The notes under the pieces are model-generated. The model saw nothing but the letters and a program-made list of their open reading frames with translations. It had not been told where the DNA came from and did not search any database. From Brachycybe producta (taxonomy: Eukaryota > Arthropoda > Diplopoda > Playtdesmida > Andrognathidae): a stretch of DNA of 64,000 nucleotides. Within the stretch, counting starts at the first letter, position 1, and every line of letters begins with the position of its first letter. A program made the position numbers and the translations under genes. Of this stretch, positions 1 to 64,000 are shown in pieces. The stretch lies in assembly GCA_036925085.1 (NCBI GenBank), contig JAUPFP010000032.1, positions 577,501 through 641,500 of the forward strand. Direction: 5' to 3'.

Positions 1-194
1 AAAACTCTTTTAAAAACTAAAATTTTCTAGAATTTCCTTGATATTGCATAAAAATCCGGGCCCTCATTATTACTTATAATTATAAATTATGTATTACTAG
101 GGCTCATATTTTTATGCAATATGAGGGCAAATGTTTTTCAAATTGTGGCCCTCCAAGTGCCAATTATGAAATAATCAGCATCCAATCAACTGTT

Positions 195-480
195 TCTCAA
201 CCTGTGGCCCTAGAGCCAATTTTGAAGTAACATTCCTCCATTTGGATAATCCAACAATTATGTATTTTTTTTTCAATCAAAACACTGATTAGAGGTTAGA
301 ACTCTCTAGTTGCCAACTGGTAATAACAGAGTTCTAGCCTCTAATCAGTGTTTTAATTGAAAAAAAAATACGTAATTGTTGGATGATACAAGTGGAGGAA
401 TGTTACTTCACAATTGGCCTTTGGGCCACAGATTGAGAAACGGTTGCTTGATACTGCATACAAATCCAAGCTCGATTCAT
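195..480. repeat. Foldback MITE, family A, copy 1
   Basis: The two halves are near-perfect reverse complements. The left half carries a TTTCTCAACCTGTGGCCC block and the right half GGGCCACAGATTGAGAAA, and the centre pairs across 'cactgattagaggtt'/'cctctaatcagtg'. The same element recurs at 576-900, 5488-5776 and 31830-32112. No coding capacity. It is a non-autonomous DNA element of unknown superfamily; the target duplication is not clear. Confidence 0.75.
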
Positions 481-575
481 GATGATATCGTTTAAAATAT
501 ACGTTTAGCTAAAACTTTCTTCGAAAAACTACAACAGTACCTGGTAAATCATTGTGTTTAACGTATTATCATGAT

Positions 576-900
576 CAGGGCTCGGATTTTTATGCAATAT
601 CAAGCATATGTTTCTCAATCTGTGGCCCAAGAGCCAATTGTGAAATAACAATTTCCCGTTTAGAGATGAACCAACAATTATGGTTTTTTTCAATCACAAA
701 CACTGGTTAGAGGCTATAACTATAGTTGGCAATTGATAGTAACTAGACATCTAGCCTCTAACCTGCCTTTTTTTGATTAAAAAAGCATAATTGCAGACTT
801 TTGCAGTTTATCTAAATGATAAAGAAGATTACGACACAATTGGCCCTTGGGCCACAGATTGAGAAACATTTTCTTGTTATTGCATAAAAATTCTAGCCGT
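576..900. repeat. Foldback MITE, family A, copy 2
   Basis: Inverted-repeat element bounded by 'ggctcggatttttatgcaat' on the left and its complement 'attgcataaaaattctagcc' on the right. The inner blocks TTTCTCAATCTGTGGCCC and GGGCCACAGATTGAGAAA are complementary. Same family as 195-480. Confidence 0.75.
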
Positions 901-1319
901 GATTATTATAATTATAAATTATGTACTTAGTAGTACATAGTTTATATAATATGCATAAGTAATAAATAATCAACAGTTGAAAAGGGGGCGTTTACGCGTT
1001 AAAACCGCCTGAGATTCAAAAGGATTTATCTGGCAACACTGTATTATTGTCGTTTTTAATGAGACGTATACTTTGACGTCCTACATTTAACCGTTGGCAG
1101 TTTTTTTTTCCGGTTGACAACTCGTGATAATCTGCTGCCTGTTAGGTAAAACCACTTAATTCGCCTGCAAATTTCATGTTATTTTTAATCTATTTTTGAT
1201 AATTATATATAAAACAATGGCAGTGCAAATAACGGTAACTAATGACGGCAGTGTTGCCAATTACCGCTTCTTATACATGAAATTTAATTGTTTAATAGTT
1301 TGGAAATTCTTTCCAATTA
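901..1319. other. Intergenic AT-rich DNA, nothing recognised
   Basis: No coding potential, RNA gene or clear repeat boundary was recognised here. Short open frames crossing it have no family resemblance. Confidence 0.5.
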
Positions 1320-2275
1320 GGCCTGCTCTTGATGCGAACCACTTTGTGGCGCCACAAAAAGTAGTCGTTTTTTGCAGAACATTGATTACGTAGGGGATGT
1401 TCACTCTAGCCACTGTTGCCGGTTTTTTTGCCACGGTCGCTATGAGTGGTTGAGTCCTGCCACAAGTGGCAACCACTGTCAGCAATGATCAAGAGTTATG
1501 CCAATGGTCTACGATAACAGCAAGCTATTGTTTTCAATGCTGGTCCGTGTGAAGTAATCCTCAGCAACCACTTTGTGACACCACAAAGTGGTCATTTTGA
1601 AGTCGGCCTCAGCTTCTATGTAAAAGCTCGTAAAGCTTAGACTTGCTCTTCACGTGAACCACTTTGTGGCGCCACAAAAAGTAGTCATTTTTAGCAGAAC
1701 ATTGATTACGTAGGGGATGTTCACTCTAGCCACTGTTGCCGGTTTTTTTGCCACGGTGGCTATGAGTGGTTGAGTCCTGCCACAAGTGGCAACCACTGTC
1801 AGCAATGATCAAGAGTTATGCCAATGGTCTACGGTAACAGCAAGCTATTGTTTTCAATGCTGGTCCGTGTGAAGTAATCCTCAGCAACCACTTTGTGACA
1901 CCACAAAGTGGTCATTGTGAAGTCGGCCTCAGCTTCTATGTAAAAGCTCGTAAAGCTTAGACTTGCTCTTCACGTGAACCACTTTGTGGCGCAACAAAAA
2001 GTGGTCGTTTTTAGCTAACCATTGATTTCATAGGTGTAGTTCACACACAAACCACTGCTATCATTTTTTGTGCCACAGTGGCGATGAGTGGTTGAGTCCA
2101 GCCACAAGTGGCAACCACTGCATGTTTGTCAGTTGCCCTCACGGACAGCAGGCTATTGTTTTCAATGATTATGATCCTTGTGAAGTAATCCTCATCAATC
2201 ACGTTGTGGCACCACAAAGTGGTCCTTGGAAAGTTAGCCTTAGCTTCTATGTAAAAGCTTGTTCACCTTATTGTG
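1320..2275. repeat. Tandem array of about 320-bp units with CCACTTTGTGGCGCCACA palindromes (family I)
   Basis: Three consecutive units begin near 1323, 1643 and 1963. Each contains the near-palindrome CCACTTTGTGGCGCCACAAA, then a 'tgccacggtggc'/'gtggcaaccactg' block, and ends in 'cttctatgtaaaagct'. The first two units are almost identical; the third is more diverged. The same palindrome is the core of the 120-bp array at 17760-18112. Confidence 0.7.
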
Positions 2276-2434
2276 CGGCACCTTTGCCACATCTTACAGC
2301 CTGAGTATGGGTGGCTGGCTATTAACTTAATCGAAATAATATCCAATATTTTTAATTCTAACGCAGAGTAGCGAAGATGGAGGTGATTGGTTGATCTTTG
2401 AGGCCGTTTTGTTGTGCTTCATATTAATAAAGAA

Positions 2435-4462
2435 ATGGGCAAGAAAGATGGTACGAGACTGAAGGCTCCTGTCGAACAGTACAGGAAAGAAATCGGTAAC
2501 TTAATTTACGTTTCAAATCATTTCGAATCTTTTGATGCGCCCTCGTGTAGAGACTACTGCTGTATCCCCCAAGATGTTAATTTAGATTGTTCTATTGAAA
2601 CGGCCCAACGCCTCTGTGATGAGGTTTTTTCCCCAAAATCACGGAAAGTGTAACTGGAGTCTAGTTTTCTGGGATTTGCAGGTTACTATCAGAGGTTCGT
2701 GTAGAACTTTGCTAGAGTGGCAAGAGCGCTGCATGAGCTGACGAAGAAGGATGCGTTTTTCGAGTGGTCAGAGTAGAGTGAGCTAGCGTTCGATCGGTTA
2801 AAGGCCATTTTAACCAAAGCACCCATGCTTGCCATGTACAAGCACTCCTTCCGATTGGGGTTGGGACAGGTTAACAATTTGTAGGTCTGACTTTCATGTC
2901 AACGTTATTAGAAGTGTTATCGGGGTTTCTGCGACAAGGTTTGTTTCCGAGAATTACAAAAACACGGAAAGTGTAACTAGTAATTGAAGTCTGCAGTTTT
3001 CTGGGATTTGCAGGTTACTATCAGAGGTTCATGTAGAACTTTGCTATTGTGGCAAGAGCGCTACATGAGCTGACAAAGAAGGATGTGTTTTTCGAGTGGT
3101 CAGAGCAGTGTGAGCTAGCATTCCATCGGTTAAAGGCCATTTTAACAGAAGCACCAGTGCTTGCCATGTACAAACATTCCTTCCGATTGGGGTTGGGACA
3201 GGTTAACAATTTGTAGGTCTGACATTTACGTCAACGTTATTAGAAGTGTTATCGGGGTCTTGCCCCAAATAAACCAATTGGATCTCATTCAGCGTCTCGG
3301 CTGTTACCTGGGCCTAGACTGACAAGACCAACTTTCCATGTTTCCCATCGAAGGTCGGACTTATTTTTGTCTCCAAAAAGTAGACAAGGACCGTCCTCCC
3401 TCCTCAAAAAATGACCTACACTTAATCGCAACATAGTCTTTTGTATTTCTTTAGGACGTCACGAAGTGAAGAAGACCAAGCTGACCATGAAGGACAGTAA
3501 AGTTAAGCCGCAGAGTCGACAACCTAAACAGTGTCCTGCAGCTTACATATATAAAGTAATCTGTTTTTTTTTTTAAATATTATATTATATATATATATAT
3601 ATATATATATTAAGCCAGGTCTGTGTGTGTGTGTGATTAACGCTGTACAAAAACCTTGAAGCACGTCGGAATTTAAATGAATGAATCGGTTTTTTTCTCA
3701 AGGTCAACTATATGTTGCACTCTCCCCATCCAAGAACCCCATGATATTAAATTGGAGAGGAGGAAAAGGTTGGAAAGAGTAGGGGGGGGGGGGGGGAGAG
3801 AGAGAAACGTGGAGTTGGGAAAAGTGGGAGAGGGTGACTGAAATTGAAATGAAAAGGGGAGGGGATAATAGTAGCAAAATTAAACTACAGTTTATCACAG
3901 GCAACTGTGCCCAGCATTAGAATTTCTTTTGCTCCGCCCTTTTATGAACATCATCAATTTCTAATTGGGTTTGTTACTTGGTCTGATGTCATAAAAGGGA
4001 GGAGGAAAAGAAATTCTAATGCTGGGCACAACTGCCTGTGAATTTTGCACCCGTCATTTATGACGGGTTACCCCACTAGTTTTTTATATCAGAATAGCAG
4101 GATAGCCATGTCTATCCTGCACAGGCAGTTAGAAATCGGAGAGAACTTCAGTTGGCTCCGCCCTTTTTATGACGACCGGCAACTTCTAATTGGTTTGTTG
4201 TGTGGTTCGACGTTGAAGAGGGCGGATCATGTGACGTCAGACTACATAACCAACCAATTAGAAGTTGCCAGTCGTCATAACAAGGGCGGAGCCAACTGAA
4301 GTTCTCCCCGATTTCTAACTGCCTGTCTATCCTGCAAGATTGCTTTCCTGTAAATGTGACGGTTTTTCTATGTTTCAGGATTTTGTTCTGATGGTGGCTA
4401 CTATTGCGGTGGTCGTCTTTTCGCTTTGCATTTTCGTCTATCTGTTCCTAAGTAGTTCTTAA
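2435..4462 (+). CDS. TRIQK: TRIQK-like small single-pass membrane protein, three exons
   Basis: Exons are 2435-2495, 3455-3555 and 4379-4462, joined in phases 1 and 0, giving about 81 aa (human TRIQK is about 86). Exon 1 begins MGKKDGTRLKAPVEQYRKEI, closely matching the TRIQK start MGRKDAATIKLPVDQYRKQI. Exon 2 continues GRHEVKKTK against GKQDYKKTK. Exon 3 (DFVLMVATIAVVVFSLCIFV...) is one hydrophobic transmembrane segment ending in SSS and a TAA stop. TRIQK is a conserved ER-membrane protein named for three QxxK/R motifs; only the first (QYRK) is intact here. The exon 2 donor is ambiguous: GTAATC after 3555 gives the family-like length, whereas GTTAAG after 3501 would give a 63-aa protein in the same frame. 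Intron 1 holds decayed retrotransposon pieces and intron 2 holds hairpin repeats. Identity is fairly secure; the exact middle exon is less so. Confidence 0.77.
2636..3260 (+). pseudogene. Two tandem decayed Ty3/gypsy pol fragments
   Basis: Two copies about 325-332 bp apart (near 2636-2960 and 2961-3260) translate on the plus strand to the short connection between reverse transcriptase and RNase H of Ty3/gypsy polymerases. FLGFAGYYQRF, ALHELTKKDAFFEW and the LKAILTKAP block are visible. Both contain in-frame stops (for example after QRFV/QRFM), and everything else of the element is missing. They lie inside TRIQK intron 1. The pair looks like a local duplication of one old insertion. Confidence 0.75.
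3575..4086 (-). repeat. Interspersed repeat family H, copy 1 (reverse orientation)
   Basis: Reverse-complement counterpart of 51603-52212. Shared landmarks are an (AT)n tract next to 'taagccaggtctgtgtgtg', 'ctcaaggtcaactatatgtt', 'caagaaccccatgatatta', an internal hairpin (3897-4039) and the end 'gggttaccccactag'. The end contains the small perfect hairpin ACCCGTCATTTATGACGGGT. A microsatellite next to one end and a stem-loop near the other resemble non-autonomous Helitron-like elements, but no diagnostic ends were confirmed. Confidence 0.6.
3897..4039. repeat. Short hairpin related to MITE family B, within family H
   Basis: Inverted repeat starting ACAGGCAACTGTGCCCAGCA and ending TGCTGGGCACAACTGCCTGT. 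The inner part carries the family-B-like 'gctccgccctttta' block. The same hairpin occupies the same relative place in the other family H copy (51644-51785), so it is part of family H or was inserted in its ancestor. Confidence 0.65.
4121..4326. mobile_element. MITE family B, copy 1, with 9-bp target duplication
   Basis: 206-bp foldback element starting ACAGGCAGTTAGAAATCGGA and ending in its complement. It is flanked by the perfect 9-bp direct repeat CTATCCTGC (4112-4120 and 4327-4335). The arms carry GGGCGGAG boxes and the centre carries TGACGTCA. Long inverted termini plus a 9-bp duplication fit a Mutator-like non-autonomous element. It lies in TRIQK intron 2. Confidence 0.85.
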
Positions 4463-4599
4463 GTTACTACTTAATAGGACCATTTGCAGAAGGAGAAGAA
4501 GAAGAAAAAAACACGTGATCATTTTTTAAATTTTGGCAGTAAAACAATTCAAAATATTGATTTACTATTATTACGCAAATGCAATAATTATTGACCTAT

Positions 4600-5340
4600 T
4601 CCCGAAATGCAAAATTACGTTTATAGCAAAATGTTATTAACATTTCTAGAGACTTTTAACAATGTTAATAGCAAATGTTATTAACGTTTTCAGAGACTTT
4701 TAACAATGTCAATAGCAAATGTTATTAACGTTTTCAGAGACTTTTAAGAATGTTATCAACATTTCTAGAGACTTAACAATGTTATTAACATTTCTAGAGA
4801 CTTCTAACAATGTTAATAGCAAATGTTATTAACAGTTTCAGAGATTTTTAACCTATGTTATTAACATTTCCAGAGACTTTTAACATTGTTATTAACATTT
4901 CTAGAGAATTCTAACAATGTTAATAGCAAATGTTATTAACATTTTCAGAGACTTTTAACAATGTTATTAACATTTTCAGAGACATAACAGTATTATTAAC
5001 ATTTCTGGAGACTTAACAATGTTATTAACATTTCTAGAGACTTTTAACAATGTTAATAGCAAATGTTATTAACATTTTGAGAGACTTTTAACAATGTTAT
5101 TAACATTTCTAGAAACTTTTAACAATGTTAAGAGCATATGTTATTAACATTTCTAGGGACTTAAGAATGTCAATAGCAACTGTCATTAACATTTGTACAT
5201 ACTTTTAACAATGTCAATAGCAAATGTTTTTAACATTTCTAGAGACTTTTAACAATGTTATTAGCAAATATTATCAAAAAAATGTTAACAAAAGTTGGTA
5301 ACATTTTATAGGCCGATTTGTTAATATTTGTTAAAAACAT
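4600..5340. repeat. Degenerate tandem array 'gttattaacatttctagagac' (family E), copy 1
   Basis: Dozens of degenerate units of the type 'aatgttattaacatttctagagacttttaac', interspersed with 'aatgttaatagcaaa', ending near 'ttataggccgattt'. A related array of the same motifs lies at 62890-63935 and ends with the same 'ataggccgattt' block. It is rich in AACATT/AATGTT short palindromes and noncoding. Confidence 0.8.
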
Positions 5341-5487
5341 TTCTAATAACACGTGTTTTCAGCTTCCGATGTAAATCCACCTTTATAGGCCTGTAGCAGA
5401 GGAATAATTTAGTACAAAAGCAGCCATTTCCATTTATTAAAAAAAATCATGTTATTAATTTCAATGCAATTCGTAATTAATTACTGG

Positions 5488-5776
5488 GGCTCAGATTTTT
5501 ATGCAAATATCAAGCAAAAGTCAAGCCAATTGTGAAGGAATCATCATCATTCGAGCAACTTTAATTAGCTTTTTTTTCTAATAAAAGGCTGGTTAGAGGC
5601 TAGATGTCTGGTTACTATTAGTTGTCAACTAAGAGTTCTAGCCTCTAACCAGCCTTTTATTAGAATAAAAAGCACAATTAAAGTTGCTCTAATGATGCTG
5701 ATTACTTCACAATTGGCTCTTGGGCCACAGATTGAGAAACATTTGCTTGATATTTGCATAAAAATCGGAGCTTTAC
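5488..5776. repeat. Foldback MITE, family A, copy 3
   Basis: Clear 289-bp inverted repeat: 'ggctcagatttttatgcaaa' at the left, 'tttgcataaaaatcggagc' at the right, and 'ctaataaaaggctggttaga' pairing with 'tctaaccagccttttattag' near the centre. Same family as 195-480. Confidence 0.8.
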
Positions 5777-5960
5777 TAATTAGAAAATCGCATATTTTGA
5801 AAATTCTGCACATTCCAATGTTAATGTTATTTTTTTACAATATCGTGAAATGCTTTCTAATGTGCCATACTGCACCTTCGTTAACTCGATTTGCTTAATT
5901 TTATTTGTTTATTAAACATTTTTTTTGTACAAAAATTAATAAAACGATTAATTAATTTTT

Positions 5961-7253
5961 CTAAGGTTTTGTCGGTTCCATAACGACAATCGGTTTCGGC
6001 CTCAATCGAAACTCTATTTTTCTTCTTATGATGGATTTAACGATGTAATCGGTCGTTGATTCGTCGTTGTTGTCATCTTCATTACGAGTTGATGTTCGTT
6101 TTTGCATTACGGCCATCGGTTTGTCCAAATGAACACATTTACCGAATAGAATGTGGTGACCGATTATTAGTATCGGAATGTTCTGAAATAGAAAAAAAAA
6201 ATCGACTTTGTTAAGTCAATTTGCCCCGAACATATTTTCGAGAACGTACTTTGGCACCTGACTTCAACTTGAACTCTCAGAACAAGGTTCCAACATACTC
6301 AAAAAAACTCTTTTGTCAAGTTTTCTTATTATGTTGGCACCCTGTTTAGAGGGTACTCGATAAGAGGGTTTTATCCATGTTGGAACCCTGTTTAGAGGGT
6401 ACTCGACAAAAGAAGGTTTTATCCATGTTGGAACCCTGTTTAGAGGGTACTCGATAAGAGGGTTTTATCCATGTTGGAACCCTGTTTAGAGGGTACTCGA
6501 CAAAAGAGGGGTTTATCCATGTTGGAACCCTGTTTAGAGGGTACTCGATTAAAGAGGGTTTTATCCATGTTGGAACCCTGTTTCGAGGGTTGAAATTCTA
6601 AGTTCAAGTGCCAAATTTTCCTTCTATTTTAAAAAGTTTTCCCATTTCTATCTGATTGTTCTTCAGATGAGTGAACGTCACTTCCAACATGACGTCACTG
6701 CTTTTAGTACAGCAGATTTTAAAAACTCAACTGTTACTTCAACGAATTGGCTACAAATTTTTAATTCTCATAAGTCGATACAACGTTATTCATTAACCGT
6801 TGAGTTAGAAAACGTGCCCAAGACATGTCATGGTGAAATCAAACGGTTGATTAACTGATGAGTTTAAGAACGTGCTAAATATTATTCGTAAACGTCAGAA
6901 AATGATTAACGTAACCGGTTGATTGACTATTGAGTTAAAGAACGTGCTCAAGATTAGCAGTAAACGTCAGAAAAATATTTCCCGCAGCGGTTGATAGACC
7001 GTTGAGTAAAAGAACGTGCTGAAAATGCACGTGTGCCACTTATTTCATACCTCTTTGTTAAAATGAAGATCACCAATAAAATTGTCGCCCAGCTTTTGAT
7101 TGTTTTCTCCTTTCAGTTTCAATTCACCTTGAAGTTCTATAATAAAACACTCATCCAATGATGGATCTCTAAAAACAACACAATTTAAAATACACAATTA
7201 AAACAGTTTTATAAAAAAGTTAATATTTACCTGTTTATCATAATTTGTACCAT
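5961..7253 (-). CDS. CHTF8: CTF8 / CHTF8, subunit of the alternative clamp loader (CTF18-RFC)
   Basis: Minus-strand gene with coding exons 7253-7231, 7168-7051 and 6182-5961 (phases 2 and 0), giving 120 aa; the human protein is about 121. It starts MVQIMIN, matching the family start MVQIVIS. The middle exon has the FIIELQGEL block and ends in GDLHFNKE. The last exon has the hallmark IPILIIGHHILFGK and LDKPMAVM, and ends near RLRPKPIVV before TAG. CTF8 joins DCC1 and CTF18 in the RFC-like complex that loads PCNA and supports sister-chromatid cohesion. Intron 1 is only 62 bp; intron 2 (6183-7050) is filled by two minisatellites. A reverse-strand AATAAA (5908-5913) lies about 50 nt past the stop. 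It is divergent from the ADP/ATP carrier, with about 500 bp between start codons. Complete, with no breaks seen. Confidence 0.93.
6300..6600. repeat. Minisatellite of about 46-48 bp in CHTF8 intron 2
   Basis: About five or six tandem copies of 'ttttatccatgttggaaccctg' followed by 'tttagagggtactcga', with small length differences (taagag/caaaagag). It lies wholly inside the intron, so it is noncoding. Confidence 0.85.
6640..7020. repeat. Degenerate 70-75-bp tandem repeat in CHTF8 intron 2
   Basis: Three or four diverged copies of 'ccgttgagttaaagaacgtg', 'ctcaagattagcagtaaacg' and 'tcagaaaa'. The 63-aa plus-strand open frame across it (6667-6858) follows the repeat and crosses an intron of the opposite-strand gene, so it is not a gene. 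Confidence 0.7.
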
Positions 7254-7287
7254 TTTAACCGGGAAACGAGAATGTTGCTCATTTCTT

Positions 7288-7303
7288 GCACTAGATGGCG
7301 CTG
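7288..7303. promoter_or_regulatory. CTCF-like motif upstream of CHTF8
   Basis: GCACTAGATGGCGCTG matches the core of the vertebrate/insect CTCF consensus (CCASYAGRKGGCRS) at all but the first base. It sits 35 bp upstream of the CHTF8 start, between two divergent promoters. Motif match only. Confidence 0.35.
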
Positions 7304-7377
7304 GGCTCGTTTTTATACACTCAGTTGGGCGCAGCCAAAGTTGTTAGAATCAAAGGGGATTAGAATAACTTAATCTA

Positions 7378-7571
7378 ACAGGCATCTGTAGACAGCTTCA
7401 GAATTTCTTTGGCTCCGCCCTTTATGAGCGTCATCAATTTGTAATTGGTTTGTTACTGTGTCTGATGTCACATATCCCGCCTTATTTATTTTTAATTAGT
7501 TGATATTTAATCTGACGTTGATAAAAAAGCGGAGCCAATAAAAATTCTGAAGCTGTCTACAGAGTGCCTGT
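7378..7571. mobile_element. MITE family B-like hairpin between CHTF8 and the ADP/ATP carrier
   Basis: 194-bp inverted repeat starting ACAGGCATCTGTAGACAGCT and ending in AGCTGTCTACAGAGTGCCTGT's complementary arrangement. The arms contain 'ggctccgccctttatga'. Flanks CTTAATCTA and TTTATTCTA agree at 7 of 9 bases, consistent with an aged 9-bp target duplication. It separates the two divergent promoters. Confidence 0.7.
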
Positions 7572-7610
7572 TTTATTCTAGCCTGCTTGGGATCAGTAAA
7601 TGCGTCATTC

Positions 7611-7618
7611 TGACGTCA
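7611..7618. promoter_or_regulatory. CRE-like palindrome TGACGTCA upstream of the ADP/ATP carrier
   Basis: A perfect TGACGTCA lies about 145 bp before the carrier start codon, outside the neighbouring MITE. CREB/ATF proteins bind this sequence in animals. The 5' leader downstream is pyrimidine-rich ('cgttctttctcttttcgttg'). Motif evidence only. Confidence 0.4.
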
Positions 7619-7761
7619 TCTGAAACGATCCAATAGAAAGAGGTTTCCGTGAATTGAAACCCCGTTGATTTTTTTGTATCATCCATTACGGCTGACCCCC
7701 GTTCTTTCTCTTTTCGTTGCCGTCTGTCGCCTCGTAAGCATCTGGAACTCTGCACTTAACC

Positions 7762-10700
7762 ATGTCGACCGCCGATGTTGTTTCGTTTCTCAAGGATTTC
7801 GTCGCCGGTGGAGTCGCCGCAGCCATTTCAAAGACGGCTGTAGCTCCAATCGAACGTGTGAAATTACTTTTACAAGTCCAACATGCATCGAAACAGATCG
7901 CAGTTGAAAACCAATACAAGGGTGAGCATTTTTTTATTCTTAGGCGGTTTTTTTCTTTACGTTTTCAACGAAAAAAAGCCGGTTTGGAGCCACCAATGGC
8001 CGGTTCAATGTTGAAGCCTATGAGAAGTACAAGATGGCGGCCGTTTCCTCGATGGCCGGGGTTTCAGCCCGAAGGGAGGGAGGGCGTTCAAGGTCATAAG
8101 CGCTTTCTTATCGACTAAGCACGCAATGTAGTAGGTTAAAATGCGGCTTAAACAGCTAGAAAATGTAAAATAACTCGAAAATAGCATAATTTGTGTCCTC
8201 AATGTAGGTAGCAATCGGCTATTGATAAAATCGATAATTATCGATTTTTTTGTTGGAAATGGTAAATTTAAATATTTCTAACAAAGAGGAGCAGTTTTTT
8301 TGCTTTTTCGTCAAGGTCACAATAATCTCGGCAAATGAATGAAATTTCTGAACGATTTTACTGCTTTTAAGCGGTTTAAAAAGCCGAAATAATTAAAAAA
8401 AAAAAATGGTTTATAATGGTGTCTTATGCTTTCAGACTCGGGTAAAAATCGATTATCGATCTTTTCCGATATTCCAATTTGATAACACTGGAATCTTAAT
8501 AAAATGCGCATTTTTCTTTGTTAAATTTCGGCATTTTAGGCGAAAACGAACAAAAAAATAGTTTAAAATGGCGTCGTTGTTTAAGATTCAGGTAAAAATC
8601 GATTTTTTTTATCGATTAAATGCGTTTTAAAACAATTTTCCCGTATTTTAAGACGAAAAATGGCGTATAAAAGGCGAAATTTGCGATTTAGCCAGGTAAA
8701 AATAGATGATTTTTAGAGAAGTTTGCGATTTGAACGCGTTTCAAACAATGAATGAATGAATGAATGAAATCTGAGGGAAAGGGGGTTGGATGGAGGCTAG
8801 TTGAGTCGGATCGCCCAGTTGTATTTGAAACACGTGAAACTGGAACATTTTTTTGCTTCTAACCAATAGGCGTCGTTTTCACCCCCTCCCCCTATGTGAT
8901 TGGGTTTAACTCCGCCCTCTTTTGTAATAGTGACGTAAAAGGGTTTCGTAATACCCGATGACGTCACTTTTTATGGCAGCTGTTTTAAATTGTTTCGTAA
9001 TCGTTTTTTCATACCAGGAAATCATTTTTTATTATCTGTGAAATAAAAATTACAATTTGACCTCGTTATGATTATTTCAGAAGTGGTTTCTTAAGAATTT
9101 CTGTTCTTGATTGAGAAACGCATAATTTCGTCAATTGTGGGGTTGAAATTAGTGAGAAATTGTTCTAGCCGAGTTACAAAGGTCATTAGATAGAAAAGAT
9201 GGCCGCTAGAGGGCGCTAATAGGTGTCTAAAAGCAGAAACTGCGGAAATCCAATCAAAATGAGTAAAATTAATAGGAAATTGCAGAAATCTTATTTTAAA
9301 AGCAATGAGAATTAGTAAGAAATCGCAGAAATCAGAAATTGCAGGAAATCTTAAGTAAAATAACTAAAAATAAGAAATTGCAGAAATTTTATTAAAATTA
9401 GTAAAAATTAAGAAATTAAAGAAATCTTACTAAAATCGGTAAAAATTAATAAGAAATTGCAGGAATTTTATTAAAATCGGTAAAAATTAATAAAAATTGC
9501 ATGACTTTTATTTAAAATCGGTAAAAATTAATAAGAAATTGCAAGAATCTTATTTAAAATCGGTAAAAATTAATAAGAAATTGCAAGAATCTTATTTAAA
9601 ATCGGTAAAAATTAATAAGAAATTGCAAGAATCTTATTTAAAATCGGTAAAAATTAATAAGAAATTGCAAGAATCTTATTTAAAATCGGTAAAAATTAAT
9701 AAGAAATTGCAAGAATCTTATTTAAAATCGGTAAAAATTAATAAGAAATTGCAAGAATCTTATTTAAAATCGGTAAAAATTAATAAGAAATTGCAAGAAT
9801 CTTATTTAAAATCGGTAAAAATTAATAAGAAATTGCAAGAATCTTATTTAAAATCGGTAAAAATTAATAAGAAATTGCAGGAATCTTATTTAAAATCGGT
9901 AAAAATTAATAAGAAATTGCAGGAATCTTATTTAAAATCGGTAAAAATTAATAAGAAATTGCAGGAATCTTATTTAAAATCGGTAAAAATTAATAAGAAA
10001 TTGCAGGAATCTTATTTAAAATCGGTAAAAATTAATAAGAAATTGCAGGAATCTTATTTAAAATCGGTAAAAATTAATAAGAAATTGCAGGAATCTTATT
10101 TAAAATCGGTAAAAAATTAATAAGAAATTGCAGAAATTTTATTAAAATCAGTAAAAAAAAATTACAGGTATCTTTAAAATCGGTAATAATTAAAAAAAAA
10201 ATTGCAGACATTTTTAAGCTCCATTATACACCTACAATTTTTACTTGCATTTTTGTGTCAATTAAATGACAAATGTTTTCTTGAATGGTTTGGTACATGT
10301 ATACATTTATACAAGTATCAATCGGTGGTTACACTTGAAAAATGTATTCAAAAGTGCGCAGAACAGTGCGTAGTGTGACAGTTTATCATATATCTAACCT
10401 TGTGACCTTCTAGACAAGAGAATTGGGGTGGGGGGAGGGAGAAGTGTCCCCTAATATGTTGAAGAGCTAGATTTAGAAACTAGATTAGCTCCTTTATTTC
10501 GATATTAAGGTCTGGCGTAGTTTTGGTTGTTACTTGCTGACAGGCAATTAGAAATCGGGACGAACTTCAGTTGGCTCCGCCCTTTTAATGACGAACACAA
10601 ATTGTAATTGGTTTGTTGTGTGGTTCGACGTTGAAAAGGGCGGAGCATGTGACGTCAGACTACATAACCAACCAATTACAATTTGTGTTCGTTATAAAAA

Positions 10701-12357
10701 AAAGGCGGAGCCAACTTCTGTTTGTCCTGTTTTCTAATTGCCTGTTACTGGCTGAGAAGCGCCATAGATGTGTTTTTTTGTAGACTTTGGGAGCAAAAAA
10801 ACGTTTCAGCGACCGTTTTTAGAAACAGGATTGCGCAAAATTCAAATTGTTTTCGAAACTAGAATGGTGAAAGATTATGTTTTAAGCCAAATATCTTAAA
10901 ATGATAAACAAACTTGAGACCCAAATTTTAGGTTTTTTCCGATTGACATTTCATGAAGTTTTTTTTAAATATTGTACTCGAAAATCGAAAATAACAAAAT
11001 CGGAAAAATCGAAATATTGAAGAAATTGAAAAAAATCGAAAACAATAAAAAAAAGAAAATATCGAAATAACGAATTACAGATTATTTTTTTCTCTTAGGT
11101 TTTTTTATTTTATTTTCTATTTTTCTATTTTTTTTCTCTCGATATAATCGATTTTTAAATATTGGACCCATTTCGATTTTTCCAAAATGTCGCCATTCCT
11201 AGGAGATCTCGTATAGAACATAATAGCCACTGCAGTGGCGCCATCTGGGGGATGAAAAATAAATTTTAGCCCCTTTAATTACAGGTAGTTAAAAATAGGT
11301 GAAAACTTCAGTTGGCTCCGCCCTTGTTAGGACGACTGGCAACTTCTAATTGGCTGGTTATGAAGTCTGACGTCACATGCTCCGCCCTTTACAACGTCAG
11401 ACTACATAACTAGTCAATTAAAAGTTGTCAGTTATAACAAGGGCGGAGCCAACTGAAGTTTTCACCTATTTCTAATTACCTGTTTTTAACTTATTATTGC
11501 ATAGATCCGGATAATAACGGCACTTGGTATTAGTGAATCCGAAAAAGGAGGGTTGGAACCCTAATTATGCATATTTAAATTTGAAATTTTGTGTTTTTTT
11601 GTCTTTCGTAAAAGGTATGGTCGATTGTTTCGTTCGTATTCCCCGAGAACAAGGTTTCATCAGTTTCTGGAGAGGCAACTTGGCCAACGTGATCCGTTAC
11701 TTCCCCACCCAAGCGTTGAATTTCGCTTTTAAGGACAAATACAAGCAGGTTTTCCTCGGAGGCGTCGACAAGCGAACGCAATTCTGGCGTTACTTCTTGG
11801 GCAACTTGGCTTCGGGTGGAGCCGCCGGCGCTACGTCTCTTTGCTTTGTCTATCCTCTAGATTTTGCGAGAACGAGGTTAGCGGCCGACATCGGAAAGGG
11901 AGCAGCCGAGCGCGAGTTTTCCGGTCTCGGAAACTGTATCGCAAAGATCTTCAAGGCCGACGGTCTCGCCGGTCTCTACCGAGGCTTCAACGTTTCCGTA
12001 CAGGGAATCATCATCTACCGAGCCGCCTACTTCGGAACGTACGATACGGCCAAGGGAATGCTTCCCGATCCGAAAAACACTCCGTTGGTTATCTCGTGGT
12101 TGATCGCGCAAACGGTGACCACGGCGGCCGGCATCATGTCGTATCCTTTCGATACCGTACGTCGTCGCATGATGATGCAGTCCGGTCGTAAGAAGGTCGA
12201 TATCATGTATAAGAATACGATGGACTGTTGGGGCAAGATTTACAAGGCGGAGGGAGGCGGAGCATTCTTTAAGGGAGCTTTCTCGAACGTGTTGAGAGGA
12301 ACGGGTGGAGCTTTTGTCTTGGTTCTCTATGATGAAATTAAAAATTTCGTTTTCTAG
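7762..12357 (+). CDS. ANT: Mitochondrial ADP/ATP carrier (adenine nucleotide translocase, SLC25 family)
   Basis: Two exons, 7762-7921 and 11615-12357, joined in phase 1, encode 300 aa, the usual length for this carrier. It exchanges cytosolic ADP for matrix ATP across the inner mitochondrial membrane. The three carrier repeats are visible through PIERVK (about residues 29-34), PLDFARTR and PFDTVRRR. The diagnostic ADP/ATP-carrier signature RRRMMM is present at about residues 236-241. The N-terminus is short, [13 protein letters not shown]. The junction restores ...[13 protein letters not shown]. The second exon has more G+C than its surroundings, as expected of a highly expressed gene. The single 3.7 kb intron is packed with repeats. 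AATAAA at 12556-12561 is a possible polyadenylation signal about 200 nt past the stop. Complete and apparently intact. Confidence 0.97.
7922..9239 (+). other. 5' part of the carrier intron, mostly unique AT-rich DNA
   Basis: Contains low-complexity 'aaaatcgatt' stretches (8220-8720), a short (AATG)n run at 8746-8768 and no recognisable gene. Short open frames here have no family signal. Confidence 0.5.
9203..9218. promoter_or_regulatory. CTCF-like motif in the carrier intron
   Basis: CCGCTAGAGGGCGCTA fits the long form of the CTCF core consensus very closely (CCASYAGRKGGCRSTA). It lies outside any recognised repeat copy. Motif evidence only; binding is not shown. Confidence 0.4.
9240..10215. 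repeat. 42-bp minisatellite in the carrier intron
   Basis: A near-perfect core (about 9497-10118) has roughly 15 copies of a 42-bp unit, 'aatcttatttaaaatcggta' plus 'aaaattaataagaaattgca(a/g)g', flanked by degenerate copies from 9240 and to 10215. Because 42 is a multiple of three, the core stays open in one frame for 207 codons as a 14-residue repeat. It lies inside the carrier intron, so this frame is incidental. The first eight or so units carry 'gcaag' and the later ones 'gcagg', showing blockwise spread. Confidence 0.92.
10540..10745. mobile_element. MITE family B, copy 2
   Basis: 206-bp foldback element, ACAGGCAATTAGAAATCGGG to its complement, flanked by TACTTGCTG (10531-10539) and TACTGGCTG (10746-10754), a 9-bp duplication with one mismatch. 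The arms contain the GGGCGGAG box and the centre TGACGTCA. Confidence 0.85.
10785..11268. repeat. Foldback element family C, partial copy 1
   Basis: Shares 'ttttcgaaactagaatggtg', 'aaagattatg' and the right end 'cactgcagtggcgccatctg' with full family C copies. Its middle is replaced by low-complexity 'aaaatcgaaat' sequence. It lies in the carrier intron. Confidence 0.6.
11281..11483. mobile_element. MITE family B, copy 3
   Basis: 203-bp foldback element, ACAGGTAGTTAAAAATAGGT to its complement, with the GGGCGGAG box in both arms and TGACGTCA in the centre. The flanks are only roughly repeated (CTTTAATT/TTTTAACT), so the copy is older. It lies 130 bp before the second carrier exon. Confidence 0.8.
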
Positions 12358-12361
12358 ATCA

Positions 12362-13011
12362 TAATTTAGCCTGGTGAGGGCCAAGGGGGGGGCGGGTTTA
12401 TTGTTCGAACACGAATGTCGTTTGGTTGTTAATCGAATCCCGAAGTCACATCAGAAAAAAAATCTCGGAAACATGTATACAGATTTGTTTTTTTCCATAA
12501 GGGCACAAGGGTTTATTTTTCATTAAGTTAAAAAAAAATGTGCATTCCAAACAAAAATAAAACCAAATAGCAATTGTTCCATTTTAAAGTTGTTTACAGT
12601 GTAAAAAAAAAACCAAATTATAAAAAAATAAAACATGGTAGTTAAAAGCCATTTCGTGGCGTCGATTTTTGTTAGCGGCTTGCGATTCATCGAGCTGATT
12701 GGGTAGAAGAAAGCATGGTAAACCCTCAGCACAGAATAGAAAGTTATACAGAAGTGAAACTGGGTTTTTTTTCTGTGACGGTTTTTTCTGCGCATGTGCG
12801 GCGGCACCTGCAACATTCTTTGAAGTTTTTTTAATTTTATTAGCGGCTTGCAATTAGTATGGCTGATAGGATAGAAGAGGGCATGGTAAACCCTCGGCGA
12901 GGAATAGAAAGTTATACAGAAGAGAAACTGGGATCTTTTTTTTGTGACGGTTTCTTCTGCGCATGTGCGGTAGCACCACAGGCTTTCTTTGAAGTTCATC
13001 TTGTTTTAAGG
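12362..13011. repeat. 3' region of the carrier with a 178-bp direct duplication
   Basis: The block 'tagcggcttgcgattcat ... gcatgtgcggcggcacc' (about 12669-12828) is repeated with changes at about 12841-12996. The minus-strand open frame across it (12523-12999) simply follows the duplication and shows no domain. The carrier 3' UTR probably occupies the first part. Confidence 0.6.
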
Positions 13012-13218
13012 ACAGGTAGTTAGAAATAGGTGAAAACTTCAGTTGGCTTCGCCCTTGTTAGGACGACCGGCAACTTGTAATTGGCTGATTATATAGTCTG
13101 ACGTCTTGTGCTCCGCCCCTTTTCAACGTCAGACTACATAACCAGCCAATTAGAAGTTGCTAGTTGTCATAACAAGGGCGGAGCTAACTGAAGTTTTCAT
13201 CTATTTCTAACTGCCTGT
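13012..13218. mobile_element. MITE family B, copy 4
   Basis: 207-bp foldback element starting ACAGGTAGTTAGAAATAGGT and ending in its complement, with GGGCGGAG-type boxes. The target duplication is no longer recognisable. Confidence 0.8.
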
Positions 13219-13473
13219 TAAATTGTCTGCTTAAAGTTAATTTTTAACAGTTAACTTTAATGAAAAGGAACGTGGTTACATTAACCTTGGTTAAATTTCT
13301 GAACAATTTGTCAATTGCATTGACACAATGTAGGTTAATCACTTTATTGAATGGTTAAATTTACATCACGTAATAGGTTCAAACATTTGGCGTACAAACA
13401 ATATGGCGGGTGGTGGGGGGACCCCTCAATGTTTGACTGAATGAGGAGTGAAAATTTCACAAACTGTTTTAAC

Positions 13474-13680
13474 ACAGGCAATTAGATATCGGGACAAACT
13501 GAAGTTGGCTCCGCCCTTTTTATGACGACTGACAACTTCTAATTGGTTTGTTGTGTGGTTCGACCTTGAAACGGGCGGAGCATGTGACGTCAGACTACAT
13601 AACCAACCAATTAGAAGTTGCGTTCGTCATAAAAAGGGCGGAGCCAACTACAGTTCGTCCTGATTTCTAATTTGTCCTGT
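13474..13680. mobile_element. MITE family B, copy 5
   Basis: 207-bp foldback element, ACAGGCAATTAGATATCGGG to a slightly altered complementary end. The flanks CTGTTTTAAC and CTGTTTAAC differ by a single T, consistent with a 9-bp target duplication. TGACGTCA is present in the centre. Confidence 0.82.
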
Positions 13681-13829
13681 CTGTTTAACAGGAAGTGACA
13701 CAAAATCATAAAACCACAGGTAAGTGTGTTAAAAATGGAGACAGAAAAGTACCACGTTTAACTATAATTGTGGTTATTTTAACTGCTGTTAATTTTTTGT
13801 AGTGGAAACGATGTATAAAAAGGAGGTGT

Positions 13830-14170
13830 GGTCAAATTGTTTTCAAGACTAGAATGGTAAAAGATGATGCTAAAAGTATTTTTGTAGAAATATCTTACAA
13901 AATAAACAATTTACGGTTCAGTTTGAAAACGACCCGTTTTGAGGGGATTTTATATTGAAATTTCATGAAGAACTTTTTTTAAGCCTATTTTTCAAACTGT
14001 CATAAAAAGTTTATTTTGAAAGATATCATCTCCAAAAAAACGTTTAGCATTATCACCAACTATTCTAGTTTCTAAGACGCTTTGAATTTATTTTGTAATG
14101 TTTCTCCTAAAAAACGTTAGCTTAAAAACTAATCCTATAAAGCCACTACAAGTGGCGCCATCTAAAGAAC
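13830..14170. repeat. Foldback element family C, partial copy 2
   Basis: Inverted arms 'agactagaatggtaaaagat' and 'accaactattctagtttcta' with the end 'acaagtggcgccatct'. It lacks the outer ends of full copies. Confidence 0.6.
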
Positions 14171-14495
14171 AAGTCATGGATTGAGTGAGCTTTCAATTAT
14201 GTAGCCTCGCATCAAAGGTTCTCATAAATGTTTTTTGTATGTAATGGGAGCCATGATTCTTTTCAAGGTGGTATTTGGTTTTTGTGTTGTGATTTTTGGT
14301 TCATGGTACTGAAGGGGATTATAGCTTGGAGTAGAGGTGGCGCCATCTATTTGCAATGCTCGGCTATGACACAGCATGCTCCAGATGCAAGATCTACTTG
14401 AACTTCCTCTATGTTTTGATGGAAATCTCATTTTTGCATAAACTGAAGGTCAAGGTACATGTTTTAAAATTGAATAGATTTGGTTGAATCTCATT

Positions 14496-15113
14496 GAAGG
14501 TGGCTGAATAGATATTTATTTTGTTTTGTCTCCAGATGGCGCGCCTACTTGGCTTCTATTAAATAGCCTAATAGGCTTGCTAATATATACTAGGCCCTTT
14601 AGGTTCTTTAGCTATTACGTTCTATAGGAGGTCTCCCCCTTTCACCTGCAGCTTTGAGAAAATTTATAATTCTTAAGTGAACGTTTTTCAGGAGAAACAT
14701 TCCTAAAAAATTCAAAATGTTTTAAAAACTAGAATAGTTGGTGATAATGCTAAAAGTTTTTTTCGATGATGATATCTTTCAAAATAAACTTTTTAGGACA
14801 GTTTGAAAAATACGCGAAAATAGTTTTTCATGAAACGTCAATGAAATAAACCTAAAATGTGTCATTTTCAAACTGATCTATAAATTGTTTATTTTTTAAG
14901 ATTTTACAATGAAAAAACTTAGCGTCATCTTTTACCCTTCTAGTTTTGAAAATAATTTGAATTTTTTCGTAATGTTGTTTCTGAAAAAAAAAACGTTCGT
15001 TTGACCGTTTTTGTTGTCCAAATTTTTCTGAAAATATCTGTGAAGCGTAGCATTAGCCGCAGCAGTGGCGCCATCAGGTGGAATAAATGCAATTTAATTA
15101 TAAAGCCACCTTA
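14496..15113. mobile_element. Foldback element family C, copy 3 (near full length)
   Basis: Starts AAGGTGGCTGAATAGATATT and ends at the complement-like '...aaagccacctt'. Both ends carry 'agatggcgc'/'ggcgccatc' blocks. The interior is an imperfect hairpin around 'aaactagaatagttggtgat'. No coding capacity. It ends about 155 bp upstream of the LARGE start codon. Confidence 0.75.
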
Positions 15114-15269
15114 AGAAGAAATTATTTTCTGGCCACCAGGGGGAGAGAGATTTTTTTCAAATTATTTCTGACTTTCCTCAAAAAAATAACAAGGCAATCA
15201 TTTTGTTAAAAAAATCTCCTTTGAGTTACTTGTTTCAGTTACAAGTTACTTTTAATTATCACAAAAAAA

Positions 15270-18200
15270 ATGCATTTTTCAACCAATTTTACTAATCTTC
15301 AATCCAGTCTAATTATTCTAACCTTGTTTTTTATTGGACAATATTTATTGTTGTTTCATTTTATTGATGTTCGAGGTAAGTTTTATGTTTAAATTGTATT
15401 TAAAATACCTTAATTCTAGTTTATAATTAATTGGTGATCAATACTTTTTTTTTGTTCAGAAGTTGTGAAGAAAAATACTAAAATAACCGAACTTCTAAAT
15501 AAAGTCAAAATGCAACAACAGATAATTCAGAAAGGTAAATTTATAGTGGCACTCGTTATTTCTGCAATTATATCTGCTATTTTTAAAAACTTATCCATTA
15601 AACGGCTTGTAAAAAAAATACCTAAAAATAATTTTAAAAAACCAGAAAAAAATTCAATACATGCGCCAATGTGTTGGCTTCGCTGTGGTTTTTTAAAATT
15701 ATTTTTTAGGTATTTTAGAGCAATTTTAACAGATGTTTTTTTTTTGGCTTACGAGCGCATACTCAATGCAGTTTAACATAAGAGTTAGAAATTCGCGATT
15801 TTGAAATAGTTTTTAAAAATAGAAGCGCACTTACCAATTTTTTGTCATTCTATCACTCGATCAGCATATATTTAAGGTGCACATTGCACTTTGAACCATC
15901 AAAATTGGACAAGTTTAAATACGAAAAATAAACATATTGCCGCCGCAACTGTATGTATTTTAAAAATTAACGTTTTTTCTTTAACATTGGGTCTATGGGT
16001 TCAATAGAAAAACGATGCTAGCGCTTCTTGTGGAGATTTTTCGAAGTAATCTGCGATGTAGCCTCTTAAAGAAGAATCAAAAAAAGTGTTTTAGAAATTA
16101 AAAGGGCAGTTCAATCACATAAATGGATATTTTCATGTTGATGTCTTTTAAAGTAGACTAAACTTTTATTTTGAAAGAAGTGAACATTAAAATGCATTAC
16201 TATTAGGTTGGCTAAATAGATATTTCTTTTGTTTTTGTCCCTCCAGATGGTGCCACTGCAGTGGCTATTATGTTCTATAGGAGGTGGTCTCTTCTCCTTA
16301 CCTGCGGTTTTGAGAAAATGTCTATTTTTCAAGTGATTTTTCATTTTTCAGGAGAAACATTACGAAAAAATTCAAAGTGTTTTAGAAACTAGAATGGTTG
16401 GTGATAATGCTAAAAGTTTTTTCGATGATGATATCTTTCAAAATAAACTTTTTGTGACAGTTTGAAAAATAGGCGAAAAACTCCAAAATGGGTCATTTTC
16501 AAACTGAACTATAAAATGTTTTATTTTTTTAAAATATTTTCATGAAAAAACTTAGCACAATCTTTTACCCTTCTGGTTTTGAAAACAATTTTAATTTTTT
16601 CGTAATGTTGTTAATAAAAAAAATGGTCACTTTACGTTTTTGCGTCCAAATTTTCTAAAAACGTCTACGGAGCATACTAACTAGCGTTAGAGCGTTTTAA
16701 AATGGTATGAGCATGCGCATACAGACAATTAGAAAACGGGATGAACAGATGTTGGCTCCGCCCCTTTTTATGACGAACGCAACTTCTAATTGGTTGGTTA
16801 TGAAGTCTGACGTCACATGCTCCACCTTATTCAACGTTGAACCACACAACAAACCAATTAGAAGTTACCGTTCGTCATAAAAAGGGTGGAGCCAACTTCT
16901 GTTCATCCCGTTTTTTAATTGCCTGTCATGCGCATTGCCGTCTTATCATTTTACATAGGAAAGTGATTGCAAATTTTGTTAGCAGCAACGATTTTATTGT
17001 TCAATGTACGCACTTTACTGTAAAGGCGACTACTAGATGGCGCTGCTAACGTTAATCTGCAACCACTTTGCCATTTAAAATGATAGACGGCAATGCGCAT
17101 GCTCACACCATCTTAAAGCGCTCTAACGCTAGTGTAGCGCTATCTGGTGGGACCAAAAAATAAATGTCTATTCAGCCACCTTAATTGACTAGGCTACCTT
17201 TCTAGTTTTTAACACCCGATTTTCAAAATCAGGTTTTCATCCTGAAATTGGAATTCTTTGTATAATTTTCCAATAGAAAACAGTGATTTCAGTTGGAATA
17301 TTCCTAAACTCGTAAATGTTTCAATCGATGAGGTAAATTAATATATTGATTTTGATGACGTCATCGATATGGGTTTCCATTATTTATTTTAATATTTATT
17401 TTTCAGAAGTTATCAGATCGATGCGAAACAATTGATGTTTCTATTGTGTGTGCTGGCTACAAATCGAGCCGTGCTTTAGTAACATTGATTAAGAGCATTG
17501 TTTTCTATCGTCGTTGGAATCGTCTTCATCTCCACTTAATCGTCGACGATGTTTCGTATCGGATTCTCGAACATCTCTTTGAGACGTGGAGAATTCCGGC
17601 GTTTGAAGTCAGTTTCTATTCGACGAACCTATTGGTTCGACAAGTAGACTGGATTCCAACTACACATTATTCGGGAATTTACGGACTCATGAAGTTGCCA
17701 CTAGCGATGGTTTTGCCGAGGAATATGACGAACGTACGCAAGTTGGCGGAACCGTTCTTTTAGGGATGTATCGACCAATTTGTGGCGCCACATAAAGTGG
17801 TCGTTCGTAACAAAGCATTGGTTACACTGCAGGTGCCATCGGTGGCGACCACTGCTTGTTTGTCACAATGACAAGTTCTTTTAGGGGTTTACCGACCACT
17901 TTGTGGCGCCACATAAAGTGGTCGTTCGTAACAAATCATTGGTTACACTGCAGGTGCCACCGGTGGCGACCACTGCTTGTTTGTCACAATGACAAGTTCT
18001 TTTAGGGATGCATTGACCACTTTGTGGCGCCACATAAAGTGGTCGTTTGTAACAAATCATTGGTTACACTGCAGGTGCCACCGGTGGCGACTACTGCTTG
18101 TTTGTGTCACAAGCCTTTCTAGTTTCTAAAAAAACCCACTTAATTTCAACTTTAATTAAGGTGGTTTTAAAATGGAAACGGCGCTTCTCGAACTCTTGTT

Positions 18201-21200
18201 TCTATCTTTCAGGAGAAAAATGAAGTGAAACTTGAAACTGATCTAGAAACTAGAAGGGTAGAAATATATCAACATGAAAATGTTATTACGTTGAAGATAC
18301 CCTTCTAGTTTTTAAAAAACTTTCATTTTTTTTTTCTTCAGGTTATTGTTTTGGATACTGATTTAACATTCAATTATGACATTGGTGAACTATGGAGGGC
18401 ATTCAAGAAATTCGGACCACAACATGTTAGTATTTTACAAAATACACAATTGCTGTTTTTAAAAATTCTCAGATTTTAATGTTTGTTAAGATGGCTGAAT
18501 AGATATTTATTTTGTTTTCCTCTACCCTCCCAGATGGTGCCACAGTAGTGCCTATTATGTTCTATAAGAGGTGTCTTCTCTCCTCAACTGTGGTTTTGCA
18601 AAAAATTATATTTTCGAAGCAAACTTTTTTCAGGCGAAACAGTACGAAAAAATTCAAAGTGTTTTAGAAACTAGAATAGTTGGTGGTGATGCTAAAAGTT
18701 TTTTCATGGTGATATCTTTCAAAATAAACTTTTTACGACAGTTTGAAAAAAGCGGAAAGTAGTTTTTCATGAAATGTCAATGGAAAAAAAACCCCTAAAT
18801 TTCAAACTCTGCTATAAAATGTTTATTTTTCAAGATATCATCCTGAAAAAACTTTTAGCATAATTTATTATTATTCTAGTTTTGTATACAATTTGAATTT
18901 TTTCGTAATGCTGTTTCTAAAAAAGCGTTCACTTGACTTTTTTGCATCCAAATTTTTACAAAATAAAACGTCCCTGGAGCTTAACTTTACCTATCTCTTG
19001 GGTGACAAAAAACAAGTATCTATTCAGCTACATTCAGAGGTTGAATTATCTAGCTAATTAAATGGGTTGACGATAGATGGCGTAGAAACCAGTCCTGGTT
19101 TCTTTAATCAGGTTGAACTCGATTTCCTTTCAGCCTGTTTTCACTAAACAAATTTTATTCAACTCAGAAAATATAAACGAAGATGCTGAATGCTTTTTCA
19201 AAATTATCTGACGTCATTTTGCAATTTCTTTTCTTCCCCCCATGTTAATTTTCATAGACAACTCTTTAACACCAAAGTTTAAAATTCCGAAATCACTTCC
19301 GGTAAGTAGCCACAGTCCATACCTAGGTGCTCAAAAAACTTTTACGATGATATCGTTCAAAATAAACTTTTTGTTTCATTTAAGAGTTAATTTTGTTTTG
19401 CAATTTATTAATAGATAATTGGATTAGTGGAAAATCAGAGCAACTGGTATCTGCATAAAACATCGCATCGATGGCCGGCATTGGTACAAAAATCTACGGG
19501 GGGGAGGGTGAAGGAATCTCTCGTTGAACTGATAAGGATGCCTTATTGTTCCTTAGGGCCGAGGTTTCAATACTGGAGTCATGCTACTTGATTTAAATAA
19601 ATTAAGGTCATTTAACTGGAATGACTATTGGACGAGGATAGCAATTAAAAAGTTGAAACACCTGAATACAACTCAGTTGGCAGATCAGGTGCGACTTCGA
19701 GTGGTTGGGGTTCACACTACTCATGAAATTGTTGCACAATGATGTGTTAGGTGTAGATATCCCAACACACAAACACCTAACATATTCAAATTGATACAAC
19801 AAGAGTAAAACAATAAATTAATTAATTAAAGGTAAAATAGTAACAAAACAAGTAAACAAAATTCATTCTTAAAACACATCCGGCCTTTGATAAAACTTTT
19901 TATGTGCTCTATAGAGTGAACAAGGAAGCTTCAAAGAAAGGAAGTAAAAAAATAAAAAATAAAATAAAGAGTTAACAATTAATAATAACTAAATTATTAT
20001 CAATAATTTAGTTATTGATTAATAATCAAAATAAATTATTAAAGGATGTTAAAATGAAAAGATTATTTAGATAAAATAATCCAAGTTCAATGGTAGAAGA
20101 ACAAAAAATTTGATTAAAATTATGCAAATTAAGAAAATAAAGTTAGGGAGAAAAAACATAATTAAAATTAATTTATCCAAATTAAACAAAAAAGGGTTAA
20201 TAAAGAATTGTTACGAAAAACAAAAACAGGATGAAAGCGAAGAGAGAAAAACGATAGAAGGCTAGATAACGTTAGACGACGGAAACTTGAAGTCAAAAAA
20301 TAGACACGATAACATCGGAGAAAAGGCTTAATGTAGGAAATACATAGAGAAACACTAACTACACAAATTTACAATAACAGGAAACAGCATTCCGGAACCG
20401 TAAGTTATAAAAGAGGTAGCCATGTTTTATTTAGCAGATTCTCGAAATTAGAGAAAGAAAGCAGATGTAGGACACTGGAGTCCGAAGAGTTAGATGACAC
20501 AGAAAGAGTTCAGGAGTTGAGAATTTAAAAGTGTGTGAAGAAAATTACCAAAGGATTTAAAAAGTTTGTGAAGAAAATTACCAAAGGATTTAAAAAGTTT
20601 GTGAAGAAAATTACCAAAGGATTTAAAAAGTTTGTGAAGAAACTTACCAGAGGATTTAAAAAGTTTATGAAGAAAATTACCGAAGGATTTAAAAGTTTGT
20701 GAAGAAAATTGCAGAAGGTTTCCAAAGTGCAGTGCAGTGAAATACAGTGTGTGGAAATATAACCATAGAGTTGACTGAATACTGGAATTTTGTTTAGTTG
20801 CAGCAAAAAAGTAAGAAACCACATTTAATTATTATTTAGATGGCCAAATGGGAAGGGAAGGGTCTAAACATTTGGAGTCCCCAAAATTAAATCCCCAAGT
20901 GCATACAAAGTCAAAAGGGAAGGGAAGGGTCCAAACATTTGAAAGTTCCAAAAGTGAATCCCCAAACACAAAATTCAGAGTGCGAAAGGGATCCAAAATA
21001 CTGAAAATAGGGTTAAGAGGGTTAGCATAGGATTCCACATCTTGGTAGTTCTAATAAGCCCATTGGATGTTGGTTGGGGGCAAGTTTGATTGCAGCAGTT
21101 GCCAATGTGTTCTTTGAAATTTTATGCACAGCCGCAGCACGGAGTAAGTGCCATCTTAGTGGTTTTATTCCGTATCCTGCCTTTCTGTGAAAATTGAAAA

Positions 21201-24200
21201 AACTGATAGGACCTGTCATTGTTCTTTTCCTAGAATATTGACTTCGTCGTACAGTTTACAAAAAACTAAGAGTGGGAGAGGAACAAAACAAATATTCTAA
21301 ATCGTAACCTGCTGTAAACTTATTAAAATTATTGTAAAATTATTAATAAAATTCGTTTAAAATCAAACCAACTAAACGAATTCGACTTTTTTTTTAAATA
21401 AACACAAAGTTTGCCTTGCTACGAACTGTATAAGCCTTCATTGGCTTTAGGACCTGTTAAATGAATCTTAACCTTTTCTCGTAAAAGCTAAATTAAGTCT
21501 TTTTCCTGTCCCTAACCAGAGGCAGGCGAGAAATAACAAGTGGCGCAGTCGACAGGATCTTTTTTATTATTATTGGATGTTTTCAGGATAGGATTTTTTT
21601 TATTATTGGGGTAATAAATGATAATTATTGTGTCTTAGAGTTGACAAGATTTTGCCGGAGTGTTGACCCTTTGTTAATTGTCTTGGGGATTTTGTTGTTT
21701 GGAATTTAAATTTGTTTATGTGATATTGTTTTGGGAGGTTCAACCCAGGTAGAAATTCCCCGGGGCATGATAGATTTAAGTTGCATGTTTTTTTTTTATT
21801 TTCATTTTTCTGGTTTTAAAACTTGGGGTTGGGAGTGTATTGTGTGGGAAAGGTTAAAATATTTTTTTTTCATTGCGCACCCGCACAAATACATGCATGC
21901 ACCCCACAAAAAATTCCTCTAAAGAGGAAAAAACAAGGTGGTAGGGACCTATAAATTATAACGAGTCGGAATTGTCAGCAGTCACAACTACGTTTTGTAT
22001 GCATTTCGACTGATTGTTCATCTTCGAGTCAGAGTCAACACAACCATTAGTAGTATAATAGTATGTGTTAATAAAATAAAATAAAAAATGAATTGTGTTA
22101 AAAGTGATCTTTTTTCAAATGAAAAAAAAAATGCCGTATCCAATCAAAGAATGCAAATTATACGAAATTTCTAATGCACACAAATGGTGTATGATTCGCT
22201 CTTCGTATCCACAACGACCAGGCATTATAAGGTTTGCCAGAATAGCACCGACTCTCCATTTTAATGCTGTCACCTACAAACGTCGAATGCAACTAGAACG
22301 AATTAAACGACAAGTTGGCCCGTATGTTCCGTGTTTAGAGCCAGATTGGGGATCCGAAGTAAGAGTCGAGCAGGGACTCATCAAAGCTACTAAACGCACT
22401 ATTGACTGGGTGAACCGGTCCAACAATGAAAATCATCCATACGAAAGTGTAATCGATCCTCTGGGTGTCCACAACCCACAACTTCCAAACGGTTCACAGG
22501 CTACGGAACCCATTGAAGAAGTCAAGTGTGAGGAATGGGATTGGGATCTTCAAATAATTTTGGGGGATAAGCTTCTGACAAAAATTCAAAACGAGCCCTC
22601 CCAATAAAGTAACAAAAATTTGTAAACCAGCTTACTCGCTAGTGCATACAAATTCATCCGTGCTTGGTGCTTTTCTCGCTTGAAACATTTTCCTGTGTAT
22701 GGAGATGAAATAAATGTACTTTGTTCTATGGACCAGTTGCCTTGTGTTTTACCTTGGTGCCCAATAACCCCAAATTGCGAAATAATTGATTTAGGAGCAG
22801 ACGATCACAATATTTTATGTTACGCATTTACACATTTACGAAGCGGAAGAGTTTAAATTCTGGCTAGAAGTGCTTGAATTGTTGCGAGAAATAAAGATTC
22901 TTTGTCAATTATTAGACGGACTTCGAATGAACCTCCAAGGATGAGTGAAGACACATATCTAACACCAACCATTGGAACCATAGCGACAGTGTGTTCCTAT
23001 ACAGGTATCTGTTTAAGAGCTCCTAGCGATCTAAACAACCCATATCAGTGGAAGTGTTTAAGCCACGATTTTGAATTTAGTATCCGATGTTTCCCGTATA
23101 TAACATTAGGAAGACCGGGATCTTCAAACGTACAAGCTTGCCTGGAATATAACGAAGCTCATACAAAGTCAAAAGGGAAGGGTACAAACATTTGAAAGTC
23201 CCAAAAGTGAATCCCCAAACACAAAATTCAGAGTGGGAAAGGGATCCAAAATACTGAAAATAGGGTTAAGAGGGTTAGCATAGGATTCCACATCTTGGTA
23301 GTTCTAATAAGTTCATTGGATGTTGGTTGGGGGCAAGTTTGATTGCAGCAGTTGCCAATGTGTTCTTTGAAATTTTATGCACAGCCGCAGCACGGAGTAA
23401 GTGCTATCTTAGTGGTTTTATTCCGTATCCTGCCTTTCTGTGAAAATTGAAAAAACTGATAGGACCTGTCATTGTTCTTTTCCTAGAATATTGACTTCGT
23501 CGTACAGTTTACAAAAAACTAAGAGTGGGAGAGGAACAAAACAAATATTCTAAATCGTAACCTGCTGTAAACTTATTAAAATTATTGTAAAATTATTAAT
23601 AAAATTCGTTTAAAATCAAACCAACTAAATGAATTCGACTTTTTTTTTTAAATAAACACAAAGTTTGCCTTGCTACGAACTGTATAAGCCTTCATTGGCT
23701 TTAGGACCTGTTAAATCAATCTTAACCTTTTTTTGTAAAAGCTAAATTAAGTCTTTTTCCTGTCCCTAACCAGAGGCAGGCGAGAAATAACAGATGCAAA
23801 ACTCATGTTGTGCAACTCGAAACTCGTGTTGCACAACTTGAAACTCGTGTTGCACAACTTGAAACTCGTGTTGCACAACTTGAAACTCGTGTTGCACAAC
23901 TTGAAACTCGTGTTGCACAACTTGAAACCAGTGTTGTGCAACTTGAAACTCGTGTTGCGCAACTTGAAATGTGTTGGGCACCTTGAAATCTGTGTTGGGC
24001 ACCTTGAAATCCGTGTTGGGCACCTTGAAATTCGTGTTGGGCACCTTGAAATCGATGTTGTGCAACTTGATACTCGTGTTGTGCAACTTGAAACTCGTGT
24101 TGTGTAACTTGAAACTCGTGTTGTGCAACTTGAAACTCGTGTTGTGCAACTTAAAACTCGTGTTGTGCAACTCACTTAAAACTTCATTTTCATTTCTTAA

Positions 24201-27200
24201 GGCTGCCACACGCGTTTCGGTAAACCTGTCAGGGATGCCTGTGTAGGTCAACCGGGGGACAGTAGTGCACCATGTACACGCTCCATCCACGTCGTCTGTG
24301 ACGATGTGGCCCCTGCACAGGCTTGCCTGCATAGGCATACCTGAACGTGTGTGATGGTCTATAGGCGGTTTTTTGGTATAAAAATGGTTTTTGAATGGTT
24401 TTTCTCCAGAGGTTTGAAGTCCCTTAAAAATTAATAGAAAAATAAAGCTAAAGCTAAGCTAAGCTTATAAAAAGCAATCAGCATGAAGCTGATACATTAT
24501 TGTTCGTGCTAATTTTTCTGTTATTCCTCTAAATCGTTTTTAACGATAGTTCTTCAAACGTTTGTCGGAGGATTTTTTCGGTTTATGGGATTTAACACGG
24601 AGTTTAAAAACGTACGATTTTAAGCATTACTTAAAAAAAATAGAAGGACCTTTTCAAAATTTCTATAAAGCGATCACTTAATGAACAATACTTTCTATTG
24701 CATTTTGTGCTTTACTTTATCTTCATTGAGCGAATACGAGACTATTTCTTGACATTTGAGTAACACCCTATATGTCTCGTTGTCGTCTGCTCAAAACGAC
24801 AAGATGGCGGTGTGTTCCTATAGGCTTTTAAGTTGTGACAACAGTTGCAGCAACCTTGGCACGCATTTCGCAACATTTTGTTAAGTAGTGTGATCCCGGC
24901 ATTACTCGAAATTTAAAAAAATCTATCAAAAAATCACAAAGTAAATGAATTTTTGATTTTTCATTGCAGGACATCATAAATGCAGTAATAAAAGCGGCTC
25001 CCGAGATTGTCTACGGCTTGCCTTGCGAATGGAACATTCAATTGAGCTACTTCACTCAAAGCGAAAAATGTTACGAGGAAGGAATCGAACCGAAATTGAT
25101 CCACTGGAACTCGTTTCGCAAAGAAAATGTTCCCAACAAACATGCGGAATTTTTTCAAAAACTTTATCGAACGTTTGTCGAATACGACGGCAATCTTTTG
25201 CGGAAAGAGATTTTGAGCTGCATGCCGTCGAATCTAGTGTCGAAATCGGCATTTTCGTCGTTCGACGACGAGGACTGCAAAGATGCAAGATTAGCCGGGA
25301 AAATTAGCTATCGAACTCATATTTATTTTATGGTGTTTAACGAAAGCGATAAAGTAAAGGGCTTCAATGGCAACTGTGGCGTTTGAATATTTTATTAATT
25401 ATGATATTTTTGGGGCGTTTCAGTATAATGGCGTCGATGTCACTTTAGCCACTCAACTGTCGCTGGACAGAATCCTCATGTTGGAACAGTTGGCATCACA
25501 GTGGACAGGTCAATCAATGTACTGGCCGTTGGCGATAGCCTAGCTCAATTTGATTTTTGGCCAATAGGAATGCAGTGGTATTTTCTCCCTTATAAAAGTA
25601 GCTGTGAAAAGTATTTTCCCATTTTAGTAAAAGTAGCTGCAAATGCCATGCTTTATCGATAACCATGGGACGAATATTAAATTTTCTCGAGTCCGAACCC
25701 TAAAAGGTCCTCATATCCTTCTTATTATTCATTAAGAAGATACAAATAAATGAAATAATATTAAATATTAAATTATTAATAACAATAAAACAAGTGTGAC
25801 ACCTCAAGGTCGCCACAAGGTGATCCATTGGTGATCCGGATAACTGCCGAATTTGCGACAATCACCGGTTTTTTTTAGTGAACGCTTCTATTGGATGTCA
25901 ATGGAATTAAAACGAATTTAGCAAAGTTTTTAACAGTTTTTTTTATTTTAGGTTAGGATTCGAAAAAATTCGAAAGACGAAAAAAAGCGCGAAGATTCGA
26001 GTTTTCGAATCTCGAATATTTTTCAAGATTCGCAGGAGTCGAATGTCCCATCCCTACGTAAAACATAATTCTTTTTTATTATTATTTTTTTTCATTTTTA
26101 TCCATTATATTTGAAATTCAATAAATTTTTGATATTTACAGCGAAACAGTTAGCGAAAAGCGGCTTTACTACTCTGTTTAGTAGACTATTGATTCTGAAG
26201 AGCGGGTTTTATATGCTACAAGAAAAAAAAAATCCTGCGTTCCTAATGGTCAGAATCGAATTGACCAAAGCTATCGCCAACGAGCGGTCACGTTCAGAGC
26301 CGGATTTGCTTGATTAATTCTCCTAGGCAGAAAGTATTATACACACCTCCCTCCAATAAGTGAGCTTAGCTAATTTGTAACGAATTAAAAAAAATCAATA
26401 AAATCAATAAAATATGAAATTTCAATAATTATAGAACTTTTAAGTGCCCAGCACCCCATTTTGTTTGGCGCCCCTAGGCAACTGCCTAAGTTTGCCTGTG
26501 CGTAGATCTCGCTCTGAACACGAATAACATAATTGTTAATTATTTTTTTTTTGCTAAAGGTCCTATGAGTGTTGCAGTGTTTGCATCCGATACAGAAACG
26601 CAATCCTTGATTGATTTTGTATCTTCCTCTGGTGTCCTCAGACAAAGGAGGAACATTGCCTATCACATTGTCTATAAAGAATCTTCGGTAAATTACGAGA
26701 GGGTATCCAACTCTAAAGGGTACTTTGTTGCGATACAATGTTGCGAGTGTGAATCGCATACGTCAGTTGCGATTCTGCACCGCAACATTAGAGAGTTTGC
26801 GAAACTTCGTACGAAATTAGGTTTAACGAAATTTATATATTCAAATGAAGTGATTTCGTTTTCGTTTCGATTTCGTACTTTTAGTTTGCGAAGCAACCAT
26901 CGCCAGTGGCGCCCGCAGGATAATTTCATGAAGGGGGGGGGGGGGGGGGTGATTCCCAGTGCCGCTGGGTGGGTATAATTCGTCCTTGTGCAAACTCTCA
27001 TAAAGGCGCTCTCGACAAGAAAAAGGGAGACTTCTGGAGCCAGTTGAGCACTCCTGAAGCATTTTCAGAGCTTTTAGAGCATTTAAATATTTTTCGACTT
27101 TTGGACGTTTTTTAAAAAAATCCAAAGGCCATTTTTTCGAATTTAAGAAATTCTTGAATTCTTGTGCTTTTCCAAGCTGTTTGGGACTTCTGGGCCGAGT

Positions 27201-30200
27201 GGAGGACTCCTGAGGCATTTTTAGAGCATTTAAATATTGGCGGCTTTTGGCCGTTTTTTGAAAAAAGCTCTTGGCTTTTGAGGCATTTTTTTAATTTTAA
27301 ACATTCTTGAATCGTTATGCTTTTTCAAGCTTTTTGGGGCTTCTGGAGCCAGTTGAGCACTCCTGAAGCATTTTTAGAGCTTTTAGAGCATTTAAATATT
27401 TTTCGACTTTTGGCCGTTTTTTGAAAAAAGCTCTTGGCTTTTGAGGCATTTTTTTGAATTTTAAACATTCTTTAATCCTTATGCTTTTTCAAGCATTTTG
27501 GGACTTCTGGAGCCAGTTGAGCACTCCTGAAGCATTTTTAGAGCATTTAAATATTTTTTGACTTTTGGCCGTTTTTTTTAAATGCAAAGGCTTTTGACCC
27601 ATTTTTTCGAATTTAAGAAATTCTTGAATCCTTGTGCTTTTCCAAGCTGTTTGGGACTTTTGGGCCGAGTGGAGCACTCTTGAGGCATTTTAGAGCTTTT
27701 AGAGCATTTAAATATTTGTCAGCTTTTGACCGTTTTTTGAAAAAAAGCTTGGCTTTTGGACCATTATTTCGAATTTTCAAAATTCTTTAATCCTTGTGCT
27801 TTTCCAAAATTTTTGGGACAACATTAAAAATGGATTTGGAAAGGGGGCGACCGCCCCACCTTGACCCTGTGTGCGGGCGCCCATGATGGTCGTTTGCTGC
27901 TAAACGTAGATTTGTTAACTTTTATTGTTGTCTGAAACCTTCCATATATATATACTAGGGATGGTTATTCCTTTAGAATCGACATCGTTTTCTATTGAAG
28001 CGATGGAAAAATGGCGTCGTTTTCAAATTTCTTTATGCGCGTTTATTTCGTTTCTACGAAATAATTCAATAATTTCGTAATTTTAGTGATCATTTCGTAC
28101 GAAAACTTTATTTTACAACGAAATAAGGCGGAAGTTACATCAAAACCTATCATTTCGTAAATATAATAATTTCGTACGAAATTTCGCTAACTCGGATCAG
28201 CCGCGAACAATTGTATCGCAACAAAGAATCTTAGTGTGTGCTAGCCTTTAACTGACCCCCCCCCCCCCCCCGATTGTATTTTAATTGCAGGTGAATTTTC
28301 AAGTTTATTATCCAATAAATTATCTTCGTAATGTGGCAATGGATCGGGTGACGACACCTTTCGTGATGCACGTCGATGTTGATTTTGTAACGAAAATGAA
28401 ATTGCGCGAATATCTGATAGGCGCCATTCAAAGTTTGAAATTGACAACCGATTCCAAAGTGGTAAAGAAATTTTCACCATTTTCTTCCAATTTTGTTGTA
28501 ATACAGAGAGAAATCGGATAACACGAAAAATTGGGATATGGTAACACGAAAAATCGGATAACAGGAAAGATCGCTTAACACGAAAGATCGCTTAACACGA
28601 AAGATCGGATAGCACGAATTATTTCGTAACGTTTCTCCTGAAAAACGTTCGCTTGAAAAATATAAATTTTCACAAAGCTGCGGGTTAAGGGGAAGGGGGA
28701 GGGGAAGGACCTGCTATAGAACATAACAACCAAACAAAAACAAATTAAATATATGTAAAACCACCTTAAGAGGCTACATCGCAAAATTACTTCGAAAAAT
28801 CTCCACAAAGAGCGCTAGCATCGTTTTTCTATTGAACCCTTAGACCCAATGTTAAAGTAAAAAACGTTAGTTTTTAAAATACACAACAGTCGCGGCGGCA
28901 ATATGTTGATTTTTCATATTTAAAGTTGTCCAATTTTTATGGTTCAAAGTGCAATGTGCACCGTAAATACATGCTGATTGATTGATAGAATGACAAAAAA
29001 TTGGAAAGTGCGCTTCTATTTTTTTAAAAAGTGTTTCAAAATCGCGAATTTCTAACTCTTATGTTAAACTCCATTGAGTACGCCCAAATAAGAAAAAACA
29101 TTCATTAAAAGGCTCATAAAAATAGCTAAAAATAATTAAAAAAAAAAACAAAAAAATCAGCAAGTGCGCCAATGTGGTTTATTTGTGGTTTTTTAAAATT
29201 ATTATTACGTATTTTACGAGCCTTTTAATGGATGTTTTTTGCTTACGAGTGCACGTACTCAATAGAGTTTAACGTAAGAGTTAGAAATGCGCGATTTTGA
29301 AATAATTTTTAAAAATAGAACCGCACTTTTCAATTTTTTGTCATTCTATCACTCGATCAGCCTATATTTAAGGTGCACATTGCACTTTGAACCATCAAAA
29401 TTAGACAACTTTAAATATGAAAAATAAACATATTGCCGCCGCGACTGTGTATTTTAAAAATTAACGTTTTTTTCTATGGGCTCAATAGAAAAACGATGCT
29501 AGCGCTCTTTGCGGAGATTATTTGAAGTAATTTTGCCTCTTAACCTGACGATCATTTTTTTTTTATCAAAATTTTGACAGGCGCTTGTAATTCCACCGTT
29601 TGAGACCAAAAAACAGCATTTTGCAACACCATTTCTGAAGAAACATATTGTAATTCAATTGGAGAAGAATATTGTTACACCATTTCGGTAACATTCTATG
29701 AGCGTCTATAGAAAACGCGAACATTTGAAGCATGCATTTCCAAAAACGTTGTAAATGCCAAAATTTAAATTTCTCGCCTCAGGAGATAGAAAAACACAAT
29801 TTTCTACTAAACCAATCACATTAAAGGCATAAAATATTGTAATCCAATTTACAGGAAGCTAAGAAATGAAGAGAATCAATTAAAAATAATTAATTAGTAA
29901 TTAGAATATTTTTTAAAAATATTTTAATCTTCATTTTAGTTTCAAAAAACGTTGTAAATGCCAACATGCAAAGCTATGCTGACAAGTTGTCACTATAGTG
30001 ACATTGTTGGCGTTTACAACGTGACTATGGTCACTAAGTGACTGGCCAGGTTGCCACTCGAATTGCTATTGGCTGTTACAACGTTATGACTTGCACAACG
30101 ATTTTACTTCATTTTTACTACTAGGAACAGCACTTTTTCGTGACAAGCAAAGTCTCCTTGCAAAAAATGGCCTTTACAACCCATTTTTGATTTAAAACGT

Positions 30201-33085
30201 TTTATTTTAATTCTTATGTGGCATTTACAACGTTTTTGGAAATATATGCTTCATTTATGTAAAGAAAATATAATTTTGTGTTATGTCTTTATAAAAGGTT
30301 TAATATGTGGAAACATGGCCAGTATCCAGTTAATTACGACAAGTGGAAAAATGCTTCTCGTCCTTATAAAGTAGGTTTCGGGGATAACTATCGAGCTGGA
30401 GAACTTTTGCGCCATCGTAATGTCGATTGTCGTAAAGCATTTTGCCAGTTGTTATTACGACATCGCGTATAATGATGTAGTCTCTTTGATTTTTTCTTCT
30501 TCAGATAGATTGGATGCCGTATTTCGAACCTTACGTTGTCGTATCTCGTACGTCGCCACGATTCGATCAGCGGTTTGTAGGATTTGGTTGGAATAAAGCA
30601 GCCTATGCAATGACACTGCATGCGCATAGGTACATTGTTCTTGTTGAAATTGATATATTTCTCTGTTATTCTTCGACCTCTTTTTGGTCAAGAGGGCCTT
30701 TGTACTTGTGTTGAGTGCAAGGACCTATACAGGGGACCTGCAGCCCCCGCAACTGCGAGGAAGGGGGTCCCAGGAGGGTGCATTTTGGGGTTGCAAAGGG
30801 GCACAATGTTTTAAGCAGCAGAGGGGCGGTGGCGCAAACCAAACCAACCAAACATACGACATTGGCTCTGCTTCGATACTTTCGGATGGTCAAAAGTGTC
30901 TGAAGTAAAGCAGAAAAAAACAGCTTTTGGCCCTTTAATTGTATGTTTTTCTCACAGTTCACGTTTGTCCGAAAGGGACATTTGCCCTAAACCCATTTGC
31001 CCATAAGACACTTGTCCAAAAGGACATTTGCCCTAAAACCATTTGCCCTAAAGTCACTTTCCCTAAAAGAACATTTGCCCTAGAACCATTTGCCCTAAAA
31101 GGACGTTTGCACTAAAACCATTTGTCCGAAAGGGACATTTGCCCTAAAACCGTTTGCACCAAAACCATTTGTCCGAAAGGGACATTTGCCCTAAAACCGT
31201 TTGCACCAAAACCATTTGTCCGAAAGGGACATTTGCCCTAAAACCGTTTGCACCAAAACCATTTGTCCGAAAGGGACATTTGCCCTAAAACCGTTTGCAC
31301 CAAAACCATTTGTCCGAAAGGGACATTTGCCCTAAAACCGTTTGCACCAAAACCATTTGTCCCAAAGGGATATTTGCCTTAAAACCGTTTGCCCGAAAGG
31401 AACATTTGCCCCAAAGGACATTTGCCATAAAACCGCTTTTATGTTCTCTCTTTTCATGCTGTTTTAGTGTCTTTTGGTGGAGTATAACGTAAATTTACAT
31501 TACTGATTAGGGCAATTGTCCTTTTAGGGCAAGTGGTTTTAGGGCAAATGTCTCTTTAGGGCAAGTGGTTTTAGGCAAGTGGTTTTAGGGCAAATGTTTT
31601 TTAGGGCAAGTGTCCGTAGGGCAACTTTGCATCCTTTCAGTATATATGTGTGGCATTTCTATTTGTAGATACGAGTTTATTGTTCTTCCTGGAGCTTGTA
31701 TTGTTCACTTGCCACACAGCAGCAGTATTTCGAACAACAAATTTAGATTAAATTCCAAATACAGAAAGTAAGTGCTTTATTTTTCTTCCATATTTCAAAT
31801 GTTTGAAATTCGGATTTGTATTCACTAATGAAGCATCTGTTTCTCAATCTGTGGCCCAAGTGCTAATTGTGAAGTAATCATCATCATCATTAGAGCAACT
31901 GCAATTATGCTTTTTATTTAGTCAAAAAAAGGTTGTTTAGAGGCTAAAAATTTAGTTGACAACTGATAATAACTAGGCATCTCTAGCCTCTAACCAGCCT
32001 TTTTTGATTAAATAAAAAAGCATAATTGCAGTTGCTCTAATGATGATGATTACTTCACAATTGGCACTTGGGCCACAGATTGAGAAACACTTCTTTGATT
32101 TTGCATGAAAATCCTAACCCTATTAATTTATGGTGTTTTCGAAACTCCGAGAATAGATTTCTTGGCACTTTTGTTAAAGATGCTTTAAATGCTTACGGTG
32201 GCTTTATTGATATTTATTTGGTTTTTGTCTCCCCCAGATGGCGCGCCTGCAATGGCTATTATGTTCTATAGGAGGTCTCTTCCCCCTCCACTTGGAGTTT
32301 TGGAAAAAAATTTATATTTTTCAAGTGAACTTTTTTCAGGAGAAAGATTACAAAAAATTTAAAAATGTTTTAGAAACTAGAATAGTTTGTGATGATGCTA
32401 AAAGTATTTTCATCATGATATCTTTCAAAATAAACTTTTTATGACAAGTTTGAAAAATAGGCGAAAATAGTTTTTCATGAAATTTCAATGAAAAAACCCA
32501 AATAGTGTGTCATTTTCAAACTGAACTATAAATTGTTTATTTTTTAAGATATTGCCATGAAAAAGCTTTTAGCATCATCTTTTACCATTCTAGTTTTGAA
32601 AACAATTTGAATTTTTTTCGTAATGTTGTTTCTAAAAAAAAACGTTCGCTTGACGTTTTTTGCGTCCAAATTTGACGAAAAACGTCTGTGGAGGATGTAG
32701 CATTATTGGCCACTACAGTGGCGCCGTCTGGTGGGACAAAAGCAAAATAAATATCTATTCAGCCACCTTGATGAGTTTGGGAACCACTGTTAGTCCAGTG
32801 GTTTCCAAACTCATCAAGGTGGCTGAATAGATATTTATTTTGTGATTTTCCAAACATTTGTAATGTTTTCAAATAATAATTTCGAGAAGAAAAGAAAAAT
32901 ATGCAAATTATTTTACAATGTATTTTCAGTTTGAAAAAAATCTTTTGTTTTAATTTCCTTTTGTTTTATTTTTCTTAATTAGATGCATGCATTTGCTGAG
33001 AAAGGAATTTATTGGTGAGCTTCACAGCCAGTACAATGGTACCTTAAGTAGGCAAATGAATGTACCACAAATGCCTTACTTTTAA
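15270..33085 (+). CDS. LARGE: LARGE-type bifunctional xylosyl-/glucuronyltransferase, 16 coding exons
   Basis: Exons: 15270-15375, 15460-15534, 17277-17332, 17407-17733, 18342-18425, 19415-19483, 19557-19688, 24970-25353, 25424-25508, 26560-26687, 28291-28461, 29581-29687, 30298-30370, 30505-30629, 31669-31767, 32983-33085. All phases agree; total 2124 nt, 707 aa plus TAA (human LARGE1 has 756). In animals LARGE adds the xylose-glucuronate repeat (matriglycan) to alpha-dystroglycan in the Golgi. Residues 1-35 contain a type II signal anchor (about 13-32) and a sequon (NFT, 6). A short stem/coiled coil follows. The first domain (GT8) starts near [13 protein letters not shown] (85) and has the metal-binding DTD at 193-195, [11 protein letters not shown] and GRGFNTGV. 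The second domain (GT49) contains [10 protein letters not shown] and a DVD motif at 511-513, then FVGFGWNK and YEFIVLP. Exon 6 lacks a few residues before RWPALG compared with vertebrates. Introns are loaded with repeats. AATAAA at 33226-33231 may end the transcript. Confidence 0.95.
15560..16068. repeat. Foldback family F, shortened copy in LARGE intron 2
   Basis: The right arm ('acgagcgcatactcaat', 'aaggtgcacattgcactttg', 'cgctagc', 'tgcgatgtagcctctta') matches the complete inverted-repeat copy at 28767-29542. The left arm is mostly deleted. The 103-aa plus-strand open frame starting at 15465 joins LARGE exon 2 to this repeat and is not a real product beyond 15534. Confidence 0.7.
16204..17182. 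mobile_element. Foldback element family C, copy 4, carrying a nested family B MITE
   Basis: Starts 'aggttggctaaatagatatt' and ends 'aaatgtctattcagccacct'. It includes a palindromic centre around 'agagcgttttaaaatggtat' (16690) and 'accatcttaaagcgctct' (17108), and is interrupted by MITE B at 16721-16926. It lies in LARGE intron 2. Confidence 0.7.
16721..16926. mobile_element. MITE family B, copy 6, nested in family C
   Basis: 206-bp foldback element starting ACAGACAATTAGAAAACGGG, flanked by a perfect 9-bp direct repeat CATGCGCAT (16712-16720 and 16927-16935). The nesting shows that family B was active after this family C copy inserted. Confidence 0.87.
17760..18112. repeat. Tandem array, three units of about 120 bp (family I), in LARGE intron 4
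   Basis: Units start near 17758, 17879 and 17999 with 'ttttagggatgtatcgacca'. Each contains the near-palindrome TTTGTGGCGCCACATAAAGT, a 'ggtgccaccggtggcgacca' block and 'tgcttgtttgtcacaatgac'. The palindromic core is shared with the 320-bp array at 1320-2275. Confidence 0.82.
18488..19032. mobile_element. Foldback element family C, copy 5, in LARGE intron 5
   Basis: Starts AAGATGGCTGAATAGATATT and ends 'aagtatctattcagctacat'. The internal hairpin around 'aaactagaatagttggtggt' is typical of the family. Confidence 0.72.
19689..20500 (+). other. 5' part of LARGE intron 7, AT-rich, no gene
   Basis: Between 19800 and 20250 the sequence is almost wholly A/T with runs such as 'aataattaataaataa'. 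No coding, RNA or clear repeat signal was seen. Confidence 0.5.
20525..20715. repeat. 33-bp minisatellite at the edge of an LTR element
   Basis: Five or six copies of 'aagtttgtgaagaaaattac' plus 'caaaggatttaaa'. The 33-bp period keeps minus-strand frames open (20490-20824), which explains two apparent 100-aa ORFs. Confidence 0.85.
20902..23792 (+). mobile_element. Small non-autonomous LTR retrotransposon in LARGE intron 7
   Basis: Two direct repeats of about 635 bp (20902-21538 and 23160-23792), about 97% alike by eye, flank 1.6 kb. Both end '...gagaaataaca'. Two bases after the left repeat comes TGGCGCAGTCGACAGGATC (21541-21559), a typical tRNA primer-binding site beginning TGG. The interior lacks gag and pol and has one credible open frame (22095-22607). 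The upstream edge contains an extra partial repetition of the LTR start. This is a TRIM/LARD-like derivative that needs proteins from an autonomous relative. It is in the same direction as LARGE. Confidence 0.8.
22095..22607 (+). CDS. Unidentified 170-aa ORF inside the non-autonomous LTR element
   Basis: Open frame of 170 codons; a second in-frame ATG at 22131 ([15 protein letters not shown]...) is the more natural start. The product has no membrane segment. It has a basic stretch around [15 protein letters not shown], followed by a Trp/acid-rich C-terminus ([10 protein letters not shown]). I see no gag zinc knuckle, protease or polymerase motif. Open but broken frames continue after it in other phases (22640-23150, for instance [20 protein letters not shown]), suggesting the original protein was longer. 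It may be a captured host or viral fragment, or a decayed gag. Function unknown. Confidence 0.4.
   Translation: MLKVIFFQMKKKMPYPIKECKLYEISNAHKWCMIRSSYPQRPGIIRFARIAPTLHFNAVTYKRRMQLERIKRQVGPYVPCLEPDWGSEVRVEQGLIKATKRTIDWVNRSNNENHPYESVIDPLGVHNPQLPNGSQATEPIEEVKCEEWDWDLQIILGDKLLTKIQNEPSQ
23793..24180. repeat. 21-bp minisatellite following the 3' LTR
   Basis: About 18 copies of 'ctcgtgttgcacaacttgaa', with a diverged sub-block 'tgttgggcaccttgaaatc' in the middle (about 23968-24055). The 21-bp period makes four overlapping open frames on both strands; none is credible as a gene because this is LARGE intron 7. Confidence 0.9.
24181..24969 (+). other. 3' part of LARGE intron 7, nothing recognised
   Basis: Mixed-composition intronic DNA before exon 8. 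A moderately GC-rich block at 24200-24340 continues the minus-strand open frame of the minisatellite but shows no known domain. Confidence 0.4.
25509..26559 (+). other. LARGE intron 9, unclassified
   Basis: AT-rich, with a short 'attcgaaaaaattcgaaaga' low-complexity patch (25960-26060). No gene, hairpin or tandem array of note. Confidence 0.45.
26933..27840. repeat. Poly-G tract and 155-bp tandem repeat in LARGE intron 10
   Basis: A run of about 17 G residues at 26933-26950 is followed by five units of roughly 155-163 bp (starting near 27029, 27184, 27339, 27502 and 27655). The units are marked by 'ggacttctggagccagttga' and 'tttaaatatttttcgacttt'. A and B variants (gccagttgagc and gccgagtggag) occur. 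Noncoding. Confidence 0.8.
28500..28620. repeat. Short tandem 'aacacgaaagatcgga' repeats after LARGE exon 11
   Basis: Six or seven imperfect copies of a 16-18-bp unit directly downstream of exon 11's donor site. Noncoding. Confidence 0.65.
28767..29542. repeat. Foldback family F, complete copy in LARGE intron 11
   Basis: About 775-bp inverted repeat. The left end TAAGAGGCTACATCGCAAAA pairs with the right end '...gtaattttgcctctta'. Inner landmarks 'ctagcatcgtttttctattg', 'gtgcaatgtgcacc' and 'gttaaactcc' each reappear in complement in the other arm, around a centre near 29130. Noncoding. Confidence 0.82.
29728..30255. repeat. Foldback element G in LARGE intron 12
   Basis: Ends pair as 'catttccaaaaacgttgtaa' and 'ttacaacgtttttggaaata'. 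A second inner inverted pair, 'caaaaaacgttgtaaatgcc' and 'ggcgtttacaacgtgac', lies nearer the centre. About 525 bp. No other copy in the window. Confidence 0.6.
30680..30950. other. GC-richer fragment in LARGE intron 14, unclassified
   Basis: The block 'ggacctatacaggggacctg' to 'ggggcggtggcgcaaaccaa' stands out from the AT-rich intron and is open in several frames, but shows no recognisable domain. Probably a piece of an older interspersed repeat. Confidence 0.35.
30958..31625. repeat. Tandem-armed foldback repeat, 'tttgccctaaaggaca' type (family D)
   Basis: The left part (30958-31435) has about ten units built on 'gaaagggacatttgccctaa', including six nearly identical 47-bp units. The right part (31505-31625) is the reverse complement ('ttagggcaagtggttttagg'). 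The unit is itself a short palindrome (TTGCCCTAAAGGGACA). A one-armed relative lies at 33300-33482. Confidence 0.8.
31830..32112. repeat. Foldback MITE, family A, copy 4, in LARGE intron 15
   Basis: Clean inverted repeat: 'tttctcaatctgtggcccaa' at the left and 'ttgggccacagattgagaaa' at the right, centred near 31965, with the family's 'gcctctaaccagcc' block in the arm. Confidence 0.8.
32195..32769. mobile_element. Foldback element family C, copy 6, in LARGE intron 15
   Basis: Full-length copy (575 bp). The right end reads 'cagtggcgccgtctggtggg' then 'aaatatctattcagccacct'. A separate 45-bp piece of the same terminus follows in opposite orientation at about 32800-32855, forming a short palindrome with it ('gatgagtttgggaaccac'). 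Confidence 0.78.
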
Positions 33086-33299
33086 ACAAAAAATGAATTT
33101 TTCTAAATAATATTTATGCTAATTAATCAAATTTATATTAATTATTTATACGATTTCAAGATGATTGTTTTTTTTTAATGTGATTTAAGGTAAGTATAAT
33201 TATGGCTGGTTCTAATATTATTCGAAATAAATAGGAATCATATTTGTTTAATTTAAGTTTCTTTCAAAATTGTCGGTAGGAATGAAAGAAGGAATATAG

Positions 33300-33482
33300 A
33301 CATTTGTCCTAAAGGGACACTTGCCCTAATGGGACACTTGCCCTAATGGGACACTTGCCCTAAAGGGACACTTGCCCTAAAGGGACACTTGCCCTAATGG
33401 GACACTTGCCCTAATGGGACACTTGCCCTAATGGGACACTTGCCCTAAAGGGACACTTGCCCTAAAGGGACATTTGCCCTTC
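33300..33482. repeat. 17-bp tandem repeat (family D)
   Basis: About ten copies of GGGACACTTGCCCTAA(A/T), alternating A and T variants, just downstream of LARGE. Same motif family as 30958-31625. Confidence 0.85.
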
Positions 33483-33519
33483 ATACAGTATGTAAGAAGC
33501 CGTGTAAAGGACAGTCACA

Positions 33520-33640
33520 TTTTTTTTTTTTAAACTCGACATGTCGACTTTAATCTCAATATTTCGACTTTTTCCAGAATCTCAACATTTCGAGATTAAA
33601 GTCGAAATGTCGAGATTCTAAAAAAAATTGGATGCCTTTA
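33520..33640. repeat. Short inverted repeat upstream of the TMEM237-like gene
   Basis: 'gactttaatctcaatatttc' pairs with 'aacatttcgagattaaagtc', followed by a second 'gaaatgtcgagattct' segment. Roughly a 100-bp hairpin, noncoding. Confidence 0.5.
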
Positions 33641-33991
33641 CAGGGCTCCGTAGATATGTTCATTGATTGCTATATCTTTAAAAATAGCCTTTTATATACG
33701 AAAGTTAAAAAATATCGTCAAGCATACCATAAAATGTTTATTTTGAAAGATATCAATATGAAAATATTAAGTAATTGAGCGACTCTTCTAGTTTTTAAAA
33801 GACTTTCTAGTTTTTTTTTTGCTCTTCTGAAAGACAACAATAACAAAACATTTCGAAAATCAGTGGTCATAAATCTTATTATCTATAGATTTTCGTAATG
33901 GGCGTGGTTCTAATTGCATTCCAAATGACGTTAAGCTGTAACAACCAATGAACGATTAGAAGCTTGTCGACACCTCTCCCGTATTATTTTA

Positions 33992-34005
33992 CTATCCTTA
34001 GCAAC
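33992..34005 (+). promoter_or_regulatory. Candidate X-box (RFX site) upstream of the TMEM237-like gene
   Basis: CTATCCTTAGCAAC agrees with the RFX X-box consensus (GTTNCCATRGYAAC) at 11 of 14 positions, including the intact right half RGYAAC. It lies 40 bp before the start codon. RFX factors drive ciliary transition-zone genes across animals, so the site fits the gene. Inference from motif and position only. Confidence 0.45.
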
Positions 34006-34045
34006 GGATAATTGTTTGTGGGTTTTTTTGTTCATGCTTTGAGTA

Positions 34046-37000
34046 ATGATTGAATTATCACCAACAAAGTTGTCAGAAGAGAAAAATTCAAATAATCCGA
34101 TTTATTTTGGACGTAATTTATCAGAAAATGGTGAAAATGAACGTTTGAAAAGTGGAGGAAGTTCGGTTGAAAACAAACGAACGAAACGGAGGAGAAACAA
34201 GCAGAATTTAGGTAGAGTTTTCAGCGCAAGCGCACTAAGCGCGCGCGTCTGGGGGGGGGGCTCATAAAGTAGTCTACAAGGAGGCTGGATAAATATTTTG
34301 TTTTCGACGCTCCTTGCTCCCAGGTGGCGCTACTGTAGTGGCTGTTATGTTCTATGAGAGATTTATTTATTCTAACCACTGTTTAAAAAAAATTTATAAT
34401 TTTCAAGCGAACGTTTTTCAGGAGAAACATTACGAAAAAAATCAAAGTGTTTTAGAAACTAGAATAGTTGGCGATAATGCTAAAAGTTTTTTCGTGATGA
34501 TATCTTTCAAAATAAACTTTTTATGAGGGTCATACTAAAAGGCAGGACGGGCAGAAAAGGCAGAAAAGGCAGAATTTCATTATTTCTGGGCAGGTAGCGA
34601 TATTTTTGGGCAGGTAAGGGTAATCGAAGGTAGGTGGGGGTACTGCCTACTAATCTAGACCATTACCTGCCCGGAAAAGAAATTTCCGAAATTTTAAAAA
34701 AAATTTGAAATTTTTTGTAAAGGGCAGAATGGGCAGAATTTCATTATTTCCGGGCAGGTAGCGATATTTTTGGGCAGGTAAGGGTAAACGAGGGTAGGTG
34801 GGGGTACTCCCTACTAATCTAGACCATTACCTGCCCGGAAAAGAAATTTCCGAAATTTTAAAAAAAATTTGAAATTTTTTGTAAAGGGCAGAATGGGCAG
34901 AATTTCATTATTTCCGGGCAGGTAGCGATATTTTTGGGCAGGTAAGGGTAAACGAGGGTAGGTGGGGGTACTCCCTACTAATCTAGACCATTACCTGCCC
35001 GGAAAAAAAATTTCCGGAATTTTAAGAAATTTTTGAATTTTTTTGTATAGGGCAGAATGGGCAGAATTTCATTATTTCCGGGCAGGTAGCGATATTTTTG
35101 GGCAGGTAAGGGTAATCGAAGGTAGGTGGGGGTACTGCCTACTAATCTAGACCATTACCTGCCCGGAAAAGAAATTTCCGAAATTTTAAAAAAAATTTGA
35201 AATTTTTTGTAAAGGGCAGAATGGGCAGAATTTCATTATTTCCGGGCAGGTAAGGGTAAACGAGGGTAGGTGGGGGTACTCCCTACTAATCTAGACCATT
35301 ACCTGCCCGGAAAAAAAATTTCCGGAATTTTAAGAAATTTTTGAATTTTTTTGTATAGGGCAGAATGGGCAGAATTTCATTATTTCCGGGCAGGTAGCGA
35401 TATTTTTGGGCAGGTAAGGGTAATCGAGGGTAGGTGGGGGTACTGCCTACTAATCTAGACCATTACCTGCCCGGAAAAGAAATTTCCGAAATTTTAAAAA
35501 AAATTTGAAATTTTTTGTAAAGGGCAGAATGGGCAGAATTTCATTATTTCCGGGCAGGTAGCGATATTTTTGGGCAGGTAAGGGTAAACGAGGGTAGGTG
35601 GGGGTACTCCCTACTAATCTAGACCATTACCTGCCCGGAAAAGAAATTTCCGAAATTTTAAAAAAAATTTGAAATTTTTTGTAAAGGGCAGAATGGGCAG
35701 AATTTCATTATTTCCGGGCAGGTAGCGATATTTTTGGGCAGGTAAGGGTAAACGAGGGTAGGTGGGGGTACTCCCTACTAATCTAGACCATTACCTGCCC
35801 GGAAAAAAAATTTCCGGAATTTTAAGAAATTTTTGAATTTTTTTGTATTGGGCAGAATGGGCAGAATTTCATTATTTCCGGGCAGGTAGCGATATTTTTG
35901 GGCAGGTAAGGGTAAACGAGGGTAGGTGGGGGTACTCCCTACTAATCTAGACCATTACCTGCCCGGAAAAAAAATTTCCGGAATTTTAAGAAATTTTTGA
36001 AATTTTTTATATAGGGCAGAATGGGCAGAATTTCATTATTTCCGGGCAGGTAGCGATATTTTTGGGCATGTAAGGGTAATCGAGGGTAGGTGGGGGTACT
36101 CCCTACTAATCTAGACCATTACCTGCCCGGAAAAAAAATTTCCGGAATTTTAAGAAATTTTTGAATTTTTTTATATAGGGCAGAATGGGCAGAATTTCAT
36201 TATTTCCGGGCAGGTAGCGATATTTTTGGGCAGGTAAGGGTAAACGAGGGTAGGTGGGGGTACTCCCTACTAATCTAGACCATTACCTCCCCGGAAAAAA
36301 AATTTCCGGAATTTTAAGAAATTTTTGAATTTTTTTGTATAGGGCAGAATGGGCAGAATTTCATTATTTCCAGGCAGGTAGCGATATTTTTGGGCAGGTA
36401 AGGGTAATCGAGGGTAGGTGGGGGTACTGCCTACTAATCTAGACCATTACCTGCCCGGAAAAGAAATTTCCGAAATTTTAAAAAAAATTTGAAATTTTTT
36501 GTAAAGGGCAGAATGGGCAGAATTTCATTATTTCCGGGCAGGTAGCGATATTTTTGGGCAGGTAAGGGTAAACGAGGGTAGGTGGGGGTACTCCCTACTA
36601 ATCTAGACCATTACCTGCCCGGAAAAGAAATTTCCGAAATTTTAAAAAAAATTTGAAATTTTTTGTAAAGGGCAGAATGGGCAGAATTTCATTATTTCCG
36701 GGCAGGTAGCGATATTTTTGGGCAGGTAAGGGTAAACGAGGGTAGGTGGGGGTACTCCCTACTAATCTAGACCATTACCTGCCCGGAAAAAAAATTTCCG
36801 GAATTTTAAGAAATTTTTGAATTTTTTTGTATTGGGCAGAATGGGCAGAATTTCATTATTTCCGGGCAGGTAGCGATATTTTTGGGCAGGTAAGGGTAAA
36901 CGAGGGTAGGTGGGGGTACTCCCTACTAATCTAGACCATTACCTGCCCGGAAAAAAAATTTCCGGAATTTTAAGAAATTTTTGAAATTTTTTATATAGGG

Positions 37001-40000
37001 CAGAATGGGCAGAATTTCATTATTTCCGGGCAGGTAGCGATATTTTTGGGCATGTAAGGGTAATCGAGGGTAGGTGGGGGTACTCCCTACTAATCTAGAC
37101 CATTACCTGCCCGGAAAAAAAATTTCCGGAATTTTAAGAAATTTTTGAATTTTTTTATATAGGGCAGAATGGGCAGAATTTCATTATTTCCGGGCAGGTA
37201 GCGATATTTTTGGGCAGGTAAGGGTAAACGAGGGTAGGTGGGGGTACTCCCTACTAATCTAGACCATTACCTCCCCGGAAAAAAAATTTCCGGAATTTTA
37301 AGAAATTTTTGAATTTTTTTGTATAGGGCAGAATGGGCAGAATTTCATTATTTCCAGGCAGGTAGCGATATTTTTGGGCAGGTAAGGGTAATCGAGGGTA
37401 GGTGGGGGTACTGCCTACTAATCTAGACCATTACCTGCCCGGAAAAGAAATTTCCGAAATTTTAAAAAAAATTTGAAATTTTTTGTAAAGGGCAGAATGG
37501 GCAGAATTTCATTATTTCCGGGCAGGTAGCGATATTTTTGGGCAGGTAAGGGTAAACGAGGGTAGGTGGGGGTACTCCCTACTAATCTAGACCATTACCT
37601 GCCCGGAAAAAAAATTTCCGGAATTTTAAGAAATTTTTGAATTTTTTTATATAGGGCAGAATGGGCAGAATTTCATTATTTCCGGGCAGGTAGCGATATT
37701 TTTGGGCAGGTAAGGGTAAACGAGGGTAGGAGGGGGTACTCCCTACTAATCTAGACCATTACCTGCCCGGAAAAAAAATTTCCGGAATTTTAAGAAATTT
37801 TTGAATTTTTTTGTATAGGGCAGAATGGGCAGAATTTCATTATTTCCGGGCAGGTAGCGATATTTTTGGGCAGGTAAGGGTAAACGAGGGTAGGTGGGGG
37901 TACTCCCTACTAATCTAGACCATTACCTGCCCGGAAAAGAAATTTCCGAAATTTTAAAAAAAATTTGAAATTTTTTGTAAAGGGCAGAATGGGCAGAATT
38001 TCATTATTTCCGGGCAGGTAGCGATATTTTTGGGCAGGTAAGGGTAAACGAGGGTAGGTGGGGGTACTCCCTACTAATCTAGACCATTACCTGCCCGGAA
38101 AAAAAATTTCCGGAATTTTAAGAAATTTTTGAATTTTTTTATATAGGGCAGAATGGGCAGAATTTCATTATTTCCGGGCAGGTAGCGATATTTTTGGGCA
38201 GGTTAGGGTAAACGAGGGTAGGTGGGGGTACTCCCTACTAATCTAGACCATTACCTGCCCGGAAAAAAAATTTCCGGAATTTTAAGAAATTTTTGAATTT
38301 TTTTATATAGGGCAGAATGGGCAGAATTTCATTATTTCCGGGCAGGTAGCGAAATTTTTGGGCAGGTAAGGGTAAACGAGGGTAGGTGGGGGTACTCCCT
38401 ACTAATCTAGACCATTACCTGCCCGGAAAAGAAATTTCCGAAATTTTAAAAAAAATTTGAAATTTTTTGTAAAGGGCAGAATGGGCAGAATTTCATTATT
38501 TCCGGGCAGGTAGCGATATTTTTGGGCAGGTAAGGGTAATCGAGGGTAGGTGGGGGTACTGCCTACTAATCTAGACCATTACCTGCCCGGAAAAGAAATT
38601 TCCGAAATTTTAAAAAAAATTTGAAATTTTTTGTAAAGGGCAGAATGGGCAGAATTTCATTATTTCTGGGCAGGTAAGGGTAATCGAGGGTAGGTGGGGG
38701 TACTGCCTACTAATCTAGACCATTACCTGCCCGGAAAAAAAATTTCCGGAATTTTAAGAAATTTTTGAATTTTTTTATATAGGGCAGAATGGGCAGAATT
38801 TCATTATTTCCGGGCAGGTAGCGATATTTTTGGGCAGGTAAGGGTAAACGAGGGTAGGTGGGGGTACTCCCTACTAATCTAGACCATTACCTGCCCGGAA
38901 AAAAAATTTCCGGAATTTTAAGATATTTTTGAATTTTTTTGTATTGGGCAGAATGGGCAGAATTTCATTATTTCTGGGCAGGTAGCGATATTTTTGGGCA
39001 GGTAAGGGTAATCGAGGGTAGGTGGGGGTACTGCCTACTAATCTAGACCATTACCTGCCCGGAAAAGAAATTTCCGAAATTTTAAAAAAAATTTGAAATT
39101 TTTTGTAAAGGGCAGAATGGGCAGAATTTCATTATTTCTGGGCAGGTAGCGATATTTTTGGGCAGGTAAGGGTAATCGAGGGTAGGTGGGGGTACTGCCT
39201 ACTAATCTAGACCATTACCTGCCCGGAAAAAAAATTTCCGGAATTTTAAGAAATTTTTGAATTTTTTTATATAGGGCAGAATGGGCAGAATTTCATTATT
39301 TCCGGGCAGGTAGCGATATTTTTGGGCAGGTAAGGGTAAACGAGGGTAGGTGGGGGTACTCCCTACTAATCTAGACCATTACCTGCCCGGAAAAAAAATT
39401 TCCGGAATTTTAAGAAATTTTTGAATTTTTTTATATAGGGCAGAATGGGCAGAATTTCATTATTTCCGGGCAGGTAGCGATATTTTTGGGCAGGTAAGGG
39501 TAAACGAGGGTAGGTGGGGGTACTCCCTACTAATCTAGACCATTACCTGCCCGGAAAAAAAATTTCCGGAATTTTAAGAAATTTTTGAATTTTTTTGTAT
39601 AGGGCAGAATGGGCAGAATTTCATTATTTCCGGGCAGGTAGCGATATTTTTGGGCAGGTAAGGGTAATCGAAGGTAGGTGGGGGTACTGCCTACTAATCT
39701 AGACCATTACCTGCCCGGAAAAGAAATTTCCGAAATTTTAAAAAAAATTTGAAATTTTTTGTAAAGGGCAGAATGGGCAGAATTTCATTATTTCCGGGCA
39801 GGTAGCGATATTTTTGGGCAGGTAAGGGTAAACGAGGGTAGGTGGGGGTACTCCCTACTAATCTAGACCATTACCTGCCCGGAAAAAAAATTTCCGGAAT
39901 TTTAAGAAATTTTTGAATTTTTTTATATAGGGCAGAATGGGCAGAATTTCATTATTTCCGGGCAGGTAGCGATATTTTTGGGCAGGTAAGGGTAATCGAG

Positions 40001-43000
40001 GGTAGGTGGGGGTACTGCCTACTAATCTAGACCATTACCTGCCCGGAAAAGAAATTTCCGAAATTTTAAAAAAAATTTGAAATTTTTTGTAAAGGGCAGA
40101 ATGGGCAGAATTTCATTATTTCTGGGCAGGTAGCGATATTTTTGGGCAGGTAAGGGTAATCGAGGGTAGGTGGGGGTACTGCCTACTAATCTAGACCATT
40201 ACCTGCCCGGAAAAAAAATTTCCGGAATTTTAAGAAATTTTTGAATTTTTTTATATAGGGCAGAATGGGCAGAATTTCATTATTTCCGGGCAGGTAGCGA
40301 TATTTTTGGGCAAGTAAGGGTAAACGAGGGTAGGTGGGGGTACTCCCTACTAATCTAGACCATTACCTGCCCGGAAAAAAAATTTCCGGAATTTTAAGAA
40401 ATTTTTGAATTTTTTTGTATTGGGCAGAATGGGCAGAATTTCATTATTTCTGGGCAGGTAGCGATATTTTTGGGCAGGTAAGGGTAATCGAGGGTAGGTG
40501 GGGGTACTGCCTACTAATCTAGACCATTACCTGCCCGGAAAAAAAATTTCCGGAATTTTAAGAAATTTTTGAATTTTTTTATATAGGGCAGAATGGGCAG
40601 AATTTCATTATTTCCGGGCAGGTAGCGATATTTTTGGGCAGGTAAGGGTAAACGAGGGTAGGTGGGGGTACTCCCTACTAATCTAGACCATTACCTGCCC
40701 GGAAAAAAAATTTCCGGAATTTTAAGAAATTTTTGAATTTTTTTGTATTGGGTAGAATGGGCAGAATTTCATTATTTCTGGGCAGGTAGCGATATTTTTG
40801 AGCAGGTAAGGGTAATTGAGGGTAGGTAGGGGTACTTCCTACTAATCTAGACCATTACCTGCCCGGAAAAGAAATTTCCGGAATTTTAAGAAATTTTTGA
40901 ATTTTTTTGTATTGGGCAGAATGGGCAGAATTTCATTATTTCTGGGCAGGTCACAATATTTTTGGGCAGGTGAGGGTAATCGAGGGTAGGTGGGGATACT
41001 CCCTAGAATTTAATATATATATAGGGGACTGGCTAGATACAGAACTAGACACACACCTTTGATACTCTCAATCCACTGCGTCTCGCTGTCTTTTGAAATG
41101 AAGTATCATATTGAAATATAACTTCTATGTGTGTGGCTTCTATGTATACAGCACAGGAGCCAATCAACCGAAAGACAATCAACACTCAATCGACACTTTC
41201 AAATGGCTACCAGAGATCTGTGTGGGCCACGCGGAAAAGGGAATGTTACAATGTTCACCATTTTGTAATATTCCCGTTTCCACGTGGCCCAAAGAGAGAT
41301 CTCTGGTAGCCATTCGAAAGTGTTGATTGAATGATGTACACGTCTTTCTGTCTATTGGCTGTCTGTTGTATACTTGCACTCTGGGGACACAAGGGTCGGT
41401 ACCTCAGGAGTCAAGATGTAGAAAAAAGCGTTGTTGAATCGGCTTACACTTGACTGCTGGAGATTTCTCTTCTATCGGTTCAAAAGATACTTTATTCAAA
41501 AGACAGCGACACACTGTGAATTGAAAGTATCAGAGATGTGTCACTATCTATGGTTGTAATCAGTCTGACTCTCAATCCACACGGTCCTGTTTATATATGT
41601 TTAACAACAATAGAAACATATGATCGATACAACAAAGGTGCCAGATGTGTCCAATATCCTTGGACACAACCAGGACCTTCAATTAATTATATTAATTACA
41701 AAACGAAAACATCTATAAGATGTAATAAAATATAACAATTAAATCCAATTAACTATTCAGACGAAAAGGACTTCTTCATCCTTTTTGTCACACCTGATGG
41801 GAGTTTCACTGGCTAAAAGTTCTGCATCGTCAATTCTTCTAGGAATCATCCTATAAGAATTGACGATACAATTCTTTTACCATCTTTTACTCATCCTGGA
41901 GGGTAGAGAGGTATCGACTGGATATCTCCCAACCACCCCCAAGCATGAGGTGAAACCCATCTCTATAATATCTAAACTACAGGGTGATTCTAAATGTAAA
42001 CGATTGAATTCGTCACACCCCCAACTAGGTTAGAAGCACGTCCCTGTGCTTCCAAAAAGTAAAACCCGTTTAAACAATACCCGTTGGTATGAAAATGCTA
42101 AACATGCAATAAATTAAATCCCGTTTGGATAAAAAATTATTTAAAAGTAATATAACCCGTTATTTTAACAATTGAAAATAGCAATCTGCTATTAAGAAAT
42201 TCCTACTCGGAATAAAAAACGAAAATTAAAACCAATTGGAGAGATTTAAAATTTGGAAAAGAGGCGAGAACCTATGGAACTCGAAATAAGGAACAAATCC
42301 CCTAAAAATCAAATAAAACGTATAAAACGCGGCAACGGCTTAGAAATACATATAAAATGAATAATCTAAAGTAGACAATGATCTATGTAAATGATGCAAA
42401 AACGTGCATAAAAAGGACAGGTATAAAATACAAAAATTTGAAACGAGTGCGAAAACCACAAAAGTATACGTAAAAATACTCAAAACAAACAGTCCATGTC
42501 TTGCAGGCCTAGTAATCTGCACTGGCCCATACGATGACGGGACTCTCGGGACTGCTGGACAGTTTTTTGTCCAGATGGATGGCGGCTTTGGTCGATCCTT
42601 TGTAGTGGTGGTAGCTTTTTCGCCCTTCTGCATAGCTCATTGCAGCATCAAAAAGCAGGTGTTGCCGGTCATCATGAAAGTGAGGTGCCCGGACTGGGCG
42701 GCCTACGATGTACTTCTTTGTCTTCGGACTCCATCAAAGAAAGGAGCGAATCCATTGCTGAATCCTTTCATCGGTATTTTCTAACTTGAATTCGTCTTCG
42801 TAGAAGAAGACCATGACATCTCGCGACTCCTGGTTGACGATGAGGATGGATGACACACTGTGTACTACCAATGCAATGAGGAGGGACTTCGGCCCTCTCG
42901 GCACTCTGTTTCTCGGCGGGGTCTCGTCCCATTCAAATAGACCGAGGTAGAGTTGGTGGCGTGGTGTCCTTTTACGTTGCCAATGAACAGAGATTGTTCA

Positions 43001-46000
43001 AGATCGTTTCGTTGCTTCTTGTACATCAATGAGGATGGGTGATGGGTTTACCATCAGGGACCTCCAAGGAGACCGTGGGAGTCCCCGATGGCAACCCCAG
43101 ACGTTCTTTGACCAGCCTTTTCTTTTTGATGGCACCCGTTTCCTTGGCTAGTCCCTCTTCAACTGCTATCTTTGTTGTGACCTCGTTCTTCAAGACTTTG
43201 ATCTCCGATGGTACAGGAGACAGTTCCGAAGCCCCAGGACTCCCAGGAGTTTCGGAATCTTTCCTGGCTGTAGTCTCTGGTGCTACAATCTTTTGGTTAT
43301 CTTCGTAGACGAGTCCCTGGTCCCTTGGGCAGATGTCTCTTAAGGTGACGCTGTCCCCTGGCACTTTATGGAAAAAGCGTCGTACTTCGGACCTTAACTG
43401 GGTTCTCACACCTCTGTTGGGCCGGTTTCGCTCGACGAGAGGCCTTGGCTGCCTCCAGCGCCGAACTCCGCGGACCAACAGGTCTTCTGTGAGGTCCGAT
43501 CTTCCAGTGTCCTTGGGAGTATGAATCCTGTCCAGATGACTCGAAAACATTATCAATCAGGGCCAGCCCCTGAAAATAGTATGCAACAGCCAAATCGATT
43601 AGTTGCTTAAGCTGCCCATTATACCGATCTCTGGGATCTTCGGTTTCTTGGCTGGTTTCATTCGCAACAGTTTTCAACATCGTGAATTTCTTCGTCATCA
43701 TCGGAACCTCCTCTTCCATGAGATTGATCTCCCAGCATCAATATACAAGACGTTTTTGTTCTCTGGGTTAGGTTCCAGGTCTCCGGTGATGGTGATGATG
43801 GGTCTCTTGTTAACATTATCTAAAATGCTTCGTTGGGTGAGGTGGGCCACAGTGGAGTCCGTGAGCCCTTTCTCACATTTGCCCTGGGCCTCTAGATGGC
43901 ATTTGCTTGGTTTATTATGCTTCTTTGGCAGGATTTCAGTTGGTGCTGTCGCAGCTGTTAAAAGGCTGGAGAGCGGCAGTGGTCGTTTCAAAGTGGGTAC
44001 CGCGATCTTGACTTTGGCGGCTGCTGGCTCGACGAGCTCGATGTAAGCCCTCTCTGCATCCTTCAAGGCTTGGCTTTTTGGTACATAATTGCCTTCTTTG
44101 GTCCAGATGTCATCGATGGTACGGTGAGGAACGGGTGGATGATTTCTTCGGTTTTGTTCTCAATCTGCATTTCTGGAGTCCAATTTTCAGTGGCATCAGC
44201 GGCTTCACCCTTCCCTCAGTTTCGGGGCTCCAACCCTCTGGGAGCGAACTTTCCAGGTTTGATTGCCTTATAGAAGTTAGGTTGGCCAGCGCCAACGAAC
44301 CCCTTCAAAATCTTCTTGGACTGGCGCTTCGTGGACCTCTTTGATGGCTTGGGGATAATCTTATACTCCCACAGGCCTTGCGCTATTTTGTTTTCCAGGG
44401 CCACTGCCTGCTGCAGTCTCAAACACCATCTTTGATCCGCCTGGTATCGGCACAATAGAGCAGGGCTCAGTTCTCGCTCTCTTGAACCCTCTCTCTTAGT
44501 GACCATGACCTGACAAGGCGGGTCCACGGACACCATGACCCCCACCCTACCTGGTAGTGGCCACATACCAGTTCTTTCCCATATCAGAAGACGCCATTAC
44601 AACTTTAAAAATAGAAAAAGGGTTAAGATTTCGGAGACCAAAATATTGCTTCTTATTTCGTCCCCTTTTTACCTCTTTTCGTTCAAATCTTTTGGAGATG
44701 TTAAGTCCAATCCTTTCCTTTTGATGAGATCTTCTTTTTCCTCTGCTTTTAGGCACAGTTATATCAAAACTTTCGATGCTTTTCGCAATAAACTTGGCAA
44801 AACTTCCAGAATTTTCAGCGATGAAAACAGTTCTCTCAAAATATGGCTGATAACGGTAAAAACTGTTTTGATACCACAAAGATGCCAAAAAATAGTGCCG
44901 ATACATGTGCACAACACATGGGCAAAGTTGTCAGTGATGAAGAACATAAAACAATAGGACCCGGTTCCAGAGTGGTGCGAGGCTAGTGGTCATTTCACTA
45001 ATTGTATTCCTCCGCCCACGTGTTTCTCTCATGAGCATTAGCATCACTGACCGCTCCCTGTTTACTTCCTCATTTGGGAAGTCATTTCCTTCTGTGGCAT
45101 CACTAGCATCGATGTTATCGTCTATTTTTGTTGTTTCATCGATAATTTGCACGTCTTTTAGCTCAATTTGAAATTGCTTCATGGATTTTGCGTCTTTTCC
45201 ATCAATTTTCATTGTTTCTTCCAGAATTTCACCGATTTCTTCAATAAATCCAATGGTTTCAATGGTGTAATTCGGCTTGTCACCGTATTCTCTGGTGAAT
45301 TTCATTGCATCTTCGCCAGGAAAGTATGAGAATTGCTGCTGGTTATTGTCTGCTGCCATTTTTCTTCTAATTTCAACGTTACGGTCGGAATGCTTTTGGA
45401 TTTCTTTCTTGAATATTTCAATTTCTTCTTCATCCTCAGATGATTCAATCCAAGCATTTTGGCATATGCAGTGTCCACAACATTTCTTCTTATGGGAAGG
45501 TGAGTTTTTCTTCTTGACAAATGCTGTCATATTTTTTTCTTTTTCAGGTTCCGATTCGGATTCTTCGATGAACGAGTTACCTATGGACTCCAGGGTGTCT
45601 CGGGTTTACAACATTCACAGAGTCTTCCACTAATCTTCCAGCTCGATTTTCCTATGATAATCGGTATAGTGTCCAATACCTTTGCGACAATTGTATATCC
45701 CTGTCTCCATTTTGTTAAGAACTTCTTGTTCTGGCCAGGCCTGATTCACATGTCTTGTACAAGTACTTTCTGACCAATTTAATACTCATAAGGTTTCTTG
45801 TGCTTTTGGCCGTAGTATTTCTTTCGGTGATCATGTGCTGCTTTCAGGTTTGCTGTAGCTGCTCTTAGTTCTTCTTGGCATTCCTCCACCTGTTGTTGAA
45901 CGTCCACGAGGTTTCCTGCCTTGTTATCCACGATTGTTAGTCGTTCTGGAACTAAGGTGTCAACTTTGGTTCTAGGCTCCCGTCCAAACATGAGTATGCG

Positions 46001-49000
46001 GTGTAAACTTCGTAGATGAATGTACAGGCGAGTTGTACGATTCCAAGACTTCATCTAGCTTCATCGCCCAATCAGTTTGGTTCTTGGCAGGAGTCAGATA
46101 CTTCTTCATAGTCTGAATGATGCTTTTATTTGTTCGTTCGGTAAGACCATTACTTTGAGGATGATACACTGTTGTGGTTTTGTGTTCAATCTCATTTTCT
46201 TTCAAGAAATCTGAGTGTTTCCAGCAACAAATGGCATTCCTTTGTCCGAAATTAGTTTCTTGGGTCTCCCAAAGATTCTTCTTACATCTTTAGTTAGGAA
46301 ATGGATAACGATTAGTGCGGTTGTGCTTTTAACTGCTTTAGAAACACAATACCTAGTGGCATAGTCGACCGCCAACAAGATGTGCTTAGTCTCTCCAATG
46401 GATGGTACTAATGGTCCAATAAAATCTATTCCCCAGCATTCACAAGGTTTTCCAATGGGTATCTCTTGAAAGAACCCTACAGGTTTCCCCTTCCCAACTT
46501 GTGTAGCTGACAAATCTCACATGACCTGACATATTCGAAAATGTCGTGTTTCATGTTATTCCAATAAAATCTCTGCCTGGCTCGATCCCAGGTCTTGGTT
46601 TGTCCTTCATGACCAGCATCTGGCTCGTCATGACATAATCTCATTACTTCTGGGGTGAGATGTTTTGGAACCACGTTCACGAATGTGATCATGGAACTTC
46701 CATGGAACACACAAGTGAACAAAATGTTGTCGTAATCACAGAACAACATATGAAGAGGTGACTCCGGCTGTGTACGTAACTCTTCACGAATCTTCATAAT
46801 TCTTTTGTCCAATTTTTGTTCTTCCCTCCAATCCCATTGTAAGGTCACATCAAAGATCACGCTATCATCCAGGTCTTCAGTTTCGGGAATTGCCTTCCAG
46901 TTAACAGGCACTCCTGCTCGATATCGCGAAAGACAATCAGCTTTGATATGAAGTTTCCCCTCCTTGTAGATGATCTTGTAGTCAGTCTTCACGTAACATA
47001 ATGCATGGTGATCGGTCACAATTGTAAAGGGTTTCTGAAACAGGTACGACCGGAACTTAGTAACTCCATAGATCACTGCTAGGCACTCTTTATCCGTCGT
47101 AGAGTAGTTCTTTTCAGCATCCCATAGAACTCTGGAGACACATCCGATGATCTCCTTTCTTCGTTTGTCTTCTGACTTTTGGTACAGCATGACTCCAATC
47201 CCATATCCACAGGCATCAGTATGCATAAATATTGCAGCCTTGTGATCATAAACAGCGACTAATGGAGCCTTTGACAACATACTCATCAAAGTGGGGAACG
47301 CATTCTCGCAGTCAACTGACCATTCAAACGGTATATCCCTGCCCGTAAGGTCTGACATTAGTTTAGCTATGTTGGCAAATCCAGGTACATGCTTTCGATA
47401 ATAACCTGCCAATCCTAAGGAACTCTGGATTGCAGTTACATTGTCAGGAACTGGGAAGTTCTTAATGGCAACAACCTTATCTGGATCTGGCCGAATTCCA
47501 TCAGGCGAGATCAGGTGTCCCAAATACTTTACTTCTTGGAAACCAAAAAAGCATTTTACTGGATGCAACTTCAGGTTTGCTGTCCTCAGCAGGTCCAAGA
47601 TCGTTCTTAATCTTTCCGAAAATTCCTCGAATGTCCTTCCAAACACTACGATATTATCAAGGTAGACCAGGCATGTTTCCCATTTGTGCCCTGCAAGTAG
47701 GATGTCCAATGCATGTTGCATAGTGGCAGAAGCATTTTGAAGTTGAAAGGCATTTTTATGAACTCGAACAATCCTCGATGAGATGTAAAAGCGGTCTTTT
47801 TTCTCGATGTTGCTGTCCTCCATCTCAAATTGCCAATATCCACTCTTCACATCCAATGTCACGAAGTAGCATGCTCCTCTCATGGAGTCTACTCCGTCAT
47901 CAATTCATGGCAATGGATAAGTGTCTGCCTTTGTTATCACATTTAACTTTCGATAATCAACACAGAAACGGTAGGATCTATCCTTTTTCTTGACAAGGAC
48001 GATGGGAGATGCATATGGCAATTTCGATGGCTGTACAACCCCAGATTTCTTCATCTCCTCCAGTGTCTCATCAATTACGATGCATTATCCAGCTCCGCAT
48101 CTTCGTAATGTGTCTCTAACAAGTAGATTATTTCCAGTTTCAATCTTGTGTTTAGTCAAATTTGTCGCTCCTAGGTCCATAGATGAAAAGGCAAAGATCG
48201 GTTGGAACTTCTTTAGTAAGGTCATCAACTCTTCTCTTTGTGCATCTGTCAATTCCGGATGGGCGCTTCCGTTATGTTTCTAAAGTCTTGCTCCTTGGAG
48301 ACTTTGCAGGCTTGCTCTTCTTCTGTTTCCTCCAGAAGTTCGAAGTGTCCAATAGTCTCACGGTCTCCAATCCCCACGGACTCTAGTGTGGTATTCAGGA
48401 GTTGGACTTCCAGTTGTGATGTTCCATCACCTTGTAGCACACTGCTGGCCACAACGACGCCTTTTCTATTAAAGAGACTATCATTTGTTTCAATCATGAG
48501 GATCTCATTTTCCGCAATAATACGCCCAGCAGACACCTTGAGGTTCAAAGATTGGCCCGGATTCAACGTGATCCTGCCTTGAGCTATTACTCGGCTCTCC
48601 TCCTTGGTTCTGTCGGCATAGGAGTTCTCCAGATGGCTGTTACGAGCACATCTTCCCTCCTCTATATCTCTGAAGAAATCCCAAGGAAGGCTGTTACGAG
48701 CACTTCCTTTCTTCAATAAACTACGTGTTCTTTTGTAGAACATCTCATTAGCGAAGTACATCTTGGAGGTTTTCATGGAAACGATCAAATAAAATGCAGC
48801 TCCGAGGTCATTTCCCAGCAGTGCTTCTCGTTTTTCCTCAATGAGCATCCTTGCAGTTACTTGCTTTCCATTTAATACAAACATAGGCCACATCTGACCA
48901 AATACTTTAATTGGTATGCCTCCAACTTCCCCCGAGTGCAGGAGGTGATCGAATGGATTCGTAACGGAATCCGTACTCTCTAGCCATTGTGCCTGACAAG

Positions 49001-52000
49001 ATAGTGTAACCAGTTCCATTATCTGCCAAAATCTCACAGGTGTGCCATCAACCCGAATGGTGATCTTGGCAACACTCTCATCGGGCTTAGTATCACCTAC
49101 CTCGATGAGTTCACATGAGGTGAGGATGTTGTCCACGGCGGTTTCAACACACTTTCGACAACATGCTCTGCTCCTCAACAAATCACTTACTCCGACAGAT
49201 TCAATCATCTTGCTGGTATCATCTCTCGTACTTATAGCTGCATTTACGATAGTGTTCTTAGATTCCATGGCACTACATTTAGCCTTACTCATTGGCAGTT
49301 ACATCTTGAGCAGTCTCACGAGTTACGTTGCTTACCCTCGGTAGATACACGGCAGAATTCTGTTGGGCCTTTCCCCTCAATTCTGTCTTGATGAACTCCA
49401 GTTTCCATGGCTCATACAATTCTTTGTGCTTCCGCCAAACTATTCGCGTAAATTGACATAGCTTTTGTAGTCGACCAGATGATGGGATTTGGAAACATCT
49501 TAATAGTTTCTCCCATTCGACCAGTCTCCTTCTTCAGCTTCTTCGCGGATGATCTTTTTGAATTTTGATGTCGTTTTCATTTGTAATGGCGACTATCAAC
49601 TCCGACATCTGCTCAAGGAGTCCTTGAGAGTCCAAATCACATGGTCTCTTTGGTGCTCCTGCAGTTGGTCCAGTTATAGAATCATTAGTTACTTTAGACA
49701 CGACCATATCACCCCGAACAAAGATTCATTCACGCTGTTTCGAGAATGGCCGATCCCTGTTTCATTGCAATTTTGTTGTTTTCCAGAGGGTTTTCCATCT
49801 TGAAAGGGCGGTAGGCCTCTCTTTACTGCCACCCTTTTTAGTTTAAATCAGCTGGGCTCTCTTCTCAAAAATACATCTTCTGCCCATTCTCGCTGACAAC
49901 AAAATATCTTTGACCATTTTTCCCAGTGGTCATTCCATTATGAACTATTCCGACGGTTCCATCCGCTCCTTTCTTCGGGCAGTTGTATGCCAAATGTCCT
50001 TTCTCATAACAGTAAAAACATTCAACTGTGCTGAGATCTCTCAAAGGTTTGTTCCTTTGCGTATTCTGGCCATTGAAGTTCTTCTTTTGTTGCAGATATC
50101 TTTGGTTCCGGTACTGACTCTGTTGCTGATTTGAATTCTGAATGGTTTTTGGTTGCTGTTGGTCATTAAGAGTTGATGAAGTCGGATTGTCTGGTGGGTT
50201 TGCTTGATTCTGAGCAATGACAGCATATGTGTGGCCTCCGTCCATTGCGGATTGTGTCGTTTTCGCATTTTGATGTTGACTTGTTTTCTGGGATGTTTGG
50301 GAGACCTGAGCCATTAGTTGTGGACCCGTGGTTCTCTCGATTACCCATAATCCCTGCAACATCAAGACTTCTTCAGTATCCTTCACATATGTCGTGTACA
50401 ATTTAAGATCTGCACCTGGTGCAGATTGTACAGCATTGCGTATGGTAGGATGAAGCTTATTCCGAAGTTCTACAATTCGGTACTTGTCCATCACTCCAGG
50501 TAACACCTTCTTGCTCAGATCGATGTAGCGACTCAGAAACTGACTGGAGTCCTCTTCTTTCCTTTGGAGCATGGTGTCCAGCTTCAGCTTTAGTCGGATC
50601 AATTCATCTCATCGTCCAAATTGATCAATCAACTCTCCGGATGAAGTCCCACATCATCTTCCCTCTATTCTCCTTATAGAGGTTGGAGAGCCAACACTAT
50701 GTACCCTTCTACTGCTTTCCTCAAGAAGTAGGTTTTATAGACGTTACTAGTCTTCGAGATCTGCGATCTCTTCATAGTCTTCCAGAAAGGTATAGACAGA
50801 TGTAGTCCCCTTGAATGTCCACATCAGAGTGGATGTAAGCTACGATACTTTCTATCCAACTCCTCACAGGTCCGATGATTCATGATTGGATTCGATCCAA
50901 TTCTTCCACGATGAGGTCACTGATCAAACTTTCATCCTCCAGCTAGTCCGGGTCTTCTCTCGGTAGTATAGGAGTCTCGGGGAGGTGGCCCTTCTGGATT
51001 CCTCCACTCTTCTTTACTATGCATGGCGTTTGAAACACATGAGTCGATCTTGGCTATTCAGCGTGGGCCGATGAGGGCTCCACTTCGGTGTTCAATTCTT
51101 GAATTACCGTATGATGCTGAATTGTGCTTACCTCACGCCCGCTCCGGAGTTGCATCAATCCTGATGGTTGTTGGGCTTCATACCATATCATTTTGCCTCG
51201 GCGTCTTGGACTTCGACTTGGGTCTGCCTTTCTTCCCTTTTTCCCTGGTGTAGCTCCGCCATCTGTTATTTTCTACTTGATCTTTGGCGAGGTACCCCGC
51301 ACCTCCACTGTTTTGTAACAATCGCATTACCGCGTTCCCCACAGAGAGATCTCTGGTAGCTATTTGACAGTGTCAATTGAATGTTGATGAGTAAGTCTTT
51401 CGGTCGATTGGCTCCTGTGTTGTATACTTAACCACCAGGGACACAAGGGTCGGTACCTCAGGAGTCTAGAGGTAGAAAATAGTGTTGTTGTGTCGTCTTA
51501 CACGTGGCTGCTGAAGACTTCCTTTTCTATCGGTCCAATCATTGGCTGAGTGGCGGTTGTAACATAAAGTCCCACTCCCACACATAGAAGTTATATTTCA
51601 ATACTAGTGGGGTTACCCGTCATAAATGATGTGAGCCAAATTCACAGGCAATTGTGTCCTGTCTTAGAATTTCTTTTCCTCCGCCCTTTTATGATGTCAG
51701 ACCAAGTAACAAACCAATTAGAAATTGATGACGTTCATAAAACAGCTGAGCAAAAGAAATTCTAATGCTGGGCACAATTACCTGTGATAAATTCTAGTTT
51801 CATTTTGCTACGATTATCTACTATAAAAAGGGGAGGGCCCTTTTTATATTTGAAAGAGAAAATGAGCTTTTCATTTTCTCTGGTGTGCTCATGCGCGTCA
51901 TTTGTTCCTTTTTTTACTCCTTTCATTTCAATTTCAGCCACCCCCTCCCACTTTTTTTCAACCATCCACATTTCTCTCCCCCTTCTACACTTTCCAATTT

Positions 52001-55000
52001 TTTCCCGTCTCCAATTTAATATCATGGGGTTCTTGGATGGGGAGGGTGCAACATATAGTTGACCTTGAGAAAAAAAAAGCTGTTCATTTCTTTATTTATT
52101 TAAATTTATATAAATTCCGATGTGCTTCAAGGGTTTTGTACAGTGTTACTCCACACACACACACACACACATACATACACAGACCTGGCTTAATATATAT
52201 ATAATGATTCTTTTTTTTTTCTAATTAGACAGTGACACGCCCAGGTATAATGAAATTCTGCCCATTCTTCAATATACAAAAAATTTCAAAATTTTTTTAA
52301 AATTCCGGAAATTTTTTTTCCGGGATGGTAATGGTTGATTTTAGTAGGGAGTACCCCACCTACCCTCGAATAACCTTACCTGCCCAAAAATATCGCGACC
52401 TGCCCAGATATAATGAAATTCTGCCCATTCTGCCCTATACAAAAAAATTCAAAAATTTCTTAAAATTCCGGAAATTTTTTTTCCGGGCAGGTAATGGTCT
52501 AAATTAGTAGGGAGTACCCCCACCTACCCTCGATTACCCTTACCTGCCCAAAAATATCGCTACCTGCCCAGAAATAATGAAATTCTGCCCATTCTGCCTT
52601 ATACAAAAAAATTCAAAAATTTCTTAAAATTCCGGAAATTTTTTTTCCGGGCAGGTAATGGTCTAGATTAGTAGGCAGTACCCCCACCTACCCTCGATTA
52701 CCCTTACCTGCCCAGAAATAATGAAATTCTGCCCATTCTGCCCTTTACAAAAAAATTCAAATTTTTTTTAAAATTTCGGAAATTTCTTTTCCGGGCAGGT
52801 AATGGTCTAGATTAGTAGGCAGTACCCTTACCTGCCCAAAAATATCGCTACCTGCCCAGAAATAATGAAATTCTGCCCATTCTGCCCAATACAAAAAAAA
52901 TTCAAAAATTTCTTAAAATTCCGGAAATTTTTTTTCCGGGCAGGTAATGGTCTAGATTAGTAGGGAGTACCCCCACCTACCCTCGTTTACCCTTACCTGA
53001 CCAAAAATATCGCTACCTGCCCGGAAATAATGAAATTCTGCCCATTCTGCCCTATACAAAAAAATTCAAAAATTTGTTAAAATTCCGGAAATTTTTTTTC
53101 CGGGCAGGTAATGGTCTATATTAGTAGGGAGTACCCCCACCTACCCTCGTTTACCCTTACCTGCCCAAGAATATCGCTACCTGCCCGGAAATAATGAAAT
53201 TCTGCCCATTCTGCCCTATATAAAGAAATTCAAAAATTTCTTAAAATTCCGGAAATTTTTTTTCCGGGCAGGTAATGGTCTAGATTAGTAGGGAGTACCC
53301 CCACCTACCCTCGATTACTCTTACCTGCCCAATAATATCGCTACCTGCCCAGAAATAATGAAATTCTGCCCATTCTGCCCTATATAAAGAAATTCAAAAA
53401 TTTGTTAAAATTCCGGAAATTTTTTTTCCGGGCAGGTAATGGTCTATATTAGTAGGGAGTACCCCCACCTACCCTCGTTTACCCTTACCTGCCCAAAAAT
53501 ATCGCTACCTGCCCGGAAATAATGAAATTCTGCCCATTCTGCCCTATACAAAAAAATTCAAAAATTTCTTAAAATTCCGGAAATTTTTTTTCCGGGCAGG
53601 TAATGGTCTAGATTAGTAGGGAGTACCCCCACCTACCCTCGTTTACCCTTACCTGCCCAAAAATATCGCTACCTGCCCAGAAATAATGAAATTCTGCCCA
53701 TTCTGCCCAATACAAAAAAATTCAAAAATTTCTTAAAATTCCGGAATTTTTTTTTCCGGGCAGGTAATGGTCTAGATTAGTAGGGAGTACCCCCACCTAC
53801 CCTCGATTACCCTTACCTGCCCAAAAATATCGCTACCTGCCCAGAAATAATGAAATTCTGCCCATTCTGCCCAATACAAAAAAATTCAAAAATTTCTTAA
53901 AATTCCGGAATTTTTTTTTCCGGGCAGGTAATGGTCTAGATTAGTAGGGAGTACCCCCACCTACCCTCGATTACCCTTACCTGCCCAAAAATATCGCTAC
54001 CTGCCCGGAAATAATGAAATTCTGCCCATTCTGCCCTTTACAAAAAATTTCAAATTTTTTTTAAAATTTCGGAAATTTCTTTTCCGGGCAGGTAATGGTC
54101 TAGATTAGTAGGCAGTACCCCCACCTACCCTCGATTACCCTTACCTGCCCAAAAATATCGCTACCTGCCCAGAAATAATGAAATTCTGCCCATTCTGCCC
54201 AATACAAAAAAATTCAAAAATTTCTTAAAATTCCGGAATTTTTTTTTCCGGGCAGGTAATGGTCTAGATTAGTAGGGAGTACCCCCACCTACCCTCGATT
54301 ACCCTTACCTGCCCAAAAATATCGCTACCTGCCCGGAAATAATGAAATTCTGCCCATTCTGCCCTATACAAAAAAATTCAAAAATTTCTTAAAATTCCGG
54401 AAATTTTTTTTCCGGGCAGGTAATGGTCTAGATTAGTAGGGAGTACCCCCACCTACCCTCGTTTACCCTTACCTGCCCAAAAATATCGCTACCTGCCCGG
54501 AAATAATGAAATTCTGCCCATTCTGCCCTTTACAAAAAATTTCAAATTTTTTTTAAAATTTCGGAAATTTCTTTTCCGGGCAGGTAATGGTCTAGATTAG
54601 TAGGCAGTACCCTTACCTGCCCAAAAATATCGCTACCTGCCCAGAAATAATGAAATTCTGCCCATTCTGCCCAATACAAAAAAATTCAAAAATTTCTTAA
54701 AATTCCGGAATTTTTTTTTCCGGGCAGGTAATGGTCTAGATTAGTAGGGAGTACCCCCACCTACCCTCGATTACCCTTACCTGCCCAAAAATATCGCTAC
54801 CTGCCCGGAAATAATGAAATTCTGCCCATTCTGCCCTATACAAAAAAATTCAAAAATTTCTTAAAATTCCGGAAATTTTTTTTCCGGGCAGGTAATGGTC
54901 TAGATTAGTAGGCAGTACCCCCACCTACCCTCGATTACCCTTACCTGCCCAAAAATATCGCTACCTGCCCAGAAATAATGAAATTCTGCCCATTCTGCCC

Positions 55001-58000
55001 AATACAAAAAAAATTCAAAAATTTCTTAAAATTCCGGAAATTTTTTTTCCGGGCAGGTAATGGTCTAGATTAGTAGGCAGTATCCCCACCTACCCTCGAT
55101 TACCCTTACCTGCCCAAAAATATCGCTACCTGCCCGGAAATAATGAAATTCTGCCCATTCTGCCCTATACAAAAAAATTCAAAAATTTCTTAAAATTCCG
55201 GAAATTTTTTTTCCGGGCAGGTAATGGTCTAGATTAGTAGGGAGTACCCCCACCTACCCTCGTTTACCCTTACCTGCCCAAAAATATCGCTACCTGCCCG
55301 GAAATAATGAAATTCTGCCCATTCTGCCCTTTACAAAAAATTTCAAATTTTTTTTAAAATTTCGGAAATTTCTTTTCCGGGCAGGTAATGGTCTAGATTA
55401 GTAGGCAGTACCCCCACCTACCCTCGATTACCCTTACCTGCCCAAAAATATCGCTACCTGCCCAGAAATAATGAAATTCTGCCCATTCTGCCCAATACAA
55501 AAAAATTCAAAAATTTCTTAAAATTCCGGAATTTTTTTTTCCGGGCAGGTAATGGTCTAGATTAGTAGGGAGTACCCCCACCTACCCTCGATTACCCTTA
55601 CCTGCCCAAAAATATCGCTACCTGCCCGGAAATAATGAAATTCTGCCCATTCTGCCCTATACAAAAAAATTCAAAAATTTCTTAAAATTCCGGAAATTTT
55701 TTTTCCGGGCAGGTAATGGTCTAGATTAGTAGGGAGTACCCCCACCTACCCTCGTTTACCCTTACCTGCCCAAAAATATCGCTACCTGCCCGGAAATAAT
55801 GAAATTCTGCCCATTCTGCCCTTTACAAAAAATTTCAAATTTTTTTTAAAATTTCGGAAATTTCTTTTCCGGGCAGGTAATGGTCTAGATTAGTAGGCAG
55901 TACCCTTACCTGCCCAAAAATATCGCTACCTGCCCAGAAATAATGAAATTCTGCCCATTCTGCCCAATACAAAAAAATTCAAAAATTTCTTAAAATTCCG
56001 GAATTTTTTTTTCCGGGCAGGTAATGGTCTAGATTAGTAGGGAGTACCCCCACCTACCCTCGATTACCCTTACCTGCCCAAAAATATCGCTACCTGCCCG
56101 GAAATAATGAAATTCTGCCCATTCTGCCCTATACAAAAAAATTCAAAAATTTCTTAAAATTCCGGAAATTTTTTTTCCGGGCAGGTAATGGTCTAGATTA
56201 GTAGGCAGTACCCCCACCTACCCTCGATTACTCTTACCTGCCCAAAAATATCGCTACCTGCCCAGAAATAATGAAATTCTGCCCATTCTGCCCAATACAA
56301 AAAAAATTCAAAAATTTCTTAAAATTCCGGAAATTTTTTTTCCGGGCAGGTAATGGTCTAGATTAGTAGGCAGTATCCCCACCTACCCTCGATTACCCTT
56401 ACCTGCCCAAAAATATCGCTACCTGCCCGGAAATAATGAAATTCTGCCCATTCTGCCCTATACAAAAAAATTCAAAAATTTCTTAAAATTCCGGAAATTT
56501 TTTTTCCGGGCAGGTAATGGTCTAGATTAGTAGGGAGTACCCCCACCTACCCTCGTTTACCCTTACCTGCCCAAAAATATCGCTACCTGCCCGGAAATAA
56601 TGAAATTCTGCCCATTCTGCCCTTTACAAAAAAATTCAAATTTTTTTTAAAATTTCGGAAATTTCTTTTCCGGGCAGGTAATGGTCTAGATTAGTAGGGA
56701 GTACCCCACCTACCCTCGATTACCCTTACCTGCCCAAAAATATCGCTACCTGCCCAGAAATAATGAAATTCTGCCCATTCTGCCCTTTACAAAAAATTTC
56801 AAATTTTTTTTAAAATTTCGGAAATTTCTTTTCCGGGCAGGTAATGGTCTATATTAGTAGGGAGTACCCCCACCTACCCTCGTTTACCCTTACCTGACCA
56901 AAAATATCGCTACCTGCCCGGAAATAATGAAATTCTGCCCATTCTGCCCTATACAAAAAAATTCAAAAATTTGTTAAAATTCCGGAAATTTTTTTTCCGG
57001 GCAGGTAATGGTCTATATTAGTAGGGAGTACCCCCACCTACCCTCGTTTACCCTTACCTGCCCAAGAATATCGCTACCTGCCCGGAAATAATGAAATTCT
57101 GCCCATTCTGCCCTATATAAAGAAATTCAAAAATTTCTTAAAATTCCGGAAATTTTTTTTCCGGGCAGGTAATGGTCTAGATTAGTAGGGAGTACCCCCA
57201 CCTACCCTCGATTACTCTTACCTGCCCAATAATATCGCTACCTGCCCAGAAATAATGAAATTCTGCCCATTCTGCCCTATATAAAGAAATTCAAAAATTT
57301 GTTAAAATTCCGGAAATTTTTTTTCCGGGCAGGTAATGGTCTATATTAGTAGGGAGTACCCCCACCTACCCTCGTTTACCCTTACCTGCCCAAAAATATC
57401 GCTACCTGCCCGGAAATAATGAAATTCTGCCCATTCTGCCCTATACAAAAAAATTCAAAAATTTCTTAAAATTCCGGAAATTTTTTTTCCGGGCAGGTAA
57501 TGGTCTAGATTAGTAGGGAGTACCCCCACCTACCCTCGTTTACCCTTACCTGCCCAAAAATATCGCTACCTGCCCGGAAATAATGAAATTCTGCCCATTC
57601 TGCCCTTTACAAAAAATTTCAAATTTTTTTTAAAATTTCGGAAATTTCTTTTCCGGGCAGGTAATGGTCTAGATTAGTAGGCAGTACCCCCACCTACCCT
57701 CGATTACCCTTACCTGCCCAAAAATATCGCTACCTGCCCGGAAATAATGAAATTCTGCCCATTCTGCCCTATACAAAAAAATTCAAAAATTTCTTAAAAT
57801 TCCGGAAATTTTTTTTCCGGGCAGGTAATGGTCTAGATTAGTAGGGAGTACCCCCACCTACCCTCGTTTACCCTTACCTGCCCGGAAATAATGAAATTCT
57901 GCCCATTCTGCCCTTTACAAAAAATTTCAAATTTTTTTTAAAATTTCGGAAATTTCTTTTCCAGGCAGGTAATGGTCTAGATTAGTAGGCAGTACCCCCA

Positions 58001-61000
58001 CCTACCCTCGATTACCCTTACCTGCCCAAAAATATCGCTACCTGCCCGGAAATAATGAAATTCTGCCCATTCTGCCCTTTACAAAAAATTTCAAATTTTT
58101 TTTAAAATTTCGGAAATTTCTTTTCCGGGCAGGTAATGGTCTATATTAGTAGGGAGTACCCCCACCTACCCTCGTTTACCCTTACCTGCCCAAAAATATC
58201 GCTACCTGCCCGGAAATAATGAAATTCTGCCCATTCTGCCCTATACAAAAAAATTCAAAAATTTGTTAAAATTCCGGAAATTTTTTTTCCGGGCAGGTAA
58301 TGGTCTATATTAGTAGGGAGTACCCCCACCTACCCTCGTTTACCCTTACCTGCCCAAGAATATCGCTACCTGCCCGGAAATAATGAAATTCTGCCCATTC
58401 TGCCCTATATAAAGAAATTCAAAAATTTCTTAAAATTCCGGAAATTTTTTTTCCGGGCAGGTAATGGTCTAGATTAGTAGGGAGTACCCCCACCTACCCT
58501 CGATTACTCTTACCTGCCCAATAATATCGCTACCTGCCCAGAAATAATGAAATTCTGCCCATTCTGCCCTATATAAAGAAATTCAAAAATTTCTTAAAAT
58601 TCCGGAAATTTTTTTTCCGGGCAGGTAATGGTCTAGATTAGTAGGCAGTACCCCCACCTACCTTCGATTACCCTTACCTGCCCAATAATATCGCTACCTG
58701 CCCAGAAATAATGAAATTCTGCCCATTCTGCCCTATATAAAGAAATTCAAAAATTTCTTAAAATTCCGGAAATTTTTTTTCCGGGCAGGTAATGGTCTAG
58801 ATTAGTAGGCAGTACCCCCACCTACCCTCGATTACTCTTACCTGCCCAATAATATCGCTACCTGCCCAGAAATAATGAAATTCTGCCCATTCTGCCCTAT
58901 ATAAAGAAATTCAAAAATTTCTTAAAATTCCGGAAATTTTTTTTCCGGGCAGGTAATGGTCTAGATTAGTAGGCAGTACCCCCACCTACCCTCGATTACT
59001 CTTACCTGCCCAATAATATCGCTACCTGCCCAGAAATAATGAAATTCTGCCCATTCTGCCCTATATAAAGAAATTCAAAAATTTCTTAAAATTCCGGAAA
59101 TTTTTTTTCCGGGCAGGTAATGGTCTAGATTAGTAGGGAGTACCCCCACCTACCCTCGTTTACCCTTACCTGCCCGGAAATAATGAAATTCTGCCCATTC
59201 TGCCCTTTACAAAAAATTTCAAATTTTTTTTAAAATTTCGGAAATTTCTTTTCCAGGCAGGTAATGGTCTAGATTAGTAGGCAGTACCCCCACCTACCCT
59301 CGATTACCCTTACCTGCCCAAAAATATCGCTACCTGCCCGGAAATAATGAAATTCTGCCCATTCTGCCCTTTACAAAAAATTTCAAATTTTTTTTAAAAT
59401 TTCGGAAATTTCTTTTCCGGGCAGGTAATGGTCTATATTAGTAGGGAGTACCCCCACCTACCCTCGTTTACCCTTACCTGCCCAAAAATATCGCTACCTG
59501 CCCGGAAATAATGAAATTCTGCCCATTCTGCCCTATACAAAAAAATTCAAAAATTTGTTAAAATTCCGGAAATTTTTTTTCCGGGCAGGTAATGGTCTAT
59601 ATTAGTAGGGAGTACCCCCACCTACCCTCGTTTACCCTTACCTGCCCAAGAATATCGCTACCTGCCCGGAAATAATGAAATTCTGCCCATTCTGCCCTAT
59701 ATAAAGAAATTCAAAAATTTCTTAAAATTCCGGAAATTTTTTTTCCGGGCAGGTAATGGTCTAGATTAGTAGGGAGTACCCCCACCTACCCTCGATTACT
59801 CTTACCTGCCCAATAATATCGCTACCTGCCCAGAAATAATGAAATTCTGCCCATTCTGCCCTATATAAAGAAATTCAAAAATTTCTTAAAATTCCGGAAA
59901 TTTTTTTTCCGGGCAGGTAATGGTCTAGATTAGTAGGCAGTACCCCCACCTACCTTCGATTACCCTTACCTGCCCAATAATATCGCTACCTGCCCAGAAA
60001 TAATGAAATTCTGCCCATTCTGCCCTATATAAAGAAATTCAAAAATTTCTTAAAATTCCGGAAATTTTTTTTCCGGGCAGGTAATGGTCTAGATTAGTAG
60101 GCAGTACCCCCACCTACCCTCGATTACTCTTACCTGCCCAATAATATCGCTACCTGCCCAGAAATAATGAAATTCTGCCCATTCTGCCCTATATAAAGAA
60201 ATTCAAAAATTTCTTAAAATTCCGGAAATTTTTTTTCCGGGCAGGTAATGGTCTAGATTAGTAGGCAGTACCCCCACCTACCCTCGATTACTCTTACCTG
60301 CCCAATAATATCGCTACCTGCCCAGAAATAATGAAATTCTGCCCATTCTGCCCTATATAAAGAAATTCAAAAATTTCTTAAAATTCCGGAAATTTTTTTT
60401 CCGGGCAGGTAATGGTCTAGATTAGTAGGGAGTACCCCCACCTACCCTCGTTTACCCTTACCTGCCCGGAAATAATGAAATTCTGCCCATTCTGCCCTTT
60501 ACAAAAAATTTCAAATTTTTTTTAAAATTTCGGAAATTTCTTTTCCAGGCAGGTAATGGTCTAGATTAGTAGGCAGTACCCCCACCTACCCTCGATTACC
60601 CTTACCTGCCCAAAAATATCGCTACCTGCCCGGAAATAATGAAATTCTGCCCATTCTGCCCTTTACAAAAAATTTCAAATTTTTTTTAAAATTTCGGAAA
60701 TTTCTTTTCCGGGCAGGTAATGGTCTATATTAGTAGGGAGTACCCCCACCTACCCTCGTTTACCCTTACCTGCCCAAAAATATCGCTACCTGCCCGGAAA
60801 TAATGAAATTCTGCCCATTCTGCCCTATACAAAAAAATTCAAAAATTTGTTAAAATTCCGGAAATTTTTTTTCCGGGCAGGTAATGGTCTATATTAGTAG
60901 GGAGTACCCCCACCTACCCTCGTTTACCCTTACCTGCCCAAGAATATCGCTACCTGCCCAGAAATAATGAAATTCTGCCTTTTCTGCCTTTTCTGCCCGT

Positions 61001-62280
61001 CCTGCCTTTTAGTATGACCCTTTTTATGACAGTTTGAAAAATGGGCGAAAATAGTTTTTCATGAAATTTCAATGGAAAATCCCAAAAAAAAAAAAAAAAC
61101 GTTCCATTTTTCAAACTGAACTATAAATTGTTTATTTTGTAAGACGTTGTCATGAAAAAAACTTTTAGCATAATCTTTGACCATTCTAGTTTTGAAAACA
61201 ATTAGAATTTTTTGCTTCGTAATTTTGCTTCTTCAAAACCGTTCGCTTGACGTTTTTGCGTCCAAGTTTTGCAAAAAAATGTCTACAACTTAGCTACTAC
61301 AGTGGCGCCATCTGATGGGTGACGAAAGCAAAGTCAATGTATATTCAGCCACCTTGATCAAGTATACAATGACCTCAACTCCGCAATGACGGAGAAATTA
61401 TGAAAGACAAACACAGCAGCCATTGCCGCGACCGGGATTCGAACTCGGAATCCTCAGCGCCGAAAGAATACCCTTTCCCATAGATAATTTGCATCTTATA
61501 TGTTGCAGGAGCCGAAGATGACGATGTCCTTCCAGCAAAAGAAGTAACTCATTCAACCGACCAACGAAGCGAAATTAGCGCAAAATCTCGAGAAAGTGAA
61601 GAACAATCCGTAAGTTACGATGTCGTCGATGCCGACGAATCGCGACAACGAAAACAGCGTAAAAAGAAGAAATCTCGATCTTCGAGAAAAGTATCTTTTC
61701 GTAAATAATATTGACTGTTTTGATGAACTTATAAATTTTTCTATTTTTATTTTAAGTCTCGGGATGGAGAAGTGGAATTGTATCCGGGAGATTCGATCGA
61801 AGCCGATTTGTCGCATTTTTCAAATGATTTGGTCGTTGCGGAAGGTGAGACGTTTCCGTCCGAAAAACAACAAGTTTGGCATTCGAATGTTCAGAGTCAA
61901 CCTGTTGGAAAAGTCTTCATCGAACATAATGGTGATTATTATCTCGTATTTGAAACAAACCAATGTTAACACTAATCGATATCGGTCCGATATTTTTCAA
62001 ATATCGGACCGATATCGATTTTTCGAAAATATCGCTAGCCCTAAAGTATGGGGCACTTAATCACTATGTTGTTTTTTATGAACATTTAGATGGGTTTAAG
62101 GCGCTATCAAAATGGAAGTTCGTGGAGCGTTCCGTGAGTGAGGATCCGGAAAGTCGCAAGGCGGTTACGAGTGGAACGACTGCGATCGATGTCGGTCTGT
62201 CACTTCACTCTTACGCTACACGATTATCCAATTATTGTCACGGCATTTTAGCAGGATTTTCTCTTTGGCAGTGTGTTATG
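34046..62280 (+). CDS. TMEM237: TMEM237-like ciliary transition-zone membrane protein, exons 1-4 (3' end outside window)
   Basis: Exons seen: 34046-34211, 61509-61690, 61757-61931 and 62090-62280, in phases 1, 0, 1 and 0, giving 238 codons so far. Exon 1 (MIELSPTKLSEEKN...) ends in a basic KRTKRRRNKQN stretch. Exon 2 is acidic, then basic (RKQRKKKKSRSSRK). Exon 3 carries QSQPVGKVFIEH, matching the conserved SQPVGKVFVE of TMEM237. Exon 4 has IDVGLSLH and the start of the first membrane helix, NYCHGILAGFSLWQCVMV, against the family's SHGFLAGCAVWN. TMEM237 is a tetraspan protein of the ciliary transition zone, mutated in Joubert syndrome. The remaining three helices must lie beyond the last visible donor (GTATGT at 62281). 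Intron 1 is 27.3 kb because it contains a 26.5 kb foldback transposon. Exon 1 assignment rests on phase, position and composition; exons 2-4 are firmer. Confidence 0.8.
34278..34526. mobile_element. Family C element, left half, split by the giant foldback
   Basis: Left half of a family C copy from 'aaggaggctggataaatatt' to 'aaaataaactttttatga'. The right half resumes at 61021 after the 26.5 kb insertion. The rejoined order matches intact copies such as 32195-32769. Confidence 0.8.
34518..34526 (+). repeat. Left target-site duplication of the giant foldback element
   Basis: TTTTTATGA, repeated exactly at 61021-61029. The sequence occurs once at this point in intact family C copies, so the second copy was created by insertion. 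Confidence 0.93.
34561..41010 (+). repeat. Left arm: about 39 tandem copies of a 164-bp unit
   Basis: The period is exactly 164 bp between 'agggcagaatgggcagaatt' landmarks (34721, 34885, 35049, 35213). Each unit has 'ccgggcaggtagcgatattt', 'gggcaggtaagggtaa(a/t)cg', 'tactaatctagaccattacc' and 'tgcccgg'. Some units lack the 'gtagcgatatttttgggcag' segment. Marker variants 'gggcatg' (36067, 37051) and 'cctcc' (36287, 37271) recur at exactly 984 bp, six units, showing a higher-order duplication. The inner end degenerates before 41010. Confidence 0.95.
41030..41550. repeat. Palindromic left LTR of the gypsy element
   Basis: The segment is an inverted duplication centred near 41258. 'tggctaccagagatctgtgt' (41203) faces 'agatctctggtagccatt' (41296), and 'cgctgtcttttgaaatgaag' (41084) faces its complement near 41500. 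Only the right arm (about 41260-41490) is in the same orientation as the right LTR. It shares 'gggacacaagggtcggtacc' and 'tcaggagtc' with that LTR. It looks like two LTR copies joined head to head, or an LTR duplicated by inversion. Confidence 0.7.
42460..44912 (-). pseudogene. Broken ORF cluster of unknown identity between integrase and left LTR
   Basis: On the minus strand, coding-like pieces succeed one another in shifting frames: 44912-44547, 44566-44216, 44066-43698, 43719-43366, 43556-43026 and about 42975-42735. The region is distinctly G+C-richer than its flanks. Pieces include WYVATTR, ENKIAQGLWEYKIIPKPSKR, DLAVAYYFQGLALIDNVFES, VPGDSVTLRDICPRDQGLVY and SRDVMVFFYEDEFKL. They suggest one or two former proteins of several hundred residues with at least four frame breaks. 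I recognise no domain. The position matches an env-like or accessory gene of a gypsy element, but no clear signal peptide or fusion segment is visible. Confidence 0.5.
44931..45530 (-). CDS. Acidic 199-aa ORF downstream of integrase, unknown
   Basis: Open for 199 codons on the minus strand. It starts MTAFVKKKNSPSHKKKCC with a small cluster KKCCGHCICQNAW, followed by a strongly acidic, helix-prone body (ESSEDEEEIEIFKKEIQKH, IEEIGEILEETMKIDGK) and a basic RETRGRRN near the end. No family recognised. It follows the integrase remnants in the same direction, so it probably belongs to the retrotransposon. It may be a fragment of the integrase C-terminal region or an extra gene. Confidence 0.4.
   Translation of the reverse strand: MTAFVKKKNSPSHKKKCCGHCICQNAWIESSEDEEEIEIFKKEIQKHSDRNVEIRRKMAADNNQQQFSYFPGEDAMKFTREYGDKPNYTIETIGFIEEIGEILEETMKIDGKDAKSMKQFQIELKDVQIIDETTKIDDNIDASDATEGNDFPNEEVNRERSVMLMLMRETRGRRNTISEMTTSLAPLWNRVLLFYVLHH
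45779..46513 (-). pseudogene. Integrase of the gypsy element, frameshifted
   Basis: Three minus-strand pieces (46513-46202, 46205-45972, 46054-45779) make up the integrase core in successive frames. The first has the catalytic aspartates in WGIDFIGPL and SDKGMPF. The second has YHPQSNGLTERTNKS with the catalytic glutamate. The third covers the post-core helix (REPRTKVDTLVPERL). Frameshifts fall near 46203 and 46030. The zinc-binding HHCC domain is fused to the RT/RNase H frame upstream. Nonfunctional as it stands. Confidence 0.88.
46477..48060 (-). pseudogene. Reverse transcriptase / RNase H (gypsy), defective
   Basis: A 468-codon frame (47883-46477) plus an upstream stretch to about 48060. 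The fingers/palm motif TLDVKSGYWQFEM is clear. The catalytic box reads YLDN instead of YxDD (codon at 47655-47653), so a metal-binding aspartate is missing. An in-frame TGA (47907-47905) separates the RT start from the rest. RNase H shows HTDACGYGIG and TDHHAL, with an apparent deletion of roughly 20 residues before YKEGKLHIKADCLSRY. The end of the frame has the integrase HHCC zinc finger (HDEPDAGHEG ... CEICQ). A dead copy. Confidence 0.92.
48249..49292 (-). pseudogene. Protease-region polyprotein segment (gypsy), frame disrupted
   Basis: 347-codon minus-strand frame between gag and RT. KITIRVDGTPVRF is the usual strand before a retropepsin active site, and LLGNDLG is typical of its C-terminal part. 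The active-site segment itself is read only in another frame around 49010, where the triad would be D-N-G rather than D-S/T-G. The disruption and the unusual triad both suggest inactivation. The remainder is a linker into RT. Confidence 0.6.
49865..50602 (-). CDS. Gag with one CCHC zinc knuckle (gypsy)
   Basis: 245-codon minus-strand frame. The N-terminal half, with LQRKEEDSSQFLSRYIDL and a conserved helical region, resembles the retrotransposon gag capsid domain. A Q/N-rich linker follows, then one CX2CX4HX4C knuckle (CFYCYEKGHLAYNC) near the C-terminus. The frame starts at the first Met, but homologous sequence probably extends upstream past 50602, where stops occur, so the N-terminus is likely lost. 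Confidence 0.82.
   Translation of the reverse strand: MIRLKLKLDTMLQRKEEDSSQFLSRYIDLSKKVLPGVMDKYRIVELRNKLHPTIRNAVQSAPGADLKLYTTYVKDTEEVLMLQGLWVIERTTGPQLMAQVSQTSQKTSQHQNAKTTQSAMDGGHTYAVIAQNQANPPDNPTSSTLNDQQQPKTIQNSNQQQSQYRNQRYLQQKKNFNGQNTQRNKPLRDLSTVECFYCYEKGHLAYNCPKKGADGTVGIVHNGMTTGKNGQRYFVVSENGQKMYF
51268..51600 (-). repeat. Right (5') LTR of the gypsy element
   Basis: Shares 'agagagatctctggtagc', 'gggacacaagggtcggtacc' and 'tcaggagtc' with the left LTR, same orientation. On the minus strand it ends '...aaaataaca', two bases before the primer-binding site, the same layout as the unrelated-looking LTR element at 20902-23792. Its outer end abuts repeat family H at 51603. Confidence 0.72.
51603..52212 (+). 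repeat. Interspersed repeat family H, copy 2, inside the giant foldback
   Basis: Plus-orientation counterpart of 3575-4086, from 'ctagtggggttacccgtcat' to (CA)n, 'cagacctggcttaatatata'. It contains the family's hairpin at 51644-51785. It sits between the gypsy LTR and the right tandem arm. Confidence 0.62.
51644..51785. repeat. Hairpin related to MITE B within family H copy 2
   Basis: ACAGGCAATTGTGTCCTGTC at the left and '...gctgggcacaattacctgt' at the right, the same element as 3897-4039. Internal 'cctccgcccttttatgatgt'. Confidence 0.6.
52235..60960 (-). repeat. Right arm: about 53 tandem copies of the 164-bp unit, inverted
   Basis: Reverse-complement orientation of the left arm ('attctgcccattctgcccta', 'ccgggcaggtaatggtctag'). 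Higher-order structure is visible. The private variant 'ttccaggcagg' recurs at about 57961, 59253 and 60545, exactly 1292 bp apart. 'cctgaccaaaaa' recurs at 52997 and 56893, about 3.9 kb apart. The arm is about 2.3 kb longer than the left one. No coding frame. Confidence 0.95.
61021..61356. mobile_element. Family C element, right half, split by the giant foldback
   Basis: Starts with the right target duplication TTTTTATGA (61021-61029) and continues 'cagtttgaaaaatgggcgaa' to the terminus 'cagtggcgccatctgatggg' and 'tattcagccacctt'. It completes the copy begun at 34278. Confidence 0.82.
61425..61475 (-). repeat. tRNA-derived fragment with a B-box
   Basis: On the minus strand the sequence contains GAGTTCGAATCCCGGTCGCG, a good RNA polymerase III B-box and T-loop. 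There is no matching A-box or acceptor stem at the right spacing, so this is a SINE-like remnant and not a tRNA gene. It lies just before TMEM237 exon 2. Confidence 0.45.
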
Positions 62281-62319
62281 GTATGTCTCGTATCGTTATG
62301 GGGCTGGCACAATTTTCGA

Positions 62320-62610
62320 TATTTCGATATTTTTAAAAAAATCGAAAGTAATCGAAAAAAAAAAAATAAAAAAATTGAAATATCGAAATATACTTGAGTA
62401 GGTTTACAATGATCACTAATGTTTTTTATTGAATTTATGTTTTTTCGATTTATTTTTTTTCCCCCCCTCGATATTTTCATTTTTCTTGATTTTTTTTGAT
62501 ATTTTCATTTTTCTCGATTTTTTCGGTTTTTTCATTTTTCGATTTTTTGCGATATACAATCGATTTTTTTTAAATATCGGAGCGATATCGATTTTTTCAA
62601 AATATCGCCA
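62320..62610. repeat. Low-complexity 'atatcgattttt' inverted tract
   Basis: 'gatatttcgatatttttaaa' and 'aatatcg' motifs alternate on both strands with long T and A runs, including a C7 run at 62461. Similar material occurs at 10980-11160 and 61975-62035. Noncoding intron 4 of the TMEM237-like gene. Confidence 0.5.
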
Positions 62611-62642
62611 GCCCTAATCTTATATCTTATTTCGTGTTAAAG

Positions 62643-62825
62643 GAAACCGATTTTTTTTCGCATTACGTATTTAAAATAATAGGTTTATCAACTGGCGTCG
62701 CCAACGTTTTCGTCCGCGGATTTTATCGGCCATTATTCTTTTCTGGCGTCACCGGCGCAGGCGCTTTTTTATTTCCTTCTTGCGCTGTGCTTTATTTCGG
62801 TCTCTGCGAGGCAAGTTCTATATTT
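62643..62825 (+). other. Unassigned open segment with unusual codon quality
   Basis: After an AG at 62641-62642, a phase-0 frame stays open for about 60 codons (ETDFFSHYVFKIIGLST... PSCAVLYFGLCEA) before a possible GTATGA donor at 62826. Phase and orientation would allow it to follow TMEM237 exon 4, but the residues do not resemble the family's next helices. It is locally G+C-richer. It could be a diverged exon, an alternative exon or chance. Confidence 0.25.
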
Positions 62826-62889
62826 GTATGATTTTGTTAATGCTGGCCGCAAATGATCCACTGTAGGATTTCGGTCCCGGTTCCTTAAG

Positions 62890-63935
62890 GCCACCAAAGA
62901 AATAGCAAAATCATTGTTAGAAGCAAAATGTTAATAACAAATATGTTAATTAACCAATTTTTTTTTCACTGTTTTTGGTAAATGTCGATAACAAAATGTT
63001 AATAACAATGTTTTTGACATAAAAAACATGTTGGTAGCAAGTCGGCAGTAGACTGATCCCACGAGTGGAATGTTGTTAACAGTGTTGACAACAGAAATAA
63101 CTTGCTAGTAACATCTTGTTATCAACATTTTTTGATCAGGACACCGCCTCCCGAGCGGTCACAAAATTTCTGCTATTAACAAAATGTTAATAACAAAAAT
63201 GTTAATAACGAAATGGGAATAAATATGTTAATTAATAATTTTTTGACTGTTTTTGATAAATGTTGATAACAAAATGCTAATAACATTATTTTTGACAAAA
63301 ATGTTGGTAGCGTTTTCGCAAGAAAACTGATCTCACGAGTAAAATGTTATTGACAGTGTTGACAACAGAAATAACTTGCTAGTAACATTTTTTTTATCAA
63401 CATCCCGTTGATCAGGACTGAGCGGTTACGAAATTTCTGCTATTAACAAAGTTAGCAAAAATATTATCGACATTGTTAATGGAAAAAATAACAAATGCTG
63501 AAAAGCAAAAATGTTATTGACAAAAACTAAGAGCAAAATGTTATTAACATTTCTAGAGACTGTTAACAATGTTAATAGCAAACGTTGATAATAAAGTTAT
63601 TAATATTTCTAGAGATTGTTAACAATGTTAATAGCAAATGTCTTCAAAAAATGTTGATAACAAAGTTAATAGCAAAATGTTTTGAACATTTCTAGAGACT
63701 GTTAACAATGTTAGTAGCAAATGTCATCAAAAAATGTTGATAACAAAGTTAATAGCAAGATGTTTTGAACATTTCTAGAGACTGTTAACAATGTTAGTAG
63801 CAAATGTCATCAAAAAATGTTGATAACAAAGTTAATAGCAAGATGTTTTTAGCATTTCTAGAGATGTTAATAGCAAATGTTATCAACAGATGTTTAAAAC
63901 AAAAGTAAATAACATTTGATAGGCCGATTTTTTTA
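62890..63935. repeat. Degenerate tandem array (family E), copy 2
   Basis: Same 'acatttctagagactgttaa' and 'caatgttaatagcaaatgt' motifs as 4600-5340, preceded by two longer units (about 230 bp: 'gtttttgataaatgttgata', 'cagtgttgacaacagaaata') and ending with 'ataggccgatttttt'. Noncoding. Confidence 0.8.
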
Positions 63936-64000
63936 ATAAGCCTTAGAAACGATTCAATTTATCCGATTAATCGATTCGGAATCGGGCATTTCTAGTTTTG

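Follow-up and report, generated by a model that had tools for sequence, protein, structure and literature searches.

The Mutator/MULE superfamily is where many foldback elements are classified. Tetris and DAIBAM, from the Drosophila virilis group, are described as having tandem repeats (TIR-220) in their terminal inverted repeats (TIRs), with a varying number of units (PMC4079207). The same account gives 8-10 bp target-site duplications for Tetris, reports no transposase, and places the element in Mutator by inference; its arrays of up to 66 copies are read as a satellite born inside Tetris, with large arrays, in the authors' view, perhaps disrupting transposition (PMC4079207). The Tm1 Mutator/Foldback family of root-knot nematodes is summarised as having variable composite repeated TIRs, mostly 9-bp duplications, and both MITE-like and longer members (PMC3169594). 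For MULEs the stated duplication length is 8-11 bp, and Rehavkus is given 9 bp, TIRs of 26-400 bp and a minisatellite near the 3' TIR (PMC6446971). The first three bases of MULEs are reported as G/C-rich, and the longest complete MULE in a survey of 4,268 arthropod genomes, which counted transposase-bearing elements only, is 10.0 kb, with 1,193 bp for the longest TIR (PMC13359780). In Galileo the longest TIRs are about 1.26 kb, the extra length coming partly from recruited inner sequence (PMC3573991). Larger loads are also on record: in the Ising's TE of Drosophila segments of hundreds of kb, lying between foldback elements, were moved (PMC6431247), and Pack-TIR copies such as Ssk-FB4 are presented as foreign DNA taken up and amplified by foldbacks (PMC8277862). 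Our literature search, made on titles and abstract openings, returned no foldback with several-kb arms around a retrotransposon; subscription papers were outside its scope, and absence from print is not claimed.

Here we describe a locus from the genome of Brachycybe producta which is very probably a non-autonomous foldback DNA transposon, with arms that are arrays of a subterminal 164-bp unit and with a dead Ty3/Gypsy retrotransposon as passenger.

Architecture of the element

The stretch of DNA analysed (the window) comprises 64,000 nucleotides of contig JAUPFP010000032.1. Its positions 34527-61020 form a 26.5-kb foldback element, the ends of which are exactly complementary over 78 bp and are bordered on both sides by an exact 9-bp target-site duplication. 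The arms measure 6.5 kb (left) and 8.8 kb (right) and hold their units in opposite orientation; the inverted match between them shows 94.7% identity across 6.47 kb. A block of 8 units is exactly repeated in the outer part of the right arm.

34518-34526, no strand: target-site duplication, left copy, TTTTTATGA
34527-34604, plus strand: left terminal inverted repeat, exact part, 78 bp, starting GGGTCATACTAAAAGGCAGGACGGGCAG
34527-41005, plus strand: left arm with 39 units, two being 144 bp long and the others 164 bp, and one partial inner unit
52239-61020, minus strand: right arm with 54 units, seven being 144 bp long and most 164 bp, and one partial inner unit
60943-61020, minus strand: right terminal inverted repeat, exact part, 78 bp
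61021-61029, no strand: target-site duplication, right copy, TTTTTATGA

The first-pass annotation of this DNA had proposed a foldback with satellite-like inverted arms, and the exact 78-bp TIR, the exact duplication and the inverted arrays of the 164-bp unit bear it out. Its picture of giant satellite-like arms was correct but incomplete, as the core makes up about 42% of the length and consists for the most part of a dead, captured Ty3/Gypsy retrotransposon, which had been missed.

Just to the right of the element lies a TMEM237-like coding sequence (ORF 61954-62397; PF15383, E 4.8e-9); the ORF preceding it matches PF15383 below the cut-off (E 0.019). Outside the foldback, at window positions 30964-33480, there are also tandem arrays around TTTGCCC/GGGCAA units.

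The retrotransposon core

The core is of the Ty3/Gypsy type, with reverse transcriptase, RNase H and integrase domains and with LTRs. This placement is based on the domains and the named relatives, without a tree. The pol ORF has 395 protein relatives, and the 120 listed are 31-45% identical, many of them spider (Trichonephila) retroelements named after Gypsy-type transposons.

41006-52238, minus strand: core, 11,233 bp, mostly dead Ty3/Gypsy-type LTR retrotransposon
41149-41250, plus strand: inverted LTR-end copy close to the left arm
41264-42011, minus strand: 3' LTR, two matched stretches
45972-46516, minus strand: integrase core remnant, two ORFs (PF00665 above the cut-off, PF13683 below)
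46477-47904, minus strand: pol remnant with reverse transcriptase, RNase H and integrase zinc-binding domain
49865-50608, minus strand: gag-like ORF, its CCHC zinc knuckle matching PF00098 below the Pfam cut-off (E 0.0022)
51343-51580, minus strand: 5' LTR remnant, the matched stretch being LTR positions 587-820
51603-52212, no strand: dispersed repeat with approximate limits, flanked by the 5' LTR remnant and the right arm

DNA similar to the dispersed repeat is found at window positions 3600-4083, and also beside a free relative of the retrotransposon on contig C6 (L051-L053, C6:3714100-3728000). The free copy is near 11.5 kb long, its LTRs (about 850 bp) are 100% identical, its flanks share 4 bp, and its coding frames comprise 564 and then 2,567 codons, the second being very long. 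In comparison with it, the window core has a 5' LTR without the first two thirds, a 3' LTR, and the inverted LTR-end piece near the left arm. A further 25 pol matches show about the same identity to the query as the C6 copy.

In the genome search with pol, in which 40 of 718 candidates were scored, 14 matches have 90-100% identity and all of them lie between paired foldback termini; besides the window element, 13 other pairs of ends thus enclose the same pol. The remaining 26 scored matches are 84-86% identical. When the 3' region served as query, 40 of 227 candidates were scored; those 14 elements came back at 94-100%, the others at 71-87%. One 86% pol match, at C19:2108680, has a single terminus at a distance of 4.4 kb and perhaps represents an older family member, and a single terminus on C81 holds the 5' part of the core. 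The cores of the eight long copies fetched (the window copy and seven others) are homologous over most of their length, with large deletions in C2a, C19a and C19b.

Such constant association raises the question of which partner moves the other. A TIR-bounded retrotransposon of a new kind, moved by its own gag-pol and integrase using the long inverted arms, would agree with the presence of gag-pol-derived sequence between the arms in all eight long copies fetched (and in six more, by match position) and with the inverted LTR pieces found at both arm/core junctions in six of the eight (absent in C2a and C19a). Stops and frame changes, however, break the coding frames in all five cores tested, while the C6 free copy has its two long frames, which makes it unlikely that the core spread by its own machinery. 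Moreover, the LTRs of the C6 copy, the only free relative examined, are normal, and its flanks have 4 bp in common instead of 9. The family termini, with an exact 9-bp duplication, also bound a coreless copy of 1.5 kb (C17a). We therefore consider self-propelled movement of this kind highly improbable. In the passenger reading, a single entry of the retrotransposon into an ancestral foldback would have been followed by its carriage ever since. Foreign DNA between TIRs, moved as a unit, is the arrangement known from Pack-TIR and Pack-MULE elements, with the distinction that the cargo here is a transposon, not a host gene fragment.

A family of copies at unrelated sites

The 295.3-Mb assembly (442 contigs) was searched as a whole with the terminus of the element. 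The 28-bp terminus, at up to 3 mismatches, gave 42 forward and 48 reverse matches (90 in all; reversed control 0 and 0), and the 19-bp terminus, at up to 2 mismatches, gave 52 and 58 (reversed control 1 and 1). The family ends are GGGTCATACTAAAAGG-like, with GGG at the ends. Exact 9-bp duplications are present in 12 of the 19 candidate pairs (C2a, C2b, C12a, C17a, C18, C19a, C19b, C32, C20b, C37, C51 and C78, where C32 is the window copy) and missing from seven (C11, C12b, C17b, C80, C20a, C41 and C12c). The first-pass annotation had staked its reading on the ends recurring elsewhere with target duplications, and they do; what it took for a single giant foldback is indeed an element, but one member of a family in which C37 is larger, at 27.3 kb.

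Of the 14 retrotransposon-bearing pairs, all with the family ends, 11 have an exact 9-bp duplication, so that the foldback would have taken its captured retrotransposon to at least 11 sites. The three exceptions are C20a (9 bp after 3 extra bases), C17b (8 of 9, in a poly-A stretch) and C41 (none); in C12b, 7 of 9 positions agree. Copies with an exact duplication are from 1.5 to 27.3 kb in size, and pairs without one go down to 0.2 kb. The coreless foldback C17a, of 1,521 bp, is 97.6% identical to its own reverse complement. The pair C12:3765382-3788952 (C12c), with no duplication and no pol match, was rejected as probably two unrelated ends, although it is still included in the count of 19.

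Spread by segmental duplication, or of an array by recombination, without transposition, would account for C41 and several short copies that have no duplications, and the repeated unit blocks do indicate recombination within arms. The 12 exact duplications, however, are all different (none of the 132 mutual pairings agree), which refutes this explanation for those 12. The flanks are likewise unrelated save for dispersed repeats: in seventeen flanks of 1.5 kb each, from nine copies, only dispersed repeats of up to 693 bp are in common, out of register with the element ends. As a general account of the family, we judge such spread extremely improbable. An assembly artefact, in which two satellite arrays were joined around a retrotransposon, is to be considered for the reason that long identical arrays are hard to assemble, and one unit array (C166, more than 6 kb) reaches a point about 0.5 kb from where its contig stops. 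Against this stand the same architecture at 14 loci, 11 of them with exact duplications, and the nearly identical unit order in both arms of C2a and C19a at unrelated sites; an artefact is thus barely credible. With long TIRs of tandem subrepeats and target-site duplications at dispersed insertions, the family has the properties of the foldback type.

The 164-bp unit was also used as a query. With 40 of 173 candidates scored, the listed matches (part of 437) all fall in paired foldbacks or in C166. Termini with the common flank ATACATTAG were treated as one end inside another repeat family and left unpaired. Another dispersed repeat, with the left flank ...GATCAGCAGTCAAATACATTAG and the right flank ...TACTACCTGCCAACAGTGAAAAAG in many copies, holds one foldback end and a variable number of 164-bp units, and is a second vehicle for the unit (termini L001, L006-L011, L019, L029, L073, L076-L078, L084, L091, L093 and L094). 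In a sister foldback family (L079, L087 and L088) the outer GGGTCATACTAAAAGGC is in common and GGCGTG/GGCATG replaces GGCAGG; L088 is a short palindromic copy with a self-inverted match of about 340 bp. An exon-like ORF, which we take to be CTR9-like, lies near a foldback end whose arm is very short (L074, C42:885852-893851). The flank of another C42 end, at 903753, is identical to that of the L074 end.

Arms and cores change at different rates

Some cores are nearly identical. C32 and C2b differ at 17 of 11,233 positions, C32 and C18 at 19 of 11,201, C2b and C18 at 20 of 11,201, and C2a and C19a at 18 of 8,842; all remaining core pairs differ by 1.3-8.0%. A young group was defined as the six copies with pol at 100% (C32, C2b, C78, C37, C20b and C51) together with C18, placed by its core. 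Its members measure 18.8-27.3 kb in all, with 5' arms of 3.65-8.8 kb and 3' arms of 2.4-8.6 kb; in four of the seven cases the lengths were computed from match coordinates and an assumed constant core. Since near-identical young cores are accompanied by widely differing arm lengths, the size of the arms evolves far more rapidly than the core accumulates mutations. An exception is the pair C2a and C19a, in which the short arms on both sides have kept nearly the same order of units. These two 13.5-kb copies (C2:413755-427255 and C19:1502183-1515717), with cores 0.2% apart at unrelated sites, form a clean pair for the study of arm stability.

Arm lengths differ between copies by whole unit blocks. 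Duplication or loss of such blocks would make the arms longer or shorter at a pace above that of core mutation, and units, like the arm/LTR junction, may be copied onto the opposite side when the two arms pair. The window element has four unit types that are the same in its two arms, C2b two, C18 three, C12a one and C2a none; such types could have been inherited instead of copied across. Units of one element (mean identity about 0.95) resemble each other no more than do units of different young elements, evidence against strong homogenisation within individual elements, with the exception of the 3' arm of C12a (0.981).

The arms may have grown after insertion, and the duplications do not, for this reason, prove that all 18-27 kb were transposed. 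Movement of an entire unit is best supported by C2a and C19a, which agree almost completely in the unit order of both arms despite their unrelated sites; from this pair we infer a moving unit of at least 13.5 kb. In the young group, the shortest member of which is 18.8 kb, the moving unit was probably about 19 kb or more; both lengths are indirect, because arms may have changed in place.

The retrotransposon may also have been the spacer that enabled the giant form. Arms held 8-12 kb apart would keep the inverted repeat safe from hairpin-driven deletion, the arms, built of transposase-binding units, could reach satellite length with the element still mobile, and the foldback would seed satellite DNA. 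Among the 16 paired copies measured, arms of at least 1.9 kb occur only in core-bearing copies (10 of 12), and the four coreless copies have arms of at most 1.4 kb; this confinement of long arms favours the spacer role. It is weakened by C17b and C19b, in which a core is present with arms below 1 kb, by the small numbers, and by single-ended copies such as C166, which are unclassable. On balance we hold the spacer role to be doubtful, and put it forward tentatively.

The 164-bp unit and the source of the transposase

A G-rich subterminal motif recurs 4-5 times in every unit. GGGCAG/CTGCCC occurs 4.55 times per unit, compared to 0.019 after one mononucleotide shuffle of each (212 units of 155-170 bp, with within-arm duplicates dropped and shorter or longer units left out). 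As the units are related, this density is a sign of conservation within the family and not of function. When folded, the unit consensus forms a stem of 15 bp. The motif-rich units would fit the idea, put forward for Galileo and Tetris in the account of the latter, that tandem arm units add transposase-binding sites (PMC4079207), and the arms here may be arrays of such sites.

Of the 39 core ORFs of at least 80 codons, 20 were run against Pfam; no transposase domain was found in these 20, in which the only domains above the cut-off are reverse transcriptase, RNase H and integrase. No transposase was recognised by eye among ORFs of at least 90-100 codons at the single termini on C42 and C20, nor likewise at the sister-family termini on C1 and C3, a screen that short exons would escape. 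Movement of the family would be by cut-and-paste, with a transposase supplied in trans, most likely a MULE-like one. The Mutator/MULE superfamily is indicated by the 9-bp duplication together with the GGG ends.

A transposase outside the MULE superfamily would be in line with the lack of one in the ORFs inspected, and the foldback shape is described from different superfamilies, Galileo being P-like (PMC3573991, PMC3169594). The duplication length speaks against it, as the 9 bp of this family fall within the 8-11 bp given for MULEs and equal the 9 bp of Rehavkus (PMC6446971), whereas Galileo copies are described as bounded by 7-bp sequences (PMC3573991). We regard a non-MULE source as unlikely.

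Comparison with known systems

In general, the structural type is an already known one (foldback), present here in an extreme form, with giant arms and a captured retrotransposon. These DNA transposons form a family that includes copies 19-27 kb long, of which the largest are more than half satellite-like, and with cores differing by as little as 0.15% between sites. It makes testable, in one genome, the survival and growth of long inverted repeats in vivo and the seeding of satellite arrays by foldbacks. A class II element here keeps and amplifies a dead class I element, and repeat annotation could score its copies as retrotransposons.

The exceptional size claimed in the first-pass annotation holds in relation to the maxima of the arthropod MULE survey, but not in relation to all foldback-moved DNA, as the much larger segments described for Ising's TE demonstrate. 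Similarly to Ising's TE and Ssk-FB4, as these are described, unrelated DNA came to lie between foldback termini and was later amplified; unlike in them, what is carried is a dead LTR retrotransposon, present in 14 copies, and the arms extend over many kb (PMC6431247, PMC8277862). The inner sequence reportedly recruited into Galileo TIRs has a parallel in the LTR pieces at both arm/core junctions (PMC3573991).

With Rehavkus and other MULEs, as far as their descriptions go, the family has in common the 9-bp duplication and the G/C-rich ends (PMC6446971, PMC13359780). It differs from Rehavkus (TIRs of 26-400 bp) and from the surveyed arthropod MULEs (up to 1,193 bp) in its arms of many kb, and in that no transposase was found in the ORFs inspected. 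Variable-length composite repeated TIRs, 9-bp duplications and the occurrence of both short and long members are common to Tm1 and the present foldbacks; in the Tm1 description the motif is about 14 bp and one member encodes a MULE transposase, while none was seen here (PMC3169594).

Tetris, in its published account, has the same foldback plan, tandem-unit TIRs, a varying unit number and no transposase seen (PMC4079207). By that description the present family is set apart from it by a unit of 164 bp instead of 220 bp, and by the retrotransposon core, none being mentioned for Tetris in the parts of the account available to us (PMC4079207). In contrast to Tetris as described, the arms here reach 54 units in copies with exact duplications, though growth after insertion is possible (PMC4079207). 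Long arms in such copies fit continued mobility and do not prove it, because arms may grow in place.
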